Below, piece after piece: positions 1-64,000 of a DNA stretch of 64,000 nucleotides. The notes under the pieces were generated by a model. The model made no database searches and was not told the DNA's origin. It was given only the letters and a program-made list of their open reading frames with translations. Source of the stretch: Eudoraea chungangensis. Lineage in GTDB: Bacteria > Bacteroidota > Bacteroidia > Flavobacteriales > Flavobacteriaceae. Made by a program: the position numbers and the translations under genes. The stretch spans positions 124,001 through 188,000 of the forward strand of contig NZ_JARDUB010000002.1 in the NCBI RefSeq assembly GCF_029360665.1, in the 5' to 3' direction. Position 1 is the first letter of the stretch; the number at the start of each line of letters is the position of its first letter.

Positions 1-1210
1 CCTCTTGGTATTTTTCAACAATCTTTTTATCTATTCTGGGGACGTAATAGAAGCCGTCGGTATAGGCCAACGAAGACATTTTAGCAAGATTGTGATAACC
101 ATTTTTGTTTTTTGCCAAAAACACCATCTGATAACCGTAGTCTTTTAGGTTTTTGTTCAGGTGGTCTTCACAAACAAAAAACTCGCATCCTATAATGGGT
201 TTTATTTCTTTTAGATTAGAGCTGTTTTCTTCCTCTTGGATTTGTGATTCTCTTACTAGTTTATTATGCGCTTTTACTTCTTTAACAAAGTGGAAAGCCC
301 CCATCATATTGGCATGATCCGTAATGGCCACTGCCGACATATTTTCTGAAGTGGCACTTTTAACCAGATCTTTTACCTTAATAGTGGACTGAAGTACAGA
401 AAATTGAGAGTGGTTATGCAAATGAACGAACGACACATCCTCCAAAGACTGAATATTTTTATTCAGGTCGTCTTCAGAAATATTTTTATCCTTTGCAGCT
501 TCTAAATTTTTTGTAATTTTTTCAGAGGCCTTTTTAAGATTGATGTGCTTTAGACCAACAGGTGCAATCTCTTTTGGGTTTGCCTCCGAGAAATCTCTAA
601 AGTAATCAGGAGTAACCTTTAACTCCTCCTGTGAATAGTTACCTTTTCTAAGAAGTTCAAAGAAACACCGTGCGGTAGCTTCTACGTCTGCCGTGGCATT
701 GTGTGCTTCTTTAAAAGGTAGTCTGAATAAGTATTGATGTAGTTCTGTTAGGGTTGGGAGTTTAAATTTGCCGCCCCTGCCTCCGGGGATCTGACATAGG
801 CTAGCTGTTTTTTCTGTACAGGTATCTAAAACCGGAAAACCGTCAAAAGGATTGGAGTCCTCATGCCTGAAGAATTCAGCCCCCATAATATTAACATCGA
901 AACCTATGTTTTGACCAACAATAAATTTGGCTTTTGATAATGCAGCTTTAAAAAGGGTAAGTACTTCCGCAATTGCCACCCCGTCTTTCTCTGCTAATGC
1001 CGTGGAGATACCATGAATTTGTTCCGCGTCATATGGAATATTGAAACCTTCTGGTTTTACCAGATAGTCCTCGTGTACTACTAAATTCCCCATAGAATCG
1101 TGTAGCTGCCATGCTATTTGGATGCAGCGTGGCCAGTTATCTGTATCACTAATTGGGGCGTTCCATCTTTTGGGAAGTCCGGTGGTCTCGGTGTCAAAAA
1201 TCAGATACAT
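1..1210 (-). CDS. dnaE: DNA polymerase III alpha subunit, N-terminal part, with fused 3'-5' exonuclease domain (partial)
   Basis: Replicative DNA polymerase catalytic subunit, cut by the left window edge; about the first 403 residues are present. Translation of the minus strand starts MYLIFDTETTGLPKRW, which carries the DEDD exonuclease motif I (FDTETTG). Later exonuclease motifs follow (GQNIGFDVNIMGAEF and an HNATADVEAT segment). From about residue 255 a PHP domain begins with FVHLHNHSQFSVLQS, and the AITDHANMMGAFHF segment follows. An epsilon-like exonuclease fused ahead of PHP and the polymerase is the known arrangement for alpha subunits of many Bacteroidota. The start is the first ATG of the open frame. 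A weak -7-like element (TATTTTTA, minus strand, 1241-1248) lies upstream. Confidence 0.93.
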   Translation of the reverse strand, partial: MYLIFDTETTGLPKRWNAPISDTDNWPRCIQIAWQLHDSMGNLVVHEDYLVKPEGFNIPYDAEQIHGISTALAEKDGVAIAEVLTLFKAALSKAKFIVGQNIGFDVNIMGAEFFRHEDSNPFDGFPVLDTCTEKTASLCQIPGGRGGKFKLPTLTELHQYLFRLPFKEAHNATADVEATARCFFELLRKGNYSQEELKVTPDYFRDFSEANPKEIAPVGLKHINLKKASEKITKNLEAAKDKNISEDDLNKNIQSLEDVSFVHLHNHSQFSVLQSTIKVKDLVKSATSENMSAVAITDHANMMGAFHFVKEVKAHNKLVRESQIQEEENSSNLKEIKPIIGCEFFVCEDHLNKNLKDYGYQMVFLAKNKNGYHNLAKMSSLAYTDGFYYVPRIDKKIVEKYQE

Positions 1211-1363
1211 AAATGTGAGGGTAGGGTATTAAGCAAGGCATAAAAATAGGGAAATACATCGCAAACTCCAGAAGCTTTTATTAGGAGTTATTAACTTAAG
1301 ACTGCATCATCCATAGGGGACTCATTTTTAATTCACTATATTTCTTTTTTTAAACATTTCTCT

Positions 1364-2782
1364 ATGACAACTCATACAAACACCTGGTTTTATTATCTCC
1401 TGTTTATTCTTTTTTCATTGGTAAATATTCCGATAGAAGCACAGGATGCGCAAGGTGAAAAACCAAATTTCATTATAATTTTTGCAGATGACCTGGGCTA
1501 TGGGGATCTTAGTAGTTATGGGCATCCTAGTATTAAGACACCTTATCTGGATAGAATGGCTGAGGAGGGTCAGAAATGGACTAATTTTTATGTTGCTGCC
1601 AGTGTTTGTACACCAAGCAGAGCTGCAATCCTCACAGGGAGATTACCCGTACGAAGTGGTATGGCCAGCAGTAAGCGACGCGTGCTGTTTCCCGACTCAA
1701 AAGGAGGTTTGCCTGCGAGTGAAATTACTCTAGCGGAACACCTAAAATCGGCGGGCTATAATACGGCGTGTATTGGAAAATGGCACTTGGGCCATAAGGA
1801 TGCCTTTTTACCCACCACCCATGGTTTTGATTACTACTTTGGTATACCTTATTCTAATGATATGGACAGGACAAGCCAGTTGCCTTATCGGGAATACCTA
1901 ATGCAAGCAGATGAAAAAATAAAAACTGAAGATTTTAATGTCCCTTTGTATAGAAATACAGAAATAATAGAAAGACCGGTTAACCAAAATACAATAACCA
2001 AAAGATATTCAGAGGAGACAATTAATTATATTAAAGAGCATAAAAAATCTCCTTTCTTTGTTTACTTGGCGCATAACCTTCCACATGTTCCACTGTTTGT
2101 TTCAGAAGAATATAAAGGAAAAAGCGCCCGAGGTTTATACGGGGACATTATAGAGGAAATTGATGCAGGAGTAGGAGATATTATGAATTTCTTGGAGGAG
2201 GAGGGTCTTGCTGAAAATACCATTCTAGTATTCACCTCCGATAACGGTCCTTGGCTTACCTTTAAAGAGAAAGGTGGCAGTGCCGGACTTTTGCGTGCGG
2301 GGAAGGGAACCACTTGGGAAGGAGGGATGCGAGAACCGGCTCTTTTCTGGGGTCCGGGAACTATAAAGCCGGGCTTAAGGCACGATTTAGGATCTAGCAT
2401 GGATCTCTTTGTAACCTTTAGTAAAATGGCCGGATTAGAAGTGCCAACAGATCGTGAAATGGATGGCGTAGATATTAGTGGAACATTGTTAAATGGTAAT
2501 CCTAGCACTAGAAAAAGCATTTTGTATTACAGAGGAACAGAAATTTATGCAGTGCGAATTGGAAAGTATAAAGCGCATTACATTACGCAAGGGGAGTACG
2601 GAGAATTTGGCAAAAGAGAGGAACACGAACCGCCAATTCTTTACAACCTAGATACAGATCCTTCGGAACAATTTGAACTTACTGGAGATTATACCGATGT
2701 TTTGAATGAATTTGATTTAATACTTGAGCAGCACAATGCCAAATTAGTAAAAGGTAAGGACCAATTAGTAGAAAGAGAATAA
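1364..2782 (+). CDS. S1-family sulfatase (arylsulfatase type), exported
   Basis: Sulfate ester hydrolase of the alkaline-phosphatase superfamily; the substrate is probably a sulfated sugar or polysaccharide. The N-terminus is a cleavable signal peptide of about 26 residues ending near EAQDAQ. The metal site IIFADDLGYGD is near residues 38-48. The formylglycine motif is C82-T-P-S-R, followed by AAILTGR. GKWHLGH and a C-terminal TSDNGPW segment are also typical of the family. The length (472 aa) is normal. A possible -7 element (TATATTTC, 7 of 8 matches) lies at 1337-1344. The gene is monocistronic and rpsP follows with its own promoter. Activity needs a formylglycine-generating enzyme, which is not in the window. 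The exact substrate cannot be told from the sequence. Confidence 0.93.
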   Translation: MTTHTNTWFYYLLFILFSLVNIPIEAQDAQGEKPNFIIIFADDLGYGDLSSYGHPSIKTPYLDRMAEEGQKWTNFYVAASVCTPSRAAILTGRLPVRSGMASSKRRVLFPDSKGGLPASEITLAEHLKSAGYNTACIGKWHLGHKDAFLPTTHGFDYYFGIPYSNDMDRTSQLPYREYLMQADEKIKTEDFNVPLYRNTEIIERPVNQNTITKRYSEETINYIKEHKKSPFFVYLAHNLPHVPLFVSEEYKGKSARGLYGDIIEEIDAGVGDIMNFLEEEGLAENTILVFTSDNGPWLTFKEKGGSAGLLRAGKGTTWEGGMREPALFWGPGTIKPGLRHDLGSSMDLFVTFSKMAGLEVPTDREMDGVDISGTLLNGNPSTRKSILYYRGTEIYAVRIGKYKAHYITQGEYGEFGKREEHEPPILYNLDTDPSEQFELTGDYTDVLNEFDLILEQHNAKLVKGKDQLVERE

Positions 2783-2799
2783 AATTTTCTGGCCAAGTA

Positions 2800-2829
2800 T
2801 TGTGAAGATTTAGAAATAGATTATATTTG
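2800..2829 (+). promoter_or_regulatory. Promoter of rpsP-rimM (TTG-N19-TAnnTTTG)
   Basis: TTG at 2800-2802, a 19-nt spacer, then TATATTTG at 2822-2829. This is a full match to the published Bacteroidota/Flavobacterium housekeeping promoter pattern. Transcription would start near 2835, giving a leader of roughly 58 nt before the rpsP ATG at 2893. Confidence 0.75.
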
Positions 2830-2831
2830 CA

Positions 2832-2876
2832 CCCCTTTTAAGGGGAAAAGAATTAATAACATGGGTCGGGCACCCA
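2832..2876 (+). promoter_or_regulatory. Two hairpins in the rpsP 5' leader (possible ribosomal-protein leader)
   Basis: The short leader between promoter and rpsP contains two inverted repeats: CCCCT/AGGGG at about 2832-2845, and TGGGT-CGGGC-ACCCA at 2862-2876, only 16 nt before the ATG. Such compact leader structures are typical of autoregulated ribosomal-protein operons. From memory, a flavobacterial S16 leader has been proposed, but I could not test this against a covariance model. The first repeat may lie at the very start of the transcript and so be partly untranscribed. Confidence 0.45.
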
Positions 2877-2892
2877 ACAAAATTAATGTGAT

Positions 2893-3543
2893 ATGCCAGT
2901 TAGAATAAGATTACAAAGACACGGAAAAAAAGGAAAACCTTTTTATTGGGTAGTAGCGGCAGATGCAAGATCTAAACGCGACGGAAAATTTCTAGAAAAA
3001 TTAGGAACCTACAACCCTAACACTAATCCTGCAACTATAGACTTAAATGTAGATAAATCTGTACAGTGGTTGGTTAACGGAGCACAGCCTTCAGATACAG
3101 CTCGTAGAATTTTATCTTACAAAGGTGTTTTATATAAGCATCATCTTCTTGGTGGGGTAAACAAAGGAGCTTTCACAGAGGATCAGGCCGAAGAAAAATT
3201 CAATGCATGGTTGACTGAAAAGGAAAAAATTGTTTCTAAAAAGTTAGATGGTCTGGATAAGGCAAAAGCCGAGGCGAAGGCAAAAGCACTAGAGGCTGAA
3301 AAAGAAATAAACGAAAAAAGAGCTGCTGCCGCTGTTGCGGTAGAGGAAGAAGAAGCGGTTGTTGAAGAAGCAGAAGTAGCTGTGGAAGAAGTAGCTGAAG
3401 AGGTTAAAGAAGCTGTTGAAGAGGTAAAGGAAGAAGTAGCTGAAGAGGTTAAAGAAGTTGTTGAAGAGGTAAAGGAAGTTGCTAAAGAAGAAAAAGAAGA
3501 TTCTGCCGAAACCGTAGAGGATAAAAAAGAAGATAAAGCTTAA
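2893..3543 (+). CDS. rpsP: 30S ribosomal protein S16 with long acidic C-terminal extension
   Basis: Component of the small ribosomal subunit, needed for 30S assembly. Residues 1-80 are the conserved S16 core ([31 protein letters not shown] and GTYNPNTNP, positions 1-43). The protein is 216 aa, against roughly 80-90 for classical S16. The extra part has a K/A/E-rich helical segment (about residues 105-145) and a tail of E, V and K (about 150-216) that should form an extended or coiled-coil-like acidic helix. Part of the tail is a 45-nt tandem duplication (3388-3432 and 3433-3477). The gene is cotranscribed with rimM 13 nt downstream, the usual pairing of S16 with its assembly factor. Extended S16 proteins are known in Bacteroidota, so this is not by itself unusual. 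Confidence 0.97.
3388..3477 (+). repeat. 45-nt tandem duplication inside rpsP
   Basis: Positions 3388-3432 and 3433-3477 are direct tandem copies that by eye differ at one base (a C/T change, Ala to Val). Each encodes 15 residues of the form EVAEEVKE(A/V)VEEVKE. The unit is a multiple of three, so the frame is kept, and the tail length may vary between strains. Confidence 0.85.
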
Positions 3544-3556
3544 TTTTTTAGATACT

Positions 3557-4084
3557 GTGCAAAAGGAAGAGTGTTTCTACCTAGGCAAAATAGTTTCTAA
3601 ATATAGTTTTAAAGGGGAAGTCTTAGTTAAACTAGACACGGATGATCCCCAACAATATCAGAATATGGAATCAGTTTTTGTCTCTATTGGAGACAGTCTG
3701 GTTCCTTTTTTTATGGAAAAATGTGTGCTTCATAAATCTAATTTGTTAAGGATACGTTTTGAAGATGTTCGGAATGAGGCGGAAGCGGAAAGATTAATCG
3801 GTTCAAAACTGTATCTCCCTCTTTCATTTTTACCCAAGCTCTCTGGAAAAAAGTTTTATTATCACGAGGTAATAGGTTTTAGTGTTATCGATAACCAACA
3901 TGGTGATATTGGTATAATTACCGGGGTTAACGACAATGTTTCTCAAGCCTTATTTGAAATCAAAAAAGACCAAAACCAGATTCTCATTCCAATAAATGAT
4001 GCGATTATTCAAAAAGTGGATCGCAAACTGCAGACGATTTTTATCACTGCCCCAGAAGGACTTATTGATTTATATCTAAGCTAG
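3557..4084 (+). CDS. rimM: 16S rRNA processing protein RimM
   Basis: Assembly factor for the 30S head that binds S19 and works on the 16S rRNA 3' domain. The 175-residue length is standard. The N-terminal beta-barrel contains LGKIVSKYSFKGEVLVKLDTD (positions about 8-28 of the protein), and the C-terminal PRC-barrel contains FYYHEVIGFSVID and ILIPINDAIIQKVD. The frame opens with GTG at 3557, only 13 nt after the rpsP stop; no better ATG lies nearby. Operon context with rpsP supports the call. In many bacteria trmD and rplS follow, but here an unrelated gene follows with its own possible promoter. Confidence 0.95.
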   Translation: MQKEECFYLGKIVSKYSFKGEVLVKLDTDDPQQYQNMESVFVSIGDSLVPFFMEKCVLHKSNLLRIRFEDVRNEAEAERLIGSKLYLPLSFLPKLSGKKFYYHEVIGFSVIDNQHGDIGIITGVNDNVSQALFEIKKDQNQILIPINDAIIQKVDRKLQTIFITAPEGLIDLYLS

Positions 4085-4137
4085 GACTTTCTTTTTCATT
4101 TTTATATCTTTCATAGAAATCACGGAAAAATATCCTA

Positions 4138-7113
4138 ATGAAAAAAAGTATATTGTTTTTTTTGGCTGTTTTACTGCTTTTTGCTTGTATGCGAAAGGAG
4201 GATAATGATGGCAATTCGTTTCAATTGCACCCAGATTTTAAGATGGATTTGGTTGCTTCCGAACCTTTGGTTTTTGACCCGGTTGAACTACAATTTTCCC
4301 CTTCAGGGGAAGCATTTGTCCTTGAAATGCCAGGTTATCCTCTAAGGGATGCTACTAGTAGAATTGTTCATTTGAAAGACAATAATCAGGACGGAATATT
4401 TGATGAAAGGAAGATGTTTGCAGAGGATCTGGGTGTAGCTTCGTCTTTTATGTTTTATAAAGGCGGATTTCTCGTTGCAGCTCCACCTCATCTTTTATGG
4501 ATAGGCGATGAAGACAATGACGGACTTGCTGAGAAACGAATTGTTTTAATGGACGGTTTTAGCAATGAGAATCTTCAGCATAATTTCAATGGGCTGACCT
4601 ATGGTTTAGATAATTGGATCTACGCTGCCAATGGAGGAAATTCCGGGGCACCATTTTTTACTTCTACCCCCAATGAATTTATGCCCCTTAGAGGAGGGGA
4701 TTTAAGATTTAATCTGGAAGATGAAGTTTTGGAAAGAGTCGGGGAATCTTCTGGAGGGTTTAAAATAACTTTTGATAATTGGGGAAGGTTGTATGAAACT
4801 CATAATTTAGAACATGTATCACAATTGGTTTTTGAAGATCGTTATTTTACAGATATGCCCTCTGCATCCGGTCATGCCTTGGTAAATATATCAGACCATG
4901 AAGAAAACGGACTTTCTCGAATATACCCTATAGGCGAACAAGATTCGCGGGTTAATCATCCCGAACAATCTGGTTACTTTTCAGGGGCGTGTGGAATAAC
5001 GTATTACGGAGGTGGAATATTCCCAGAGGATATGGACAACTCTCTGCTGGTAGCAGATTGTGTACTAAACTTAGTGCACATGGATCAGCTAGACCAAGAA
5101 TTTTCTGTATCAAAAGCTACAAGGAATAGAGAAAAAATAGAGTTTTTAGCTTCTTCAGATCGATCCTTCAGACCCGTTAATATGTCTATAGGACCAGATG
5201 GAGCTTTATATGTTCTGGATATGCATAGAGAAGTAATTGAACATCCCGAGTGGATACCCGATGAAATAGAAATTAACCTGGATTTAAATGCTGGTAAGGA
5301 CAAAGGAAGGATTTATAGGATAAGCCCTAAAACTTATACTTATACTGTTCCTATCAACTTCGAGAAGAGTGAGATGGAAGACTTGGTTAGCGCTCTCGGT
5401 GATGATAACCAATGGATAAGAAGAACCGCCCAACAATTACTGGTTTCTGGAAAGCGCTTAGATGCGAAGTCGATTTTGGAAAAACAATTATCCAATCCTA
5501 GACCTTTGGCAAGACTTCACAGTCTTTGGACTTTAGAAGGCCTAGGGGAATTAGAAGATGAATACTTGCTGATGGCATTGGAAGACGATCACCCGGGGGT
5601 AACGGAGAGCGCTGTACGAATTGCAGAAAAAAGACTGCATAATTCTTCGGCCCTTGTAGATAGCTTAATTCATTTGCTCCCGTCAGCGGATAAAAGAGTA
5701 AGACTTCAGATAACCTTATCCCTGAGTACACTTGAGAATAATGAATATGGGCGGGTTAAGGAGGTAATAGCCAAAGAATATCAAAAAATTCTAGAAGATG
5801 AGATGTTAGACTACTGGAACCTGCAGGCAATTTCCTTTGTTCTTAAACCACAGGCTCTTGAGATTTTAAAAAATGAAATAATAGTTCAGGAAGATGATTT
5901 AGGCAAGCAGCAAAAGGAAATGCTAAATCTCTTAATTAAGGTAGTAGGGAAAGACTATTCTCATCTCGATATAGCGGATATTTTAGACAGGCTTGGTAAT
6001 AGCACTTTAAGTCCAAAAGATAAAGCAATCTTAATTACATCTCTTTCAGACGGATATGCTTATCGTAGTACTTCCACTTTAAACCCCTCTGAAGAATTAC
6101 ACCTACTGCGAAGTCTAAATAGTTTAGAAACAAATAATGATATTGAAATAATAAAGTCTTGTGGTGAATTGCGACTTGCCCTCGGTGTGGAAGCTTCTAA
6201 AAAGGTAAACGAGTATTTGCCTTTAGCCAGAAAAAATATTTTAGAGGAGAAAGGAAGTGTAGAGGAGCAACTGGCTCAATTACAGCTTATAGGCCTAGCC
6301 GATTTTGAGTTTAGATCAGAACTCCTCTACGCGCTCTTAGAAACAAATAGACCTTTGATACTTCAAAGAGAGGCGCTTTCCCAATTGTGGAACTCCAATA
6401 AAGAAGAGGTGGGTCCAAAACTGTTACATTTATGGCCCTCTCTTGGTCCGGAAGCCAGAAGGCATGCTACAGACATCCTTTTATATAAGTCTTTTAATCA
6501 TGACCCCCTACTAACAGCAATGGAAAATGGCGAGGTTAATTTAGGAGAATTTAATCTGGATTTAGAGCGTAGAAGGGTATTATTATTCTCTGAAGATGCG
6601 GCTATAAGGAAGAGGGCAGAAGCACTTTTTTCAGATAGTGGAATAGTGCAAAGAAAGGAGGCTATAGACCAAATGTTGCCTGCATTACAAATGGAGGGCA
6701 CTGCCTCTCGTGGGAAGGCCGTTTTTAGGAACCAATGTGCCAGTTGCCATATTTATGATGATATTGGAAATCAGGTAGGTCCTGTTCTGACAGAAATTAG
6801 TCGTAAAAGTAAGGAGTCTTTATTGCATGAAATACTAGACCCTAATGCCGCGGTAGACACTAAATACCTAAACTACAAGGTAGTAACAAAAGATGGCAAT
6901 ATATACTTTGGTTTAGTTAGTTCCGAAACAGATTCTGATCTCACTTTGGCAATCGCAGGGGGTAAATATGTGAACATACAAAAAATCAACATAGAGAATT
7001 TTTCTACTACTGGTAAGTCCTTAATGCCGGAAGGCCTTGAATTCGCTATGGACAAACAGGAAATGGCAGATTTGCTGGCTTATCTACAAGAAGGAATTCC
7101 TAGTCTGAAGTAG
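4138..7113 (+). CDS. Lipoprotein: propeller dehydrogenase-like domain, HEAT-like repeats and cytochrome c
   Basis: Large cell-envelope protein of the type called putative membrane-bound dehydrogenase, first noted in Planctomycetes and Verrucomicrobia. The lipobox is at LLFAC17. Residues about 35-400 look like a beta-propeller of soluble sugar-dehydrogenase type (repeated asp-rich DNNQDGIFDE and DEDNDGLAE loops, FRPVNMSIGPDGALYVLDMHRE). About 410-800 is helical with HEAT-like repeats. The C-terminus has a c-type haem motif, C867-A-S-C870-H871, in a domain like the Pirellula-type haem-binding domain (GPVLTEIS, EILDPNAAVDTKY). It probably oxidises a sugar or sugar derivative and passes electrons to cytochromes; the substrate is unknown. 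It is convergent with a similar gene and overlaps it by 14 nt. A possible -7 element (TATCTTTC) lies at 4105-4112. Confidence 0.85.
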   Translation: MKKSILFFLAVLLLFACMRKEDNDGNSFQLHPDFKMDLVASEPLVFDPVELQFSPSGEAFVLEMPGYPLRDATSRIVHLKDNNQDGIFDERKMFAEDLGVASSFMFYKGGFLVAAPPHLLWIGDEDNDGLAEKRIVLMDGFSNENLQHNFNGLTYGLDNWIYAANGGNSGAPFFTSTPNEFMPLRGGDLRFNLEDEVLERVGESSGGFKITFDNWGRLYETHNLEHVSQLVFEDRYFTDMPSASGHALVNISDHEENGLSRIYPIGEQDSRVNHPEQSGYFSGACGITYYGGGIFPEDMDNSLLVADCVLNLVHMDQLDQEFSVSKATRNREKIEFLASSDRSFRPVNMSIGPDGALYVLDMHREVIEHPEWIPDEIEINLDLNAGKDKGRIYRISPKTYTYTVPINFEKSEMEDLVSALGDDNQWIRRTAQQLLVSGKRLDAKSILEKQLSNPRPLARLHSLWTLEGLGELEDEYLLMALEDDHPGVTESAVRIAEKRLHNSSALVDSLIHLLPSADKRVRLQITLSLSTLENNEYGRVKEVIAKEYQKILEDEMLDYWNLQAISFVLKPQALEILKNEIIVQEDDLGKQQKEMLNLLIKVVGKDYSHLDIADILDRLGNSTLSPKDKAILITSLSDGYAYRSTSTLNPSEELHLLRSLNSLETNNDIEIIKSCGELRLALGVEASKKVNEYLPLARKNILEEKGSVEEQLAQLQLIGLADFEFRSELLYALLETNRPLILQREALSQLWNSNKEEVGPKLLHLWPSLGPEARRHATDILLYKSFNHDPLLTAMENGEVNLGEFNLDLERRRVLLFSEDAAIRKRAEALFSDSGIVQRKEAIDQMLPALQMEGTASRGKAVFRNQCASCHIYDDIGNQVGPVLTEISRKSKESLLHEILDPNAAVDTKYLNYKVVTKDGNIYFGLVSSETDSDLTLAIAGGKYVNIQKINIENFSTTGKSLMPEGLEFAMDKQEMADLLAYLQEGIPSLK

Positions 7114-9922
7114 AAACATTGGCTTCAGTCTTTTGAAAACCATAAACCTTAAACTGTTTCATAGACCAGGGGAAATCTTCATTTCCAGCAGCAGAAATAT
7201 TTAAAGTCATCTTTAAATATTTTGCGTTTATGCTTTCAAAAGGGATCATATTAATTCTACTAGCACATTTAGCTACCTTAATTTCATTCCAATTCTTACC
7301 ATCTACAGAGGTATGAAGAATTACTTCTCTTGGATAGGTTTCTAATGGGGTGGGAGCTTTAGGACCCCAGCCAAATCTTTTAGGGGGGGCTTCAAATTGA
7401 ACGCCTGAAAGTGTTTTTACCTCAGGTAACTCTATTTGAAACCACATATTTTTTCTTTGTTTTTCTCCGGTAGACCAACCTTCAAAGTTAAAAGCACTTG
7501 ATGGGGAAGCAGTTCCACCTATTCTTGTCGGGATAGAATGACTTGCACTTACTTTCCAACTATCGGTAAATGGTATTTCTTGTGGAATTTGTGCCCATAA
7601 TTCTTTAAACGAAAGGACTTCTTGAGAAGAATTGGAAGATCGTAAATCAGCTACCTGTTCTTTGGAAATAAAACTAGATTCATTATCTAAATTAATTCTT
7701 ATATAAGACAGTATATCGGCAATCCATTGATCAGACTGTTCTTGCATACCTACCATTATGCCTCCCGGATATTCCTTTCCTTCAATTGGTCCCTTTAGCC
7801 CAAATAACAAGGTATTAATAATATAATCCGGATGGGCTTGGACTCGATCCGATTGCGTCAGAGCCGGTGCAATAGTACTTCCATTACCCAAGGGTGTACC
7901 CTGACCATTTGTACCATGGCATTGAACACATAATTCATTAAATATTTCCGTCCCCCTTTTGAGTTGTTCTTGTTGCTCTGGCGCAAGATGTGCAAGGCGA
8001 TTTTCACGGTATCCCGAATCTTGAGGGTTTAGAATTTGCTTCCCGATTAATTGTATCCCTTTTGAATCATTTGTAACTAAAACCTCGTTCAACTCCTTTT
8101 CAACATCCTTTACCTCTAGATGATGGATGGTAAGCATAGCCTGAATTGCAACATTCTCATCATCATCCTGTAATAAATCTTTATAATCTGCAACCAGGTC
8201 TCTACTGCCTTTTTTATAGAGCGATTCACTTGCTCTTAAAGCCTGGATTTGCATTCTGGGATTGGGGTCGTGAAGTAGGTTTTGAACTAATTCTATGTCT
8301 AAGGCATTCATTCCTTCTAAGACCCATAGAGCATGAAATCTACCGAAAAGATTTTCCCCTTTGAGACTTTTCATTTTCAATTCGGGTATTATAGTTTTAT
8401 CATCTCTTAAGACTAATAGTTGTTGTGCCTTATCTCGCCACCATCCATTAGGATGGTCTAAATGACTTACCAATTGTAAAGAATTGGCAGAAAACATTTT
8501 GGGTTTTGATTTATCTCGCTTAAAGTCTTTGTGGGTAATTCGCCATATCCTACCTAGTCTAATTACCTTATCTAACTGATATTGCTCGATCTTTGTGCGT
8601 AAAAAAGATCCTTTTTGCGCCCATTGTCCCTCTTGTATAATACCGTGGTACATATCTACTACATACATTGTTCCATCGGGAGCAGTGGCCATGTCCACCG
8701 GTCTAAACAAGGGGTCTGTACTTCGCAAAAATTCTGATTTTTCATTTTGGTGAACATTGTGCAAGGTAGTTAGTCCGGCGGATACTTCTGGCCTAATCTG
8801 ACGAACTATTCTGGCAACGGGTTCTCCATAAAAATAATTACCTAATAGATCTTTTGGAAGAGAGTTTCCTCTATAAATATCGTTACCTGCAGCACCAGTT
8901 ACTCTATTAAGTGAGCCATCTGGTTGTCTAATTTCATCCATTCCGCCTTGCATATCGCCAATTTTTACCGCTGCACCCCAAGGAATATCAAAACCTTCTG
9001 CAAATTGATCTGGCACTTCAAAATTTCCATAGTGAATGGGAAACTGGAAGTAAGAAGGAAGCCCGCTGGCACCTCCCTGAAACCAGAGTTTGCCATCATC
9101 ATCATGTGTAATTCCCCACTGGGCTCTGTTATAACCAGTTTTTTCTCTTTTGATGCCTTCGTCGGTCTCCCTAATTCGAAAGGCATTTACGGTACTGTAC
9201 AGCCAGTTATCCATTCCCCAATACATAAACGCCTGCTGGTGTTCAACATTACCAGAACGGCCATAGTTATCTGTAAAAAATTCCTTTTTATCTGCTTTTC
9301 CATCCTGGTCCGTGTCTGTATATTTATAGACAATATCAGCATCCGATTCCATGGTTAAAATACAGTCCTTCCCATAGGGGAGTACAAAACGGGGGAAAAT
9401 TAGACTATCAACAAAGGTTGTTCCGGTTTCATAAACACCATCTAGATCTTTGTCTTCCCAACGTGAAATTCTGCTAATTGGGTCTAAAGTACCATCAGAG
9501 TCTGCCGTAAGCATATAAGTTCTTAGTTCCAAGACAAACATTCTTCCGTCTCCATCGAAGGCTATAGCGCCGGGTTGTTCAATGGCGGGTTCGGTTAAAA
9601 TAGGTTCTATTGCATAACCTTCCGGAAGTAAAAAATGTTTTGCTTCCTCCAAAGGATAGAGGGGTAGTACCGGACTCTTAGGATCTAGATCTATTCCTTT
9701 CCAGTTTTCATTTTGAGGGTCAACACCATCAGGAAGAGTTACCTTGGGCAGCGTATCGGACATGGAACCAATAACCTTGGCAACCATATCCGGCGCCGGT
9801 TCCTTCTTCTTACAACTTATAAGAAGAATTAGAAATATTAAGGGAAGTTTCCAAGAAAATACAGAGGAATTGAAGGGGACTAGATGTTTAGTCCACTTTA
9901 ACCATTTCACACTTAACGTCAT
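7100..9922 (-). CDS. Lipoprotein: propeller dehydrogenase-like domain, HEAT-like repeats, cytochrome c and C-terminal discoidin-like domain
   Basis: Paralogue-like partner of the convergent gene at 4138. The lipobox is LLISC37, followed by a short KKKEP linker. Residues about 85-450 form the propeller part (EPAIEQPGAIAFDGDGRMFVLEL, asp-rich DTDQDGKADKKE loops, RPVDMATAPDGTMYVVDMYHG). About 480-620 is helical and HEAT-like. A class I cytochrome c follows with C665-V-Q-C-H669 and a distal methionine candidate in GGIMVGMQEQ. The last 160 residues (from about 775) look like an F5/8 type C or similar carbohydrate-binding fold (TRIGGTASPSSAFNFEGWSTG, VILHTSVDGKNWNEIKVA). The binding module suggests a polysaccharide ligand. 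It diverges from a sulfatase gene 76 nt away, which points to a shared carbohydrate-related role. Substrate unknown. Confidence 0.85.
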   Translation of the reverse strand: MTLSVKWLKWTKHLVPFNSSVFSWKLPLIFLILLISCKKKEPAPDMVAKVIGSMSDTLPKVTLPDGVDPQNENWKGIDLDPKSPVLPLYPLEEAKHFLLPEGYAIEPILTEPAIEQPGAIAFDGDGRMFVLELRTYMLTADSDGTLDPISRISRWEDKDLDGVYETGTTFVDSLIFPRFVLPYGKDCILTMESDADIVYKYTDTDQDGKADKKEFFTDNYGRSGNVEHQQAFMYWGMDNWLYSTVNAFRIRETDEGIKREKTGYNRAQWGITHDDDGKLWFQGGASGLPSYFQFPIHYGNFEVPDQFAEGFDIPWGAAVKIGDMQGGMDEIRQPDGSLNRVTGAAGNDIYRGNSLPKDLLGNYFYGEPVARIVRQIRPEVSAGLTTLHNVHQNEKSEFLRSTDPLFRPVDMATAPDGTMYVVDMYHGIIQEGQWAQKGSFLRTKIEQYQLDKVIRLGRIWRITHKDFKRDKSKPKMFSANSLQLVSHLDHPNGWWRDKAQQLLVLRDDKTIIPELKMKSLKGENLFGRFHALWVLEGMNALDIELVQNLLHDPNPRMQIQALRASESLYKKGSRDLVADYKDLLQDDDENVAIQAMLTIHHLEVKDVEKELNEVLVTNDSKGIQLIGKQILNPQDSGYRENRLAHLAPEQQEQLKRGTEIFNELCVQCHGTNGQGTPLGNGSTIAPALTQSDRVQAHPDYIINTLLFGLKGPIEGKEYPGGIMVGMQEQSDQWIADILSYIRINLDNESSFISKEQVADLRSSNSSQEVLSFKELWAQIPQEIPFTDSWKVSASHSIPTRIGGTASPSSAFNFEGWSTGEKQRKNMWFQIELPEVKTLSGVQFEAPPKRFGWGPKAPTPLETYPREVILHTSVDGKNWNEIKVAKCASRINMIPFESINAKYLKMTLNISAAGNEDFPWSMKQFKVYGFQKTEANVSTSD

Positions 9923-9926
9923 AGCA

Positions 9927-9948
9927 AATTTTCTTTGACAAGAAAATT
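9927..9948. repeat. Inverted repeat in the divergent intergenic region between the dehydrogenase and sulfatase genes
   Basis: A perfect 9-bp inverted repeat, AATTTTCTT and AAGAAAATT, separated by TGAC, lies 4 nt upstream of the minus-strand start at 9922. It could be an operator or a leader hairpin for the lipoprotein gene. It is AT-rich, so chance is possible. Confidence 0.4.
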
Positions 9949-9998
9949 AATATTATATAAACTAACTTGCAACAAATAAGTAAAATTTACATTTTTTA

Positions 9999-11447
9999 AT
10001 GAGCTTTTCCAGATTTTCTTGGGCAAAATATATTCTTTTACACGGGGTTTTTCTTGTTTTTTTTGCCTGTAAGAACAGCTCCCTTAAAGAGTCTTCACAA
10101 AGGCCGCCTAACGTTATTATAATATTCACAGACGACCAGGGCTATCAGGATTTAGGTGTGTTTGGAGCTGCGGATATAGCTACACCAAATTTAGATAGGC
10201 TAGCTAAGGAAGGAATAAAGTTAAGTAGTTTCTATGCAGCACAAGCTGTGTGTTCTGCCTCAAGAGCAGGTCTTTTAACCGGCTGCTACCCAAACAGGAT
10301 AGGCATACATAATGCATTTATGCCTGAGAGTAAAATAGGATTAAACCCTAAGGAAGTGACTATAGCCGAAATGCTTAAAGAAAATGGTTACACAACTGGG
10401 ATTTTTGGTAAATGGCATCTAGGGGATGCACAAGAATTTTTGCCAACCAGACATGGCTTCGATGAGTTTTATGGCATACCTTATTCTAATGATATGTGGC
10501 CCTTCCACCCTCAACAAGGTCCTGTATTCAATTTTGGTCCCTTACCCTTGTACCACAATGAAGCTATTATCGATACCCTGACAGATCAAAGTCATTTAAC
10601 CACCGAAATTACCAATAGAAGCATTGAATTTATAAAGCGTAACATAGAGACACCATTTTTCTTGTATGTACCACATCCTCAGCCACATGTTCCCCTATTT
10701 GTTTCTAAGAAGTTTATGGGAAAATCAGGGAGAGGCCTTTATGGGGATGTAATTATGGAACTCGATTGGTCTGTAGGAGAAATTTTGAAGACTTTAAAAG
10801 ACAATAACTTAGAGGACAATACCATAGTAATCTTTACCTCTGACAATGGCCCATGGTTATCTTATGGAAATCATGCTGGCAGTGCCAGGCCTTTTAGAGA
10901 AGGTAAAGGCACGGCGTGGGAAGGGGGACAGAGAGAGCCATTTCTTATGCGTTATCCGGATCAATTGACGGGAGGGAGAACCATATCCGAACCATTAATG
11001 GCAATAGATCTTCTGCCGACAATAGCTGAGGTTACAAATTCCCCTTTACCGCAAAATACTATTGATGGCAAAAGTGCTTGGCCTTTGTTGACAGGAGCAG
11101 AGAATAAAAGTCCACAGGAGGCTTATTTCTTTTATTATAAAGTAAACGAGTTACATGGAGTAAGGTACGGAAATTGGAAGCTATATTTTCCTCATAACTA
11201 CAGATCAATGGAAGGGCAAATTCCTGGGAAAGATGGTCTGCCAGGGGAATATAAATACATTGATCTAGAGGATATAGAATTATACGATCTTTCAAAGGAT
11301 TTATCTGAATGTGCGAACGTTGCAAAAGACAATCCTGAAATAGTAGAAAAAATAAAAGAATTAGCGGACGAAATGCGTATTAAACTCGGCGATTCTTTGA
11401 TAGACTTAGAGGGAAATGAAACAAGAATAGCGGGCAAAGTAGAATGA
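9999..11447 (+). CDS. S1-family sulfatase, lipoprotein
   Basis: Sulfate ester hydrolase anchored in the envelope by a lipid: hydrophobic leader and lipobox FFAC24. Metal-binding IIFTDDQGYQD follows near residue 42. The formylglycine motif is C85-S-A-S-R (the C-x-A-x-R variant of C-x-P-x-R), followed by AGLLTGCYPNR. GKWHLGD and FTSDNGPWLSYGNHAGSA are also conserved. The length is 482 aa. It shares long stretches with the sulfatase at 1364 (DEFYGIPYSNDM, GRGLYGDVIMELD), so the two are close relatives. It diverges from the propeller-cytochrome gene, and its stop overlaps the start of trmN6 (ATGA), which implies translational coupling. The substrate cannot be told. Confidence 0.93.
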   Translation: MSFSRFSWAKYILLHGVFLVFFACKNSSLKESSQRPPNVIIIFTDDQGYQDLGVFGAADIATPNLDRLAKEGIKLSSFYAAQAVCSASRAGLLTGCYPNRIGIHNAFMPESKIGLNPKEVTIAEMLKENGYTTGIFGKWHLGDAQEFLPTRHGFDEFYGIPYSNDMWPFHPQQGPVFNFGPLPLYHNEAIIDTLTDQSHLTTEITNRSIEFIKRNIETPFFLYVPHPQPHVPLFVSKKFMGKSGRGLYGDVIMELDWSVGEILKTLKDNNLEDNTIVIFTSDNGPWLSYGNHAGSARPFREGKGTAWEGGQREPFLMRYPDQLTGGRTISEPLMAIDLLPTIAEVTNSPLPQNTIDGKSAWPLLTGAENKSPQEAYFFYYKVNELHGVRYGNWKLYFPHNYRSMEGQIPGKDGLPGEYKYIDLEDIELYDLSKDLSECANVAKDNPEIVEKIKELADEMRIKLGDSLIDLEGNETRIAGKVE

Positions 11448-12157
11448 ACAAACCATTTCGATTTAAAAAGTTCACCGTAAATCAGGACAGAACGGCAATG
11501 AAAATAGGCACGGATGGCGTGCTGCTTGCTGCCTGGACGGATGTTTCTTTAAACCCCTTGTCTGTTCTCGATATCGGAGCGGGTACTGGGGTAATCGCCC
11601 TTATGCTGGCTCAACGATCATCCGCAGAGACTATTGATGCAATCGAAATTGAAGGAAACGCCTACGAACAATGCGTTGAGAACTTTGAAAATTCTCCATG
11701 GGCAGACAGCTTGTTTTGTTATCATTGCTCACTAGATGAATTTGTACTGGAAATAGAGGACAACTATGATTTAATAGTTTCTAATCCACCTTTTTATACC
11801 AATAGTCTTGGAAGCGGTAATACGGCCAGAGATAGAGCTCGTAGAAATATTGAATTACCTTTCGAAGAACTTTTTAACAGTATAAATGGACTTCTCTCCA
11901 AAAACGGACATTTTGCTATGATTGCCCCTTTTAGTGAAGAAAAGAGTCTTGTTAAGTTGGCCATGGAATACAGGTTATATCCCAGGAGAATTACTCGAGT
12001 AAAAGGGCTAGCTCACTTACCCGCTAAAAGAAGCCTATTGGAGTTTACTTTTGAGAATACCGAACCTATTTTGGATGAATTGATCATTGAAAAAGATAGA
12101 CATCAATACACTGAGGAGTATATTGAACTCACAAAAGACTTTTATTTAAACATGTAG
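11444..12157 (+). CDS. trmN6: tRNA1(Val) (adenine(37)-N6)-methyltransferase family protein
   Basis: SAM-dependent methyltransferase that modifies A37 of tRNA-Val (YfiC/TrmN6 family). The SAM-binding loop is DIGAGTGVIALMLAQ (about residues 43-57), and the adenine-N6 motif IV is NPPFYTNS (about 114-121). The start FRFKKFTVNQDRTAMKIGTDGVLL is characteristic of the family. The length (237 aa) is normal. The ATG overlaps the sulfatase stop by 4 nt, an odd partnership that probably reflects compact packing rather than shared function. Confidence 0.9.
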   Translation: MNKPFRFKKFTVNQDRTAMKIGTDGVLLAAWTDVSLNPLSVLDIGAGTGVIALMLAQRSSAETIDAIEIEGNAYEQCVENFENSPWADSLFCYHCSLDEFVLEIEDNYDLIVSNPPFYTNSLGSGNTARDRARRNIELPFEELFNSINGLLSKNGHFAMIAPFSEEKSLVKLAMEYRLYPRRITRVKGLAHLPAKRSLLEFTFENTEPILDELIIEKDRHQYTEEYIELTKDFYLNM

Positions 12158-12243
12158 ATTGCTATTGCAAATTGTCTAAATAACACATTTTATTTCTCGA
12201 TTACAGACATAGGCATTTTGTTACAAAAACTACTTTAAGTCCA

Positions 12244-12274
12244 TTGGTTTGTTATATTCCTTTAACTACCTTTG
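12244..12274 (+). promoter_or_regulatory. Promoter of the acyl-CoA dehydrogenase gene
   Basis: TTG at 12244-12246, a 20-nt spacer, and TACCTTTG at 12267-12274 match the Bacteroidota promoter. The TTG could be misread as a start codon because it is in frame with the gene. The promoter places transcription start at about 12280, so translation must begin at the ATG at 12289. Confidence 0.75.
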
Positions 12275-12288
12275 AAAAAAAAACAAGT

Positions 12289-13464
12289 ATGAGGCCAGAC
12301 TTATTTGAAGCACCAGATTACTACATGCTGGATGATCTTTTGAGTGAAGAACATAAGTTAGTTAGGGATGCAGCACGACAATGGGTTAAACGAGATGTTA
12401 GTCCAATTATTGAAGAATTTGCACAGAAAGCAGAATTTCCTACCCAGATTTTAAAGGGGCTTTCGGAAATTGGAGCTTTTGGACCCTATATACCTGAAAA
12501 TTATGGTGGTGCCGGATTAGATCAGATTTCTTATGGCCTAATTATGCAAGAGATAGAACGCGGCGATAGTGGTGTGCGTTCTACTGCATCGGTACAATCA
12601 TCTTTAGTTATGTATCCCATATTCGCCTATGGCACAGAGGAACAAAAAACAAAATATCTACCAAAATTGGCTAGTGGTGAATTCATGGGATGTTTTGGTC
12701 TTACAGAACCGGATCACGGTTCTAATCCAGGGGGTATGGTTACTAACTTTAAAGATAAAGGAGACCATTATCTTCTAAATGGCGCCAAGCTTTGGATTTC
12801 CAATTCTCCCTTTGCAGATATCGCAGTTGTTTGGGCGAAAAACGAAGAAGGTAGAATTCATGGGCTAATCGTGGAAAGAGGAATGGAGGGCTTTTCTACT
12901 CCTGAGACACATGGTAAGTGGTCTTTAAGAGCATCGGCAACAGGAGAGCTAATATTTGATAACGTAAAAGTGCCAAAGGAAAATCTATTGGTAGGAAAAA
13001 ATGGTTTGGGTGCTCCTTTAGGATGTTTAGATTCTGCCCGGTATGGAATTGCATGGGGTGCTATAGGGGCTGCAATGGATTGTTATGATACAGCATTGCG
13101 GTATGCAAAAGAACGTATTCAATTTGGGAAACCTATTGCCGCTACCCAACTTCAGCAAAAAAAGTTAGCTGAAATGATTACGGAGATTACTAAGGCCCAG
13201 TTATTGGCATTTCGATTAGGACAACTTAAAAATGAAGGAAAGGCAACATCTGCTCAAATCTCTATGGCCAAGAGGAACAATGTGGAGATGGCCATTAACA
13301 TCGCTCGGGAAGCTCGACAAGTTTTGGGTGGTATGGGTATTACTGGAGAATATAGTATTATGCGCCATATGATGAACTTAGAAAGCGTTATTACCTACGA
13401 AGGCACACATGATATTCACTTGTTAATTACGGGTCTGGATATTACAGGCCATGCTGCTTTTTAG
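12289..13464 (+). CDS. gcdH: Acyl-CoA dehydrogenase, glutaryl-CoA dehydrogenase type
   Basis: Flavoenzyme that oxidises acyl-CoA; the best guess is oxidative decarboxylation of glutaryl-CoA to crotonyl-CoA in lysine/tryptophan breakdown. The N-terminal DLFEAPDYYMLDDLL, the segment RGDSGVRSTASVQSSLVM (which holds the substrate-carboxylate arginine of this subfamily) and CFGLTEPDHGSNPGGM fit GCDH. The catalytic glutamate is in TYEGTHDIH near the C-terminus. The protein is 391 aa from the ATG at 12289, chosen over an in-frame TTG at 12244 that belongs to the promoter. It is convergent, 2 nt apart, with the kinase gene. An isobutyryl- or other short-chain acyl-CoA substrate cannot be ruled out. 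Confidence 0.88.
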   Translation: MRPDLFEAPDYYMLDDLLSEEHKLVRDAARQWVKRDVSPIIEEFAQKAEFPTQILKGLSEIGAFGPYIPENYGGAGLDQISYGLIMQEIERGDSGVRSTASVQSSLVMYPIFAYGTEEQKTKYLPKLASGEFMGCFGLTEPDHGSNPGGMVTNFKDKGDHYLLNGAKLWISNSPFADIAVVWAKNEEGRIHGLIVERGMEGFSTPETHGKWSLRASATGELIFDNVKVPKENLLVGKNGLGAPLGCLDSARYGIAWGAIGAAMDCYDTALRYAKERIQFGKPIAATQLQQKKLAEMITEITKAQLLAFRLGQLKNEGKATSAQISMAKRNNVEMAINIAREARQVLGGMGITGEYSIMRHMMNLESVITYEGTHDIHLLITGLDITGHAAF

Positions 13465-13466
13465 CA

Positions 13467-14528
13467 TTATTTAGGAGAATAGAAATCCTTAATTATCTCC
13501 AACATAATTTCATAGTTTTCAAAGCTCAATTCTGTAAATTTAAACAGACTTAGACAGCGATCGAGATTTTGATTTTCATAACTAACTTTGTAATAGACAT
13601 TTCCGTTTAAGTAGTCTGTTAACGCCCTTAATCCGTGTAAGAAGGGCATTAAGACTACCCCATATGGGAGACTGTTAATTTCCTTTGTACTCAGCAAGGG
13701 GTCTTCTTCACTTAATCCTAAAATACAGGCTGTGAATTGATCTGTTTCAAAACGAATCTTGGAAAGGTCTCTTTCATCTTCTTCTGCCGGGTTTACCAGC
13801 GTTCTAATAATATCTCCAAAGTCATAATAAAAATACCCAGGCATGATGGTGTCTAAATCAATTAAACAGAGGCCAGTTTTAAGGTCTTTATCAAAAAGAA
13901 TGTTATTTAACTTAGTATCGTTATGGCATATGCGCTTTGGGAGATCTAAGGGCTGTAATTTCTTTAGTTTGCCTAGGTTTATTTTTGCAAAATCTATGGC
14001 ATTGCGGGCAACTTCATTGCCAGAGTTCTTTCCAAATTTCATGGCATCTAAAAACTCTACTTCCCTAAATGCCAGATCGTGAAAATTAGGAAGGCTAGGT
14101 CTAAACATCCCTTCTGATGCTTTCTGCATTAAGGAATGAAACCTGCCTAGTGTTTTGCCTGCTTCAAAGGCAATAGTACGATCTTGGGTAGTAGAATAAG
14201 CGGTACAATTTAAAATGGCTGTTATTATACGCCAATGAGAACCATCATCTAGGGTTAAAAAGTTCTGGTTCTTTTTGGTTTTAACCAAAGATATTTGCGA
14301 GTACCCCTTTCCCACTAAATACTTTAAGGCTAGAGACATATTAGCCATTACAATATCTATATCTGGAAAAACCTCATTGTTGATTCTCTGAAGGACAAAT
14401 TTTGGCACTTCATTCTGAATTATAAAAAAGGTGCTATTGATATATCCTTGATTAATTTCACGAAAACGAAGCTCAACTTCATCTAGTTCAAAATGAGAAA
14501 CAATAAAATGGAGATCTGCTTTATGCAT
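13467..14528 (-). CDS. Aminoglycoside-phosphotransferase-fold kinase (probable sugar-1-kinase)
   Basis: Small-molecule kinase with the APH/choline-kinase fold, 353 aa. The Brenner-type catalytic loop is ICHNDTKLNNILFD (about residues 201-214), followed by the metal-binding LIDLDTIMPG. N-acetylhexosamine 1-kinases of the NahK type have this layout. The gene lies 22 nt downstream of a nucleotidyltransferase on the same strand. A sugar-1-kinase plus sugar-1-phosphate nucleotidyltransferase would make an NDP-sugar from a free (amino) sugar, so a salvage role is inferred. The acceptor sugar is not known from sequence. Confidence 0.75.
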   Translation of the reverse strand: MHKADLHFIVSHFELDEVELRFREINQGYINSTFFIIQNEVPKFVLQRINNEVFPDIDIVMANMSLALKYLVGKGYSQISLVKTKKNQNFLTLDDGSHWRIITAILNCTAYSTTQDRTIAFEAGKTLGRFHSLMQKASEGMFRPSLPNFHDLAFREVEFLDAMKFGKNSGNEVARNAIDFAKINLGKLKKLQPLDLPKRICHNDTKLNNILFDKDLKTGLCLIDLDTIMPGYFYYDFGDIIRTLVNPAEEDERDLSKIRFETDQFTACILGLSEEDPLLSTKEINSLPYGVVLMPFLHGLRALTDYLNGNVYYKVSYENQNLDRCLSLFKFTELSFENYEIMLEIIKDFYSPK

Positions 14529-14550
14529 AGAGAAGTTTAAACATTCCTAG

Positions 14551-15432
14551 CTACCACAAGGGAGTCGGATAATCGCCAGATGCAGTTAGTCTTTGTAATT
14601 CGTTTACTCCTTTTGCCTTATCGTCTGCATATGTAATCCCAAACCAAATGCTGTCTGATGGGATTACATCTACCTCAATCTTTTTCTTTTCCAAAACTTT
14701 TTGAATAACAAACGGAATGTAAATTTCTCCATTTTGAATATTCTCATCTTTAGTAAGAAAGTTGGCAAAGTCCTTTTCTATATAGTCAAAGACGGAGGGA
14801 CTACAAATCCAAAAATTCATGCTGACTAATTCATTCCCATCGAATAATAAACCTGAATTTGTATCTTGAAGTTGATCCTTCACAAATTCAATCTGCGTTC
14901 TTTCAACCACAGAAACAAGTTTATTCTCGTCTTGTTCGCAAACACCCCTAGAGACAGAGCCAAATTCAGAAAGCGTATCTTTTAGAGTGTAGGCCATTAA
15001 GCCATAGACTTCTTTCGATTCATCGGATGTCATAAATTTAATAGCATTACTATAGGCTGCTTTTCCATAATAATCATCAGCATTGATAATGGCAAAAGCT
15101 GTTTTAATATGATTTCTAGCTGTCCAAACAGCATGCGCTGTACCCCAGGGTTTTTGTCTTTCGCCTTTATAGGTAGAGCCAGAAGGAAGGTCAGACAGTT
15201 CCTGGGCCAAGACATCTAATTGAATATTTTCAGGAATTCTGGATGAAAGATATTCTTCAAGGAAATCCACGTTATCTCTTTGGGTAATTACTACGATATG
15301 ATTAAAACCATTTTCAAGGGCATCATAAATACTAAACTCCATTAAAAATTCTTCCTTAGGTCCTAACCCATCAAATTGTTTTAATTTTCCATAGCGGCTT
15401 CCTCTTCCGGCAGCCATAAGTAATAAGGTCAT
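14551..15432 (-). CDS. Sugar-1-phosphate nucleotidyltransferase family protein
   Basis: NTP-transferase-fold enzyme, 293 aa, that should couple a sugar phosphate to a nucleotide. The start MTLLLMAAGRGSRYGKLKQ is the G-x-G-x-R nucleotide-binding loop, although the usual GTRL is replaced by GSRYG. INADDYYG (about residues 116-123) is the metal-binding aspartate segment. It is first in a two-gene operon with the downstream kinase. A possible -7 element (TATTTTTA on the minus strand, 15450-15457) lies in the 192-nt divergent region shared with hemN. Confidence 0.8.
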   Translation of the reverse strand: MTLLLMAAGRGSRYGKLKQFDGLGPKEEFLMEFSIYDALENGFNHIVVITQRDNVDFLEEYLSSRIPENIQLDVLAQELSDLPSGSTYKGERQKPWGTAHAVWTARNHIKTAFAIINADDYYGKAAYSNAIKFMTSDESKEVYGLMAYTLKDTLSEFGSVSRGVCEQDENKLVSVVERTQIEFVKDQLQDTNSGLLFDGNELVSMNFWICSPSVFDYIEKDFANFLTKDENIQNGEIYIPFVIQKVLEKKKIEVDVIPSDSIWFGITYADDKAKGVNELQRLTASGDYPTPLW

Positions 15433-15563
15433 TGTCTTTATTTTAGTTGTAAAAATAGCGCATTATCTATATCATTTAAGTCTTCATTGTTATTAAATGT
15501 TTAGCAATACTTTTTTGAACGCTTCTACTCAACGAGTATATAAGGGCAATTAGTATTTAAAAG

Positions 15564-15607
15564 CTGATCATTATCATGTTATTTCCAGCGCAGTACTTTT
15601 AGATTTG
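15564..15607 (+). promoter_or_regulatory. hemN promoter with FNR-type box
   Basis: TGAT-CATT-ATCA at 15565-15576 matches the core of the FNR consensus TTGAT-N4-ATCAA; the two outer bases differ. A perfect -7 element TAGATTTG lies at 15600-15607. The dyad centre would fall about 42 nt upstream of a transcription start near 15613. That is the class II activator position for FNR/CRP proteins and implies induction under low oxygen, fitting an oxygen-independent haem enzyme. A Crp/Fnr gene is present at 34070. Confidence 0.65.
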
Positions 15608-15624
15608 TGATAAATCTATTTTAG

Positions 15625-16986
15625 ATGTGCAGTTTGTTAAATAAATACAATATTCCAGGCCCAAGATATACAAGTTATCCAACGGTTCCCTATTGGGATT
15701 TGAATTCCTTTAGCGGAAAGGAATGGGAGCGGTCTGTAGTACAAAGTTTTGATGAATCCAATAATAAAGAAGGGATTAGTCTTTATATACACCTTCCTTT
15801 TTGTGAGCAAATGTGCACGTTTTGCGGATGTCATAAAAGGATAACAAAGCGTCATGAGGTAGAATTACCCTATATTTATTCTGTCTTACAAGAATGGAAG
15901 TTATACTGTAATTTATTTACAGAAAGACCAATAATCAAAGAACTTCATCTCGGTGGAGGTACCCCAACATTTTTTTCACCCCAGCATCTAGATAGGCTTA
16001 TTAAGGGCATACTTCTATTGGCAGATAAGCACAAGGATTATGAGTTTAGTTTCGAGGGTCACCCAAATAATACAACAAAAGCACACCTTAGCATTCTAAA
16101 AGACTTAGGCTTCAGCAGGGTTAGTTTTGGCGTTCAGGATTACAATGAAAAGGTTCAAAAGGCTATTCATAGAATTCAGACTTTTAAGAGTGTAGAAAAA
16201 GTAACTTCCTGGGCAAGAGAATTGGGATATACCTCCATTGGACATGATATTATCTTTGGTCTGCCACATCAGACAATGGCACATGTAAAAGAAACCATTT
16301 TGAAAACCAAAAAGCTACGCCCAGACCGACTAGCGTTTTACAGTTATGCGCATGTACCCTGGTTAAAAGGAAATGGGCAGAGAGGTTATTCAGATTCGGA
16401 TCTTCCATCTCCTGAATTAAAGAGAAGTCAGTATGAAAACGGCAAAAGGCTTTTAGCTGAAGTAGGTTATCATGAAATAGGAATGGATCATTTTGCACTA
16501 GAACAAGACACTTTGTACCAGGCATTACAGGAAGATAAACTCCATAGAAATTTTATGGGATATACGGCTTCTAAAACCCAGCTGATGATTGGACTAGGTG
16601 CCTCTAGTATTGGAGATAGTTGGTATGGATTTGCCCAGAATGTAAAAGGAATAGAAGAATACGAACATTTAGTTGCAAACAATGTAATTCCTATATTTAG
16701 AGGACATATTTTAACGCAAGAAGATCAGATTATTCGACGACATATATTAAATTTAATGTGTTCCTTTGAAACAAGCTGGCAAGAAGAACCGTCTAGCGAT
16801 GCCCCCATTAATACTATATTGGGACGTCTAAAAGAGATGGTCGAAGACGAATTATTGGTAATAGACGTTAATAGATTAGTAGTCACTGAAAAAGGAAAAC
16901 CGTTCATTAGGAATATTTGTATGGCTTTTGACTTGAGGCTTCATAAAAAGAAACCTGAAACAAGACTTTTTTCTATGACAATCTAA
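15625..16986 (+). CDS. hemN: Oxygen-independent coproporphyrinogen III oxidase
   Basis: Radical SAM enzyme that converts coproporphyrinogen III to protoporphyrinogen IX without oxygen. The 4Fe-4S/SAM motif is C60-x3-C64-x2-C67 followed by G-C69, the CxxxCxxCxC pattern that separates true HemN from HemW. YIHLPFCEQMCTFCGCHKR and GGGTPTFFSP (about residues 111-120) are diagnostic, and FGVQDYNEKVQKAIHR and the C-terminal HemN domain follow. The length (453 aa) is standard. The FNR-type promoter gives only about 12 nt of leader before ATG 15625. A universal stress gene follows 30 nt downstream and is probably cotranscribed. Confidence 0.95.
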   Translation: MCSLLNKYNIPGPRYTSYPTVPYWDLNSFSGKEWERSVVQSFDESNNKEGISLYIHLPFCEQMCTFCGCHKRITKRHEVELPYIYSVLQEWKLYCNLFTERPIIKELHLGGGTPTFFSPQHLDRLIKGILLLADKHKDYEFSFEGHPNNTTKAHLSILKDLGFSRVSFGVQDYNEKVQKAIHRIQTFKSVEKVTSWARELGYTSIGHDIIFGLPHQTMAHVKETILKTKKLRPDRLAFYSYAHVPWLKGNGQRGYSDSDLPSPELKRSQYENGKRLLAEVGYHEIGMDHFALEQDTLYQALQEDKLHRNFMGYTASKTQLMIGLGASSIGDSWYGFAQNVKGIEEYEHLVANNVIPIFRGHILTQEDQIIRRHILNLMCSFETSWQEEPSSDAPINTILGRLKEMVEDELLVIDVNRLVVTEKGKPFIRNICMAFDLRLHKKKPETRLFSMTI

Positions 16987-17016
16987 ACTTAATTTTTAAA
17001 CCTTAAAACAAAGAAT

Positions 17017-17841
17017 ATGAAAACGATAATAGTACCCATCGATTTTTCTGAGCAGTCTGAATATGCTTTAAAAGTGGCAGCTTCCTTGTCAAAAAAACAC
17101 GACTCCGAAATAATAGCACTTCATATGCTAGAGTTAAACGAAGCAATGATATCGTCTTCAGAAGGCTTTCATCCAGAGCAAACAGTTTTTTTATTGAAAA
17201 TGGCAGAAAAGAAGATTTCTGAGTTTTTACAAAAGCCATATTTGCAAGGAGTGAAGAAGGTTACCCCTATAATTAAACACTTTAAAGTTTTTAGTGAAGT
17301 AAACGATATTGCGGAGAGACACCAGGCCGATTTAATCATTATGGGATCACATGGTAGTGATGGACTAAAAGAAATATTTGTAGGTTCTAATGCAGAAAAA
17401 GTAGTGCGTAATTCTGCCATTCCTGTGTTAGTAATAAAAGATGAATTAGAAGACTTTAGGGTAGATAGTTTTGTTTTTGCCTGTGCATTTAAAGAAGAAA
17501 GCATAGCTGCTTTTAAGAAGGCACAAGAATTTGCTTCTAAATTATCTGCCAATTTACATCTGGTATATATAAATACACCTGGGGACAATTTCCTGAGCAA
17601 TAAAGACGCCTATGACAAAATAAATTCCTTTTTACAAAAAGCAGGTGCAGGAAAAGAGGTTACTATATATAATGACTATAGTGTTGAAAGAGGGGTATTA
17701 AATTACAGTGAGAGTATTAACGCTGATATTATTGGAATACCAACCCATGGGCGCAAAGGTTTATCACATTTTTTTATGGGAAGTATAGGAGAGGATATTA
17801 CCAACCATTCTAAGATTCCAGTAATGACTTTTAAAATATAG
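17017..17841 (+). CDS. Universal stress protein, tandem UspA domains
   Basis: Cytoplasmic stress protein of 274 aa with two UspA-like domains. Domain 1 opens MKTIIVPIDFSEQSEYALKVAASL and ends with the nucleotide-binding G-x2-G-x9-G(S) pattern (IMGSHGSDGLKEIFVGSNAEKVVRNSAIPVLVI). Domain 2 (from about residue 148) ends GIPTHGRKGLSHFFMGSIGEDITNHSKIPVMTF. It lies 30 nt after hemN and before a strong terminator, so it likely belongs to the same low-oxygen transcript. A second, similar protein lies at 34884 beside the Fnr regulator. Confidence 0.9.
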   Translation: MKTIIVPIDFSEQSEYALKVAASLSKKHDSEIIALHMLELNEAMISSSEGFHPEQTVFLLKMAEKKISEFLQKPYLQGVKKVTPIIKHFKVFSEVNDIAERHQADLIIMGSHGSDGLKEIFVGSNAEKVVRNSAIPVLVIKDELEDFRVDSFVFACAFKEESIAAFKKAQEFASKLSANLHLVYINTPGDNFLSNKDAYDKINSFLQKAGAGKEVTIYNDYSVERGVLNYSESINADIIGIPTHGRKGLSHFFMGSIGEDITNHSKIPVMTFKI

Positions 17842-17866
17842 AAACAACCTAGTATTTATGGAAGAG

Positions 17867-17895
17867 GGGTTATCTAGCAGATAACCCTTTTTTTA
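17867..17895 (+). terminator. Rho-independent terminator after hemN-usp
   Basis: A 9-bp perfect stem GGGTTATCT / AGATAACCC (17867-17875 and 17879-17887), a 3-nt loop and a run of about seven T (17888-17894). It lies 26 nt after the stress-protein stop. Confidence 0.9.
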
Positions 17896-17906
17896 TGCTT
17901 CATTTT

Positions 17907-17923
17907 AACGTCTTTTAGACGTT
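17907..17923. repeat. Palindrome AACGTCT-TTT-AGACGTT upstream of the RraA-like gene
   Basis: A perfect 7-bp inverted repeat with a 3-nt spacer, just after the terminator and about 130 nt before the RraA-like gene at 18051. It has no T-tract of its own. It may be a regulator operator for the sugar-acid genes that follow, or a chance hairpin. Confidence 0.35.
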
Positions 17924-18050
17924 GAGATTCTTATTCAAAAGAAGTTTTTTTCTAATAAGCGCATGAAGTGATTATTTACATGAGTATATGAAGGAAATTA
18001 TTAACTATCTTATTTCACTTAAAATAGATTTTTGAACCAACTTAACAGAC

Positions 18051-18977
18051 ATGAAAATTATGGGATTTAAATATTATTTTGTTATACTTTTTCTATGGAG
18101 TTTTCAAGGCTTTACACAGGCTATTTCCAAAGATCAAATGATTGCTTATACCAAAGAATGGAGCGGAGAACGCTTTGAGGATGGAAGACCTAAAATACCA
18201 GACAGTTATTTGGATCGTGCAAAAAATATTTCCATTGAAGAAGCATGGGGAGCTATGCGTGGATTAGGATACCACAATCAATTTGAGGGTAATTGGATGA
18301 TGATCCATGAAGACGTTGCTATGACAGGAAGAGCTTTAACAGCTCAATACATGCCTACAAGACCGGATATAGAAGAGGTTATTAAAGCTCAGGGAGAAAA
18401 AGAAGGGAGAATTGGTTCTTCCAATTCCTGGCCGATAGATGCTTTAGAGCAAGGAGACATATATATAGCAGATGGTTTTGGAAAAATTGTAGACGGAACT
18501 TTAATAGGGGATAATTTAGGGAATGCCATTTATGCAAACTCAGGTAATGGGGTTGTCTTTGACGGCTCGCTAAGAGACCTGGAAGGATTGAAAAAAATAC
18601 AAGGGTTTAATGCTTTTGTCCGCGGATGGGATCCATCTTTTATTAAAGACATGATGCTTACTGGCCTGAATAAACCAATACGAATTGGCCGTGCTACTGT
18701 AATGCCAGGCGATTTAGTACTGGCCAAAAGAGAGGGGGTTATTTTTATTCCGGCACATTTGGTAGAAGAGGTCATTACGCAAGCTGAATTTGTTGCATTG
18801 AGGGACGAGTTTGGACATTTGAGATTAAAAGAAGGCAAGTATACACCAGGACAAATAGATTCGAAATGGACAGATGAGATTAAGCAAGATTTTTTAAACT
18901 GGATAGACCAAAACCCTGAAAAATTGCCAATGAGTAGAGAAGAATTGGATGCTTATTTAAAAACCAGAACCTGGTAA
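18051..18977 (+). CDS. Exported RraA-family protein (aldolase-like)
   Basis: Member of the RraA/HMG-aldolase family (once called demethylmenaquinone methyltransferase-like). Such proteins act as 4-hydroxy-4-methyl-2-oxoglutarate or related aldolases, or as RNase E regulators in E. coli. Family signatures are GDNLGNAIYANSGNGVVFDGSLRDLEGL (central region) and PGDLVLAKREGVIFIPAHLVEEVI near residues 220-245. The 308-aa protein carries an N-terminal signal peptide (YYFVILFLWSFQGFTQA), so it should act outside the cytoplasm, which is unusual for the family. A shorter start at 18060 (MGFK) is possible. The Tat-exported enolase-superfamily gene follows, and the pair looks like an exported sugar-acid pathway. 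Confidence 0.8.
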   Translation: MKIMGFKYYFVILFLWSFQGFTQAISKDQMIAYTKEWSGERFEDGRPKIPDSYLDRAKNISIEEAWGAMRGLGYHNQFEGNWMMIHEDVAMTGRALTAQYMPTRPDIEEVIKAQGEKEGRIGSSNSWPIDALEQGDIYIADGFGKIVDGTLIGDNLGNAIYANSGNGVVFDGSLRDLEGLKKIQGFNAFVRGWDPSFIKDMMLTGLNKPIRIGRATVMPGDLVLAKREGVIFIPAHLVEEVITQAEFVALRDEFGHLRLKEGKYTPGQIDSKWTDEIKQDFLNWIDQNPEKLPMSREELDAYLKTRTW

Positions 18978-19014
18978 ATCAATGAAATAAAATTTGAATT
19001 ACAAAGAACAGCAT

Positions 19015-20445
19015 ATGAAAACATCTAAAAAATACGGCTCTAAAGAAGAGCTGGGGAGACCTAATGAAAATCAACGCAGATCCTTTCTGAAAAAGGCTGG
19101 TTTAGGAGGATTAAGTCTTGCAAGCTTTTCTATGGCTAGTGCCGCGGAACAGGTAGACTATGTTTCTCAAAAAGTTAATAGAAATTCTAGTCCCTCTACT
19201 CTGAAAATTACAGATATGAGGATTGCTGAAATAGGAGGAGATGTGGCCTTCAGAACCCCAATTGTTCGTATTTATACAAATCAGGGTATAGTTGGTCATG
19301 GAGATGTTAGAGATGGTGCGGCAAAGGAGTATGCCTTATTTTTAAAAAGTCGATTACTGGGAGAAAATCCTTGTAATGTAGAGCGTTTGTTTGGAATAAT
19401 AAAGCAATTTGGGTATCATGGAAGACAAGGAGGAGGGGTATCGGGTGTAGAAATGGCCCTATGGGACTTAGCTGGGAAGGCTTATAATGTTCCAGTTTAT
19501 CAAATGTTGGGAGGGAAGTATAGAGATAAGGTAAGAGTATATTGCGATACTACTGTTTCTAAAGACCCACATGAGTACGCCAACAGAATGCAGGCCAGAA
19601 TAGATCAGGGATATACGGCATTAAAAATGGATATTGGTATAAATCTTATCAAAGATATTCCCGGTGCAATAATTAATTCGCAAGACGCATCCTATAACCC
19701 ATATCAGTACGAATACCGTTCATACAATGAAACTAAACATCCATTTACCAGGGTTCAGATTACTGAGAAGGGAATAGAACTACTAATGGAGTATTTAGAG
19801 GTTATGCGCTCGAAAATTGGCTATGATATTCCTATGGGGACAGATCATTGGGGGCATTTTGGGGTAAATGAGGCGATAAAAATTGCCAGAGCCGCGGAAC
19901 CCTACAACCTTGCTTATATAGAGGACATAATTCCTTGGCAATACACGGAGCAATGGAAAGAAATAACTCTTGCTACCACAACACCAACGCAGACTGGTGA
20001 GGATATCTATAGATTAGAAGGGGGCTTTGAAGATTTGATTAACACACGCGCTGTAGATATTGTTCATCCAGACCCGAATACTGCAGGAGGTATACTCGAG
20101 TCTAAAAGAATTGGGGATTTTGCTTCAAAACATGGTATTGGCTTTATGCATCATCATGCAGCAGGACCAGTCTCATTTCTAGGATGCGTTCATAGTGCGG
20201 CAGCCACGGAGAATTTTATGTGGTTAGAACACCACGCAGTAGACAAAAAAGACTGGGAGAATCTGGTGACCGGTTTTGAAGGTCCTATCGTTGAAGATGG
20301 TTATGTTAAGGTACCGGATAAACCTGGTTTGGGGGTCGAGTTAAACGAAGAAATGGTGAAGAAATACCTTATTAAGGGTGAAAAATTATTTGCACCAACG
20401 CCCGAGTGGGATGAGATCAGGGCCTGGGACAGGCTTTGGAGTTAG
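19015..20445 (+). CDS. Tat-exported enolase-superfamily (mandelate racemase/muconate lactonizing type) enzyme
   Basis: Mg-dependent enzyme that abstracts a proton alpha to a carboxylate; a sugar-acid dehydratase is the likeliest role. The signal carries a twin arginine, R21-R22-S-F-L-K-K, followed by a hydrophobic stretch (AGLGGLSLASFSMASA). The catalytic lysine region is TALKMDIG. Candidate metal ligands lie in GTDHWG, YIEDIIPW and TGEDIYR, and a catalytic His region is GFMHHHAAGP. The start is taken at ATG 19015; an in-frame TTG at 18994 is less likely. It lies 37 nt after the exported RraA-like gene and converges, 2 nt apart, with the PIG-L gene. The substrate is not identifiable by eye. 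Confidence 0.87.
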   Translation: MKTSKKYGSKEELGRPNENQRRSFLKKAGLGGLSLASFSMASAAEQVDYVSQKVNRNSSPSTLKITDMRIAEIGGDVAFRTPIVRIYTNQGIVGHGDVRDGAAKEYALFLKSRLLGENPCNVERLFGIIKQFGYHGRQGGGVSGVEMALWDLAGKAYNVPVYQMLGGKYRDKVRVYCDTTVSKDPHEYANRMQARIDQGYTALKMDIGINLIKDIPGAIINSQDASYNPYQYEYRSYNETKHPFTRVQITEKGIELLMEYLEVMRSKIGYDIPMGTDHWGHFGVNEAIKIARAAEPYNLAYIEDIIPWQYTEQWKEITLATTTPTQTGEDIYRLEGGFEDLINTRAVDIVHPDPNTAGGILESKRIGDFASKHGIGFMHHHAAGPVSFLGCVHSAAATENFMWLEHHAVDKKDWENLVTGFEGPIVEDGYVKVPDKPGLGVELNEEMVKKYLIKGEKLFAPTPEWDEIRAWDRLWS

Positions 20446-20447
20446 AA

Positions 20448-21323
20448 TCAGTCTTTTCCTATCATGGGGAAAAGTATTTTGATTTCTTCATCTGTTGGTT
20501 GCTTGCCATATTCACATATTTCAAAACCTTCTGCTTTTTTAATACTCTGGGCTTTATCGCCATACCATTTAACCAAGGATTCCTTGGTGGCCTTATCTAA
20601 AGGAGCGGACCTCCAATTTGAAAGCCAATTCATTCGGTCTTCGTCCTTCTTCGGTACCTTATCCAAATTTCCACTGGTCCATGGCAGCCATTCAAAAAAT
20701 TGTGATTCATGCGCAGAAAGGGCGTAGATTTTTTGTTGAAATACCGAGTCTATGTTTATCGCAATGTCTGGACGAAATTTATTTGGTCTTTGGAAGTTAT
20801 CATGGGAGTATACAAAGACTGGATTCTTTTTTAGAGGAGGGGTGTCCGCTGCTACATTTGGTACAATAACCATATATGCGGCATCCTGAACAAGAATTCC
20901 AGTATATCGGTGATCAGGATGGTAGTCATTTGGTCTTGGTGCAATCACAAGATCTGCATTCCACGTTCTAATTTCTCGAATTACCTTCAACCTATTTTCT
21001 AAGGTAGGCATTAATTCCCCATCATGATTGTCTAAAACCTTATAGGTTACTCCAAACCTTTTCGCTGCTTCTTGTGCCTCTGCCATTCTAATTTTTGCTA
21101 AAGCACCACCGCCTTTTTCAAAATGGCCTGCATCACCGTTAGTTAAGGATACAAATTTAACTTTATGACCCATTTTGGAATATAAGATAGCGGTACCACC
21201 TGCATCAATATCACAGTCGTCTGGATGGGCTCCAAATACTACTATATTTAATACCTGGTCTTGGCTAAAGGAAATATGGCTTGCCAGAATAAAGCATAGA
21301 CTGAAAAAGAACGACTTTAACAT
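20448..21323 (-). CDS. Exported PIG-L (LmbE-like) deacetylase family protein
   Basis: Zinc-dependent N-deacetylase fold, usually acting on N-acetylglucosaminyl groups, 291 aa. A signal peptide (LKSFFFSLCFILASHISFSQ) precedes VVFGAHPDDCDIDAGG, the H-P-D-D zinc/catalytic motif at about residues 32-36. NDYHPDHRYTG carries the third zinc ligand. It lies 6 nt downstream of the Gfo/Idh/MocA oxidoreductase on the same strand. Together they suggest periplasmic processing of an amino sugar or glycoconjugate. The substrate is inferred only from the family. Confidence 0.88.
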   Translation of the reverse strand: MLKSFFFSLCFILASHISFSQDQVLNIVVFGAHPDDCDIDAGGTAILYSKMGHKVKFVSLTNGDAGHFEKGGGALAKIRMAEAQEAAKRFGVTYKVLDNHDGELMPTLENRLKVIREIRTWNADLVIAPRPNDYHPDHRYTGILVQDAAYMVIVPNVAADTPPLKKNPVFVYSHDNFQRPNKFRPDIAINIDSVFQQKIYALSAHESQFFEWLPWTSGNLDKVPKKDEDRMNWLSNWRSAPLDKATKESLVKWYGDKAQSIKKAEGFEICEYGKQPTDEEIKILFPMIGKD

Positions 21324-21329
21324 AAGGAT

Positions 21330-22721
21330 CTATAATAAGTTCATATTTATTGGGTCCCATTTAACCGGACTGCCTGTGTAATAGCTCTCGTTTGCTAATA
21401 GAGCAGCCCCAGCCGCTCTTAATCCAAATACCGGGTCTTGTATAATAGTTGACTTTTTTCGAATGGCTTGAAAAAAATTGTAGAAATGGTCGTAGTGACT
21501 TCCCTTGTAATCCGACGGAGCTTTCCAAATGGTCTCGCCTAATTGTAGTTCTGAGGTTCTGTTTTCGTGTTGTTTTGAAAGATATCCATGTCTAATTTTC
21601 TCCTGTGTATCCTCCGGATAGGCAACCATAGAATAGCCCCCTGGAATCATCCCAAGTTTTGATCGTTTTAGAGTTACGGAATTAGAGCCTACTTCCATAG
21701 CACCTTCAGTCCCAATTAATCTAAATCCACCTCCGCCACCAGAGCCAGCAATGAAATTAACCCGAAAAGAAGCGTTAAAAGCACTATGAGTTTTGGTCTT
21801 GGGATAGTCATAAAAAGTGAGGGTAACATCTGGGACGTCACGCCCATCTTTCCAATAGCGTAATCCACCTGTAGAAATTGCACGGTTTGGGCCATCAGAA
21901 CTTATAATATAATTTAGAGAGGAAAAGGCATGTACAAATAAATCTCCGGCTACACCGGTACCATAATCTTTGTAGTTTCTCCATCTAAAAAAGCGTTTGT
22001 CTTCATAAGGAACTTTGGGTGCGTTTCCAAGAAAAGTATCAAAGTCTACCGTATTAGGATCGGCATCGGGGGGAATGGGATATTGCCAAGCTCCCTCGGC
22101 AGAATAACGGTCGTTATACATATCTAACATAACCAATTCCCCTATAGCACCCTGTTCATATAACAAACGGGCTTTTTCATTTCCTAAAGAAGACATTCCT
22201 TGGCTACCTACTTGGCACAGCATTCCAGTTTCTTTCTGAACCTTTATTATTTCATGACCCTCATTAAAGTTCTGGACCATTGGCTTTTCACAATAAACCG
22301 CTTTTCCTGCCTGCATCGCTTCAATGGTGATTTTCTTATGCCAATGATCGGGAGTGGCTATGATAACGGCATCTATTTCTTTTTTGTTTAATATTTCACG
22401 GTAGTCTCTGGTTACAAAAATATGTTCTCCCCAAAGTTCCTTAGCTCTGTCTAACCTGCCAGCATACAAATCACAGGCGGCGACTAGTTCAACTCCTTGA
22501 ACTCCCAATGCAGCGCGCGTATCATAAATTCCTTGAATTCCTGAGCCTATTAGGGCCAGATTAATCTTGTCGTTAGCGGCATATGAGCGGGTCTCATATT
22601 CTCTATCTAAAGACAAAATTTGGCCAGAGGAGGAAGCCATTATTTGTGGACTGGCCGTAATGGCGGCGGCACCGATACCAGCCTTTCTCAAAAAAGACCT
22701 TCTGGATTGTTTGTTTTTCAT
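21330..22721 (-). CDS. Tat-exported Gfo/Idh/MocA-family oxidoreductase
   Basis: NAD(P)-dependent oxidoreductase or NAD-dependent glycosidase-like enzyme. The twin-arginine signal is K-Q-S-R7-R8-S-F-L-R-K. The Rossmann fold starts at INLALIGSGIQGIYDTRAAL (about residues 50-70). EKP in AVYCEKPMVQNF is the family's substrate/cofactor motif. The C-terminal alpha/beta domain holds FVHAFSSLNYII. The length is 463 aa. Family members with Tat signals usually carry tightly bound NAD and act on sugars in the periplasm. It is the first gene of a two-gene operon with the PIG-L deacetylase. Confidence 0.88.
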   Translation of the reverse strand: MKNKQSRRSFLRKAGIGAAAITASPQIMASSSGQILSLDREYETRSYAANDKINLALIGSGIQGIYDTRAALGVQGVELVAACDLYAGRLDRAKELWGEHIFVTRDYREILNKKEIDAVIIATPDHWHKKITIEAMQAGKAVYCEKPMVQNFNEGHEIIKVQKETGMLCQVGSQGMSSLGNEKARLLYEQGAIGELVMLDMYNDRYSAEGAWQYPIPPDADPNTVDFDTFLGNAPKVPYEDKRFFRWRNYKDYGTGVAGDLFVHAFSSLNYIISSDGPNRAISTGGLRYWKDGRDVPDVTLTFYDYPKTKTHSAFNASFRVNFIAGSGGGGGFRLIGTEGAMEVGSNSVTLKRSKLGMIPGGYSMVAYPEDTQEKIRHGYLSKQHENRTSELQLGETIWKAPSDYKGSHYDHFYNFFQAIRKKSTIIQDPVFGLRAAGAALLANESYYTGSPVKWDPINMNLL

Positions 22722-22799
22722 AAAATAGTTTTGTCAGTTGCCTATTATGGATTAAGTGTTTAAGATAGGGTTTTTTGCCTATTGCAACAACTTAATTAA

Positions 22800-23330
22800 T
22801 CACGGGAGTGTTGTCTGCGGAAAGGAATATTTGTCGATAAAGTTTTTATAACTGCCACGAGAAGGGTGCTTTTTGGTTATGTATATATTCTCTTTTTCCA
22901 AAGTCTTTAAGACGTCCAATATATCTAATTGCCTTTCTTTATAAGGATTGATTTTGCCCCAGGCAATTAAGACTATGTCTGCCAGCAGAATTTGTTCCTT
23001 TATTATTTTATCATTTTTTGCTCCAACGGCTTTTCTATCCCCCTTAAAATTTTTGGTTTGTACCATGGCAAACTGATTTACTATGGCCATTTTTGAGACA
23101 TTTTCAAAAGGGAAGTCCTTGTTTACAAATACAAGTTTTTCTAAAAAATGAACAGATTTGTCTGCTACAGTACTATCCGCAACACTAGGATTTTGCATTA
23201 TCACACATAGGTTCTGGCCATTGCTAGGAGAAATCCGTTCAATTATCAGGTTATATCTAAAGACTTTGTCTGAAGAAAAAAAAGCAGTTGCTTTTATGTC
23301 GGTAATATGTTGGAAGGTTTTAGTAGACAT
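22800..23330 (-). CDS. DUF1643-family protein
   Basis: Cytoplasmic protein of unknown function; the family is recognised by CVIMQNPSVADSTVADKS near the N-terminus (asparagine-proline-serine-x-alanine-aspartate) and by VLIAWG in the second half. The start is uncertain: ATG 23330 (MSTKTFQH) leaves a 13-nt gap after the haemoglobin stop, while an earlier ATG at 23363 would overlap that gene by 20 nt. The product is about 176 aa from 23330. It is probably cotranscribed with the truncated haemoglobin. No function can be assigned. Confidence 0.75.
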   Translation of the reverse strand: MSTKTFQHITDIKATAFFSSDKVFRYNLIIERISPSNGQNLCVIMQNPSVADSTVADKSVHFLEKLVFVNKDFPFENVSKMAIVNQFAMVQTKNFKGDRKAVGAKNDKIIKEQILLADIVLIAWGKINPYKERQLDILDVLKTLEKENIYITKKHPSRGSYKNFIDKYSFPQTTLP

Positions 23331-23343
23331 GGTTTTAATAGAC

Positions 23344-23802
23344 CTAGGTCTTTCTGGCTTCAAAAAGTTTAAGAAAGAGCATGGTAGACATTTTTTGGGC
23401 TCTGTTTTTGGCTATCCAAACTACATCACCTTCAAACAATTCATCTAGCGTTGCAAACCATAAATTTAACCACATTCCAAAATGAGCATTTGTTATTTTA
23501 TAATTGGATTTTTTATCTACTTCTTGATGGGCTACAATAGGATTCCTGAGATAGCTTTTAGCGCCCAAGAGTTGTTGTTCCCAAAAGTCAGTAAGTATGT
23601 CATAATGCTCGTCCCAATTCTTTATGGTACTATTAAAAAAAGGACCTAAGTCTGGATCCACCTTTACTTTCTCGTAGAAGGAGATTACTAAGGTCTTAAT
23701 ATCTTTTCTATTACTGAGCTCCCTTTTATGCATAATTAATTCCAATGTTTTTATAGTGTCTGACCATATTGATATAAGCTCCGACTTCCTGTTTTTCGCC
23801 AA
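23344..23802 (-). CDS. Group III truncated haemoglobin
   Basis: Small haem protein of the group III (trHbP) type, likely binding O2 or NO in the cytoplasm. Hallmarks are DIKTLVISFYEKVKVDPDLGPFF, then FWEQQLLG and the proximal histidine in HFGMWLNLWFATLDELF. The annotated length is 152 aa, but family members usually begin just before the (E/N)RKDI segment. MHKREL (ATG at 23736) is therefore a possible real start and would give about 130 aa. The upstream 218-nt region contains a perfect 14-bp palindrome. Context (CoA-transferase above, cbb3 operon nearby) fits micro-oxic or nitrosative stress. Confidence 0.85.
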   Translation of the reverse strand: MAKNRKSELISIWSDTIKTLELIMHKRELSNRKDIKTLVISFYEKVKVDPDLGPFFNSTIKNWDEHYDILTDFWEQQLLGAKSYLRNPIVAHQEVDKKSNYKITNAHFGMWLNLWFATLDELFEGDVVWIAKNRAQKMSTMLFLKLFEARKT

Positions 23803-23919
23803 ATGGAATTGGTCTATATTTTAATCAAGAATTTGGTATTAGTCAGAATTTTTACCCATGAATGATGTTCCTAAATTGGAAGGTCTCCCCTAGATAAATG
23901 GCTTCTATGTTCTGCCAAG

Positions 23920-23933
23920 CTTAATCGATTAAG
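23920..23933. promoter_or_regulatory. Perfect palindrome CTTAATCGATTAAG upstream of truncated haemoglobin
   Basis: A 14-bp perfect dyad with no spacer in the 218-nt gap (23803-24020) before the haemoglobin gene. It is a candidate operator for a dimeric regulator. It does not match the TGA-N6-TCA boxes seen elsewhere in the window. The rest of the gap shows no clear promoter or RNA. Confidence 0.4.
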
Positions 23934-24020
23934 TATCAAATCTGCTCACTACCATTAATAGTCTAATTTAGTGTTTCTATTATTACTTTTTGAGTGTTTT
24001 CCCTTATTTCCGAATTACTA

Positions 24021-25292
24021 TTACGCCCTGCCAAAACGATTATAGGCCGCCTTATCTAAATTCTCTCTGTGATCGGGATGAGCTATAGAGATCAGTGCTT
24101 TAGCCCTTTCGTATAAATTCTTTCCAAAAAGATTCACAACACCATATTCGGTAACAACATAGTGAACATGAGCTCTTGTACTGGTAACACCTGCTCCTTC
24201 TTTTAGGGTGGGGGTTATTTTAGAAATTCCTTTGGCAGTTGCAGAAGAGAGGGCGAATATTGGTTTTCCTCCTTTAGATATTGCTGCTCCTCTTATAAAA
24301 TCCATTTGTCCTCCTACTCCAGAAAAATGACGCATCCCTATGCTGTCGGCACAAATTTGCCCAGTTAAATCTATCTCAATAGCACTGTTAATTGCCGTTA
24401 CTTTGGGATTCCTAGCTATTAATCCGGTATCATTGGTATATGCAGCTTCTTTAAAATGTACCAAAGGATTGTCATCAATAAAGTCATACAGTTTTTTTGT
24501 TCCGGCGGCAAAACATGTAACAATCTTACCGGTTTTAATTTCTTTTTCTTCTCCGGTAATTACTCCTGTCTCTACTAATGGGAGTAGTCCATCGGAAAAC
24601 ATTTCCGTATGTACCCCCAGACGCTTATGTCCTCCGAGCTTGTTTAGTACGGCATTGGGTATGCTGCCAATCCCGAGTTGTAATGTGGCTCCGTCTTCTA
24701 TAAGACCTGCCACGTGTTTTCCTATTTGGAATTCTATATCTGAAATAGCAGAAATGGGTGCCGCGTGTATAGGTTCATCGAGCTCTACCGCGAGATCTAT
24801 TTTACTTTTGTGTATAATTCCATCCCCATGAGTTCGAGGTACTTGAGGATTAACCTGTGCGATAACTTTTTTAGCCGTTTCCACTGCAGGGAGAGCAATG
24901 TCAACAGAAACCCCTAAGGAGCAATAGCCATGAACATCTGGGGGAGAAACCTGAATAACAGCAACATCTAGCGGCAAAATATTACGTCTAAAGAGGTAGT
25001 GTATCTCGCTAAGGAAGATAGGAATGTAATCTCCTTGATTTGTATTCACTGCTTTTCTAACATTTCCGCCTACAAAGCAGCTATTAATTTTAAAAGAGTC
25101 CTTATATGGTGGTAAGGCATATTTTACTTCCCCTTCTGTGTGGATTGAAATTATTTCTACGTTTTCCAATTCTTGATACCTATCACAAATTGTATTTATC
25201 AAGGTGTTAGGAGTCATTGCAGCTCCCTGTAAAAAGATACGATCGCCCGATTTAACGGAGGCAGCAGCTTCCGCTGCGGTTACCATTTTCAT
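24021..25292 (-). CDS. Acetyl-CoA hydrolase/transferase family protein (CoA-transferase)
   Basis: Class I CoA-transferase of 423 aa, moving CoA between acetyl-CoA and another carboxylate (4-hydroxybutyrate or butyrate type). Two domains are visible. The C-terminal one has the likely catalytic glutamate in [18 protein letters not shown] (about residues 301-318) and the substrate segment [12 protein letters not shown]. The end [36 protein letters not shown] is typical of the family. It lies 42 nt after the TauE/SafE-like gene on the same strand and could be the distal end of the cco operon, or be independent. The acyl acceptor is unknown. Confidence 0.88.
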   Translation of the reverse strand: [423 protein letters not shown]

Positions 25293-25334
25293 AATTATTG
25301 GATAAAAAATTAATAAACTACCCTTTATATGATA

Positions 25335-26036
25335 TTAATGGCATTCTAGCTCGGTAGAGACCACTTCTTTAGCGGCTTGGGGCGATACATAAGGTATTCC
25401 CAGCCCTAAACCTCTTAGAATAAAAAGAATGCCTATTATTACAATAAATACTGGGATTAACTTTTTAACCTTGCGCATGGTGGTTTGTTTAATGGCGCTG
25501 CTAAAGTAAACAGCCATTGTCATCAGAGGTACTGTACCAAGCCCAAACAAAACCATATAGAAGGAACCCTGAATTGGATTGGCCATAGCCATGGCTCCTA
25601 GTAATGCCATATAAACCAGTCCACAGGGTAAAAATCCATTAAAAAAACCAATGGTTAAAAATGCATCGTTCGACTTCCTTTTAAGCGCAAAACCTAGTTT
25701 ATCCTTGAGTGTTGAGATAATCCTATAAATGGGTTTAGATATGGATAAACTGGATAATTTTACAAAGGGAATTAGGACCAAGGCAATCATGATGATCCCT
25801 ATGAGTATAGATAGTTTCTGTTGGATACCAAAAATGTATAAACCTTTCCCGATGAAACCGAAAACCATTCCAATTGTTCCATAGGCCAAAAGTCTGCCAA
25901 AATGATAAATAGAAACTTGTAATGCTTTTTTATAGTTGCTCTTTCTGTTTACGGGTAGCATAAAAGCAATTGGACCACACATACCAATACAATGCAAACT
26001 TCCCATGAGGCCTAAGATAAGAGCTGATAATGCCAT
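25335..26036 (-). CDS. TauE/SafE-like membrane protein of the cbb3 oxidase cluster
   Basis: Integral membrane protein, 233 aa, about six hydrophobic segments. The opening LILGLMGSLHCIGMCGPIAFMLPV and the later FFNGFLPCGLVYMALLGAMA are the paired G-x-H-C / P-C-G motifs of the CcoH/SafE subgroup found next to cbb3 oxidase genes, where a role in copper or metal supply to the oxidase is suspected. It follows ccoH by 8 nt and ends a tight gene string, so a maturation role is inferred from context. Confidence 0.85.
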   Translation of the reverse strand: MALSALILGLMGSLHCIGMCGPIAFMLPVNRKSNYKKALQVSIYHFGRLLAYGTIGMVFGFIGKGLYIFGIQQKLSILIGIIMIALVLIPFVKLSSLSISKPIYRIISTLKDKLGFALKRKSNDAFLTIGFFNGFLPCGLVYMALLGAMAMANPIQGSFYMVLFGLGTVPLMTMAVYFSSAIKQTTMRKVKKLIPVFIVIIGILFILRGLGLGIPYVSPQAAKEVVSTELECH

Positions 26037-26044
26037 CTATTTTA

Positions 26045-26491
26045 CTAATAATTGATACTTTTCTTAACTAGATATTCTTTATCCAGACAAGTCCAGAATA
26101 TTTTTATGTCCCAACGACCATCCAATAAACGTTTGTCAGGTATGAGCAAATGTGTGTCGGATTTACCTATTGGCAGGTTGAAATCCAGGTGTTTATTGGA
26201 TGGCCTATATAGGAACACTTTTCCATCTATTGATTTACAGTCTAAGGCTTCAGGAAATTCAATTATTAAACCAGTTTCTTCCGGGATATATTTAAAACTC
26301 TCCGCCAGCGGTTGGGCATTCTGCATGGCATCTATTTCCTTTTGATAGGCTAATTCTTCCTTGTAATATTCCTCTGTTACAAGATCATGATTAGCTCTAT
26401 CATCAGAACTTGCTATAACAACAAAGTAGAGGATGAAGGAAATAAATGCTATAAAGGCTAATACAATGCTCGTTCCCCAGTTTAATTTCAT
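26045..26491 (-). CDS. ccoH: FixH/CcoH family protein
   Basis: Single-pass inner-membrane protein, 148 aa, needed for assembly or stability of cbb3 cytochrome oxidase. One N-terminal transmembrane helix (WGTSIVLAFIAFISFILYFVVIA) is followed by a small periplasmic domain with YKEELAYQKEIDAMQNA and a C-terminal GRWDIKIFW, both typical of FixH. It lies 21 nt after ccoG. Confidence 0.9.
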   Translation of the reverse strand: MKLNWGTSIVLAFIAFISFILYFVVIASSDDRANHDLVTEEYYKEELAYQKEIDAMQNAQPLAESFKYIPEETGLIIEFPEALDCKSIDGKVFLYRPSNKHLDFNLPIGKSDTHLLIPDKRLLDGRWDIKIFWTCLDKEYLVKKSINY

Positions 26492-26512
26492 AGTTTAATT
26501 TTTATGGAAGCT

Positions 26513-27922
26513 TTAATTAAAGCTTCTTGGAGCCAAGAACCTCGCGGTTGTGGTTTCTATTAATTTATCACCGCTGTAAACTCCAATTTTTAATTTGTCT
26601 TTATCACCAGTCAAGGCCGAATTATTAATCTCAATAAATAGAGTTCCTTCCGCAAGTTGCTGTGAGGGAACTGTAAAGGAAGTATAGGATACTAACTTTA
26701 TATCGCCTTTATGCGACATTAATTTAAAACGTACGTCTTTTATGTCCTTGGATGTTTTATTCACTAATTTATAGGTGTATACATTGCTAATGATGTTTCC
26801 TTCTTTGTGCTCGTATAACTGGCCGGGCAAGCGTAGTATGTTGGCCTCCAAGTCGTTCCTAAGAAACAACATTCCGATAAGAATAAAAGTAAGTATTCCT
26901 AAAACTGCGGCATAACCCTTTAAGCGTGGTGTAAAAGTAAACCTGGCTTTCTTTTCAATATTATCTTCACTGGCATATCGAATTAAGCCTTTCGGAAGAT
27001 TCACTTTTTCCATAATGGAATCACATTCGTCTATACAGGCGGTGCAATTTACACATTCTAATTGGGTCCCGTTTCTTATATCTATTCCCGTAGGACATAC
27101 ATTAACACATTGAAAGCAGTCTATACAATCGCCATGGCCTAGAGCGCTACGATCTTCATTTTTTCTAAATTTCTTTCGTCCTTTTTCCCCTTCCCCTCTC
27201 TTATGATCATAGGCCACCACAATTGATTTATTGTCAAGAAGAACACCTTGCATCCTTCCATAGGGGCAGGCTATTATGCATACCTGTTCTCTAAACCAAG
27301 CAAAAACAAAGTAAAATACAGAGGTGAATATTAAGAGGGATATCAGGGTGCTTAAATGGAGCAATGGCCCATCGGTTACATATTGAATCAGTCTGTCACT
27401 ACCTATTAAATAGGCCAGGAAGACATTGGCTATTAAAAAGGAAATTATAAAGAAAATAAACCATTTTAAGAGGCGCTTTCTAATCTTTTCGGCATTCCAT
27501 GCCTGCTTATCCAATCTAATTTGTGCTCCTCTATCTCCATCTATCCAGTATTCGATTCTTCTAAAAACCATTTCCATAAAAATGGTCTGTGGACACATCC
27601 ATCCACAAAAAATTCTTCCAAAGGCTACGGTAAACAAGGCAATAAATATCACTCCTATTATCATAGAAACAACAAACAAGTGAAAGTCTTGTGGCCAAAA
27701 AGGAAACCCAAAAATATTAAAACGCCTTTCCAAGACATTAAACATTAAAAACTGGTTTCCATTGACTTTAATAAAAGGGGAGGAGAATAGAAAGATGAGT
27801 AGAATATAACTTACCCATTTTCTATATTGATAGAGTTTTCCACTAGGTTTTTTGGGAAACACCCAAGCCCTTTTTCCTTCTTCATTGATAGTAGCTATAC
27901 TATCTCTAAAATTTTCTTCCAT
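26513..27922 (-). CDS. ccoG: Cytochrome c oxidase accessory protein CcoG (4Fe-4S membrane protein)
   Basis: Polyferredoxin-type membrane protein, 469 aa, that acts as a cupric reductase or assembly factor for cbb3 oxidase. About five membrane helices come first. FCGWMCPQTIF and CIIACPYGRMQGVL follow, then two clusters: CIDCFQCVNVCPTGID and CVNCTACIDECDSIM (about residues 268-305). The C-terminal part is an immunoglobulin-like periplasmic domain. A 102-nt gap separates it from ccoP, where no FNR-type box is seen, so cotranscription with the oxidase genes is likely. Confidence 0.95.
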   Translation of the reverse strand: MEENFRDSIATINEEGKRAWVFPKKPSGKLYQYRKWVSYILLIFLFSSPFIKVNGNQFLMFNVLERRFNIFGFPFWPQDFHLFVVSMIIGVIFIALFTVAFGRIFCGWMCPQTIFMEMVFRRIEYWIDGDRGAQIRLDKQAWNAEKIRKRLLKWFIFFIISFLIANVFLAYLIGSDRLIQYVTDGPLLHLSTLISLLIFTSVFYFVFAWFREQVCIIACPYGRMQGVLLDNKSIVVAYDHKRGEGEKGRKKFRKNEDRSALGHGDCIDCFQCVNVCPTGIDIRNGTQLECVNCTACIDECDSIMEKVNLPKGLIRYASEDNIEKKARFTFTPRLKGYAAVLGILTFILIGMLFLRNDLEANILRLPGQLYEHKEGNIISNVYTYKLVNKTSKDIKDVRFKLMSHKGDIKLVSYTSFTVPSQQLAEGTLFIEINNSALTGDKDKLKIGVYSGDKLIETTTARFLAPRSFN

Positions 27923-28024
27923 TTATGACAATACTTTTCAGTGTTTCCATGATAGAAACGTATAGTTTTATCAAAAACCTGTGAGCCAATAGGTCTCAAC
28001 AGCTTTTATTTGGAATTGTATAAA

Positions 28025-28912
28025 CTAATCTGTAGTTTCTTCCTCTACCCATATATCCCCTTCAGCCACCTTGGGATTCGCAGCGGTTGTGCCTTGAAAA
28101 CTGAGAACGTAACTAGCTACTTGTGCCATTTCTAAGGGTTTTAAGGTCTGTTTCCAGGCTACCATACCCTTGCCAGCTCTTCCTCCTTCTGCAATGGTGT
28201 TGAATACATTTTTAATGCCTCCACCCAAAATCCAATATTCGTCCGTTAGATTAGGTCCAATACCTCCACCTCCGTCGGCCATATGACAGGCAACACAACT
28301 GGTTTCGAAGATAGACTTGCCGGCATTTAGGTCCGAAGCCTCCGTAAGTAATTCTACAGTATTTACGTCTACAAGGTTCTTTGCTGTTTTTTTATACGCT
28401 TCTATGGCAATTTGTGCCTCAGCAACTTCCTGATCGTATTCTAAATCCTGATCGTAGTCATTGAAAATGTGAAACCTAACCAGATATATTACACCAAAAA
28501 GAATGGTGGCATAGAAGAGATAAACCCACCATGGAGGTAAATCATTATCTAACTCCTTGATTCCATCATAGTTATGGTCTAATATAATTTCACCTTCCGC
28601 TTCTATTGGCTTAGATCCTAATAGTTTGGAATACATTTTTTTGCCCCATGCCCATTCTCTAGATTGAGATTTAGACTTTAAATATTTCTCTTTTGCTTCC
28701 TCTGAAAGAGTCTGAAACATAACGTTTTCAATAGACTTTAATACAAGTTCTATCGCAATCAGAATTAATAAAACAAGTAAAAGGAAAAACTGGGTAATTG
28801 GGTATTCGATAAAGGCTGGTTTTTCACCAGAATCGATAAAAAACTCCATCAAGCCAAAGATGACAAAGAATATAACAGGGATTCGAATCCACCAGGGTGA
28901 CATATTTTTCAT
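28025..28912 (-). CDS. ccoP: cbb3-type cytochrome c oxidase subunit CcoP
   Basis: Membrane-anchored c-type cytochrome that feeds electrons to CcoO/CcoN. Two hydrophobic segments near the N-terminus and a third about residues 125-145 (PPWWVYLFYATILFGVIYLVRF) anchor it. The single haem site is C-V-A-C-H in FETSCVACHMADGGGGIGPNL, with a distal methionine in AGKGMVAWKQ. Proteobacterial CcoP has two haems; one haem is usual in Bacteroidota. Length 295 aa. It overlaps ccoQ by 4 nt, showing translational coupling. Confidence 0.95.
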   Translation of the reverse strand: MKNMSPWWIRIPVIFFVIFGLMEFFIDSGEKPAFIEYPITQFFLLLVLLILIAIELVLKSIENVMFQTLSEEAKEKYLKSKSQSREWAWGKKMYSKLLGSKPIEAEGEIILDHNYDGIKELDNDLPPWWVYLFYATILFGVIYLVRFHIFNDYDQDLEYDQEVAEAQIAIEAYKKTAKNLVDVNTVELLTEASDLNAGKSIFETSCVACHMADGGGGIGPNLTDEYWILGGGIKNVFNTIAEGGRAGKGMVAWKQTLKPLEMAQVASYVLSFQGTTAANPKVAEGDIWVEEETTD

Positions 28913-29100
28913 GTGTTTGATTGTTTTGGTTGATTATCTTCTAAAGGTATTTCACTTACTTCTTTGATATGTTCTTTGGAAGCGGTAAAAACCCACCAAA
29001 AAAGAATAGTAAAGAATACAAAGAATATAAGTAATGAAATCATCGGATAGGTAGCTATACCTTCCATACTTTCCATGTGATTTTTGATAAATTTTAGCAT
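28909..29100 (-). CDS. ccoQ: cbb3 oxidase small subunit CcoQ
   Basis: Single-span membrane protein of 63 aa (PMISLLIFFVFFTILFWWVFTAS) followed by a short polar tail. Position between the CcoNO fusion and CcoP, with a 3-nt gap to the former and a 4-nt overlap with the latter, identifies it as CcoQ, which stabilises the oxidase. Confidence 0.85.
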   Translation of the reverse strand: MLKFIKNHMESMEGIATYPMISLLIFFVFFTILFWWVFTASKEHIKEVSEIPLEDNQPKQSNT

Positions 29101-29103
29101 AAC

Positions 29104-31305
29104 TTACTTATTTTCAGATAGTAATTCGGAATTATCTTTTATTTTAATATCGGTACCCAGTCTTTGCAGGTAGGCGATAAGAGAAACAATTTCTCTGTCT
29201 CTCATTTCCACAAAATCAAGACCATTTTCCTTTGCATACTGCTTATCCGCTTCGTAGGATTTTACAAAATCCGGAGCGGCATAAAGGTTTTCTTCTATTT
29301 GAAGAGCCTGTTTTGCCATTGATTCCATAGCATTGCTTATATCCTCTTCTGTATAGGGCACCCCAAGGCTTACCATGGCTTCCATTTTACTCTGAACTCC
29401 ACTTCTGTCGTGTTCATCGGTTATTAACCATTGATAGGCCGGCATTATGGAACCGGAAGAGGTGCTTTGCGGATCGTACATATGATTAAAATGCCAACTA
29501 TCGGAATATTTTCCACCTACTCTTAACAAATCAGGTCCTGTTCGCTTACTCCCCCAAAGGAAAGGATGGTCATAAACAAATTCTCCTGCTTTGGCGTATT
29601 CACCATAACGCTCCACTTCACTTCTAAACGGACGAATCATTTGAGAATGACATCCCACACAACCTTCACGAATATATAAATCTCGCCCTTCGAGCTCTAG
29701 AGGGGTATAGGGTTTTACGCTAGTAATCGTAGGAATGTTTGATTTTACCAAAATAGTAGGAACTATTTGCACAACACCGCCTATAAGAATTGCTATAGTA
29801 GCAAAAATGGTTAATTGAATTGGTTTTCTTTCTAACCAAGTGTGGTAGGTTTCTCCTGCTGTTCTCTTTTTAGATACACGGGTTAACGCAGGAGCTTCTG
29901 CTAATTCATCTTCCACCTTGCTTCCCGATCTAACAGTCACCACTATATTATAAAGCATTACAATAAAACCAACAATGTACAGGCTGCCACCAATGGCCCT
30001 CATCCAATACATTGGAATAATTTCATTTACGGTTTCAAGGAAGTTACCGTAAACCAGAGAACCGTCTGGATTAAACTCTTTCCACATTAGAGCCTGAGTG
30101 AACCCAGCTACGTACATAGGTAGGGCATACAAAATAATTCCAAGTGTGCCAATCCAAAAATGAAAATTAGCCATTGGAACGGAAAACAATCTGGTCTTAA
30201 ACATTTTAGGAACAAGCCAATAGACCATTCCAAAAGTTAAGAAACCGTTCCAGGCTAGTGCCCCAACGTGTACATGGGCAATAATCCAATCGCTAAAATG
30301 AGCTATAGCATTTACGTTTTTTAAGGAAAGCATGGGGCCTTCAAATGTGGCCATACCGTATCCTGTAATCGCGACAACCATAAATTTAAGAGTAGGATCT
30401 GTGCGAACCTTATCCCATGCACCACGTAAGGTAAGAAGCCCATTAATCATCCCACCCCATGAAGGAGCAATTAACATCACCGAGAAAGCAACTCCTAAAT
30501 TTTGTGCCCAGTCTGGTAATGAAGAGTAAAGAAGGTGGTGGGGTCCTGCCCAGATATATATAAAAATCAATGACCAAAAATGGACAATAGAAAGTCGGTA
30601 AGAATAGACTGGTCTATTGGCTGCTTTCGGAACAAAATAGTACATCAATCCTAAAAATGGTGTGGTAAGGAAAAAAGCCACGGCATTGTGTCCATACCAC
30701 CATTGCACTAAGGCGTCCTGGACACCGGCATATACAGAGTAGCTCTTTAATGCACTTACGGGCAATTCTAAGCTGTTAAAAATATGTAGTACCGCAACGG
30801 TAACAAAAGTGGCCAGGTAAAACCAAATTGCCACGTAGAGATGTCGCTGTCTTCTTTTGATCATGGTGCCGATGAGGTTTACTCCAAAGGCAACCCATAC
30901 TAAGGCAATTGCAATATCAATTGGCCACTCTAATTCTGCATATTCCTTTGAGGTAGTATAACCAAGAGGAAGCGTTATGGCGGCAGCCACAATAATGGCC
31001 TGCCATCCCCAGAAATTAAAATTGCTGAGAAAATCGCTAAACATCCTGGCTTTAAGCAATCTTTGGGTAGAGTAATAAATTCCTGCATAAATAGCATTGC
31101 CCACAAAAGCAAAAATAACCGCATTAGTATGCAAAGGTCTTAGGCGCCCAAAACTCAACCAAGAGATGCCATCTGTGATGGTTGGGAATAGAAACATGAA
31201 AGCAAGTAATAAACCTACTAGCATCCCAATAATACCCCAAAATAGAGTGGCATAGAGGAATTTTTTTACGATTTTATTGTCGTAATAGAATTGTTGTATT
31301 TCCAT
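29104..31305 (-). CDS. ccoNO: cbb3-type cytochrome c oxidase, fused CcoN and CcoO subunits
   Basis: Catalytic subunit of the high-affinity terminal oxidase. Residues 1-about 480 are the haem-copper subunit I (CcoN): haem/copper histidines lie in LRPLHTNAVIF, VQWWYGHNAVAFFLTTPFLG, IYIWAGPHHLLYS and DWIIAHVHVGALAWNG. A linker with one membrane span follows, then the CcoO monohaem cytochrome with YIREGCVGCHSQMIRPFRSE and a distal methionine in GSIMPAYQW. The fusion (733 aa) is characteristic of Bacteroidota. The gene starts 2 nt after ccoS. It builds the proton-pumping oxidase used at low oxygen. Confidence 0.96.
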   Translation of the reverse strand: MEIQQFYYDNKIVKKFLYATLFWGIIGMLVGLLLAFMFLFPTITDGISWLSFGRLRPLHTNAVIFAFVGNAIYAGIYYSTQRLLKARMFSDFLSNFNFWGWQAIIVAAAITLPLGYTTSKEYAELEWPIDIAIALVWVAFGVNLIGTMIKRRQRHLYVAIWFYLATFVTVAVLHIFNSLELPVSALKSYSVYAGVQDALVQWWYGHNAVAFFLTTPFLGLMYYFVPKAANRPVYSYRLSIVHFWSLIFIYIWAGPHHLLYSSLPDWAQNLGVAFSVMLIAPSWGGMINGLLTLRGAWDKVRTDPTLKFMVVAITGYGMATFEGPMLSLKNVNAIAHFSDWIIAHVHVGALAWNGFLTFGMVYWLVPKMFKTRLFSVPMANFHFWIGTLGIILYALPMYVAGFTQALMWKEFNPDGSLVYGNFLETVNEIIPMYWMRAIGGSLYIVGFIVMLYNIVVTVRSGSKVEDELAEAPALTRVSKKRTAGETYHTWLERKPIQLTIFATIAILIGGVVQIVPTILVKSNIPTITSVKPYTPLELEGRDLYIREGCVGCHSQMIRPFRSEVERYGEYAKAGEFVYDHPFLWGSKRTGPDLLRVGGKYSDSWHFNHMYDPQSTSSGSIMPAYQWLITDEHDRSGVQSKMEAMVSLGVPYTEEDISNAMESMAKQALQIEENLYAAPDFVKSYEADKQYAKENGLDFVEMRDREIVSLIAYLQRLGTDIKIKDNSELLSENK

Positions 31306-31307
31306 AA

Positions 31308-31520
31308 TTAGAATTTTTCGCTTTTATTTAGTTGGATTGATTTATTATTTTTTGGTGGTAAAGGGGCAGTCTTTTTAACGATTTCGTCTTCAAATAACAT
31401 CCGTATAGAAGGAGTATAAGAGTCGTCATACTGTCCATTATTAACAGAAAATATAAAGGCCGCCAAGAATACTAAGGCAACAAAAATACTTATGGCAAGC
31501 AATAAATAAATAACACTCAT
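31308..31520 (-). CDS. ccoS: cbb3 oxidase assembly protein CcoS
   Basis: 70-aa protein with one N-terminal membrane helix ([23 protein letters not shown]) and a polar tail containing [20 protein letters not shown], the CcoS signature. It is required to load cofactors into the oxidase. The gene has a possible promoter of its own, with an FNR-type dyad at 31571-31582 that includes the stop codon of ccoI. Confidence 0.92.
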
Positions 31521-31539
31521 ACCTAGGGAAAATCTGGCG

Positions 31540-31582
31540 TAAAACTACATTGAACAACTACTTTATAAAATGACATATGTCA
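31540..31582 (-). promoter_or_regulatory. FNR-type box and possible -7 element before ccoS-NOQP
   Basis: TGAC-ATAT-GTCA at 31571-31582 is a perfect palindrome and matches the TGA-N6-TCA core of FNR/CRP sites. On the minus strand its first TGA is the ccoI stop codon. A possible -7 element, TAGTTTTA (minus strand, 31547-31540, 7 of 8 matches), starts 29.5 nt from the dyad centre, the same distance as at hemN. It would give separate low-oxygen control of the oxidase structural genes. Confidence 0.55.
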
Positions 31583-33970
31583 GTTTTTTGGATTTATTCT
31601 TTTTCCGATGCGATTGCTAGCTAAGGTAGCAAAAGATACAATACTAATGGAGCTTAATGGCATTAAAATAGCCGCAATTACGGGCTCTAATTGGCCAGTT
31701 ACGGCAAAATAAAGTCCAACAACATTATATAGTAGGGAAAAAACGAAACACATTTTAATTATTTGAATAGCCTTTCTACTTGCCGATATAAATCCGTGGA
31801 GGTCCTTTAGTCTGGAGGCATCCAAAATACCATCACAGGCAGGCGAAAACACATTGGTATTTTCTGAAATCGCAATACCAACATTGCTCTGTGCCAAAGC
31901 ACCTGCATCATTTAATCCATCCCCGACCATTAGTACGTTTTTACCATTTTCCTGAAGCTCTTTTATAAAATTGAGTTTATCGGCAGGTTTTTGATTAAAA
32001 TACAATGGAATTAACTTGGGCAATAACTTCTGAAGTCTGGATTTTTCAGAGGCATTGTCCCCCGATAAAATGGCAATGTCTAAAGACTTTTGCAATGCTC
32101 TAAAAAGATCAGACAAGCCATCTCTATACGTATTGGAAAAAACAAAACAACCTTTGTAATCATTATTTGCACTTATGTGAACAGTGGTGTTTATTAAATT
32201 CTTTTCTTCTTTAAAACCCACAAAATCCGCAGACCCAATTTTAACAACTCTTCCATCTTTCTCTCCTTTAACCCCTTTACCAACATGTTCTTCATACTCA
32301 TCTAAGGTATAAATATTTTGTCCTTTTAACAGCACGTATAGAGAGCGGCCTAGAGGATGATTGGTAGCCCGTAAAGTATTTTTTATAAGTGATTCTTCCT
32401 CCTTATTTAGTTGAAGGCCATTATAGGATATACTATCAATTCCTGTACTGGTAATGGTTCCGGTCTTGTCGAAAATAGCTGTATTAACCTGTGCTAATTG
32501 TTCAATGACCGAGCTGTCTTTAAGGAAGAATTTCTTTTTCCCAAAAATCCGGAGCATGTTGCCCAAGGTGAAAGGAGCAGCCAGTGCTATAGCACAGGGG
32601 CATGCAATAATGAGAACAGCAGTAAAGACATTTAGGGCTCTAGAACTGTCTATAAAGAGCCAATAAGAGGTAGCTAGCACTGCGATAGTTAATACAGCAA
32701 TGGTAAATCGCTTCCCGATACTATCTGTCAGGGTCTGAAATTGTAGCTTTTTATTTTTCTTAAAAATGGCATTACTCCACAATTGGGTGAGGTAACTTTG
32801 CGAAACACTTTTTAAAGCTTCAACTTCTAAAGCCCCGTGGCATTGACGCCCTCCGGCATATAGCTTTTCCCCAGCTTTCTTTACAATCGGTTGCGACTCC
32901 CCGGTGACGAAACTATAGTCTATAAGGCCGTCTCCTTTCTGTAAAACCCCATCTACCGGGATTAATTCCTCGTTTCTAATGAGTAAATAATCCCCGGCTT
33001 TAATGTCATAGACTTGTACATTTTCTTCCCTTCCTTTAGAATCCAATCTGGTAACGGCAATTGGAAAATAGGACTTATAATCTCGTTCAAAAGACAAAAA
33101 AGAATAGGTCTTTTGCTGAAAGTACCTGCCTATTAAAAGAAAAAACACTAATCCGGCAAGGCTATCAAAAAAACCGGATCCCTGATCTGTGGCAATGTCG
33201 TAGGTACTGCGTAAAAATATCACTAGTATTCCCAATGCGATGGGTACATCAATATTCAAGATTCCAGATCTCAGCCCCTTATACGCCGAGGATAAATATT
33301 CATTTCCGGCATAAAACACAACGGGAATAGAAAAGCTGAACATTAGCCAGCGAAAAAGAACTTTGTATTGTTCTAACCAGTATTCATTGACCTCAAAATA
33401 CTCTGGGAATGATAAAAACATAATATTGCCAAAGGCAAAACCCGCAATACCCAGCTTATACAATATTGTGCGATCTGTTTTTGATTCTTTTGCATCTAGA
33501 TCTTCTAAAGAGATATATGGCTCATAGCCTATTTTTGTTAGTAAATAGACTAACTTTTTAACGGAAGTTATCTCGGTGTTTATGGAAACACGTATAGTTT
33601 TTTTTGGAAAATCTACTTGGGACTCTACAACCCCTGCCATTAACTTTTTCAGATTCTCTAAAACCCATATACAGGAACTACAATGGATTGATGGAATATA
33701 AAATGAAATGACCTGTAAACCACCATCTTCAAATTCTAAAAGGGAAGCAAGAATTTCGGGATTATCCAGGAAGTCATATTTTCCTTTTGTAATGGTAGGT
33801 GAAGTGCCTGCATTCTCTTCTAAATCGTAATAATAGCTGAGGTCGTTAGACTGGAACATTTCGTACACCGCCTTACAACCCGAACAACAGAAATTTTTAT
33901 TATCATAAAATGTAGAATACCCACGGCAAGGATCACCGCAATGGTAACATTTTGTAAATTCCATGAGCAC
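31580..33970 (-). CDS. ccoI: Copper-translocating P-type ATPase CcoI/FixI
   Basis: P1B-type ATPase (796 aa) that exports copper for assembly of the cbb3 oxidase. The N-terminus has a cysteine-rich zinc-ribbon-like motif (CYHCGDPC, CCSGCKAVYE) and a heavy-metal-associated domain with C-S-S-C (SIHCSSCIWVLENL). Membrane CPC is in IIACPCAIALAAP. Other motifs are TGESQPI, DKTGTIT and GDGLNDAGAL. Start at ATG 33970 or, two codons later, 33964. It diverges from the fnr-like gene across a 99-nt region with a TGA-N6-TCA box. Confidence 0.94.
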   Translation of the reverse strand: MLMEFTKCYHCGDPCRGYSTFYDNKNFCCSGCKAVYEMFQSNDLSYYYDLEENAGTSPTITKGKYDFLDNPEILASLLEFEDGGLQVISFYIPSIHCSSCIWVLENLKKLMAGVVESQVDFPKKTIRVSINTEITSVKKLVYLLTKIGYEPYISLEDLDAKESKTDRTILYKLGIAGFAFGNIMFLSFPEYFEVNEYWLEQYKVLFRWLMFSFSIPVVFYAGNEYLSSAYKGLRSGILNIDVPIALGILVIFLRSTYDIATDQGSGFFDSLAGLVFFLLIGRYFQQKTYSFLSFERDYKSYFPIAVTRLDSKGREENVQVYDIKAGDYLLIRNEELIPVDGVLQKGDGLIDYSFVTGESQPIVKKAGEKLYAGGRQCHGALEVEALKSVSQSYLTQLWSNAIFKKNKKLQFQTLTDSIGKRFTIAVLTIAVLATSYWLFIDSSRALNVFTAVLIIACPCAIALAAPFTLGNMLRIFGKKKFFLKDSSVIEQLAQVNTAIFDKTGTITSTGIDSISYNGLQLNKEEESLIKNTLRATNHPLGRSLYVLLKGQNIYTLDEYEEHVGKGVKGEKDGRVVKIGSADFVGFKEEKNLINTTVHISANNDYKGCFVFSNTYRDGLSDLFRALQKSLDIAILSGDNASEKSRLQKLLPKLIPLYFNQKPADKLNFIKELQENGKNVLMVGDGLNDAGALAQSNVGIAISENTNVFSPACDGILDASRLKDLHGFISASRKAIQIIKMCFVFSLLYNVVGLYFAVTGQLEPVIAAILMPLSSISIVSFATLASNRIGKRINPKN

Positions 33971-34018
33971 TTGCTTATACCTAACTGCGAAATTGTAGTA
34001 ATTTAAAGAAAATATATA

Positions 34019-34030
34019 TGATATTTGTCA
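34019..34030. promoter_or_regulatory. FNR-type box in the ccoI / fnr divergent promoter region
   Basis: TGAT-ATTT-GTCA lies between the two divergent genes. For ccoI (minus strand) the dyad centre is 27.5 nt from a weak -7-like element (TACAATTTC starting at 33997). For the fnr-like gene the dyad overlaps a -7-like GATATTTG (34020-34027), an arrangement suited to self-repression. Both readings are inferences from spacing. Confidence 0.55.
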
Positions 34031-34069
34031 GCTTTTCAATAATTTTAATCCTAATTAAAGCCATAAAAG

Positions 34070-34765
34070 ATGGGGTCAGAAAGTAGATGTGAGAATTGTA
34101 TAATTAGACAATTTAATTCTTTGCGTGCCATGAGTAAAGAAGAATTAAAGAAAGTTTCGGATTCTAAAGTGGTTAAAAAGGTAAAGAAAGGGGAAGCGAT
34201 ATTTGAAGAAGGCGATAAGCTCAACGGCGTTTTCTGTGTAAGGGATGGTGTTTCTAAACTTTCAAAGCTAAGCTCCAATGGAAAAGATCAAATTGTTAAA
34301 CTAGCAAGCAAGGGAGAGGTTATGGGACAGCGTTCTGTAATTTCGGAGGAAAGCGCCAATTTAAGCGCTGTTGCCGTAAATGATATGCAATTGTGTTATA
34401 TTCCAAAAGAAGTAATTGTTGACAGTCTTCATAAAAATCCAGATTTCACGCTAGAAGTTCTTAGGCATATGGCTAATGATTTAAGGGAGGCCGATGATGT
34501 GATTGTAAATATTTCCCAAAAAACGGTAAAACAAAGAATAGCAGAGGCTTTTATTTATCTCAAAACTAATTTTGGAGAAGATAAGGAAGGTTACTTGCTT
34601 CTAGTCCTTTCTAGAGAGGATATCGCGAATGTAGTCGGTACCGCTACCGAATCTTGTATTAGAATAATCTCGGAGTTTAAGAAAAAAGGACTCCTCAAAA
34701 GCTCTGGTAAAAGACTGGGCATTATTGATGAGAAAAAATTAAGAGACCTCGCAGAAGGTTTTTAG
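34070..34765 (+). CDS. Crp/Fnr-family transcriptional regulator, FNR-like
   Basis: Dimeric DNA-binding regulator, 231 aa: N-terminal cyclic-nucleotide-like beta-roll (about 20-120), dimer helix (125-150) and C-terminal helix-turn-helix (SREDIANVVGTATESCIRIISEFKKKG region). E194 and R198 in the recognition helix match the E..R pair of CRP/FNR that reads TGA half-sites, in line with the boxes nearby. Of the E. coli FNR cluster ligands, C20, C23 and C122 have likely counterparts C7, C10 and C109 (MQLCYIP versus MVCEIP), but the C29 position is N16. It probably controls the cbb3 operon. A redox or oxygen sensing mode is inferred. Confidence 0.85.
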   Translation: MGSESRCENCIIRQFNSLRAMSKEELKKVSDSKVVKKVKKGEAIFEEGDKLNGVFCVRDGVSKLSKLSSNGKDQIVKLASKGEVMGQRSVISEESANLSAVAVNDMQLCYIPKEVIVDSLHKNPDFTLEVLRHMANDLREADDVIVNISQKTVKQRIAEAFIYLKTNFGEDKEGYLLLVLSREDIANVVGTATESCIRIISEFKKKGLLKSSGKRLGIIDEKKLRDLAEGF

Positions 34766-34817
34766 TGTTTTTTTGTCTTAAGGAAGATGCAAAATATAGG
34801 GGAGTCCTTGTAAAACC

Positions 34818-34858
34818 TGACAATTATCATTGTTTCCCCCTAGAGACACCTATATTTT
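34818..34858 (+). promoter_or_regulatory. FNR-type box and possible -7 element before the universal stress gene
   Basis: TGAC-AATT-ATCA at 34818-34829, with TATATTTT at 34851-34858 (7 of 8 matches to TAnnTTTG) starting 27.5 nt from its centre. A transcription start near 34865 would give class II geometry. A better-scoring TATTTTTG at 34875-34882 lies too close to the ATG at 34884 unless the transcript is leaderless. Confidence 0.5.
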
Positions 34859-34883
34859 TACGTTATCGTATTATTATTTTTGT

Positions 34884-35729
34884 ATGAAACGTATCTTATT
34901 ACCCACAGATTTTTCCTTTAACTCCTTAAATGCCGCCAACTATGCCATTGAATTATTTAAGGAAGAGGTATGCGACTTCTTTTTGGTGAACACTTATACT
35001 CCTTCTTTTGTTCACAGTAGATTTATGGCGAGTGCTGTCTATGGTGGTGGCATGGTTGAAGATAACGTACAAAGTCGGTCTCAAGAAGGACTCAGCCGGG
35101 TGCTGGAACAGATTAATGGAAAAGACAACAATCCTAACCACCATTTTACCTCTATCTCTTCCTTTAATCTGCTCACAGAGGAACTAAAGGATATTATCGA
35201 AAATGAACAAATTGATCTTATTGTGACCGGGACTAAGGGCGCTTCAGGTTTTGAAGAAGTCTTTTTAGGAAGTAATACGGTAAGAATGATCAAGAGCATA
35301 CGGGATTGCCCAATCTTAGCAATTCCAGAGAATTATAAGTTTACTGAGTCTAAGAAAATTGGTTTTGCCACGGATTTTAAAAGAAATTTCAGCGCTGAAG
35401 TAATTGAACCATTGATAAATTTGGTAAAATACAAAGATGCTTCTATTGATATAGTTCATATTAATGAGCAAGAACAGTTGAGTAAATACCAGGAGTCTAA
35501 CAAGGATATTTTACTAGAATATTTACAGGCTGTTCCGCATTCCCTTCACGAAATGCCATATTTTGCAAGTAAAACGGATGTGATTAAGTTATTTGTAGAA
35601 GAAACAAATATAAACCTCCTGGCCATGATTTATTACAGACATGGCTATCTGGAAGAATTAGTCAGAGAACCTGTTGTTAAGCGAATGGCATTCCATTCCG
35701 AAGTGCCTATACTGGTGTTGCCGGACTAA
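34884..35729 (+). CDS. Universal stress protein, tandem UspA-like domains
   Basis: Cytoplasmic stress protein, 281 aa from ATG 34884 (MKRILLPTDFSFNSLNAANYAIEL). An earlier frame opening at 34830 lies inside the FNR-type box and promoter and is unlikely to be translated. Domain 1 ends with IVTGTKGASGFEEVFLGSNTVRMIKSIRDCPILAIP (nucleotide-binding G-x2-G-x9-G-S/N pattern). Domain 2 is more degenerate and lacks a clear glycine loop. The gene sits beside the Fnr-like regulator and is probably part of the low-oxygen regulon. It converges with a small membrane-protein gene. Confidence 0.88.
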   Translation: MKRILLPTDFSFNSLNAANYAIELFKEEVCDFFLVNTYTPSFVHSRFMASAVYGGGMVEDNVQSRSQEGLSRVLEQINGKDNNPNHHFTSISSFNLLTEELKDIIENEQIDLIVTGTKGASGFEEVFLGSNTVRMIKSIRDCPILAIPENYKFTESKKIGFATDFKRNFSAEVIEPLINLVKYKDASIDIVHINEQEQLSKYQESNKDILLEYLQAVPHSLHEMPYFASKTDVIKLFVEETNINLLAMIYYRHGYLEELVREPVVKRMAFHSEVPILVLPD

Positions 35730-35745
35730 GAAATGGGAGATTTTT

Positions 35746-35964
35746 TTATTGTCTAAATGGCGCATCTTCGTAAAAATCTTCAAATGTTTTGGAGGTTTTG
35801 TAAGAGTCTGTCAAGACTTTATATACCATATATATTATCATTAACTGTCCTAGAACGGTAATGTAAAACACCCAATTAAAAGACACGTTTACAGCAGCCA
35901 TTAAGGTAACCGTAAATAAAACAAAGGTTGTAGCCCCAACCCAAAACATAGCGGAATTTTGCAT
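35746..35964 (-). CDS. Small membrane protein, unknown function
   Basis: 72-aa protein with two hydrophobic segments (MFWVGATTFVLFTVTLMAAV and WVFYITVLGQLMIIYMVYKVL) and an acidic end (FEDFYEDAPFRQ). I do not recognise the family. Its place between two stress/respiration genes and a lipoprotein gives no clear role. It is kept because the composition is that of a real membrane hairpin and nothing else occupies this strand. Confidence 0.6.
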   Translation of the reverse strand: MQNSAMFWVGATTFVLFTVTLMAAVNVSFNWVFYITVLGQLMIIYMVYKVLTDSYKTSKTFEDFYEDAPFRQ

Positions 35965-36028
35965 TTTTTATTTAAAGATAAAGAAAAGCAAAAAGAGAAG
36001 TTGTTAATGCTTTTATAACAATTCTGGA

Positions 36029-37213
36029 TTATTGCACCCAGAATTTATCTTCCTCCGGGATGTTCTTTTGGCGTTCGATTTCTAATGGGTTATAATTCAT
36101 TGAACTAAATAGATACCAAATACTAGAAGAAAGGGCAGGTCTGTTAGACGCATGACTCCACAGCATCGACGTGCCATAGCTAGAACCATGATTTGTTGCA
36201 TAAGGAACTCCTTTACTACTACTTTTTTCTAATCCTTCTATCTGGGATTTTTTAATTTCATCTAATAGAAAATTTGCCTCTTTTGTATTGCTGGCTTTCT
36301 GAAAGGCTAGGGCAATTTGGGCTGTTCCTTCTAACCAAATTACGTCTTTATCTTCGTCAAAACAGTAGCCCGAAATCTCATTACCGTTATGTTCAGAAAT
36401 TTGGGTATTTTTATACCGATCCGCTTTGTAAAGTACATCTTCAGAGAGGCCTTCAAAGATCAAATAACCAAGAGAATGTAGGTCTAGAGCAAAGTAATGA
36501 TCAGGATTTTCGGGCCAGGCAATAAGTAGTTCTTCTTTGGTATCCCAGCGTTCCCTCTCTAAGTACTCCAATAAATCTTTATGAAATTGATCATATCCCT
36601 GCACTGCGTTAAAAGCAGTAATAATCCCTTCGGTTATTTTATGTATTTGTCTACCATTTTCTCTGTAGCCGCCCCAAAGGCCTCCGTCAATGTCTTGTAG
36701 ACTCCTAATCCAATTCTCAAGTATACTTCTTAATCGATCATATTTAGTGTCTCCTGTAACTTTCTGGTGGTTATTTAGAGCGATCAATAGCCAGGCATTA
36801 TCTCCTAACCATATAGTGCTCCCATTATTTCCTGTTTTATCCCTAAATTGAAAAAACCCACCTTCGTTAGGAATAAATTCGGAGTCAATTTTGCCATTAA
36901 AATAGTCGAGTATCTTTTCGGCTTTATCAATTTCACCAATGGAAAGAAAAACCAAAGCAGCTAACGAATTATCATAAAGAGAAACCATATTTGAGTCCTC
37001 AGTACTGGTTAATAAACCATTCTCTTGTTGAATATTAATGAGCCAGTTTAGAACTTCTGCCTCATTAGCACTGAGTGCTGGACTAAAACCAGTTATTTCT
37101 GGTTTCGATATAGCGGTTTCGGCATTTTCTACCCTTAGTTCATTTACACTGTCTAAAGTACATGAACTATAGGTTAAGAGCGATAATGCAGCAAGTATTA
37201 TTTTATTCTTCAT
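36029..37213 (-). CDS. Lipoprotein with alpha/alpha-toroid-like repeats, unknown function
   Basis: 394-aa envelope protein with a lipobox at TYSSC18. The body repeats helical units with aromatic and glycine-rich turns (NEGGFFQFRDKTGNNGSTIWLGDNAWLLIAL, DIDGGLWGGYRENG, CFDEDKDVIWLEGTAQIALAF), like the six-hairpin or alpha/alpha-barrel folds of some glycoside hydrolases, lyases and cyclases. I cannot name a catalytic residue or CAZy family. The gene is monocistronic and diverges from the type II NADH dehydrogenase gene. A carbohydrate-related function is only a guess. Confidence 0.7.
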   Translation of the reverse strand: MKNKIILAALSLLTYSSCTLDSVNELRVENAETAISKPEITGFSPALSANEAEVLNWLINIQQENGLLTSTEDSNMVSLYDNSLAALVFLSIGEIDKAEKILDYFNGKIDSEFIPNEGGFFQFRDKTGNNGSTIWLGDNAWLLIALNNHQKVTGDTKYDRLRSILENWIRSLQDIDGGLWGGYRENGRQIHKITEGIITAFNAVQGYDQFHKDLLEYLERERWDTKEELLIAWPENPDHYFALDLHSLGYLIFEGLSEDVLYKADRYKNTQISEHNGNEISGYCFDEDKDVIWLEGTAQIALAFQKASNTKEANFLLDEIKKSQIEGLEKSSSKGVPYATNHGSSYGTSMLWSHASNRPALSSSIWYLFSSMNYNPLEIERQKNIPEEDKFWVQ

Positions 37214-37411
37214 GATTGTTTAGGTTTGGGGTTACAATCTTTAGAATAAAATTAAAGCAGCTAGGTAAGATTCCTTTTCAATTACGACAAATGATAAAAA
37301 AGCCAGATTAATGGCCTTCACCTTTCCTTTTGTCTTGTAGAATGGTAATTAGACAGTTTGTGGGAAAATTCTCTTCTGATAAAAAATATCGATGAACGGT
37401 ATAGTATTGTT

Positions 37412-37419
37412 TATTTTTG
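37412..37419 (+). promoter_or_regulatory. -7 promoter element of the NADH dehydrogenase gene
   Basis: TATTTTTG matches TAnnTTTG at all fixed positions. No good TTG is seen 19-20 nt upstream. Its last three bases are an in-frame TTG that could be mistaken for a start; the real ATG is at 37432. Confidence 0.5.
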
Positions 37420-37431
37420 AAAAAAGAATTT

Positions 37432-38709
37432 ATGCGTCTTCCGAAACCCGAAAATAAGAGAATCGTAATAATTGGCGCTGGATTTGCCGGTATTTCTTTG
37501 GCCAAGAAACTAAGGAAGTTACCCTTGCAAGTAGTGGTAGTAGACAAACATAATTATCATACCTTTCAACCACTTTTATACCAAGTCTCCACAGGGGGCT
37601 TAGAACCAGATTCTATCGCCTATCCAATACGCAAAATTCTTAAGCGTCTTCGTAATTTCTATTTTCGTTTAGCTGAAGTAACGGAAATAGACTCAGAGAA
37701 TAACACCTTGTCTACCTCTATAGGAGAAATTGAATATGATTATTTGGTAATTGCAACGGGTACCAAGACAAATTACTTTGGAAATGCCAATATAGAAAAA
37801 TTTGCCTTGCCAATGAAGACGGTGCCACAGGCTTTAGACATTAGAAGTTTGGTTTTGCAAAATTTTGAAAAAGCAGACAACTGTTCTCAGATAGACGAAA
37901 GAAGGGCCCTTTTGAATTTTAGTATTATCGGTGCAGGTCCAACCGGCGTTGAATTGGCTGGGGCATTTGCCGAATTAAAAAAGCATGTTTTTCCAAAGGA
38001 CTATCGCCACTTAAATATAGAAGAGATGGAGATTCACCTTTTTGAAGGATCAAACCGAGTTTTACCCCCAATGAGTAAAAAAGCTTCTTCCAAAGCGCAG
38101 AAGTTTTTGGAAGCTTTTGGGGTTAGAATTCACCTGAATACTATTGTAGATACTTATGATGGCACCATCCTAAAAACGAAAGATGCCGAGCTTTATAAGA
38201 CCAAAAACTTTATATGGACAGCAGGTGTTACCGGAGCACCTGTTCCTGGACTATCTGAAGAGACAATTAATAATAGGGGAGCTAGGTACAAGGTTAATCG
38301 CTTTAACCAGGTAGAGGGATACAACAATATTTTTGCACTTGGAGATATTGCACAAATGACTACTGAAAGTTATCCAAGCGGCCATCCCCAAATGGCACAA
38401 CCTGCTATTCAACAAGGAGAATTACTTGCAAAAAATTTAGAGCGACTTGAAAATAATAAGCCAATGACGCCCTTCCAATACAAGAACAAAGGAAATATGG
38501 CAACAATTGGAAGAAATAAGGCTGTTGTTGACCTGCCCAATTTGGAATTTGGCGGATTCTTTGCCTGGTTTATATGGATGTTTGTTCATCTTATGTCCCT
38601 TGTAGGATTTCGGAATAGGGTTATTGTCTTCTTTAATTGGGTTTATAATTACATAAACTACGATAAGGCTGCAAGACTTATAGTAAGACCATTTAAAAGA
38701 AATTTATAA
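37432..38709 (+). CDS. ndh: Type II NADH dehydrogenase (NAD(P)/FAD-dependent oxidoreductase)
   Basis: Non-proton-pumping NADH:quinone oxidoreductase, 425 aa from ATG 37432. The FAD-binding Rossmann motif is IVIIGAGFAGISLAKKL (about residues 10-26), the second (NADH) motif SIIGAGPTGVELAGAFAE (about 163-180), and the FAD end motif NIFALGDIAQM. The C-terminus carries a hydrophobic segment (FFAWFIWMFVHLMSLVGF) that binds the membrane. It supplies quinol to the respiratory chain near the cbb3 genes. Expressed from its own promoter. Confidence 0.9.
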   Translation: MRLPKPENKRIVIIGAGFAGISLAKKLRKLPLQVVVVDKHNYHTFQPLLYQVSTGGLEPDSIAYPIRKILKRLRNFYFRLAEVTEIDSENNTLSTSIGEIEYDYLVIATGTKTNYFGNANIEKFALPMKTVPQALDIRSLVLQNFEKADNCSQIDERRALLNFSIIGAGPTGVELAGAFAELKKHVFPKDYRHLNIEEMEIHLFEGSNRVLPPMSKKASSKAQKFLEAFGVRIHLNTIVDTYDGTILKTKDAELYKTKNFIWTAGVTGAPVPGLSEETINNRGARYKVNRFNQVEGYNNIFALGDIAQMTTESYPSGHPQMAQPAIQQGELLAKNLERLENNKPMTPFQYKNKGNMATIGRNKAVVDLPNLEFGGFFAWFIWMFVHLMSLVGFRNRVIVFFNWVYNYINYDKAARLIVRPFKRNL

Positions 38710-38746
38710 AAGAAGAAATTTCTAATTCTTTTATCGAAAGCTTTTC

Positions 38747-38858
38747 TATCTTTGCGGTGTTGTGTTGTACATCCTTAATTAGGATGTAGTATTAGTAGTA
38801 TCAATTTAATTGATACATACCAATGAAAGGCTTTCCAATATGGAAGGCTTTTTTTTTA
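38747..38858 (+). ncRNA. Candidate small RNA with promoter, two hairpins and terminator
   Basis: A full -7 match (TATCTTTG, 38747-38754) is followed within about 100 nt by three hairpins and no plausible ORF. Stem 1 is TACATCCT / AGGATGTA (38768-38775, 38781-38788, 5-nt loop). Stem 2 is GTATCAA / TTGATAC (38798-38804, 38810-38816). Stem 3 is the terminator at 38826-38858. The transcript would start near 38760 and be about 100 nt long. It lies between ndh and hmgA. A named Bacteroidota RNA family such as Flavo-1 could match, but this was not tested. It could instead be a leader for hmgA, though the terminator argues against that. Confidence 0.6.
38826..38858 (+). terminator. Rho-independent terminator of the candidate small RNA
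   Basis: An 11-bp stem, AAAGGCTTTCC / GGAAGGCTTTT, with two G-T wobbles and loop AATAT, followed by a run of about ten T (38849-38858). Confidence 0.8.
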
Positions 38859-38963
38859 ATAGGAATTGCAACTCATCTCTCCTGATAGAATTATACTGCT
38901 CAATATTTCAGTATACCTTCAATTTATCGTAATTTTAGATTTAGACTTTAATGGGATAAAAAT

Positions 38964-40121
38964 ATGCCACTATATCATAAACTGGGGAATATTCCGCACA
39001 AGCGACATACCATTTTTAAGAAGGCGGACGGAGGCTTACACTACGAGCAACTTTTTGGAACCATTGGTTTTGACGGGATGTCTTCCCTAATGTATCATTT
39101 ACAGAGACCTACCATGGTAAAGGAGGTAGGTGAGAGTAAGGACGTATCTCCAAAAACAGCTGTAGAGTACAACATCAAATCTAGATTGTTGAAAGGTTTT
39201 GAAGTTCCTCCGGCAGAGGACTATTTAGACAGTAGGATTATTGTTCTGTTTAACTCGGACGTGAATATTGCTTTGGCAGCCCCAAAGACTTCAATGACTA
39301 CTTATTTTTATAAAAATGCCGATGCAGACGAACTGCTTTTCATTCATAAAGGATCCGGCATCGCAAAAACCATGTTGGGGGATATTAATTTTGGGGAAGG
39401 GGATTATGTGCTAATACCAAGGGGGATGATTTATCAGCTCCAATTTAATTCTGAGAATAACCGGCTTTTTATTACAGAGTCTTACCATCCCATTTATACC
39501 CCTAAACGCTATAGAAATTGGTTTGGACAGCACTTGGAACATTCTCCGTTCTGTGAACGTGACTTTAGACCACCGGAAAACTTAAATCCAATAGACCAAA
39601 TTGGAGAATTTACTATTAAAGTAAAAAAGCAAGGCCAATTACATGAACTGATTTATGCTTCGCATCCCTTTGATGTTGTAGGATGGGACGGCTATAATTA
39701 TCCCTATGCTTTTTCTATTCATGATTTTGAACCTATCACTGGGAGGGTACATCAGCCACCTCCCGTGCACCAAACCTTTGAAACTAGTGCTTTTGTTGTT
39801 TGCTCTTTTTGTCCAAGATTATATGACTACCATCCTGAAGCTATTCCCGCTCCGTATAATCATTCCAATATAGATTCTGATGAGGTACTGTATTATGTTG
39901 ATGGCGACTTTATGAGTAGAAAGAATATAGACCAGGGATATATTTCGTTGCACCCTGCCGGTATTCCACACGGACCGCATCCAGGCACTTATGAGGCCAG
40001 TATAGGGAAAAGCAAAACAGAGGAATTGGCAGTTATGGTAGATACCTTCAAGCCTTTAAAGTTAACTAAAGACGCCCTTGCTATTGATGATGGGAAATAC
40101 TATAAATCTTGGCTAGAGTAG
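38964..40121 (+). CDS. hmgA: Homogentisate 1,2-dioxygenase
   Basis: Non-haem iron dioxygenase that opens the ring of homogentisate in tyrosine/phenylalanine breakdown, 385 aa. The N-terminal MPLYHKLGNIPHKRHTIF and GTIGFDGMSSLMYHLQRPT are characteristic. The cupin-like C-terminal half contains PPVHQTFETSAFVVCSF and LHPAGIPHGPHPGTYEA, which hold the metal ligands. A possible -7 element, TAGATTTA, lies at 38936-38943. The usual partner 4-hydroxyphenylpyruvate dioxygenase is not in the window. It converges with hutG and overlaps it by 9 nt. Confidence 0.93.
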   Translation: MPLYHKLGNIPHKRHTIFKKADGGLHYEQLFGTIGFDGMSSLMYHLQRPTMVKEVGESKDVSPKTAVEYNIKSRLLKGFEVPPAEDYLDSRIIVLFNSDVNIALAAPKTSMTTYFYKNADADELLFIHKGSGIAKTMLGDINFGEGDYVLIPRGMIYQLQFNSENNRLFITESYHPIYTPKRYRNWFGQHLEHSPFCERDFRPPENLNPIDQIGEFTIKVKKQGQLHELIYASHPFDVVGWDGYNYPYAFSIHDFEPITGRVHQPPPVHQTFETSAFVVCSFCPRLYDYHPEAIPAPYNHSNIDSDEVLYYVDGDFMSRKNIDQGYISLHPAGIPHGPHPGTYEASIGKSKTEELAVMVDTFKPLKLTKDALAIDDGKYYKSWLE

Positions 40122-41081
40122 CGCAAGTTTATGGATGCAAAAATAAATTAGACTCGCTGCTAATTTAGCGGTACTTTGGTCTACATCGAATAAGGGATTT
40201 AGTTCTACAACATCTAAACTAATTAGCTTTTTTGATTTAATTATTGTCTTCAAACATTCCAATACTATTTCTGTAGAAAATCCCATGGGAGAAGGAGAAC
40301 TTACTCCTGGGGCATAGGCCGAGGAGAAACCATCAAGATCGATAGTCAAATAAACAAAGTCTACGCTGTTGAGGAATTCTTCAATTTCCTCAATAATATA
40401 GTCTTTATGCCAAAGATTAAAGCGTTCGTTCTCTATAAAAACCACTTCATTTTCCTGGGCGGTTTCATATAGTTCAGCATCGTTTGAATTTTCACGAATT
40501 CCAAGGCATAAGTACTTAAAGGTAGTATTGTCTTTTTTACTCTCTTCCGCTATTTGATAGAATGGGGTCCCACTATTGTTTCCACGTGTGTTCTTTCGCA
40601 AATCAAAATGCGCATCAAAATTTATTATACCAATTGTTTTATCATTGCCAGTGAATTTTCGAATTCCCTTGAAATGGCCATAAGACAAATCGTGGCTTCC
40701 GCCTAATACAACTGGCACCGCCCCTTGTTTTAAAATGGCAGTAATCTTTTCTTCTAAGGCGGCCTGAGTTTTCTCTAATTCTGTCTGATAACATAAAATA
40801 TCTCCAGCATCATAAATCCCAATGGAAGGATGTAGATGGTGCGGAAGCTTTCCCAATTGCTTTCTAATTTCAATGGGACCATATTGTGCGCCCACTCGTC
40901 CCTTGTTCCTTCTTACTCCTTCGTCGGATGCATAACCAAGCAGTACATATACGGGACTATTTTTTACCCACTCTTCTTTTTCTTCGAGATTCGTGAGCTG
41001 TACCTTTTGGTAGAAATATAAATTGCCTGATGCTTCTCGGCCACTCCAAATCCCTGATTTTAAAGGTTTGTAGATTTTCAT
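40113..41081 (-). CDS. hutG: Formimidoylglutamase (arginase family)
   Basis: Manganese hydrolase that converts N-formimidoyl-glutamate to glutamate and formamide, the last hut step; 322 aa. Arginase-family metal ligands are in LGGSHDLSYGH (about residues 123-133), NFDAHFDLR and TIDLDGFSSAYAPGVSSP. It lies 1 nt after hutU, so it is in the same operon. A direct arginase or agmatinase role is less likely given the context. Confidence 0.93.
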   Translation of the reverse strand: MKIYKPLKSGIWSGREASGNLYFYQKVQLTNLEEKEEWVKNSPVYVLLGYASDEGVRRNKGRVGAQYGPIEIRKQLGKLPHHLHPSIGIYDAGDILCYQTELEKTQAALEEKITAILKQGAVPVVLGGSHDLSYGHFKGIRKFTGNDKTIGIINFDAHFDLRKNTRGNNSGTPFYQIAEESKKDNTTFKYLCLGIRENSNDAELYETAQENEVVFIENERFNLWHKDYIIEEIEEFLNSVDFVYLTIDLDGFSSAYAPGVSSPSPMGFSTEIVLECLKTIIKSKKLISLDVVELNPLFDVDQSTAKLAASLIYFCIHKLALL

Positions 41082-41082
41082 T

Positions 41083-43104
41083 CTAGTTAAATATGTTTTT
41101 TAAAACGCTGCCTTCCACTAAATTTGGTAGGGTAACTTCTAAATTAGGTGTTCGTTTCATTTCATTCTTTATAGCGAATAATGCTTCTTTATTCCTTGCC
41201 CAGCTGCGCCTTGCAATACCATTATTTACGTCATAAAAGAGCATACTCTTAAGTCGCTTCCCGGCCTCCGCTGAACCATCCAAGACTAGTCCAAAACCAC
41301 CATTGATTACCTCGCCCCATCCAACACCACCACCATTGTGAATAGATACCCAACTAGCGCCTCTAAAGCTATCACCAATAACATTGTGAATAGCCATATC
41401 TGCGGTAAACTGACTCCCGTCGTAAATATTACTTGTTTCTCTGTAAGGTGAATCTGTGCCGCTAACATCGTGATGATCTCTTCCTAGAACAATTGGTGCA
41501 GTAATAGTTCCTTTTTTAATGGCTTTATTAAAGGCGTTTGCTATGGCAATTCGGCCCTGAGCGTCGGCATATAAAATCCTTGCCTGGGAACCAACGACTA
41601 ACTTATTGGCTTTCGCATCCCTGATCCATTTAATATTGTCGGACATTTGCTGTCTTATTTCAGACGGAGAGTTTTTATATAATTCCTCCATAACTGCTAA
41701 GGCGATGGCATCAGAATTATCAAGGTCTTTAGAATCTCCTGAAGTACACACCCATCTAAAAGGTCCAAAACCGTAGTCGAAACACATTGGACCTAATATA
41801 TCCTGGACATAAGATGGATATTTAAAGGTAGTTTCGGTAAGCATAATATCAGCTCCGGCTCTTGATGCTTCAAGTAAAAAGGCATTCCCATAGTCAAAGA
41901 AATAGGTTCCCTTGGCAACGTGTTTGTTAATTATGGCAACTTGCCTTCGAAGAGAAGCTTGCACTTTACTTTTAAAAAGTTCAGGATTACTTACCATTAA
42001 ATCGTTTGCTTCTTCATAGTCTAATCCCATAGGGTAATACCCTCCTGCCCATGGATTGTGTAAAGAAGTTTGGTCCGACCCCAAATGAACAAACAGGTTT
42101 TCTTCGTAAAACCTTTCCCAGACTTCAACGACATTTCCAATATATGCCAAGGATAATACTTCTTTATTTTTTACAGCCTTTTTAGTTCGCCCCACCAAAG
42201 AATCTATAGACTCATATAGTTCGTCTACCCAGCCTTGCGAATGTCTCTTATGTGCGGCCTTGTGGTTAACTTCTGCACAAACCGTAATACACTCTGCAAT
42301 ATTTCCGGCTTTAGGCTGCGCCCCGCTCATTCCTCCTAAACCTGCTGTTAAAAAAAGTTTTCCCTTTGGACTTTCATTTTTTGATAAAACCTTTCGAAAG
42401 GCATTCATTATGGTAATCGCTGTCCCATGAACTATTCCTTGAGGGCCAATATACATATAGGACCCAGCCGTCATTTGCCCGTATTGTGTAACCCCCAAAG
42501 CATTAAAACGCTCCCAATCATCCGGTTTAGAATAATTAGGAATCATCATACCATTGGTAATTACAACTCTTGGTCCCTCTGTAGGAGATGGAAAAAGGCC
42601 TAAGGGATGTCCAGAGTATATATGAAGGGTCTGTTGGCTCGTTATCTTTGCTAAATACTTCATAGTTAGAAGATATTGCGCCCAATTCTGAAAAACGGCC
42701 CCATTGCCTCCGTAGGTTATAAGTTCCTCTGGATGCTGTGCTACAGCAGGATCCAGATTATTTTGAATCATTAGCATAATGGCTGCCGCTTCTTTAATTT
42801 GATGCGGATACGCTGTAAGTGGTCTTGCATAAATGGCATAGGAAGGTTTAAATCTATACATATAAATCCTTCCATATAGTTCTAACTCCTGGGCAAATTC
42901 TATAGCCAATTCAGCATGCCATTTCCGAGGAAAATAACGCAGGGCATTATTCAGTGCTAAGTATTTTTCTTCCTTGGTTAGAATGTCTTTTCTTTTTGGG
43001 GCATGACTTGTTTTATCTGACCTTTCAACTTTAGGTGGAAGTTCAGCTGGTATTCCCTGAAGAATACTTTTCTTGAATGAATTTATTAACACTTCTTTTT
43101 TCAT
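41083..43104 (-). CDS. hutU: Urocanate hydratase, long Bacteroidota form
   Basis: NAD-dependent enzyme that turns urocanate into imidazolone propionate. The protein is 673 aa, about 115 longer than the classical form (near 555). The NAD-binding segment is TAGLGGMSGAQPKAG, and the active-site cysteine lies in GFGPFRWVCTSGD. QNWAQYLLTMKYLA and GPQGIVHGTAITIMNAFRK fit the family. The extra length is mainly at the N-terminus and in internal inserts, and is known from Bacteroidota. Gap of 10 nt after hutI. Confidence 0.95.
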   Translation of the reverse strand: MKKEVLINSFKKSILQGIPAELPPKVERSDKTSHAPKRKDILTKEEKYLALNNALRYFPRKWHAELAIEFAQELELYGRIYMYRFKPSYAIYARPLTAYPHQIKEAAAIMLMIQNNLDPAVAQHPEELITYGGNGAVFQNWAQYLLTMKYLAKITSQQTLHIYSGHPLGLFPSPTEGPRVVITNGMMIPNYSKPDDWERFNALGVTQYGQMTAGSYMYIGPQGIVHGTAITIMNAFRKVLSKNESPKGKLFLTAGLGGMSGAQPKAGNIAECITVCAEVNHKAAHKRHSQGWVDELYESIDSLVGRTKKAVKNKEVLSLAYIGNVVEVWERFYEENLFVHLGSDQTSLHNPWAGGYYPMGLDYEEANDLMVSNPELFKSKVQASLRRQVAIINKHVAKGTYFFDYGNAFLLEASRAGADIMLTETTFKYPSYVQDILGPMCFDYGFGPFRWVCTSGDSKDLDNSDAIALAVMEELYKNSPSEIRQQMSDNIKWIRDAKANKLVVGSQARILYADAQGRIAIANAFNKAIKKGTITAPIVLGRDHHDVSGTDSPYRETSNIYDGSQFTADMAIHNVIGDSFRGASWVSIHNGGGVGWGEVINGGFGLVLDGSAEAGKRLKSMLFYDVNNGIARRSWARNKEALFAIKNEMKRTPNLEVTLPNLVEGSVLKNIFN

Positions 43105-43114
43105 AATTATTTAA

Positions 43115-44362
43115 CTAGTTCTGCTCATAAATAACTTTACCATTTTTCACAATCATTTTTGGTTTAAGACCACCTTGATGGTAAAATATTTCATTTAAAT
43201 TAGAAGTCGGGAAAAAAGAAAGGTCTGCCAGGAAGCCTTTTTTAAGTACGCCTCTATCCCTTAAGTTTAATGCAGCCGCAGCCCTGAATGTTATAGCCGA
43301 CAAAACTTCGGCATTCGATAGTTTTTCCATGGATCCAAGTATGGCGGCCTCACTTAAAAGATCGCCCATGGGTGCAGAACCGGGATTATGGTCACTGGCA
43401 ATAGCTAAAGCTCCTCCCGCATCTAAAATCTTTCTGGCGGGGGTAAAACCACACCCAAGGCCCAGAGATGCTCCCGGTAGAGCTACGGAAATTACATTAC
43501 TTTGAGCCAGCAGGTCTATTTCCTTGTCTGTGCTAACTTCTAAATGGTCTGCGCTTAAAGCATTAAACTCTACCGCGAGCTTGCTTCCTCCAGTAGAAAA
43601 CTGGTCTGCATGAATGGTTAACAGAAACCCCAGCTCTTTGGCTTTTTCTAAATAGGGAATTATTTGTGTTTCGTTAAATGCTCCTTTTTCTATAAAGGCA
43701 TCTACCCTGTTACTAAGATTACGCTCCCTTATTAAGGGCAATAATTCTTCACTAATTATTTTGAGATAAGCCTCTGGAGATCCCTTAAAATCTTTGGGAG
43801 TTATATGTGCAGCCAAACAGGTGGATATAAAGTCTACTGGAAATTGTTCATCGGCCTCTTTAATAGCCTCGAGCATTTTTAATTCTTCTTTCACACTGAG
43901 ACCGTAGCCACTTTTTATTTCAATCGTGGTTACTCCATTGGATAAATGTTTTTTTGCTCTTTCTATTATTCCTTCTATTAGTGCTGTTTTCGAAGCATTC
44001 CGGGTTTGTGTAACGGTATCCCATATTCCGCCACCTTCTTCTGCGATCTCTAAATAGGTCTTGCCGGCATTTCTTTTGGCGTAGTCTTCGGCTCGGGAGC
44101 CTGCAAAACAAATGTGCGTATGCGCATCGACGAATCCTGGAAGACAAACAAAGTCTTCTTGTAAAGCTATAGTTTTGGTATTCGCAGTAATTCTCTTGTG
44201 CATTTCAGCATATACCCCTATTTCTTCAATTAGTCCATCTTTAATGAGAATTCCAGCACGATGTATTTTAGGTAGTTTATCATCTGGAATGGATCCTTTG
44301 AGAGGAATACCATCCATAGTTGCTACCTGACAAATAGGGCCAAATAAAGTAGTCTGTTCCAT
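43115..44362 (-). CDS. hutI: Imidazolonepropionase
   Basis: Zinc amidohydrolase that opens the imidazolone ring to give formimidoyl-glutamate, 415 aa. Metal-binding FVDAHTHICFAGSRAEDYAKR is near residues 78-98; IEIKSGYGLSVKEEL, TIHADQF and ASDHNPGSAPMG complete the fold. The start is 2 nt after the hutH stop, so the two are coupled. Confidence 0.95.
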   Translation of the reverse strand: MEQTTLFGPICQVATMDGIPLKGSIPDDKLPKIHRAGILIKDGLIEEIGVYAEMHKRITANTKTIALQEDFVCLPGFVDAHTHICFAGSRAEDYAKRNAGKTYLEIAEEGGGIWDTVTQTRNASKTALIEGIIERAKKHLSNGVTTIEIKSGYGLSVKEELKMLEAIKEADEQFPVDFISTCLAAHITPKDFKGSPEAYLKIISEELLPLIRERNLSNRVDAFIEKGAFNETQIIPYLEKAKELGFLLTIHADQFSTGGSKLAVEFNALSADHLEVSTDKEIDLLAQSNVISVALPGASLGLGCGFTPARKILDAGGALAIASDHNPGSAPMGDLLSEAAILGSMEKLSNAEVLSAITFRAAAALNLRDRGVLKKGFLADLSFFPTSNLNEIFYHQGGLKPKMIVKNGKVIYEQN

Positions 44363-44364
44363 AG

Positions 44365-45945
44365 CTAGTATGTTTCAAATAAATTACTGAAGGAAGTTTC
44401 CAAACTTAATCCTTCTTGTGTACAAACCCTTTCTACCGTTTTTAAAATGGTTTTGTTCTTTAACATGGCTATGCCTTTCTCAATATCCTCAGCAAAAACT
44501 CTGTCTTTATCTGCAAAAGCAACACTTTTTCTAACCGCATTATGCACTTCGTCTAATATTACACCCGATTTTAGAGGTTTTCTGTATTCAAAGGCCTGAG
44601 TCGCTGTAAGAAGTTCAATGGCCAATATTTTTTCTAGATTATCAATAACTCTAAGGGCTTTTCTTCCGGAAATAGACCCCATACTTACATGATCTTCCTG
44701 TCCCATTGAAGTAGGGATACTATCTGCGCTTGCAGGAAAACAAAGACTTTTATTCTCGCTGGCAAGTGCAGCCGTAGTATATTGCAATATCATATAGCCA
44801 GAATTAATTCCTGTGTCTTTCATTAACAATTTTGGAACGCCAGGACTATTACCCTCTAGGGCTAAATATATTCTCCGGTCGGAAATATTACCTAACTCAG
44901 AAGCAGCAACACAAGCATAATCCAAGGCCATGGCCAGAGGTTGGCCATGAAAGTTTCCCCCGCTAATAGTTAGATTTTCATTAAGTATCACTGGGTTGTC
45001 TGTAACCGAATTCAATTCGGTTAGAACAAGCTCTTTTAGATGCAACCAGGCATTTCTTGAGGCACCATGTACCTGTGGAATACATCGCAGGGAGTATGGG
45101 TCTTGCACACGTTCGCAGTCTATATGGTTTTCCATTATTTCAGACTCGCTTAGGAGTGATTTTACTCTTTCTGCTACATGAATATTTCCTTTAAATGGTC
45201 TTAATTGGTGTAATTCTTGGTAAAATGGTTTGATGGAACCTTGCAAGCCTTCAATCATCATCGCCCCGATTAGATCGGCATGGGAAAGACAATTGTACAT
45301 TTTTTCTAAAACCATTATAGCATGTGCTGCGATAAATTGTGTGCCATTTATTAAAGCAAGCCCCTCTTTAGGACCAAGTTTTAAGGCCTTTAGATTGGTT
45401 TTAGCAAAATACTCTTCGGAAGTAATGATAGTGCCATTGCTATGTAGTTTACCTAAATTGATTAAGGGTAAAAATAAATGTGATAAAGGAGCCAAGTCTC
45501 CTGATGCCCCAACCGATCCCTGAGAGGGCACTACAGGGATAATATCATTGTCTATATGCCACAAAATACGGTCTAGTGTTTTTTCTGAAATACCGGAATA
45601 TCCTTTGGCTAAAGAGTGCAGTTTTAAGATGAGCATTAACTTTGAAATTTCGATGCTTATTGGTTCCCCAACACCTACGCTATGACTTTTCAAAATATTA
45701 ATTTGGAGGACCCTTGTTTCTTCTTTAGAAATATGTGTGGTACAAAGAGGGCCAAAACCTGTGTTTATACCATAAACAGGTTCTTCTTTGGCAACAATGG
45801 TTTGCACTATTTTTTCACTTGCCCGAACTCTATTCCTTGCTTCTAAAGACAATACTCCCCGCATTGTGCCCCTCGCGATTTTTAAGGCTTTTTGACCTGT
45901 TAATTCCTCATCCCCATATTGGAATTGTTTAATCTCAGTTTTCAT
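44365..45945 (-). CDS. hutH: Histidine ammonia-lyase
   Basis: First enzyme of histidine degradation, producing urocanate and ammonia. The self-cyclising Ala-Ser-Gly that forms the MIO prosthetic group is in SQGSVGASGDLAPLSH (about residues 140-155). GLALINGTQ and SVTDNPVI are also typical. Length 526 aa. First gene of hutHIUG; a weak -7 element (TACATTTA, minus strand, 45965-45972) lies about 20 nt upstream. No regulator gene is adjacent. Confidence 0.95.
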   Translation of the reverse strand: MKTEIKQFQYGDEELTGQKALKIARGTMRGVLSLEARNRVRASEKIVQTIVAKEEPVYGINTGFGPLCTTHISKEETRVLQINILKSHSVGVGEPISIEISKLMLILKLHSLAKGYSGISEKTLDRILWHIDNDIIPVVPSQGSVGASGDLAPLSHLFLPLINLGKLHSNGTIITSEEYFAKTNLKALKLGPKEGLALINGTQFIAAHAIMVLEKMYNCLSHADLIGAMMIEGLQGSIKPFYQELHQLRPFKGNIHVAERVKSLLSESEIMENHIDCERVQDPYSLRCIPQVHGASRNAWLHLKELVLTELNSVTDNPVILNENLTISGGNFHGQPLAMALDYACVAASELGNISDRRIYLALEGNSPGVPKLLMKDTGINSGYMILQYTTAALASENKSLCFPASADSIPTSMGQEDHVSMGSISGRKALRVIDNLEKILAIELLTATQAFEYRKPLKSGVILDEVHNAVRKSVAFADKDRVFAEDIEKGIAMLKNKTILKTVERVCTQEGLSLETSFSNLFETY

Positions 45946-46051
45946 TTTAGAAGAGTTTGTACCATAAATGTATTCATAATGTTTTATAATTCTCGGCGAA
46001 GTATACTACTTTAATTTTATTATTAATTGAAATAGGAAATCTCTTAAATAC

Positions 46052-46059
46052 TACCTTTG
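46052..46059 (+). promoter_or_regulatory. -7 promoter element of the nitroreductase gene
   Basis: TACCTTTG matches TAnnTTTG exactly. Its TTG is in frame with the gene but is promoter sequence; the ATG at 46072 is the start. A TTG at 46027-46029 lies 22 nt upstream, slightly beyond the usual spacing. Confidence 0.6.
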
Positions 46060-46071
46060 TCAAAAAAAACA

Positions 46072-46623
46072 ATGGTAATAGACCTTATAAGAGAAAGAAG
46101 ATCTGTTTTTCCGGACAGTTACAGTTCTGAAAAAATTTCAAAAGAGGAGTTAGAAATATTATTAGAGGCGGCCAACTGGGCACCCACCCATAAGCGAACC
46201 GAACCTTGGCGCTTTAAAGTTTTAAGAGGAAAATCCTTAGAGAAATTAGGGGCTTTCTTGGCGGCAAAATATGTAGAAGTTGTAGAGAAACCCAAACAGT
46301 TTAAGATAAATAAATTGAAAGAAAACCCCACCAAAGCGGGAGCAATTATAGCCATCTGCATGCAAAGAGATGAGAAGGAACAATTACCGGAATGGGAAGA
46401 GATAGCCGCAACGGCAATGGCCGTGCAGAATATGTGGCTTTGCTGTGTTGAAATGGGATTAGGTGCTTATTGGAGTTCTCCAAGGCTAATATCTTATATG
46501 GATGAGTTTTTTGATTTAAATAAAGGAGAAAAGTGCTTGGGCTTCTTTTATGTGGGAAAATATAGTTCCCCTATTCCGGCAATTGAGAGAGGATCTATCG
46601 AGGAAAAGACCGTCTGGTTATAG
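46072..46623 (+). CDS. Nitroreductase family protein (flavin reductase)
   Basis: FMN-binding oxidoreductase, 183 aa from ATG 46072 (MVIDLIRERRSVFPDSYS). The FMN-phosphate contact R-R-S and the segment NWAPTHKRTEPWRFKVL (about residues 35-51) are typical of the YdjA-like subgroup. WLCCVEMGLGAYWSSP and the C-terminal GFFYVGK complete it. The gene is monocistronic and diverges from hutH. The substrate is unknown. Confidence 0.9.
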   Translation: MVIDLIRERRSVFPDSYSSEKISKEELEILLEAANWAPTHKRTEPWRFKVLRGKSLEKLGAFLAAKYVEVVEKPKQFKINKLKENPTKAGAIIAICMQRDEKEQLPEWEEIAATAMAVQNMWLCCVEMGLGAYWSSPRLISYMDEFFDLNKGEKCLGFFYVGKYSSPIPAIERGSIEEKTVWL

Positions 46624-46633
46624 CTTTTAGTTA

Positions 46634-47146
46634 CTATAGGAAAGGAAATAGAGAATTTTTGTATTCCCAGACCTTGGACAGATATAATCCAAGGAAAACA
46701 ATGGCTATCATAAATTTTAAAAATGTACCCGTGAGAAATCCAATAAAGGATCCAAAGGCCGCTTTGGCGGCTGTTTTTTTGTCGGCTTTGTTTATTAATT
46801 CTCCTACCATGGCACCTGCAAAAGGCCAGACAATAATGCCAAAGATTCCTAAGACAGGAAAGATAAAAGCTACTAATAAACCAATAATAGAACCAGTTAC
46901 GCCTGCCCTTGTCCCTCCAAATTTTTTGGTACCCATGGCAGGGATTACATAGTCTAGGCCTACTACACCTAAGGCAATTCCAAGGGTGCTTCCCAGAAAC
47001 CACCAATTTAATGGAACAGCAGATGTAAAGCTTAAAAGTAAAAGTCCAATCCAACTTAATGGCGGTCCGGGAATAACCGGGAGAAAACTTCCAGCAATAC
47101 CTGCCAACATTAGAAAAAGTCCCAAAACTACCAAGAGTATGTCCAT
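46634..47146 (-). CDS. DUF456-family membrane protein
   Basis: Integral membrane protein, about 170 aa, start at ATG 47146 (MDILLVVLGLFLMLAGIAGSFLPVIPGPPLSWIG). The internal pseudo-repeat with GLDYVIPAMGTKKFGGTRAG and glycine-rich helices (GSIIGLLVAFIFPVLGIFGIIVWPFAGAMVGE) is the DUF456 signature. A longer open frame reaching 47293 has no family support at its extra N-terminus. A possible -7 element (TATCTTCG on the minus strand) lies just upstream of 47146. Function unknown. Confidence 0.88.
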   Translation of the reverse strand: MDILLVVLGLFLMLAGIAGSFLPVIPGPPLSWIGLLLLSFTSAVPLNWWFLGSTLGIALGVVGLDYVIPAMGTKKFGGTRAGVTGSIIGLLVAFIFPVLGIFGIIVWPFAGAMVGELINKADKKTAAKAAFGSFIGFLTGTFLKFMIAIVFLGLYLSKVWEYKNSLFPFL

Positions 47147-47274
47147 AGTATTACTTCTTTGCAAATACGAAGATAGTTTTGTTTTAAGACATAGGTTCAC
47201 TTTAAGGGGAAACAAATTCGTAGCAATTGCCATGCATAAAAAAAATCGTAATTTCGACCTAGAACACTCTATTG

Positions 47275-47751
47275 ATGCAAAGGACAAGTGCAATTGGTAT
47301 GATATTTCTGTTAGTTTCGTGTGAGTTTTTCACTCCCAGTGAGAAGAGAACTGTGCAGTTAGCAGAAAAAGAATTACAATCAATTAATTGGAATGACGTA
47401 GATCAATACCCCTTGTTTGAGAATTGTGATGAAATGGCCGATAAGTTGAGTCAAAAGGAATGTTTTCAAAATACTTTACTGCTGCATTTTTCTAATACCC
47501 TTTTGGAATTTGAGTTTGTTTTAAATAAGGAGATTGAAGAACCCGTATATGTAGACTTTATTATTGACAAGCAAGGTTCGATTACGGTAATGCACATAGA
47601 AAAAAGTGGTCTCATTCAAGATCAAATTCCAGAATTTGATGGCATTATAAGTAGGAGTTTAAAAAATTTGCCTAAACTAGAGCCGGCTTTAAAGAGAGGA
47701 ATGCCTGTAGATGCAAAATGCAGAATTCCAATAAAGTTTCAATCTAACTAG
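47275..47751 (+). CDS. Small lipoprotein, possibly TonB-C-terminal-like
   Basis: 158-aa protein with a lipobox LLVSC16. The C-terminal half (EPVYVDFIIDKQGSITVMHIEKSG, LKNLPKLEPALKRGMPVDAKCRIPIKF) resembles the beta-sheet end of TonB-type energy transducers, though it lacks a membrane helix and proline spacer. I cannot name it further. It lies immediately upstream of ruvC (1 nt gap) and so shares its transcript. ATG 47275 is preferred over the overlapping TTG at 47272. Confidence 0.7.
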   Translation: MQRTSAIGMIFLLVSCEFFTPSEKRTVQLAEKELQSINWNDVDQYPLFENCDEMADKLSQKECFQNTLLLHFSNTLLEFEFVLNKEIEEPVYVDFIIDKQGSITVMHIEKSGLIQDQIPEFDGIISRSLKNLPKLEPALKRGMPVDAKCRIPIKFQSN

Positions 47752-47752
47752 T

Positions 47753-48316
47753 ATGAAGACATTGGGAAGGGAAAAGATAATTTTAGGGATAGATCCGGGA
47801 ACTACCATAATGGGATTTGGTATTATACAGGTGACCAACAAAAAGATGAAATTTGTTCAAATGAATGAGTTAATGCTGAAGAAGTACGATGACCCTTTTA
47901 CAAAACTGAAGTTGATATTTGATAGAACCATAGAGTTAATAGATACCTACCACCCTGATGAAATTGCTATTGAAGCGCCTTTTTATGGAAAGAATGTTCA
48001 GTCGATGCTGAAATTGGGGAGGGCCCAGGGGGTTGCAATGGCCGCTGGGTTAAGCAGGCAGGTACCCATTACAGAATATATGCCAAAGAAAATTAAAATG
48101 GCCATTACAGGGAATGGGAATGCCAGTAAGGAACAAGTGGCAAGGATGCTACAAAGTATATTGAATTTAAAAACTCTCCCGAAAAATTTGGATAGCACAG
48201 ATGGCTTGGCGGCAGCGGTCTGCCATTTTTATAATGAAGGCAAAATGGAAACTACGAAGAGCTATTCAAGCTGGGCCGCCTACGTAAAAAGTAACGAAAC
48301 CAAGGTAAAAAAGTAG
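47753..48316 (+). CDS. ruvC: Crossover junction endodeoxyribonuclease RuvC
   Basis: Holliday-junction resolvase, 187 aa. The catalytic aspartate is in ILGIDPGTTIMGFGI (about residues 10-24) and the second acidic residue in IAIEAPFYGKNVQSMLKLGRAQGV. The C-terminal DSTDGLAAAVCHFY supplies the final aspartates. It acts in recombination and repair with RuvAB, which are not present here. Cotranscribed with the lipoprotein gene upstream. Confidence 0.95.
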   Translation: MKTLGREKIILGIDPGTTIMGFGIIQVTNKKMKFVQMNELMLKKYDDPFTKLKLIFDRTIELIDTYHPDEIAIEAPFYGKNVQSMLKLGRAQGVAMAAGLSRQVPITEYMPKKIKMAITGNGNASKEQVARMLQSILNLKTLPKNLDSTDGLAAAVCHFYNEGKMETTKSYSSWAAYVKSNETKVKK

Positions 48317-48374
48317 TGCGGTTTTAAGTTTTGTTGACCTTTTTAAACATAACTATTCCTAAGCAAGAAATATA

Positions 48375-49508
48375 GTGGCAGGCATTTATATTCATATCCC
48401 ATTTTGTAAGCAAGCCTGTTACTATTGTGACTTTCACTTTTCAACTTCCCTAAAAAATAAAGACACTCTTCTTTGGTCATTGGAAAATGAATTGTTGCTA
48501 CGGAAGAAGGAATTAGGCAATGGCATAATTGATACTATCTATTTTGGAGGAGGAACGCCTTCCCTTTTGAGTTCTCAGGAAATAGCACGGCTTATTAACT
48601 CTATTCATAAATCGTATGTAGTAAATAGGAATCCTGAGATAACCTTAGAGGCAAACCCAGATGATCTTTCTTTAGAAAAATTAAAAGAATTAGCCGCTTC
48701 ACCTATTAATAGATTAAGTATTGGAATTCAGTCTTTTTTTGATACAGATCTAAAACTGATGAATAGGGCACATAATTCAAGAGAGGCCAGACGCTCTGTA
48801 AAAGAAGCGCAAGCGTATTTCGAAAATATTTCGATCGATTTAATATATGGAATACCGAATGCCAGCGATGCCCAATGGAGAGCAAATATTGAACAGGCAC
48901 TGGCTTTTAAGGTGCCGCATATTTCTGCCTATGCCCTGACGGTTGAACCAAGAACGGCCTTAAAATCCTTTATACAGAAAGGACTTATGCCAGACGTAGA
49001 TGAAGAAAAGGCAGCCGCGCAATTTTTTGTTCTTATAGACCTTTTGGAAAAAAATGGTTTCCTGCATTACGAAGTTTCAAATTTTGGAAAGAAAGATTTT
49101 TTTTCTAAAAATAATACTGCTTATTGGACAGGCAAGAGCTATCTGGGAATTGGACCTTCTGCACATTCATATGATGGATTATCACGCAAATGGAATGTCC
49201 GAAATAATGTAAAATACATTAAAGCCCTTCAGAAAGATAAATTGCCTTATGAAAAAGAAACCTTGACTAAAACAGATCGCTATAATGAGTATATAATGAC
49301 CTCTTTACGGACTATGTGGGGCATTTCTCTAACAGAAATAGCCAATCGCTTTGGTGATAAATATGCCGAGTTTACAATATTACAGGCTTCAGATCGGATT
49401 AAACAAGGTTTATTAATTCAGGAGGGTGAGACTCTTAAAGTTTCTAAAGAGGGAAAGTTTTTATCGGATGGCATTGCAAGTGATCTTTTTATGATTAAAT
49501 TGAGTTGA
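48375..49508 (+). CDS. hemW: Radical SAM protein HemW (haem chaperone)
   Basis: HemN-like radical SAM protein that inserts haem rather than oxidising coproporphyrinogen. The cluster motif is C11-x3-C15-x2-C18 followed by D, without the extra cysteine of HemN (YIHIPFCKQACYYCDFHFS). GGGTPSLLSS and SIGIQSFFDTDLKLMNRAH are family marks. Length 377 aa. The start is a GTG at 48375. The window therefore holds both hemN and hemW. Confidence 0.93.
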   Translation: MAGIYIHIPFCKQACYYCDFHFSTSLKNKDTLLWSLENELLLRKKELGNGIIDTIYFGGGTPSLLSSQEIARLINSIHKSYVVNRNPEITLEANPDDLSLEKLKELAASPINRLSIGIQSFFDTDLKLMNRAHNSREARRSVKEAQAYFENISIDLIYGIPNASDAQWRANIEQALAFKVPHISAYALTVEPRTALKSFIQKGLMPDVDEEKAAAQFFVLIDLLEKNGFLHYEVSNFGKKDFFSKNNTAYWTGKSYLGIGPSAHSYDGLSRKWNVRNNVKYIKALQKDKLPYEKETLTKTDRYNEYIMTSLRTMWGISLTEIANRFGDKYAEFTILQASDRIKQGLLIQEGETLKVSKEGKFLSDGIASDLFMIKLS

Positions 49509-49560
49509 GAAGAAGTGGCTCAGAGTTATTTTATTATATAGAAGCAAGGCTAAGAATTCT

Positions 49561-50328
49561 ATGACTGTTGTATACAGATTTAATAATAAAGATTATAAGG
49601 TTGACCTGAAAAATGGCTTAGATATCTCCATTTCTCTGCGTGGAGATTCTTCTAATGTTATAGCCTGGGATGCGGAACTTCCTAAAATTGAGCCTTATGA
49701 AAAAGATGGTTTTGTGGGGAAGGTTTCGGAAGGTGCGTCGGTAAATTTCAATAATATAAATTTCAATCCACATTCGCACATAACCCATACAGAATGCGTG
49801 GGTCATATTACAAAAGAAGTGTATTCCATAAATAAGGAACTAAAGCAATTTTTCTTTTTGGCAGAATTGATTACCATTGCTCCTGAAAAGTATAAGGACG
49901 ATTTCGTAATATCGAAGAGGCAATTAGAATACGCCTTAAAAGATAAAAGACCATCTGCTCTGGTTATTAGGACTTTACCGAATTTAAAAGAGAAGCTATT
50001 TCAAAATTATTCCAATACCAATCCTGCATATCTGCTCGAAGAATCCGCATTATTTTTGAACGAAATAGGGGTAGAACATTTGTTAATAGACCTTCCTTCT
50101 GTAGACAAGGAAAAGGATAAGGGCGCGCTCTTGGCCCATAAGGCTTTCTGGGGGCTACATACGAATATTCGTAAACAAGCTACAATTACAGAGTTTGTTT
50201 TTGTCAGAAATACTATTTTGGACGGTAGTTATTTGTTAAACCTTCAAGTAGCACCTATAGAGAATGATGCCAGCCCTAGCAGACCTGTCTTGTTTTCTTT
50301 AAGGGAGAAGGAGATTAATATAACTTAG
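49561..50328 (+). CDS. Cyclase-family metal-dependent hydrolase (kynurenine-formamidase-like)
   Basis: 255-aa protein of the cyclase/formamidase fold. The likely metal-binding motif is HSHITHTECVGHI (about residues 71-83), a variant of H-x-G-T-H-x-D. The ending IENDASPSRPVLF is also seen in relatives. It acts on an amide or lactone of unknown identity. It lies 52 nt after hemW on the same strand. Confidence 0.75.
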   Translation: MTVVYRFNNKDYKVDLKNGLDISISLRGDSSNVIAWDAELPKIEPYEKDGFVGKVSEGASVNFNNINFNPHSHITHTECVGHITKEVYSINKELKQFFFLAELITIAPEKYKDDFVISKRQLEYALKDKRPSALVIRTLPNLKEKLFQNYSNTNPAYLLEESALFLNEIGVEHLLIDLPSVDKEKDKGALLAHKAFWGLHTNIRKQATITEFVFVRNTILDGSYLLNLQVAPIENDASPSRPVLFSLREKEINIT

Positions 50329-50476
50329 GCTTCTTTAAAACTAAACTCTTCAACTATGGTAAGGTTCTATTATGAAGGCTCATAGAATTAGTTTATTTTC
50401 GCTTTTATCGACTTTGGAAAAAAGTGGATTTAAATAGTAGAAGTGCGGAATTACCGCATGAAGTATTAGTGGTTAA

Positions 50477-51100
50477 ATGGATAGTATATTAGAACTTTTT
50501 TTGGGACTTATTCTTGGTGCTATAATGATGTACTGGATATTCTCTTTTTTTAGAGTAAAACGTTCCAAGGAATTAACGCAACATCAGTCTACCGTATTAT
50601 TACAAGAAATAAGAAGTGTTTGTAAATTAATTACGGTAGAAGGAGATTTTGCAGAGATATATAAGTATGAAAATACCAAAGAGCGGTTTTTAAGTATTTT
50701 GGTTAGTAAAAAAAAGGCACTTATTGTAATTAATGCTAAGGCACAAATAGGTTTTAATTTAAAGAAGGTGCAAATGCATGCCGACACAGATAATAAGAAG
50801 ATTATTCTTACTAACTTCCCCCAGCCAGAGGTGCTTTCAATACAACCTGAGTTGGAATTCTATGATATTCAAAATGGGTTTTTTAATGCCTTTACGCCTA
50901 AAGATTTAACTAATTTAAATCAGGAGGCCATTAAGCATGTCAGGGAAAAGATTCCGGAAAGTGGTTTAATGGAAACGGCTAAAAGAGAGGCCCTGGAAGC
51001 AGTTTTAATAATCGAAAAAATAGTAGAAACCATTGGCTGGAAACTAGATTATTCTGCATTAGAGCTAAAGGAACAGGCCGAGAATTATATTAAGAATTAG
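50477..51100 (+). CDS. DUF4230-family protein
   Basis: 207-aa protein with one N-terminal membrane helix (LELFLGLILGAIMMYWIFSFF) and a domain in which VCKLITVEGDFAEIYKYENT and FPQPEVLSIQPELEFYDIQNGFFN mark DUF4230. Residues after about 150 form a helix (MKTAKREALEAVL-like). Function unknown; probably a membrane-anchored envelope protein. Separate from the cyclase gene by a 148-nt gap. Confidence 0.82.
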   Translation: MDSILELFLGLILGAIMMYWIFSFFRVKRSKELTQHQSTVLLQEIRSVCKLITVEGDFAEIYKYENTKERFLSILVSKKKALIVINAKAQIGFNLKKVQMHADTDNKKIILTNFPQPEVLSIQPELEFYDIQNGFFNAFTPKDLTNLNQEAIKHVREKIPESGLMETAKREALEAVLIIEKIVETIGWKLDYSALELKEQAENYIKN

Positions 51101-51124
51101 ATAAATACTATAAAACACCATATT

Positions 51125-51526
51125 ATGAAGACAACTTTTTTTAGCTTAGTTTTTTTACTCCTTACTTGTAGTGCATTTAGTCAAACCGATAAACATATGA
51201 AAGATTTAGATCCTGCCTTCGTCCACAATGTATATTTCTGGTTAAAAAATCCGGATAGTGAAGATGATCAGAAGATTTTTGAAAAGGCATTAAAGAAATT
51301 TTTAAAGAAATCAAAATACGCCAAAACACTTTACATAGGAAAAGCGCCGAAGGCTACCAGAGATGTTGTAGACGACTCTTTTACATACGCTTTGATTGTA
51401 AGTTTTAAATCTGCAAAGGCTCAAGAGAAATACCAGGAAGAAAAGCCCCATTTGGTCTTTATAGAGGAAGCAAGTGAACTTTGGAACAAAGTAATCGTAT
51501 ACGATTCTCAGGGAATCAAGCTTTAA
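51125..51526 (+). CDS. Exported Dabb-family (stress-response alpha/beta barrel) protein
   Basis: 133-aa protein with a signal peptide (FFSLVFLLLTCSAFSQ) and a ferredoxin-like fold domain of the Dabb type (FVHNVYFWLKNPDSEDDQKIFEKAL, IGKAPKATRDVVDDSFTYALIVSFKSAKAQEKYQ). Such domains act as small dimeric barrels; a function in this export form is not known. 24 nt after the DUF4230 gene. Confidence 0.8.
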   Translation: MKTTFFSLVFLLLTCSAFSQTDKHMKDLDPAFVHNVYFWLKNPDSEDDQKIFEKALKKFLKKSKYAKTLYIGKAPKATRDVVDDSFTYALIVSFKSAKAQEKYQEEKPHLVFIEEASELWNKVIVYDSQGIKL

Positions 51527-51546
51527 GAAAAGAATTCTTTTTACAA

Positions 51547-51906
51547 ATGAATGTTGAAGAGATTAGAATTCTATGCCTGGGCCTAAAGGGAACTACGGAA
51601 GACTTTCCATTCGACAAAGATACCTTAGTCTTTAAAGTAATGGGCAAAATGTTTGCTTTGGTACCCTTAGAAAGAATTCCCCATACGGTTAACTTAAAAT
51701 GTGACCCGGAAAAATCGATATCGCTCAGGGATAAATATTCAGATATTATTACACCTGGTTACCATATGAGTAAGTTACATTGGAATACAATACGCCTTGA
51801 GGCCCTTCCTAGAGAATTAATGGAAGAATTGGTACTGCATTCCTATAATTTGGTAGTTAGTAAGCTTACAAAAAAAGACAAAGCCAAATTGGCTTTATTA
51901 TCCTAG
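51547..51906 (+). CDS. MmcQ/YjbR-family protein
   Basis: 119-aa double-wing DNA-binding-like protein. MNVEEIRILCLGLKGTTEDFPFDKDTLVFKVMGKMFALV is the family's start and supports ATG 51547 over an earlier TTG at 51481 that would overlap the Dabb gene. The SKLHWNTIRLEALPRELMEELV segment is also typical. DNA binding is suggested for the family but not shown here. Confidence 0.87.
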   Translation: MNVEEIRILCLGLKGTTEDFPFDKDTLVFKVMGKMFALVPLERIPHTVNLKCDPEKSISLRDKYSDIITPGYHMSKLHWNTIRLEALPRELMEELVLHSYNLVVSKLTKKDKAKLALLS

Positions 51907-51942
51907 TCTTTTGCCTTATGAATAAGATTTTAAAATTCTAAT

Positions 51943-53721
51943 ATGACATCCAATCCCCGGGATTTCTATAAACGGCGTATTGCCTGTTTTAAATCGGATC
52001 TAAAGACCCTCAGAAAAAGCCTGCAGATTTCCAGCATTTTAAGACTGCTTACTTTTGTTGTTACCATAGGTGGAGCTTATTTTTTTTATGGCGCGATGTA
52101 CCCTTTTTTGTTCGTGTTTATTGCTGGTATTAGTTGTTTTGTATGGCTACTTCTAAGGCATAAAAAGCTTTCTTATAAAAAAAACAAGACACAAGCGCTA
52201 GTCAGCATAAATAAAACAGAATTAGATGTCTTAGATCGTCAGTTTAGGGACTTGAACGAAGGATTAGATTTTATTAACCCAGAGCATTTCTACAGTTCGG
52301 ATATAGATTTGTTTGGTGGAGGTTCTTTCTATCAGTATTTAAATAGATCTGTTTTATCAGAAGGACAGTCTGTATTGGCAGGAATTTTAAATTCGAATAA
52401 TCCCGAGGACATTTTAGATAAACAGGAAATTATTAAGGAATTGAGTGCCTTGCCCGAGTGGAGACAAGATTTTATGGCAATTGCCAGACTTATTAAACAA
52501 GAAATGTCCATGGCCAATCTTAAGAAGTGGATAGAAGGTTATACTCCTGTTGTACCTAAAGTAATGCAATTTGTCCCCATAGCATTCTCCTCGTTTTCCA
52601 TGCTTTTAATTCTTCTCTACTTTATAAATATTGTTCCGGGAGTTCTTTTACTTTTTTGGTTTTTTACTGGACTGGGGATTACAGGGAAATATGTTTTAAG
52701 AATAAACAGGCTTTCGCAGGCATGTACGGGAATTCAGAATTCCTTGCAACAGTATCAGAAACTTCTGGCTCTGATTGAAGAGAGAGAATTTACATCTGCT
52801 ATCTTGAAGGAGAAGCGACTTAGTTTACTGGATAAGAATAACAATTCTTCACAAGTTCTACGGCAATTTTACAGATATCTGGATGCACTGGATCAAAGAA
52901 ATAATATATTAGTTGGGGTGGTTTTAAATGGGTTTTTCTTATGGGATCTAAGACAGGCTTTTAACATAGAATCCTGGATAGCAAACAATAGCGCAGATTT
53001 AATGTCGTGGTTAGAAACCTTGGTGTATTTTGACGCCTATAATAGTTTAGGGAATTTTGCCTTCAACCATCCCCAATATATCTACCCTAGATTAATAGCG
53101 GAAGATACCATAATTAAGGCAAATAATCTTGGACATCCAATGCTAGACCCGGAGATGAGCGTAGTAAACAATTTTAATATTCAGCTCGGTCAATTCTATA
53201 TTATAACCGGTGCAAATATGGCAGGAAAAAGTACTTTTTTACGGACAATCTCCTTGTTTATTGTAATGTCTAATGTTGGCTTGCCTGTATGTGCAGAATA
53301 CGCCGACTACAGGCCTATTAAGCTTATTACCAGCATGCGTACAGTAGATTCACTAGCTTCCAATGAATCGTATTTTTACGCGGAGCTAAAACGGTTAAAG
53401 TATATTACAGAAGTAATTAAAGAAGACAGTTATTTTGTGATTCTTGATGAAATTCTGAAGGGGACCAACAGTAAAGACAAGGCCGTTGGTTCAGAGAAGT
53501 TTATTGAAAAGTTAGTAAACTCCGAAGTAGGAGGCATTACTGCAACCCACGATATAAGTTTGTGTGAGCTGGCTCATAAAAACGCTATGGTGAAGAATTA
53601 TTATTTTGATGCCAAGACCAGAGAGAATGAGTTATTTTTTGACTACAGGTTCCAGGAGGGCATATGTACCAATATGAATGCTTCATTTTTACTTAAAAAA
53701 ATGAAAATTATTGATAGTTAG
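51943..53721 (+). CDS. MutS-like ATPase with membrane segments
   Basis: 592-aa protein with a MutS domain V ATPase at its C-terminus: Walker A GANMAGKSTFLRTI (about 423-436), then MRTVDSLASNESYFYAELKRLK and Walker B FVILDEILKGTNSKDK, then TATHDISL. The N-terminus lacks the mismatch-recognition domain and instead has hydrophobic segments at about 31-68 (VVTIGGAYFFYGAMYPFLFVFIAGISCFVWLLL) and about 206-240. This is the short MutS-related type found in Bacteroidota rather than mismatch-repair MutS. The substrate is unknown. It is followed by a membrane hydrolase gene after 3 nt. Confidence 0.85.
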   Translation: MTSNPRDFYKRRIACFKSDLKTLRKSLQISSILRLLTFVVTIGGAYFFYGAMYPFLFVFIAGISCFVWLLLRHKKLSYKKNKTQALVSINKTELDVLDRQFRDLNEGLDFINPEHFYSSDIDLFGGGSFYQYLNRSVLSEGQSVLAGILNSNNPEDILDKQEIIKELSALPEWRQDFMAIARLIKQEMSMANLKKWIEGYTPVVPKVMQFVPIAFSSFSMLLILLYFINIVPGVLLLFWFFTGLGITGKYVLRINRLSQACTGIQNSLQQYQKLLALIEEREFTSAILKEKRLSLLDKNNNSSQVLRQFYRYLDALDQRNNILVGVVLNGFFLWDLRQAFNIESWIANNSADLMSWLETLVYFDAYNSLGNFAFNHPQYIYPRLIAEDTIIKANNLGHPMLDPEMSVVNNFNIQLGQFYIITGANMAGKSTFLRTISLFIVMSNVGLPVCAEYADYRPIKLITSMRTVDSLASNESYFYAELKRLKYITEVIKEDSYFVILDEILKGTNSKDKAVGSEKFIEKLVNSEVGGITATHDISLCELAHKNAMVKNYYFDAKTRENELFFDYRFQEGICTNMNASFLLKKMKIIDS

Positions 53722-53724
53722 ACT

Positions 53725-54732
53725 ATGGATTCGCTAACACAAATTGTATTGGGGGCAGCAGTGGGGGAAGCTGTTTTGGGAAAGAAAGTGGGCAACAGGG
53801 CTATGTTGTATGGGGCCATTGCCGGAACCATACCAGATTTAGATGTTATATCGAGATATTTTGTAGATACAGTTACTGCAATAGAATGGCACAGAGGTTT
53901 TAGCCATTCTATTTTATTTAGTGTACTTTTTGCGCCCTTGTTTGGATGGATTATTTCTAAAATAGAACGTCCTGCTAAAGCAAGCTGGAGAGATTGGTCT
54001 TTACTTATGTTTTGGGGGCTTTTTACCCACCCACTACTCGACAGCTTTACCACCTGGGGCACGCAATTGTTCTGGCCCTTTGATTTGCGATTGGCCTTTC
54101 AAAGCATATTTGTTATTGATCCCTTATACACACTTCCTTTTTTGTGTTTTTTAATCTTGGCTATGCGATTACCCATAAGTGATCCCAGGAGATCTAAATA
54201 CAATAGGTGGGGATTAATTCTAAGTTCGGCTTACCTATTACTTACAATAGGATTAAAGACCCTTGCTTATAGTAGTTTTATCAAAAATTTAGAGAATCAA
54301 AAAATTCAATACCATCAAATTGAAATTCGACCAACCCCATTTAATACTATTTTATGGACGGCAAATATTGATATGGAGGATGCCTATTTAATTGGTGAAT
54401 ACTCATTCTTTGATACCAAACCGATTAGATTTACACCCTATCGAAAGAATCATGAGCTTTTAGGGGAATTATCTTCAAATGATAAGATACAGCGGTTGAT
54501 AAAAGTTACTAAAGGCTGGTATACTATAAGCATGAATGCCAAAGTAATAGTGTATAACGACCTAAGGTTTGGACTAATAAAATCAGACCCCTTAGATCCT
54601 ATATATGCCTTTAGTTATAAACTACTCCCTTTTAAGGATAAACTCAAAGTAGAGGAGGTGCCCAAGTATAAAGGTGATGCCAGAGAGGTCTTATCGGGTC
54701 TTTGGTATCGTATATGGGGTGGCCAAGACTAA
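53725..54732 (+). CDS. YdjM-type membrane-bound metal-dependent hydrolase family protein
   Basis: 335-aa integral membrane protein. The N-terminal MDSLTQIVLGAAVGEAVLGKK and GTIPDLDVISRYF (aspartates), HRGFSHSILF (histidine) and LFTHPLLDSFTTWGTQLFWPF are the conserved metal-binding points of the family. Later segments are soluble. Function unknown; related E. coli YdjM is induced by LexA/SOS. The pairing with the MutS-like gene 3 nt upstream suggests cotranscription. Confidence 0.85.
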   Translation: MDSLTQIVLGAAVGEAVLGKKVGNRAMLYGAIAGTIPDLDVISRYFVDTVTAIEWHRGFSHSILFSVLFAPLFGWIISKIERPAKASWRDWSLLMFWGLFTHPLLDSFTTWGTQLFWPFDLRLAFQSIFVIDPLYTLPFLCFLILAMRLPISDPRRSKYNRWGLILSSAYLLLTIGLKTLAYSSFIKNLENQKIQYHQIEIRPTPFNTILWTANIDMEDAYLIGEYSFFDTKPIRFTPYRKNHELLGELSSNDKIQRLIKVTKGWYTISMNAKVIVYNDLRFGLIKSDPLDPIYAFSYKLLPFKDKLKVEEVPKYKGDAREVLSGLWYRIWGGQD

Positions 54733-54742
54733 TGCTTATAAG

Positions 54743-55843
54743 CTACAGACTTTTTATCTGTAAATCTTGGAAGGCATCCGCTTGCAGTCTGATAAGTTCT
54801 TCTGCTTTTTCTTTCTTATAGGCAAAAAGAGCCTCTTCTTCTGCTATTTCAGAGTAGACTTTTTCGGTTAAAATTCCATCCGTTTCCACCAGTTTTTGAC
54901 GCTGTGTAACCTTCTGTGTTACCCAAGATTCAAGGGTACTCTCTTCTTCTTCCAATTTGAAGTCGTATGGGCCTTTTGGAGCTAATAGCTTTACAATAAT
55001 AGGAGAGGTTTCAATAGCAAGGAATAAAAGAAAAATAAAGAAGGAAGGAAACCATGGCAGTTTTCCCAGTGCATTTATTCTTGCCATCAATCCATCAAAA
55101 CCGTCAATAATGGGTTGACTATTGTTTACGGCCAACTCGTAATCTGTTTGTAGTTTGAGGATTTGGTTTTCTTTGTCCTGTATCTTGGTTGCATTAAGTG
55201 TTTTTAATTCCTGGAGTTCCGCTAAGGCTGCATCATGTTTTTCTCGTTTTTCCTTATAAACAGGACCTTTTCCGAGCAACATAGTTCCGGCTCTTCCCTC
55301 TGCCTCTGAAATATAGGTGTCGTATAAGGCATTAGTTTCGGTTTCTTTTGTTGCAACTTCTGTCTTTAAAAGGCCAATTTCCTCTGTTAATGTAGTAATC
55401 AGAGGACTGTATTGCAGAGCAATTTGATCTTTATTTGCCAAAGTCATGTTATTCTTTTCTTCTAGAAGAACCCTATTGATTTCTTTTTCAAATATTTTAA
55501 TTTCCAGAGGTTTTGAAATTACCACCGCTATAATTACCGCCAACAAAATCCTCGGTACGGCCTGGATAAATTCATTTCTTCTACTATTTCTTTTTTTGAT
55601 AGTTGAGACAATAAATCGGTCTAAATTAAAGATTAGCAATCCCCAAATAAGTCCAAAAAATAGCGCAATATAGGGGTTGTCAAATACGGTAAATAATGCA
55701 TAACTACTGGCTATAAAGGCCATAACAGCAGTAAAAAAAACGGTTGCACCGATGCCTGCATATTTGTTTTTTTCGCCTTTAGAACATGTGTTGAGAATAT
55801 CCGAATCGGCTCCGGAACAAAGAATAAAAAATTGTTGAATCAT
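54743..55843 (-). CDS. DUF4407-family membrane protein
   Basis: 366-aa protein with four hydrophobic segments, three near the N-terminus (FFTAVMAFIASSYALFTVFD, IALFFGLIWGLLIFNLDRFIV, AVPRILLAVIIAVVIS) and one near residues 265-285 (FPSFFIFLLFLAIETSPI). A long charged helical stretch of about 150 residues (125-260) could form a coiled coil. Matches DUF4407; function unknown. Monocistronic and convergent with the YdjM-type gene. Confidence 0.83.
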   Translation of the reverse strand: MIQQFFILCSGADSDILNTCSKGEKNKYAGIGATVFFTAVMAFIASSYALFTVFDNPYIALFFGLIWGLLIFNLDRFIVSTIKKRNSRRNEFIQAVPRILLAVIIAVVISKPLEIKIFEKEINRVLLEEKNNMTLANKDQIALQYSPLITTLTEEIGLLKTEVATKETETNALYDTYISEAEGRAGTMLLGKGPVYKEKREKHDAALAELQELKTLNATKIQDKENQILKLQTDYELAVNNSQPIIDGFDGLMARINALGKLPWFPSFFIFLLFLAIETSPIIVKLLAPKGPYDFKLEEEESTLESWVTQKVTQRQKLVETDGILTEKVYSEIAEEEALFAYKKEKAEELIRLQADAFQDLQIKSL

Positions 55844-55966
55844 GATAGTGTTCGTTTTGATTGATGATAAAAGAACGTAGGTTTAAAAAATTTGGTACTT
55901 AATAAATGGTTAATATTTTTCTGAATACGATATTTAAAATAAATTAGAATTTTGATTATTAGGGGA

Positions 55967-57370
55967 TTAATCCTTTTGTTTGCCAGAACTCAATTCGGCA
56001 TAGTATTTATAGAAATAAGGAATGGTTTCAATTCCCTTTAAGAAATTCCATACACCAAAATGTTCATTGGGTGAATGGATGGCATTACTGTCTAAACCAA
56101 AACCCATTAGAATAGATTTAGAGCCCAATTCTTTTTCAAATAATGGAACAATTGGGATGCTTCCGCCATTTCTTTTCGGAATAGGGGTTTTACCAAACGT
56201 AGTCTCATATGCCTTGCTTGCGGCCAGGTAACCAATACTATTTATTGGTGTAACATAACTCTCCCCTCCATGATGAGGAGTTACTTTTATTCTTACTCCT
56301 TTCGGAGCAATACTCTCGAAATGATTTTTAAATAAATCCGTTATTTCATGCCAGTCCTGATGCGGTACAAGACGCATAGAAATTTTAGCATAGGCCTTAC
56401 TGGGAATTACTGTTTTCGCGCCTTCTCCCGTATACCCACCCCAAATTCCGTTTACATCCAGGCTGGGTCTAATAGAATTTCTCTCATTTGTTGTGTAGCC
56501 ATCTTCCCCATAAACACTTTCAATATCCAGGGTATCCTTATAAGCTTCTATGTTAAAAGGTGCTTTACCCATGGCTTCTCTTTCTTTCAGGCTTAATTCA
56601 TCTACCTTGTCATAGAATCCGGGAATAGTTATATGGTTATTTTCGTCGTGCAAGGACGCAATCATTTTTGCAAGAATATTGATAGGGTTTGCAATAGCCC
56701 CTCCGTAAAGACCAGAGTGTAAATCCCTGTTAGGGCCAGTCACTTCCACTTCAACATAACTGAGACCTCTAAGTCCGGTGGTGATGGAAGGAATATCATT
56801 AGCTATCATACCCGTATCGGAAATCAGAATTATATCATTTTGAAGCTTCTCTTTATGCTCTTTTACAAAATCACTTAGACTTTCGCTGCCAACTTCTTCT
56901 TCCCCTTCAATCATAAATTTTACATTTAGAGGCAGGGAATTTTGTGTAATCATATATTGCAGGGCTTTGACATGCATATAGACCTGTCCTTTATCATCCG
57001 AAGCCCCTCTGGCATAAATGGCACCATCTGGATGTAGTTCTGTATTGCGGATTACAGGTTCAAAAGGAGGTGAATCCCATAAATCAACAGGGTCTGGGGG
57101 TTGTACGTCGTAATGCCCATATACCAATACAGTTGGTAATTCTGTGTCAATGATTTTTTCACCATATACAATTGGATAGCCTTTTGTATCACAAATCTCT
57201 ACAAGGTCACAACCAGCCTTTTGAAGAGCCACTGCCATGGCCTCTGCCGTATTGAGGACGTCTTGAGAATAAGCGGAGTCTGCGCTTACCGAGGGAATTT
57301 TTAAGAGTTCAATAAGTTCTTTTATAAATTCATCTTTGTGTTCCTCCAGGTAAGCCTTAATATTTTGCAT
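55967..57370 (-). CDS. M20-family dipeptidase
   Basis: Zinc aminopeptidase/dipeptidase, 467 aa, of the M20 family that hydrolyses dipeptides. Metal ligands appear in VLVYGHYDVQPPDPVDLW, GASDDKGQVYMHVKAL and MIEGEEEVGSESL (E-E catalytic pair), with further ligands in SDTGMIANDIP and the C-terminal NAIHSPNEHF. A dimerisation domain lies at about 190-330. Length and motifs fit CNDP-like peptidases. Monocistronic. Confidence 0.92.
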   Translation of the reverse strand: MQNIKAYLEEHKDEFIKELIELLKIPSVSADSAYSQDVLNTAEAMAVALQKAGCDLVEICDTKGYPIVYGEKIIDTELPTVLVYGHYDVQPPDPVDLWDSPPFEPVIRNTELHPDGAIYARGASDDKGQVYMHVKALQYMITQNSLPLNVKFMIEGEEEVGSESLSDFVKEHKEKLQNDIILISDTGMIANDIPSITTGLRGLSYVEVEVTGPNRDLHSGLYGGAIANPINILAKMIASLHDENNHITIPGFYDKVDELSLKEREAMGKAPFNIEAYKDTLDIESVYGEDGYTTNERNSIRPSLDVNGIWGGYTGEGAKTVIPSKAYAKISMRLVPHQDWHEITDLFKNHFESIAPKGVRIKVTPHHGGESYVTPINSIGYLAASKAYETTFGKTPIPKRNGGSIPIVPLFEKELGSKSILMGFGLDSNAIHSPNEHFGVWNFLKGIETIPYFYKYYAELSSGKQKD

Positions 57371-57455
57371 TAATTTAATTTTGAATTGCCATTAAATTTA
57401 CAAAAAGAAGGTTGATAAAATTCACTTCCATTATTTTTAAATTGAAAATTTGCTT

Positions 57456-57463
57456 TATATTTG
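57456..57463 (+). promoter_or_regulatory. -7 promoter element of tRNA-Leu
   Basis: TATATTTG matches TAnnTTTG exactly, 37 nt upstream of the tRNA 5' end. No matching TTG at the right distance is visible. Confidence 0.6.
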
Positions 57464-57499
57464 CAACCCGTTAAACAGGCAGGTGCCAGTTTGGGAAAT

Positions 57500-57581
57500 G
57501 CAGGCGTGGTGGAATTGGTAGACACGCTAGACTTAGGATCTAGTGCCGAAAGGTGTGAGAGTTCGAGTCTCTCCGCCTGTA
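57500..57581 (+). tRNA. tRNA-Leu (anticodon UAG)
   Basis: Acceptor GCAGGCG pairs with CGCCTGT (one G-T at the end), with discriminator A at 57581. The D-arm region is TGGTGGAATTGGTAGACAC. The anticodon stem is CTAGA / TCTAG around loop CTTAGGA with anticodon TAG at 57534-57536. The variable arm and GTTCGAGTC T-loop follow. It is class II in length (82 nt), and no genomic CCA is encoded. A strong terminator follows directly, so it is a single tRNA. Confidence 0.95.
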
Positions 57582-57590
57582 CAAAGTTAA

Positions 57591-57618
57591 AAGCCGACTC
57601 ATAGGAGTCGGCTTTTTT
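57591..57618 (+). terminator. Rho-independent terminator after tRNA-Leu
   Basis: A perfect 10-bp stem AAGCCGACTC / GAGTCGGCTT with loop ATAG, followed by a T-tract. Confidence 0.92.
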
Positions 57619-57797
57619 GTTTGTAGATAACCCAATACTTCTATATCTCCGCAAATAAGATGTATAATAAATTGCGGTTGTGTTTTAGTCTTAAATTATC
57701 CTGCAAACAATTATCTTTAACAGTGAAAAAGTTTAATAAATATTTTATCGCAACTAACCTTACATTGAAGGCGTTAAGCGAAAATTAGTTCAGAGAA

Positions 57798-58178
57798 ATG
57801 CCAAAAGTTACAGCTAAAAAAAATGAGCAATTCAGTAAAATGAACTTCGGATCCATTTATCCGCATTACCTTAAAAGAATAGAAAAACACGGCAGAACTA
57901 AGGAAGAACTCGACAGAATTATTATGTGGTTAACGGCATACAGTCAGAGAGAATTAGATGCCTTTATTGCCGGCAATGGAAGTTTTGGAGATTTTTTTGA
58001 GGGAGCCAAAGTCCATCAAAATGCTTACATGATTAAAGGAGTAGTTTGTGGTTATCGCATTGAAGAAATACCCGAGGAATTTGCCTTATATCGCGATTGC
58101 AGACGCATGGAAAAACTGATAGATGAATTGGCAAAAGGCCGCAAAATGGAAAGAATTTTGCGAAAAGAAAACAAGTAA
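57798..58178 (+). CDS. DUF2200-family protein
   Basis: 126-aa cytoplasmic protein; MNFGSIYPHYLKRIEKHGRTKEELDRIIMWLTAYSQRELDAFI is the DUF2200 mark. Function unknown. The gene stands alone after the tRNA, with 143 nt upstream and about 180 nt downstream free of other genes, in contrast to the tight operons of the rest of the window. Confidence 0.85.
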   Translation: MPKVTAKKNEQFSKMNFGSIYPHYLKRIEKHGRTKEELDRIIMWLTAYSQRELDAFIAGNGSFGDFFEGAKVHQNAYMIKGVVCGYRIEEIPEEFALYRDCRRMEKLIDELAKGRKMERILRKENK

Positions 58179-58356
58179 ATACGGCAGCTAACAAAAGTTA
58201 AAATGAATACATGTCCCAAGCTTAAAAAAGAATAAATTATATGATCGAGTGCTTCTGTTGGTTTAGACGAATTCTACTTTTAACCGAACCGTTAGGTCCA
58301 ATGAAACAAAACTGTTTTAATATCGTCTACCAATAGATAATCTAGTAATAAGTTAA

Positions 58357-59211
58357 ATGCTCGAAAAAAAATCAGAACGCAAAGAAACTTGGAAAACTAT
58401 CTCTATTTTCCTTTTAATTCTTACAATTTTTAGTTCAATATTTCATTATGCAATAGTTAATTTATACCCTTCAAGTATCTATATTGGAGGGCTAATGTGG
58501 TGCCCAGCCTTAGCCGCAATAATTACACTAAAATATAAGGGAAGGGCTATCTCTTCACTCAATTGGGGTTGGGGGAATTGGAAATATATCCGCTTCTCTT
58601 ATACCGTTCCTGCCTTGTATGCTTTTACTACCTATTTGCTTATCTGGATACTTGGATTGGGTGGTTTAGCCAGCGAAGCAGAGGTTTTGGATTGGGCTAA
58701 AGAACTCGGATTGCTTGGAATTGGATCATTGAATCCTACATATGCCTTAATTATAGCTATTGCTTTATTAGGAACAGTCGGTGTAATAAGAGCTATGGCA
58801 ACAACTTTAGGAGAAGAAATCGGTTGGCGAGGGTTTTTTATCTATGAACTGAGAAAGGTTCTTTCTTTCACAGGTGTTTCACTTTTTAGCGGAATAATTT
58901 GGGCATCTTGGCACTGGCCGTTACTAGTGTATTATGGAGGAAATGTTTTGTTGGAAATGGCGGCATTTTTTGTAGTTATTATTTCAATGTCCTTTATTAT
59001 TACCTATTACACCTTCAAATCTAAGAGTTTGTGGCCTGCAGTGATCTTTCACGCCGTTAGTAATGTTTATATCCAGAAAATATTTCCGCCTTTAACAAGG
59101 AAGATAGAAGGATCGGAATATTGGCTTGGTGAAAATGGAATTATATTCGCAATGGTAACTTTCGTCTTTGCCATTTATTATTGGAGAAAAGCAATTAAAG
59201 AAAAGTTGTAA
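58357..59211 (+). CDS. CPBP-family intramembrane metalloprotease
   Basis: 284-aa membrane protein with about eight hydrophobic segments. CPBP/Abi motifs are visible: E-E-x-G-W-R-G-F-F (GEEIGWRGFFIYELRK, about residues 151-166), a second motif SWHWPLLVYYGG and a final H in VIFHAVSN. Members of this family are prenyl-protein proteases or are linked to bacteriocin immunity. Target unknown. Confidence 0.88.
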   Translation: MLEKKSERKETWKTISIFLLILTIFSSIFHYAIVNLYPSSIYIGGLMWCPALAAIITLKYKGRAISSLNWGWGNWKYIRFSYTVPALYAFTTYLLIWILGLGGLASEAEVLDWAKELGLLGIGSLNPTYALIIAIALLGTVGVIRAMATTLGEEIGWRGFFIYELRKVLSFTGVSLFSGIIWASWHWPLLVYYGGNVLLEMAAFFVVIISMSFIITYYTFKSKSLWPAVIFHAVSNVYIQKIFPPLTRKIEGSEYWLGENGIIFAMVTFVFAIYYWRKAIKEKL

Positions 59212-59304
59212 TAGTAACACAAGTCCTTACTATTTGTACTTCGAATGCATTAATCCTTACCCAAAATTAATATCTTTCAACGAGTTTAAATTTCATATAA
59301 GCTG

Positions 59305-59382
59305 ATGGAGAAAGCAATGGGCGAATACCATGCATTAGATCGCTGGCAAGTATTAAAACAATTTTTAAAAAATGAAGAGTAA
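59305..59382 (+). CDS. Possible short ORF overlapping the next gene's start
   Basis: 25-codon frame reading MEKAMGEYHALDRWQVLKQF and five more residues. Its end overlaps the ATG of the next gene at 59372 by 11 nt. It may be a translated leader peptide, the last residue stretch of a lost gene, or chance. Its amphipathic soluble look is the only support. Confidence 0.25.
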   Translation: MEKAMGEYHALDRWQVLKQFLKNEE

Positions 59383-59953
59383 TCTAGAACAAACACAAAG
59401 TATTTTATACTTAGGATATGTGCTATTAGTAGTACTTGGAATTATCCATGAAACTTTATTCTATAGTCAGTTTGGGGTTAATATTCTGGAATACTCCGAT
59501 ATCCTGGATGTTTTATTAAGTCCTATTTCACAGCTGACTTCTAATATAATATTACTAAGCTTATCTCTATTGGTAATAGTATTGGTTATCGTATTGCCTA
59601 AGTGGAGTAACAGGTTAAAAGATAAAAAGTGGTTTGTAAACTTTTTTAAATTAAATACGGAAGGTATAGTCGTTGAAAAAAAAGTCCTTAACACCCTAAC
59701 TACTTTTTCAGTCATATTTTTTGTAGGGATCTTTGTTGGGTCTGGATTCGGAAAAGGAGAAAAACTAAAAAACAAAATAAGATCAGGGGATGTTGACTAT
59801 AATGACAGCATAAGTTTTATAGATGGGAATTCAATTAAGGCAGAAGTTATTGGAAAAAATAGTTCTTATATATTTTATCTTATTAAGGATAGGTCTGATG
59901 TTACAATATCACCTATCAGTGGAACCGTAAAAAGTTTAATAATAAATAAATAA
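59372..59953 (+). CDS. Hypothetical membrane protein
   Basis: 193-aa protein with three hydrophobic segments (about 8-27, 60-82 and 110-128) and a C-terminal soluble part. The phrase NILEYSDILDVLLSPISQLTSN resembles a motif of unnamed Bacteroidota membrane proteins, from memory. Function unknown. It may be translationally coupled to a 25-codon frame that ends inside its start. Confidence 0.6.
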   Translation: MKSNLEQTQSILYLGYVLLVVLGIIHETLFYSQFGVNILEYSDILDVLLSPISQLTSNIILLSLSLLVIVLVIVLPKWSNRLKDKKWFVNFFKLNTEGIVVEKKVLNTLTTFSVIFFVGIFVGSGFGKGEKLKNKIRSGDVDYNDSISFIDGNSIKAEVIGKNSSYIFYLIKDRSDVTISPISGTVKSLIINK

Positions 59954-60397
59954 AGATTTGCTAAGACTGCGCATAATAATTGCTAGTATTTGCTTGGATA
60001 CAAAAAGCTTTGCTGGTTCTCTATTATGGTTTGTTTGCTAATTTAGTTGGCCATTAAGGTTACGAAATTATAGCCCGAACTTTGGGTAATACTTATGCTA
60101 AGTCTGAACGCCTAGTGATCGATTTTTCGAGAACTATTGCCTACTGCAATAATGGACATAGTCACAAGCATGATTTAAAGTATTTACCATTTTTATTGAT
60201 TTTTTGGATCATTCTTAGGGAAAAAGTATTAACATATATTCCCAATCCAAGTTTAGAAGATTGTTTTTATATCTTATTCTTATAATAGGAATTGTCGCTT
60301 AAATTAAAATAGTAGTAGTAAAAACAGAATAAGGCCTATTTAAACTAAGTTAATTACAATTAGTAGAGAACATTATACCTAACTAAAACAAATTGTC
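59954..60397 (+). other. 444-nt stretch with no supportable gene
   Basis: Between the hypothetical membrane-protein gene and the third sulfatase. A 67-codon frame at 60082-60285 is open, but its composition gives no support. The segment near 59966-59990 (GCGCATAATAATTGCTAG) looks, from memory, like sequence left between single genes in flavobacterial accessory regions; untested. No hairpin, tRNA or promoter with a good -7 element was found. Confidence 0.5.
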
Positions 60398-61825
60398 ATG
60401 AAAAAGAAAATCTTGATTATTTCTATCTGCCTAATCACCTCTTTTACGATGGTTGCACAAGACAAACCGAATATAGTAATTGTGTTTTTGGATAATTTTG
60501 GTTGGGGAGAACCAGGTTTTAATGGAGGCGGAGTAATACGGGGTACGCCTACGCCGCGAATGGACAAATTAGCGGAGGAGGGATTTCGACTCACCAATTT
60601 TAACGTTGAAGTACAGTGCACTCCTTCACGGTCGGCCCTGATGACGGGTCGATATGCGATCAGGAGTGGGAATGCAACCGTGCCAATTGGAGATGGCGTG
60701 TACGGACTTGTGCAATGGGAGGTAACCTTAGCTGAAATACTGTCTAACAATGGATATAAAACCGGCATGTTTGGTAAATGGCACTTGGGAAGAACAGAAG
60801 GTCGCTTTCCAACAGACCAGGGATTCGACGAATGGTATGGTGTGCCTAATTCAACAGATGAGTCAACGTACTCCTCCATGAGGGGTTTCAACCAAAGTGA
60901 TGTTCCGGAAACTTATGTAATGAGCTCTGCCAAGGGTGGTGTTCCAGAAAAAGTTAGACCCTACAGACTAGACTATCGACCTTTGATTGATAGAGATCTT
61001 ACCGATAAAGCATTAGACTTTATGGAGAGAAATGCAAGGGAAAATAGTCCTTTCTTTCTGTATCTTCCTTATACAGCAACACATTTTCCCACAATGCCAC
61101 ACCCAGATTTTGAAGGCAAGACTGGCAATGGTCTGTGGGCGGACCTGCTTCTGCAAATTGATAGTTACTTGGGTGAGCTTCAGGATAAAATAGATGAATT
61201 AGGTATTGCAGAAAACACAATTTTTATATTTACGGCAGATAATGGTCCTGAAGCATTAAACTATGGCAGTACTAATTTAACAGTTGAAACTTCTATTCAG
61301 GGTACTGCAGGTCCTTGGCGCGGGACTTTATTTACAGGATTTGAAGGTGCACTCAGAGTTCCTTTTGCGGTTAAATGGCCGGGTAAAATTAAAGCCGGTA
61401 TTAGCAGTGATGAAATAGTACATGCCATGGATCTTTTCCCCACCCTCGCCAAACTCACGAATAGTAAAATACCCCAAGACCGAATAATTGACGGAATAGA
61501 TATGAGCGATTTTTTTCTTAATGAAACGGATAAATCTGGTCGCGATGGTTTTATTGTTTATATGGGGAATGATATTTTTGGGGTGAAATGGAGAAACTGG
61601 AAGCTTCACTTTAAAGAACAGGAATCATGGAATACCGTGAGGGATACGTATACCATGCCAAGGGTATATAATTTATACGATGATCCACAGGAAAGAAATA
61701 ATGTGTTATTCCCACATACATGGGTTCCAAAGGCCGCATTGAAACAATTTGAGGAACATCTGATATCACTTCAACAAAATCCTCCTATTCCTGCAGGTCA
61801 GAAAGATCCATACGAACCAAAATAA
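60398..61825 (+). CDS. S1-family sulfatase, exported
   Basis: 475-aa sulfate ester hydrolase. A signal peptide (ILIISICLITSFTMVAQ) precedes the metal site IVFLDNFGWGEPGFNGGG, where the usual second aspartate of D-D is N. The formylglycine motif is C74-T-P-S-R with SALMTGRYAIRSG. GKWHLGRTEGRFPTDQGFDEWYG and FTADNGPEALNYG follow. Unlike the other two sulfatases of the window it reads V-Q-C rather than V-C-S/T, and its surrounding sequence differs, so it belongs to another subfamily. DUF6090 follows after 77 nt. Confidence 0.92.
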   Translation: MKKKILIISICLITSFTMVAQDKPNIVIVFLDNFGWGEPGFNGGGVIRGTPTPRMDKLAEEGFRLTNFNVEVQCTPSRSALMTGRYAIRSGNATVPIGDGVYGLVQWEVTLAEILSNNGYKTGMFGKWHLGRTEGRFPTDQGFDEWYGVPNSTDESTYSSMRGFNQSDVPETYVMSSAKGGVPEKVRPYRLDYRPLIDRDLTDKALDFMERNARENSPFFLYLPYTATHFPTMPHPDFEGKTGNGLWADLLLQIDSYLGELQDKIDELGIAENTIFIFTADNGPEALNYGSTNLTVETSIQGTAGPWRGTLFTGFEGALRVPFAVKWPGKIKAGISSDEIVHAMDLFPTLAKLTNSKIPQDRIIDGIDMSDFFLNETDKSGRDGFIVYMGNDIFGVKWRNWKLHFKEQESWNTVRDTYTMPRVYNLYDDPQERNNVLFPHTWVPKAALKQFEEHLISLQQNPPIPAGQKDPYEPK

Positions 61826-61902
61826 TTATTATTAATACTATATGAAGTTCATTAGAATAGTATATTCACTATCCTTCTGCTTAATTATTTAACCCTCAAC
61901 CA

Positions 61903-62700
61903 ATGATTAATTTCTTTAGAAAGATAAGACAGCAATTACTCTCTGAAAATAAAACAGGGAAGTACCTAAAATATGCCTTAGGAGAGATTATACTTGTAGT
62001 TATTGGAATTTTAATTGCTTTACAGATTAATAATTGGAATGAGCTAAGGCAAGAAAATTTTATAACTCAGAAATATTATGATGGCTTTGTTACAGATTTA
62101 GAAAAAGACCGTATCCTATTAGAATTTTTAATTTCGGCAAGAAAAAAGCAGAGCATTAGTGCCAATGCATTACTTAGGATGATAGAATCTGAGGAATATG
62201 ACTTAGACACCTTTTATAACCATTATTATTTTTTATTTCCCTTTTATAGGTTTACTCCTAACTCTAATACTTTAGAAGAGGTTTTAAATTCATCGCATTT
62301 ACGATTTATTACAGATGAAACAATTAAAAATAGAATACTGGATTTAAGAAGCTCTTATAAAAGTATTAAGTTAAATGAGGAACATGTTTATGAAGACAGA
62401 GCTGCATATTTATATAACGACCTTACTTTAAACCATATTGATTTTAACGGTTTATTTATTGCGGATACTGGTTTCGAGGTTATTAAAAAAAGAGAGGAAT
62501 CTTTTTCCAAGAGCAAGGACGTGGAACGATATAAAAAGGACGCCGAATACTTTATAAAGGATCGTCATTTTAAAAGTTTTCTGAATTTGTTAGAATTTAA
62601 TTTACAATTCGTAATTCCTCAAATTGAAGCGGCAAGTGCAGAGTGCGATTCTATAATAACATTAATTGAAGAAAAATTAGGCAGCGATAATATTCGTTAG
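61903..62700 (+). CDS. DUF6090-family membrane-anchored protein
   Basis: 265-aa protein that opens MINFFRKIRQQLLSENKTGK followed by a membrane helix in YALGEIILVVIGILIALQINNWNE, the hallmark of DUF6090. The remainder is helical and likely cytoplasmic or periplasmic. Family function unknown; it is expanded in Flavobacteriia and Cytophagia. A decayed relative lies directly downstream at 62782. Confidence 0.87.
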   Translation: MINFFRKIRQQLLSENKTGKYLKYALGEIILVVIGILIALQINNWNELRQENFITQKYYDGFVTDLEKDRILLEFLISARKKQSISANALLRMIESEEYDLDTFYNHYYFLFPFYRFTPNSNTLEEVLNSSHLRFITDETIKNRILDLRSSYKSIKLNEEHVYEDRAAYLYNDLTLNHIDFNGLFIADTGFEVIKKREESFSKSKDVERYKKDAEYFIKDRHFKSFLNLLEFNLQFVIPQIEAASAECDSIITLIEEKLGSDNIR

Positions 62701-62781
62701 TTGGATTAAGTGAAATCTGAGTGCTAACAGATTCTTTACTGTTAATGGTATACTGAGGTGTGGGAATCAAGAATAGAAACT

Positions 62782-63120
62782 ATGGTTAAGACTTTAGACG
62801 TATAAGACACCTATTGCTAGATGAAAAAAGACTCAGTAGGCATTTACTTTATGCCGTTGGAGAAATTATACTAGTAGTGATCATATTTTTAATTGCTTTG
62901 TAGATTAATAACTGGAATGAAGAAGGAGAAAAAACGGAACCTAACACCCTGCAACAAAAATTGGTAGTACCCGATTCTTATTAAATTTTACTTGGACATA
63001 CTAGTAGTTTTAATAGTACATCTAATATTCGGTAGATTTTCCAAAGGTTTAACTCCCCTTTTACTATCTTAGAAGCTCTTGGAATGAGCCATACTCTAAC
63101 TATTAATTAGCAAGACTTAT
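62782..63120 (+). pseudogene. Decayed DUF6090-family gene
   Basis: Begins MVK at 62782, loses frame by one base within a few codons, then reads RRIRHLLLDEKRLSRHLLY and GEIILVVIIFLIAL in the frame of 62901. An in-frame TAG at 62901 then replaces the glutamine of the family's ALQINNWNE, and INNWNEEGEK continues. A further stop lies at 62982, and a SPFTILEALGMSH-like segment near 63052-63090 suggests a third degraded piece. At least one frameshift and several stops show it is dead. It is a tandem relative of the intact gene upstream. Confidence 0.8.
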
Positions 63121-63142
63121 GCCTCTCGAATAAAAAACAACT

Positions 63143-63784
63143 ATGTTTATAGGTCATTACGGTATAGGATTATTAGCAAAAAAGAATAAACAACTACCTT
63201 CATTAGCCATCATGTTTATTGCCGTTCAACTATTAGATTTAATTTGGCCTATTCTTGTTTTACTTGGAATTGAATCTCTATCCATCGATCCTGGCAATAC
63301 TAAACTGACCCATTTAAATTTTGAGTTTTACCCTTATTCTCACAGCTTATTTATGGCCTTGATGTGGAGCATAATCTTTGGGCTCTGTTATTTATTATTT
63401 ACGAAAAATAAAAAGGGCTCTTTGATTCTAGGAGCCTTAGTGATGAGTCACTGGATTCTGGATTTCATTACACATCGACCCGATTTACCAATAGCACCCT
63501 TCAGCGATTTGAAAGTTGGTCTTGGACTATGGAATTATCCTGTTTTAGAAACAATCCTTGAACTATCTCTTTTTGGAATTGGAGCATTTCTATACTTTAA
63601 ATCTCCAAACTTCAAACGGAAAATTGCCTTTTGGTTGTTAGTTCTTTTTCTTCTTATTGTTCATATGATGAATTTATTAAGCCCACCACCACCGAGTGTT
63701 GTAGCAGTTGCCTGGTCGGCTAATTTGATGTGGCTAATTGTTATTTGGGCATGGTGGATAGAAAAAAAGCCCTCAAGCAATTGA
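63143..63784 (+). CDS. Membrane protein, possible membrane-bound hydrolase type
   Basis: 213-aa protein with about six hydrophobic segments. MFIGHYGIGLLAKKNKQLPSLAIMFIAVQLLDLIWP, YPYSHSLFMALMW and HWILDFITHRPDLP contain histidines and aspartates spaced as in DUF457/YdjM-like membrane hydrolases (GHY, SHS, D-x2-THRPD). Function unknown. The frame stays open for 45 codons after the TGA stop (63785-63922), which may be coincidence or the remains of another gene. Confidence 0.7.
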   Translation: MFIGHYGIGLLAKKNKQLPSLAIMFIAVQLLDLIWPILVLLGIESLSIDPGNTKLTHLNFEFYPYSHSLFMALMWSIIFGLCYLLFTKNKKGSLILGALVMSHWILDFITHRPDLPIAPFSDLKVGLGLWNYPVLETILELSLFGIGAFLYFKSPNFKRKIAFWLLVLFLLIVHMMNLLSPPPPSVVAVAWSANLMWLIVIWAWWIEKKPSSN

Positions 63785-63922
63785 TTATTTGTATACAAAA
63801 ACAAGCCGATATGGATTGTATCTTACGATGGAAGTTTTAGACTTTATAATGATTTCCGAGAGAATGAGAATTCAGACAAACACCTATCAATTATAGAGCG
63901 TTTAGGGTTTTTGTCTGAGTAA
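63785..63922 (+). pseudogene. Open 45-codon fragment without start codon
   Basis: In frame with the gene upstream but after its TGA. It reads KNKPIWIVSYDGSFRLYNDF and then ENENSDKHLSIIERLGFLSE before TAA. The look is that of a soluble C-terminus rather than noise. It could be the tail of a truncated gene or an unused extension. No ATG exists for it. Confidence 0.3.
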
Positions 63923-63953
63923 ATTAACGAAAAATAGAAGAATGTATAACCAT

Positions 63954-64000
63954 ATGAAAACCATAGCTTTTTTTCTTTTGATGTTTTTTATATTACAATT
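63954..64000 (+). CDS. Start of an exported protein (partial, runs off window)
   Basis: ATG 63954 opens MKTIAFFLLMFFILQ, a signal-peptide or membrane-anchor type start. An in-frame ATG at 63942 is an alternative. Only 15 residues are visible, so the product cannot be named. Confidence 0.5.
   Translation, partial: MKTIAFFLLMFFILQ

Follow-up and report, generated by a model that had tools for sequence, protein, structure and literature searches.

The cbb3 oxidase region of Eudoraea chungangensis, a marine flavobacterium, carries a gene for an FNR-like regulator amid several TGA-N6-TCA dyads, and the question arises whether these dyads are operators of one low-oxygen regulon and, if so, which regulator reads them. 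Low-oxygen switching in Bacteroidota is poorly described; a literature search among open-licence PMC papers found no Bacteroidota FNR regulon. The window analyzed comprises 64,000 nt of this member of the Flavobacteriaceae (assembly GCF_029360665.1, contig NZ_JARDUB010000002.1, positions 124,001-188,000, forward strand); its relevant genes and elements are, in window coordinates:

15565-15576, plus strand: FNR-type dyad TGATCATTATCA ahead of hemN, with the -7 element 29.5 nt downstream of its centre
15600-15607, plus strand: -7 element TAGATTTG of the hemN promoter, an exact TAnnTTTG
15625-16986, plus strand: hemN, oxygen-independent coproporphyrinogen III oxidase (TIGR00538, 407 bits, cut-off 325)
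17017-17841, plus strand: universal stress protein gene (PF00582), 30 nt past hemN on the same strand
26045-26491, minus strand: ccoH/fixH (PF05751)
26513-27922, minus strand: ccoG (TIGR02745, 424 bits)
28025-28912, minus strand: ccoP (FixP_N, PF14715)
29104-31305, minus strand: ccoNO fusion, cbb3 oxidase subunits I/II (NF011053, 1355 bits)
31308-31520, minus strand: ccoS (70 aa), opening the cbb3 oxidase block; in other genera, orthologs linked to a box are FixS (PF03597) matches
31540-31547, minus strand: ccoS promoter, -7 element TAGTTTTA at +29.5 relative to the centre of the dyad
31571-31582, minus strand: FNR-type dyad TGACATATGTCA ahead of ccoS, sharing bases with the stop codon of ccoI
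31580-33970, minus strand: ccoI, P-type ATPase of cbb3 assembly (PF12156, PF00122); open reading frame from GTG at 33970, ATG at 33964
33988-33995, minus strand: -7-like element CAATTTCG of ccoI, +29.5 from the dyad centre
34019-34030, no strand assigned: FNR-type dyad TGATATTTGTCA in the gap that separates ccoI from the regulator gene
34040-34047, plus strand: -7-like element TAATTTTA for the regulator gene, at +15.5 relative to the centre of the dyad
34070-34765, plus strand: FNR-like regulator (231 aa) with Cys7, Cys10, Cys56 and Cys109 and, for recognition, E194, I197 and R198
34818-34829, plus strand: FNR-type dyad TGACAATTATCA ahead of usp
34853-34860, plus strand: -7 element TATTTTTA of the usp promoter, +29.5
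34884-35729, plus strand: usp, universal stress protein gene (PF00582), ATG at 34884

The universal stress gene at 17017 likely shares the hemN transcript. At the corresponding loci of relatives, ccoI is present in 79/80 and usp in 78/80, the latter at a mean gap of 133 nt to the regulator gene.

Dyads in the window and their conservation

The presence of the four dyads, which an earlier note on this DNA had claimed, was confirmed. Within the window, the plain TGA-N6-TCA pattern showed no enrichment over chance (23 occurrences versus a mean of 17.9 in 100 shuffles; at least 23 were reached in 11 of them), and in the genome TTGA-N6-TCAA revealed no clear excess (97 versus 87 in reversed sequence); both counts agree with a reading of the dyads as chance matches in A+T-rich DNA. 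The narrower pattern TGAY-N4-RTCA fits all four focal dyads versus 3 of the 19 other dyads of the window (counted by eye), and the composite of this pattern, 23 nt and TANNTTT occurs three times in the window (hemN, ccoS and usp); 400 Markov-1 simulations gave 0.022 on average and never as many as three. The earlier note had named a dyad count and spacing equally frequent in random sequence as grounds for abandoning its proposal: the plain count is indeed matched by shuffled sequence, the composite count not by simulated sequence.

The boxes are strongly conserved in orthologous regions, as judged against the control pattern TGAR-N4-YTCA (the window itself contributes one row to each of the ccoI/fnr, ccoS and usp sets). 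Between ccoI and the regulator gene the box was found in 80/80 regions versus 3 for the control when the whole gap was scanned, including three loci in which approximately 790 nt separate it from the regulator gene; a plain count limited to the 250 nt preceding the regulator match gave 71/80. The ccoS box was present in 76/76 orthologs (control: 3) and the usp box in 79/79 (control: 0). Across genera, the hemN box was retained in 27/30 (own genus included; best 30 of 43 hits; control: 0) and the ccoS box in 29/30 (best 30 of 48 ccoNO hits; control: 0), the absence in the remaining ccoS row (L234) being uninformative, since a contig end leaves 294 nt upstream. Genome-wide, 954 composite sites versus 62 reversed controls were counted over 60 genera, and 17 versus 2 in E. 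chungangensis itself. Some genomes speak against the reading preferred below: G292 (82% complete), where neither candidate regulator was found, has 31 composite sites; G247 encodes the FNR-like regulator and has 6 versus 7 controls; and G053, G130 and G234 have kept boxes although no close ortholog of the regulator in the window is present. A chance origin of the dyads is contradicted by conservation, spacing and genome-wide excess and can practically be dismissed; the ortholog conservation, the conservation of the hemN box across genera and the spacing scan described below led to its rejection.

Promoter geometry

Class II sites of FNR are centred at -41.5. The earlier note had placed each dyad centre 27.5 or 29.5 nt from a -7-like element, and only the second of these distances is kept in orthologs: at the 34818 dyad a second -7-like element, TATATTTT, does lie at 27.5, the orthologs retaining the 29.5 element instead. 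Likewise, TANNTTT is located exactly +29.5 from the hemN dyad in 26/30 genera (best 30 of 43 hits), and a scan of 31 spacings placed 60 of the 150 matches listed at 23 nt, with a mean of 3.0 and a maximum of 8 at the other spacings. In Flavobacterium psychrophilum, TAnnTTTG sits at -12 to -5 (according to passages of PMC9723704); combined with the 29.5 nt distance, this puts the dyad centre at -41.5, a class II position by geometry, with the -7 position taken from this other flavobacterium.

Such a geometry, proposed for every case in the earlier note, was found for hemN, ccoS, usp and ccoI, but for the 34019 dyad it does not extend towards fnr in this clade. Towards ccoI, the 29.5 element is CAATTTCG, and [CT]ANNTTNG occurs at this distance in 61/80 loci (window included). 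Towards fnr, no -7 element is present at 29.5 in this genome; TAATTTTA is positioned at +15.5, so that the dyad would come to lie at -27.5. Among the 80 loci, the fnr-side element is at 29.5 in 53 and at 15.5 in 22 (the window belongs to the latter set; one locus has both). The position of the dyad at -27.5 suggests negative autoregulation of fnr in this clade via the 34019 box.

Targets of the putative regulon

In E. chungangensis, the composite sites include one before the nosZ cluster, at its first gene (a cytochrome c), and others before genes for peroxiredoxin, Hsp20, Usp, thioredoxin, DoxX and TonB. In five genomes of other genera (80 of 81 listed boxes were read, one of the 15 of G280 being omitted), the box occurs once in each at hemN and at FixS, and further boxes belong to genes for Usp, pyruvate formate-lyase (PFL), Pta and a NapC-type cytochrome. 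An ATG-started open reading frame of at least 45 codons begins within approximately 220 nt after 69 of these 80 boxes; 14/80 are overlapped on either strand by an open frame of at least 100 codons, some of which look like chance. Judged from gene content, this is a low-oxygen set, and under oxygen limitation the cbb3 oxidase of F. psychrophilum is strongly up and heme enzymes are up (passages of PMC9723704). In sum, the footprints across orthologs, the genome-wide spacing and the target genes strongly support the proposal of a single low-oxygen regulon whose sites have class II geometry.

The FNR-like regulator

The cluster of FNR is ligated by C20, C23, C29 and C122, and its recognition helix carries E209, S212 and R213. 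The protein encoded at 34070 matches PF00027 and PF13545 above cut-off, i.e. a cyclic-nucleotide-type domain and a CRP helix-turn-helix; with the NCBIfam Fnr family NF008365 it reaches 104.9 bits, which is below the cut-off of 228 and the best among the 13 families listed. Equivalents of C20, C23 and C122 are present, whereas that of C29 is absent: the third N-terminal cysteine position is occupied by Asn in the window protein and by Ser, Asn or once Thr in the orthologs compared. Cys7, Cys10, Cys56 and Cys109 are invariant in 81/81 rows. In the recognition helix, E and R are present, and the Ser212 position is Ile in 81/81 rows. Lacking the third N-terminal cysteine and possessing an invariant Cys56, the regulator is, by its sequence, not a standard FNR.

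In a wider survey of cluster ligands (116 rows, the window protein counted twice), 84 rows combined CxxC with Cys56 and Cys109 (6 of them flagged by regular expression for a third N-terminal cysteine), and 20 combined CxxC with a third N-terminal cysteine and Cys109 in the absence of Cys56; the remainder had none (9), Cys56 and Cys109 without CxxC (2) or the N-terminal cysteines only (1). This distribution speaks for a swap of cluster ligands, although the rows share descent. AlphaFold2 (25 close orthologs) yielded a weak model (mean pLDDT 63.4, pTM 0.42), which was set aside.

That the window regulator binds the boxes is supported by a box at most 300 nt before its own gene in 22/23 orthologs of the family (own genome included) and in 24/27 in further genera; orthologs outside the family have it in only 1/7. 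The earlier note had also invoked a fit of E194 and R198 to TGA half-sites. Both residues are there; other CRP/FNR classes of these genomes carry them as well, and they are weak evidence for this regulator in particular.

Other candidate readers

The same genome encodes a second candidate elsewhere, a receiver and a CRP/FNR output in one chain (PF00072, PF00027, PF13545) whose gene adjoins that of a PAS histidine kinase (PAS-HisKA-HATPase), as in a two-component system. Classes were assigned by matches of E 1e-70 or better, starting at position 3 or earlier of the profile for the FNR-like regulator (37/60 genera) and covering both parts for the fusion (25/60 genera). The fusion could itself be the main reader, with the PAS kinase signalling by phosphorylation and the 34070 protein governing few targets or none. 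Its E316, I319 and R320 correspond to E194, I197 and R198 (E and R in 23/23, I in 22/23 aligned fusions), and in 22/25 loci a box lies at most 120 nt past the end of the match in the fusion gene (the flanks of L203 and L212 are cut by contig ends). Fusion-only genera keep the ccoS box in 6/6 (among the best 30 of 48 ccoNO hits) and the hemN box in 5/7 (among the best 30 of 43 hits; classes matched by hand). Their mean of 17.6 composite sites exceeds the 12.8 of genera with the FNR-like regulator only; it is 28.9 with both and 5.1 with neither, the last class including two genomes (G265, G287) with a more distant four-cysteine homolog. Yet the 23 genera that have the FNR-like regulator without the fusion do possess the composite in some number, and the FNR-like gene regularly has its own upstream box, in contrast to 1/25 fusion genes (at most 300 nt upstream). 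The fusion as main reader is considered unlikely; with similar recognition helices and with boxes kept in fusion-only genera, the two regulators probably share one operator.

DNR and HcpR are nitric-oxide sensors, and a paralog of such a type might read the boxes instead, in which case the regulon would answer nitrosative stress. The E and R that further CRP/FNR classes of these genomes have at the positions that read the DNA, and the nosZ genes among the targets, would be in line with this, but hemN and the cbb3 oxidase form the conserved core of the targets, the FNR-like gene is itself flanked by box-bearing genes, and the window regulator, used as query against its own genome (E 1e-3), matched only itself and the fusion; such a reader appears improbable. 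Still more remote is a regulator that senses carbon supply, as predicted for a Flavobacteriales MAG in PMC8510549: that prediction rests on a grouping of CRP/FNR homologs near MalR and perhaps deals with another protein, and here the targets are respiratory and anaerobic and the four cysteines invariant.

Proposed regulon and its significance

The preferred reading, which we regard as likely, is that of a single regulon for low oxygen, typical of Flavobacteriaceae, with the boxes as its operators, the FNR-like protein encoded at 34070 as main reader and the fusion as second reader; the data show the boxes with their spacing, conservation and targets, whereas binding, activation, cluster and oxygen signal are what we infer. 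A dimer of the FNR-like protein would bind roughly AAA-N2-TGAY-N4-RTCA-N2-TTT centred at -41.5 and act as class II activator of promoters dependent on the -7 element TAnnTTTG. It would probably carry an oxygen-labile iron-sulfur cluster on Cys7, Cys10, Cys56 and Cys109 and be active at low oxygen. The fusion would read the same operator, add stress targets and replace the FNR-like regulator where this is missing.

More tentatively, Bacteroidota might possess an oxygen-sensing FNR lineage of their own, in which a cluster ligand formerly provided by the N-terminal loop now comes from the beta-roll (Cys56), and which shares its operator with a fusion (FixJ-like plus FixK-like in one chain) able to replace it; the sign of autoregulation would differ by clade because the distance between this one dyad and the fnr -7 element is either 29.5 or 15.5 nt. 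For a large bacterial family, the result is a precise operator, its position, a target list including the nitrous oxide reductase cluster, and two candidate regulators; the possibly altered holding of the cluster in an FNR-type protein is testable.

Comparison with known systems

With FNR of Escherichia coli and Aliivibrio fischeri (PDB 5cvr, 5e44) the window regulator has in common the CRP/FNR fold, the CxxC near the N-terminus, the cysteine aligned to C122 and the recognition-helix E and R; the dyad centre agrees with the value familiar for FNR, and both regulons contain hemN and anaerobic enzymes. It differs from FNR in the missing third N-terminal cysteine, in Cys56 (within a stretch that has alanine in FNR) and in Ile at the Ser212 position, and its boxes have no fixed TT before TGA and belong to promoters of the -7 TAnnTTTG type. 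Anr of Pseudomonas is a proteobacterial regulator acting on proteobacterial promoters, unlike the window system. As here, hemN is a core target of the Anr regulon (PMC6588701). The F. psychrophilum transcriptome shows the same promoter type and the induction of cbb3 and heme genes by oxygen limitation; the main text of PMC9723704 contains no word beginning with Fnr or Crp, and its relevant passages describe no operator.

Rhizobium leguminosarum keeps its response regulator apart from FixK, whereas here receiver and CRP/FNR output form one protein. FnrN and FixK share one box. As in the system proposed here, two oxygen pathways exist in R. leguminosarum, an FNR-type one (FnrN) and a two-component one (hFixL-FxkR) that leads to FixK, with fixNOQP among the FixK targets (PMC7888657).

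The four sites in the window

The TGA-N6-TCA dyads described in the earlier note before hemN (15565), before ccoS (31571), between ccoI and the fnr-like gene (34019) and before a universal stress gene (usp, 34818) were all confirmed at these positions, and all four fit the stricter form TGAY-N4-RTCA. In three of them (hemN, ccoS, usp) a TANNTTT element on the gene strand starts 29.5 nt from the dyad centre. The promoter elements at this distance are:

15600, (+) strand: hemN -7 element TAGATTTG, 29.5 nt from the dyad centre
31547, reading left, (-) strand: ccoS -7 element TAGTTTTA, 29.5 nt from the dyad centre
34853, (+) strand: usp -7 element TATTTTTA, 29.5 nt from the dyad centre
At the fourth dyad (34019): ccoI -7-like element CAATTTCG, 29.5 nt from the dyad centre

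The listed start of ccoI is GTG at 33970; the ATG two codons on (window 33964-33970) may be the likelier one. The plain dyad is common in the window and does not stand out from shuffled sequence (23 versus 17.9 expected; 11 of 100 shuffles reach 23), whereas the composite of TGAY-N4-RTCA, 23 nt and TANNTTT does: its three occurrences compare with a mean of 0.022 in 400 Markov-1 simulations, none of which reached three. The signal is thus the composite rather than the plain dyad.

Spacing and promoter position

TGAC-N4-RTCA followed by TANNTTT was scanned at 31 spacings in six genomes. The listed matches, complete for three genomes, incomplete for one and absent for two, number 150, of which 60 fell at 23 nt; the other 30 spacings had a mean of 3.0 and a maximum of 8. 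The class II position of FNR in Escherichia coli is -41.5. The -7 box TAnnTTTG of Flavobacterium psychrophilum lies at -12 to -5 (PMC9723704). With a spacing of 29.5 nt, the dyads here would then be centred at this same position of -41.5. The paper, whose main text contains no word beginning with Fnr or Crp, describes the cbb3 oxidase as strongly upregulated and heme enzymes as higher under oxygen limitation (PMC9723704).

Conservation at orthologous promoters

The promoters were compared in the window and 79 relatives; of the 80 fetched, only those whose contig carries both genes beside the region were counted. TGAY-N4-RTCA was present in the ccoI-regulator gap in 80/80 (control TGAR-N4-YTCA: 3), upstream of ccoS in 76/76 (control: 3) and upstream of usp in 79/79 (control: 0); counting only the 250 nt before the regulator match, a box was present in 71 of 80 loci. 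At least 12 versions of the box occur at each of the three places, so its conservation is not mere sequence identity. The A-rich 5' and T-rich 3' flanks are kept as well (roughly AAA-N2-TGAY-N4-RTCA-N2-TTT), and TA is found at +29.5/+30.5 in all ccoS and usp rows. Across Flavobacteriaceae (one genome per genus, own included), among the best 30 of 43 hemN matches the box was present in 27, with the -7 element exactly at 29.5 in 26 (control 0/30); among the best 30 of 48 ccoNO matches the ccoS box was present in 29 (control 0); in the single genome without it, the contig extends just 294 nt upstream.

The 34019 box lies between the divergent genes ccoI and fnr. On the ccoI side a -7-like element stands at 29.5 in 61/80, and on the fnr side two classes exist, with the element at 29.5 in 53/80 or at 15.5 in 22/80 (one locus has both), rows within one clade not being independent. 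The window belongs to the 15.5 class; class II spacing, claimed earlier for every case, therefore applies to hemN, ccoS, usp and ccoI but not to fnr here. An element at 15.5 centres the dyad at -27.5, inside the fnr promoter, and from this geometry fnr would be expected to be repressed in the 15.5 class and activated in the 29.5 class.

Genome-wide sites and target genes

In the own genome (3.73 Mb, window included) the composite occurs 17 times versus 2 for the reversed control, and in 60 genera 954 versus 62 times, the sites outnumbering the controls in 55 genera, equalling them in 3 and falling short of them in 2. A count over 247 genomes of Bacteroidota showed the clearest excess within Flavobacteriaceae (e.g. 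51 versus 1 in G103, 43 versus 2 in G134), a weaker one outside this family and almost none in many genomes from other families.

The sites on the own-genome list (22 rows, spacings 21 to 24) precede hemN, ccoS, usp and genes for a flavin oxidoreductase, a 1-Cys peroxiredoxin, DoxX, thioredoxin, the cytochrome c opening the nosZ cluster, TonB, Hsp20, Usp, a LytTR response regulator, a YgaP-like protein, a WG-repeat protein and three small unknowns; spacings other than 23 precede a ferritin/Dps-like protein, a CBM48 protein and a Pta-type protein (AAA_26 and DRTGG domains) adjoining acetate kinase. Two rows inside genes (L010, L017) look like chance matches. In five other genera an ATG-started ORF lies downstream of 69/80 fetched boxes; hemN and FixS (CcoS) each appear once per genome in 5/5, besides Usp, pyruvate formate-lyase, phosphate acetyltransferase, a NapC-type cytochrome, Rrf2, thioredoxin-like and S30EA proteins.

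The nosZ cluster (L139 3273-14001) shares its box-bearing intergenic region with a divergent Rrf2 gene, and in genome G262 (L292) an Rrf2 gene also lies downstream of a box. Genome G270 (contig C1, 559529-591759) carries five similar box promoters, a pattern that would fit the multiplication of a target gene family together with its promoter; G288 has two adjacent tonB-like genes with one box each (L274, L275; second ORF read for 67 codons only).

The earlier reading of the boxes as one low-oxygen regulon is well supported by their conservation, fixed spacing, genome-wide excess and targets; the observation holds more strongly than could be known from the window.

A receiver-CRP/FNR fusion as second candidate reader

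Searching the own genome with the window regulator as query gave a single further homolog, a receiver-cNMP-HTH fusion of 351 aa, whose gene adjoins that of a histidine kinase containing three PAS stretches. The surrounding island (L140 1-20000 and the start of L141, outside the window) encodes five Usp-like proteins (one assigned by Pfam, the others by their N-termini), a thioredoxin and an S30EA-type protein; six boxes lie within 20 kb (L140) and a seventh just beyond (L141:154), all between ORFs. In 25 loci a box lay downstream of the fusion gene in 22 and upstream in 1. The E, I and R of the window regulator's recognition helix recur in that of the fusion.

Mean composite counts in the 60 genera were 12.8 with the FNR-like regulator only (23 genera), 17.6 with the fusion only (11), 28.9 with both (14) and 5.1 with neither (12), and where the fusion occurs alone, the ccoS box is retained in 6/6 genera and the hemN box in 5/7. 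Boxes and regulators are thus linked in a roughly additive, not one-to-one manner, and the fusion is probably a second reader sharing the operator. Exceptions are G292 (82% complete; 31 sites, neither regulator found), G247 (regulator present, no site excess) and G053, G130 and G234 (site excess, no regulator match at 1e-30).

The FNR-like regulator

The window regulator, the candidate reader that may also sense oxygen, is a CRP/FNR protein nearest to FNR among named families (score under the NCBI cut-off). The closest orthologs found come from Eudoraea and other members of Flavobacteriaceae (identity up to 87%), and its nearest solved structures are 2gau and FNR structures of the A. fischeri type. 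Flavobacteriaceae also have another FNR-like class (L380-L387, L389 and similar), which has three N-terminal cysteines, lacks Cys56, mostly retains Cys109 and carries a helix of the GTTEEQVIR kind.

Cys7, Cys10, Cys56 and Cys109 are invariant in 81/81 near-ortholog rows and in 31/31 rows of a wider set (window protein counted twice). Among 116 rows, 84 combine CxxC with Cys56 and Cys109, 20 combine CxxC with a third N-terminal cysteine and Cys109 without Cys56, 9 have none and 3 do not fit. Since the cysteines vary as a set, they are read as a putative four-ligand cluster with one ligand relocated. In the jelly-roll topology the strands that carry Cys56 and Cys109 would be expected to lie side by side; the predicted structure of the regulator is a weak model (mean pLDDT 63.4). 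Compared with FNR, Cys7, Cys10 and Cys109 align with C20, C23 and C122, whereas the third N-terminal cysteine of FNR aligns with Asn16 of the regulator, and Cys56 with an alanine of FNR.
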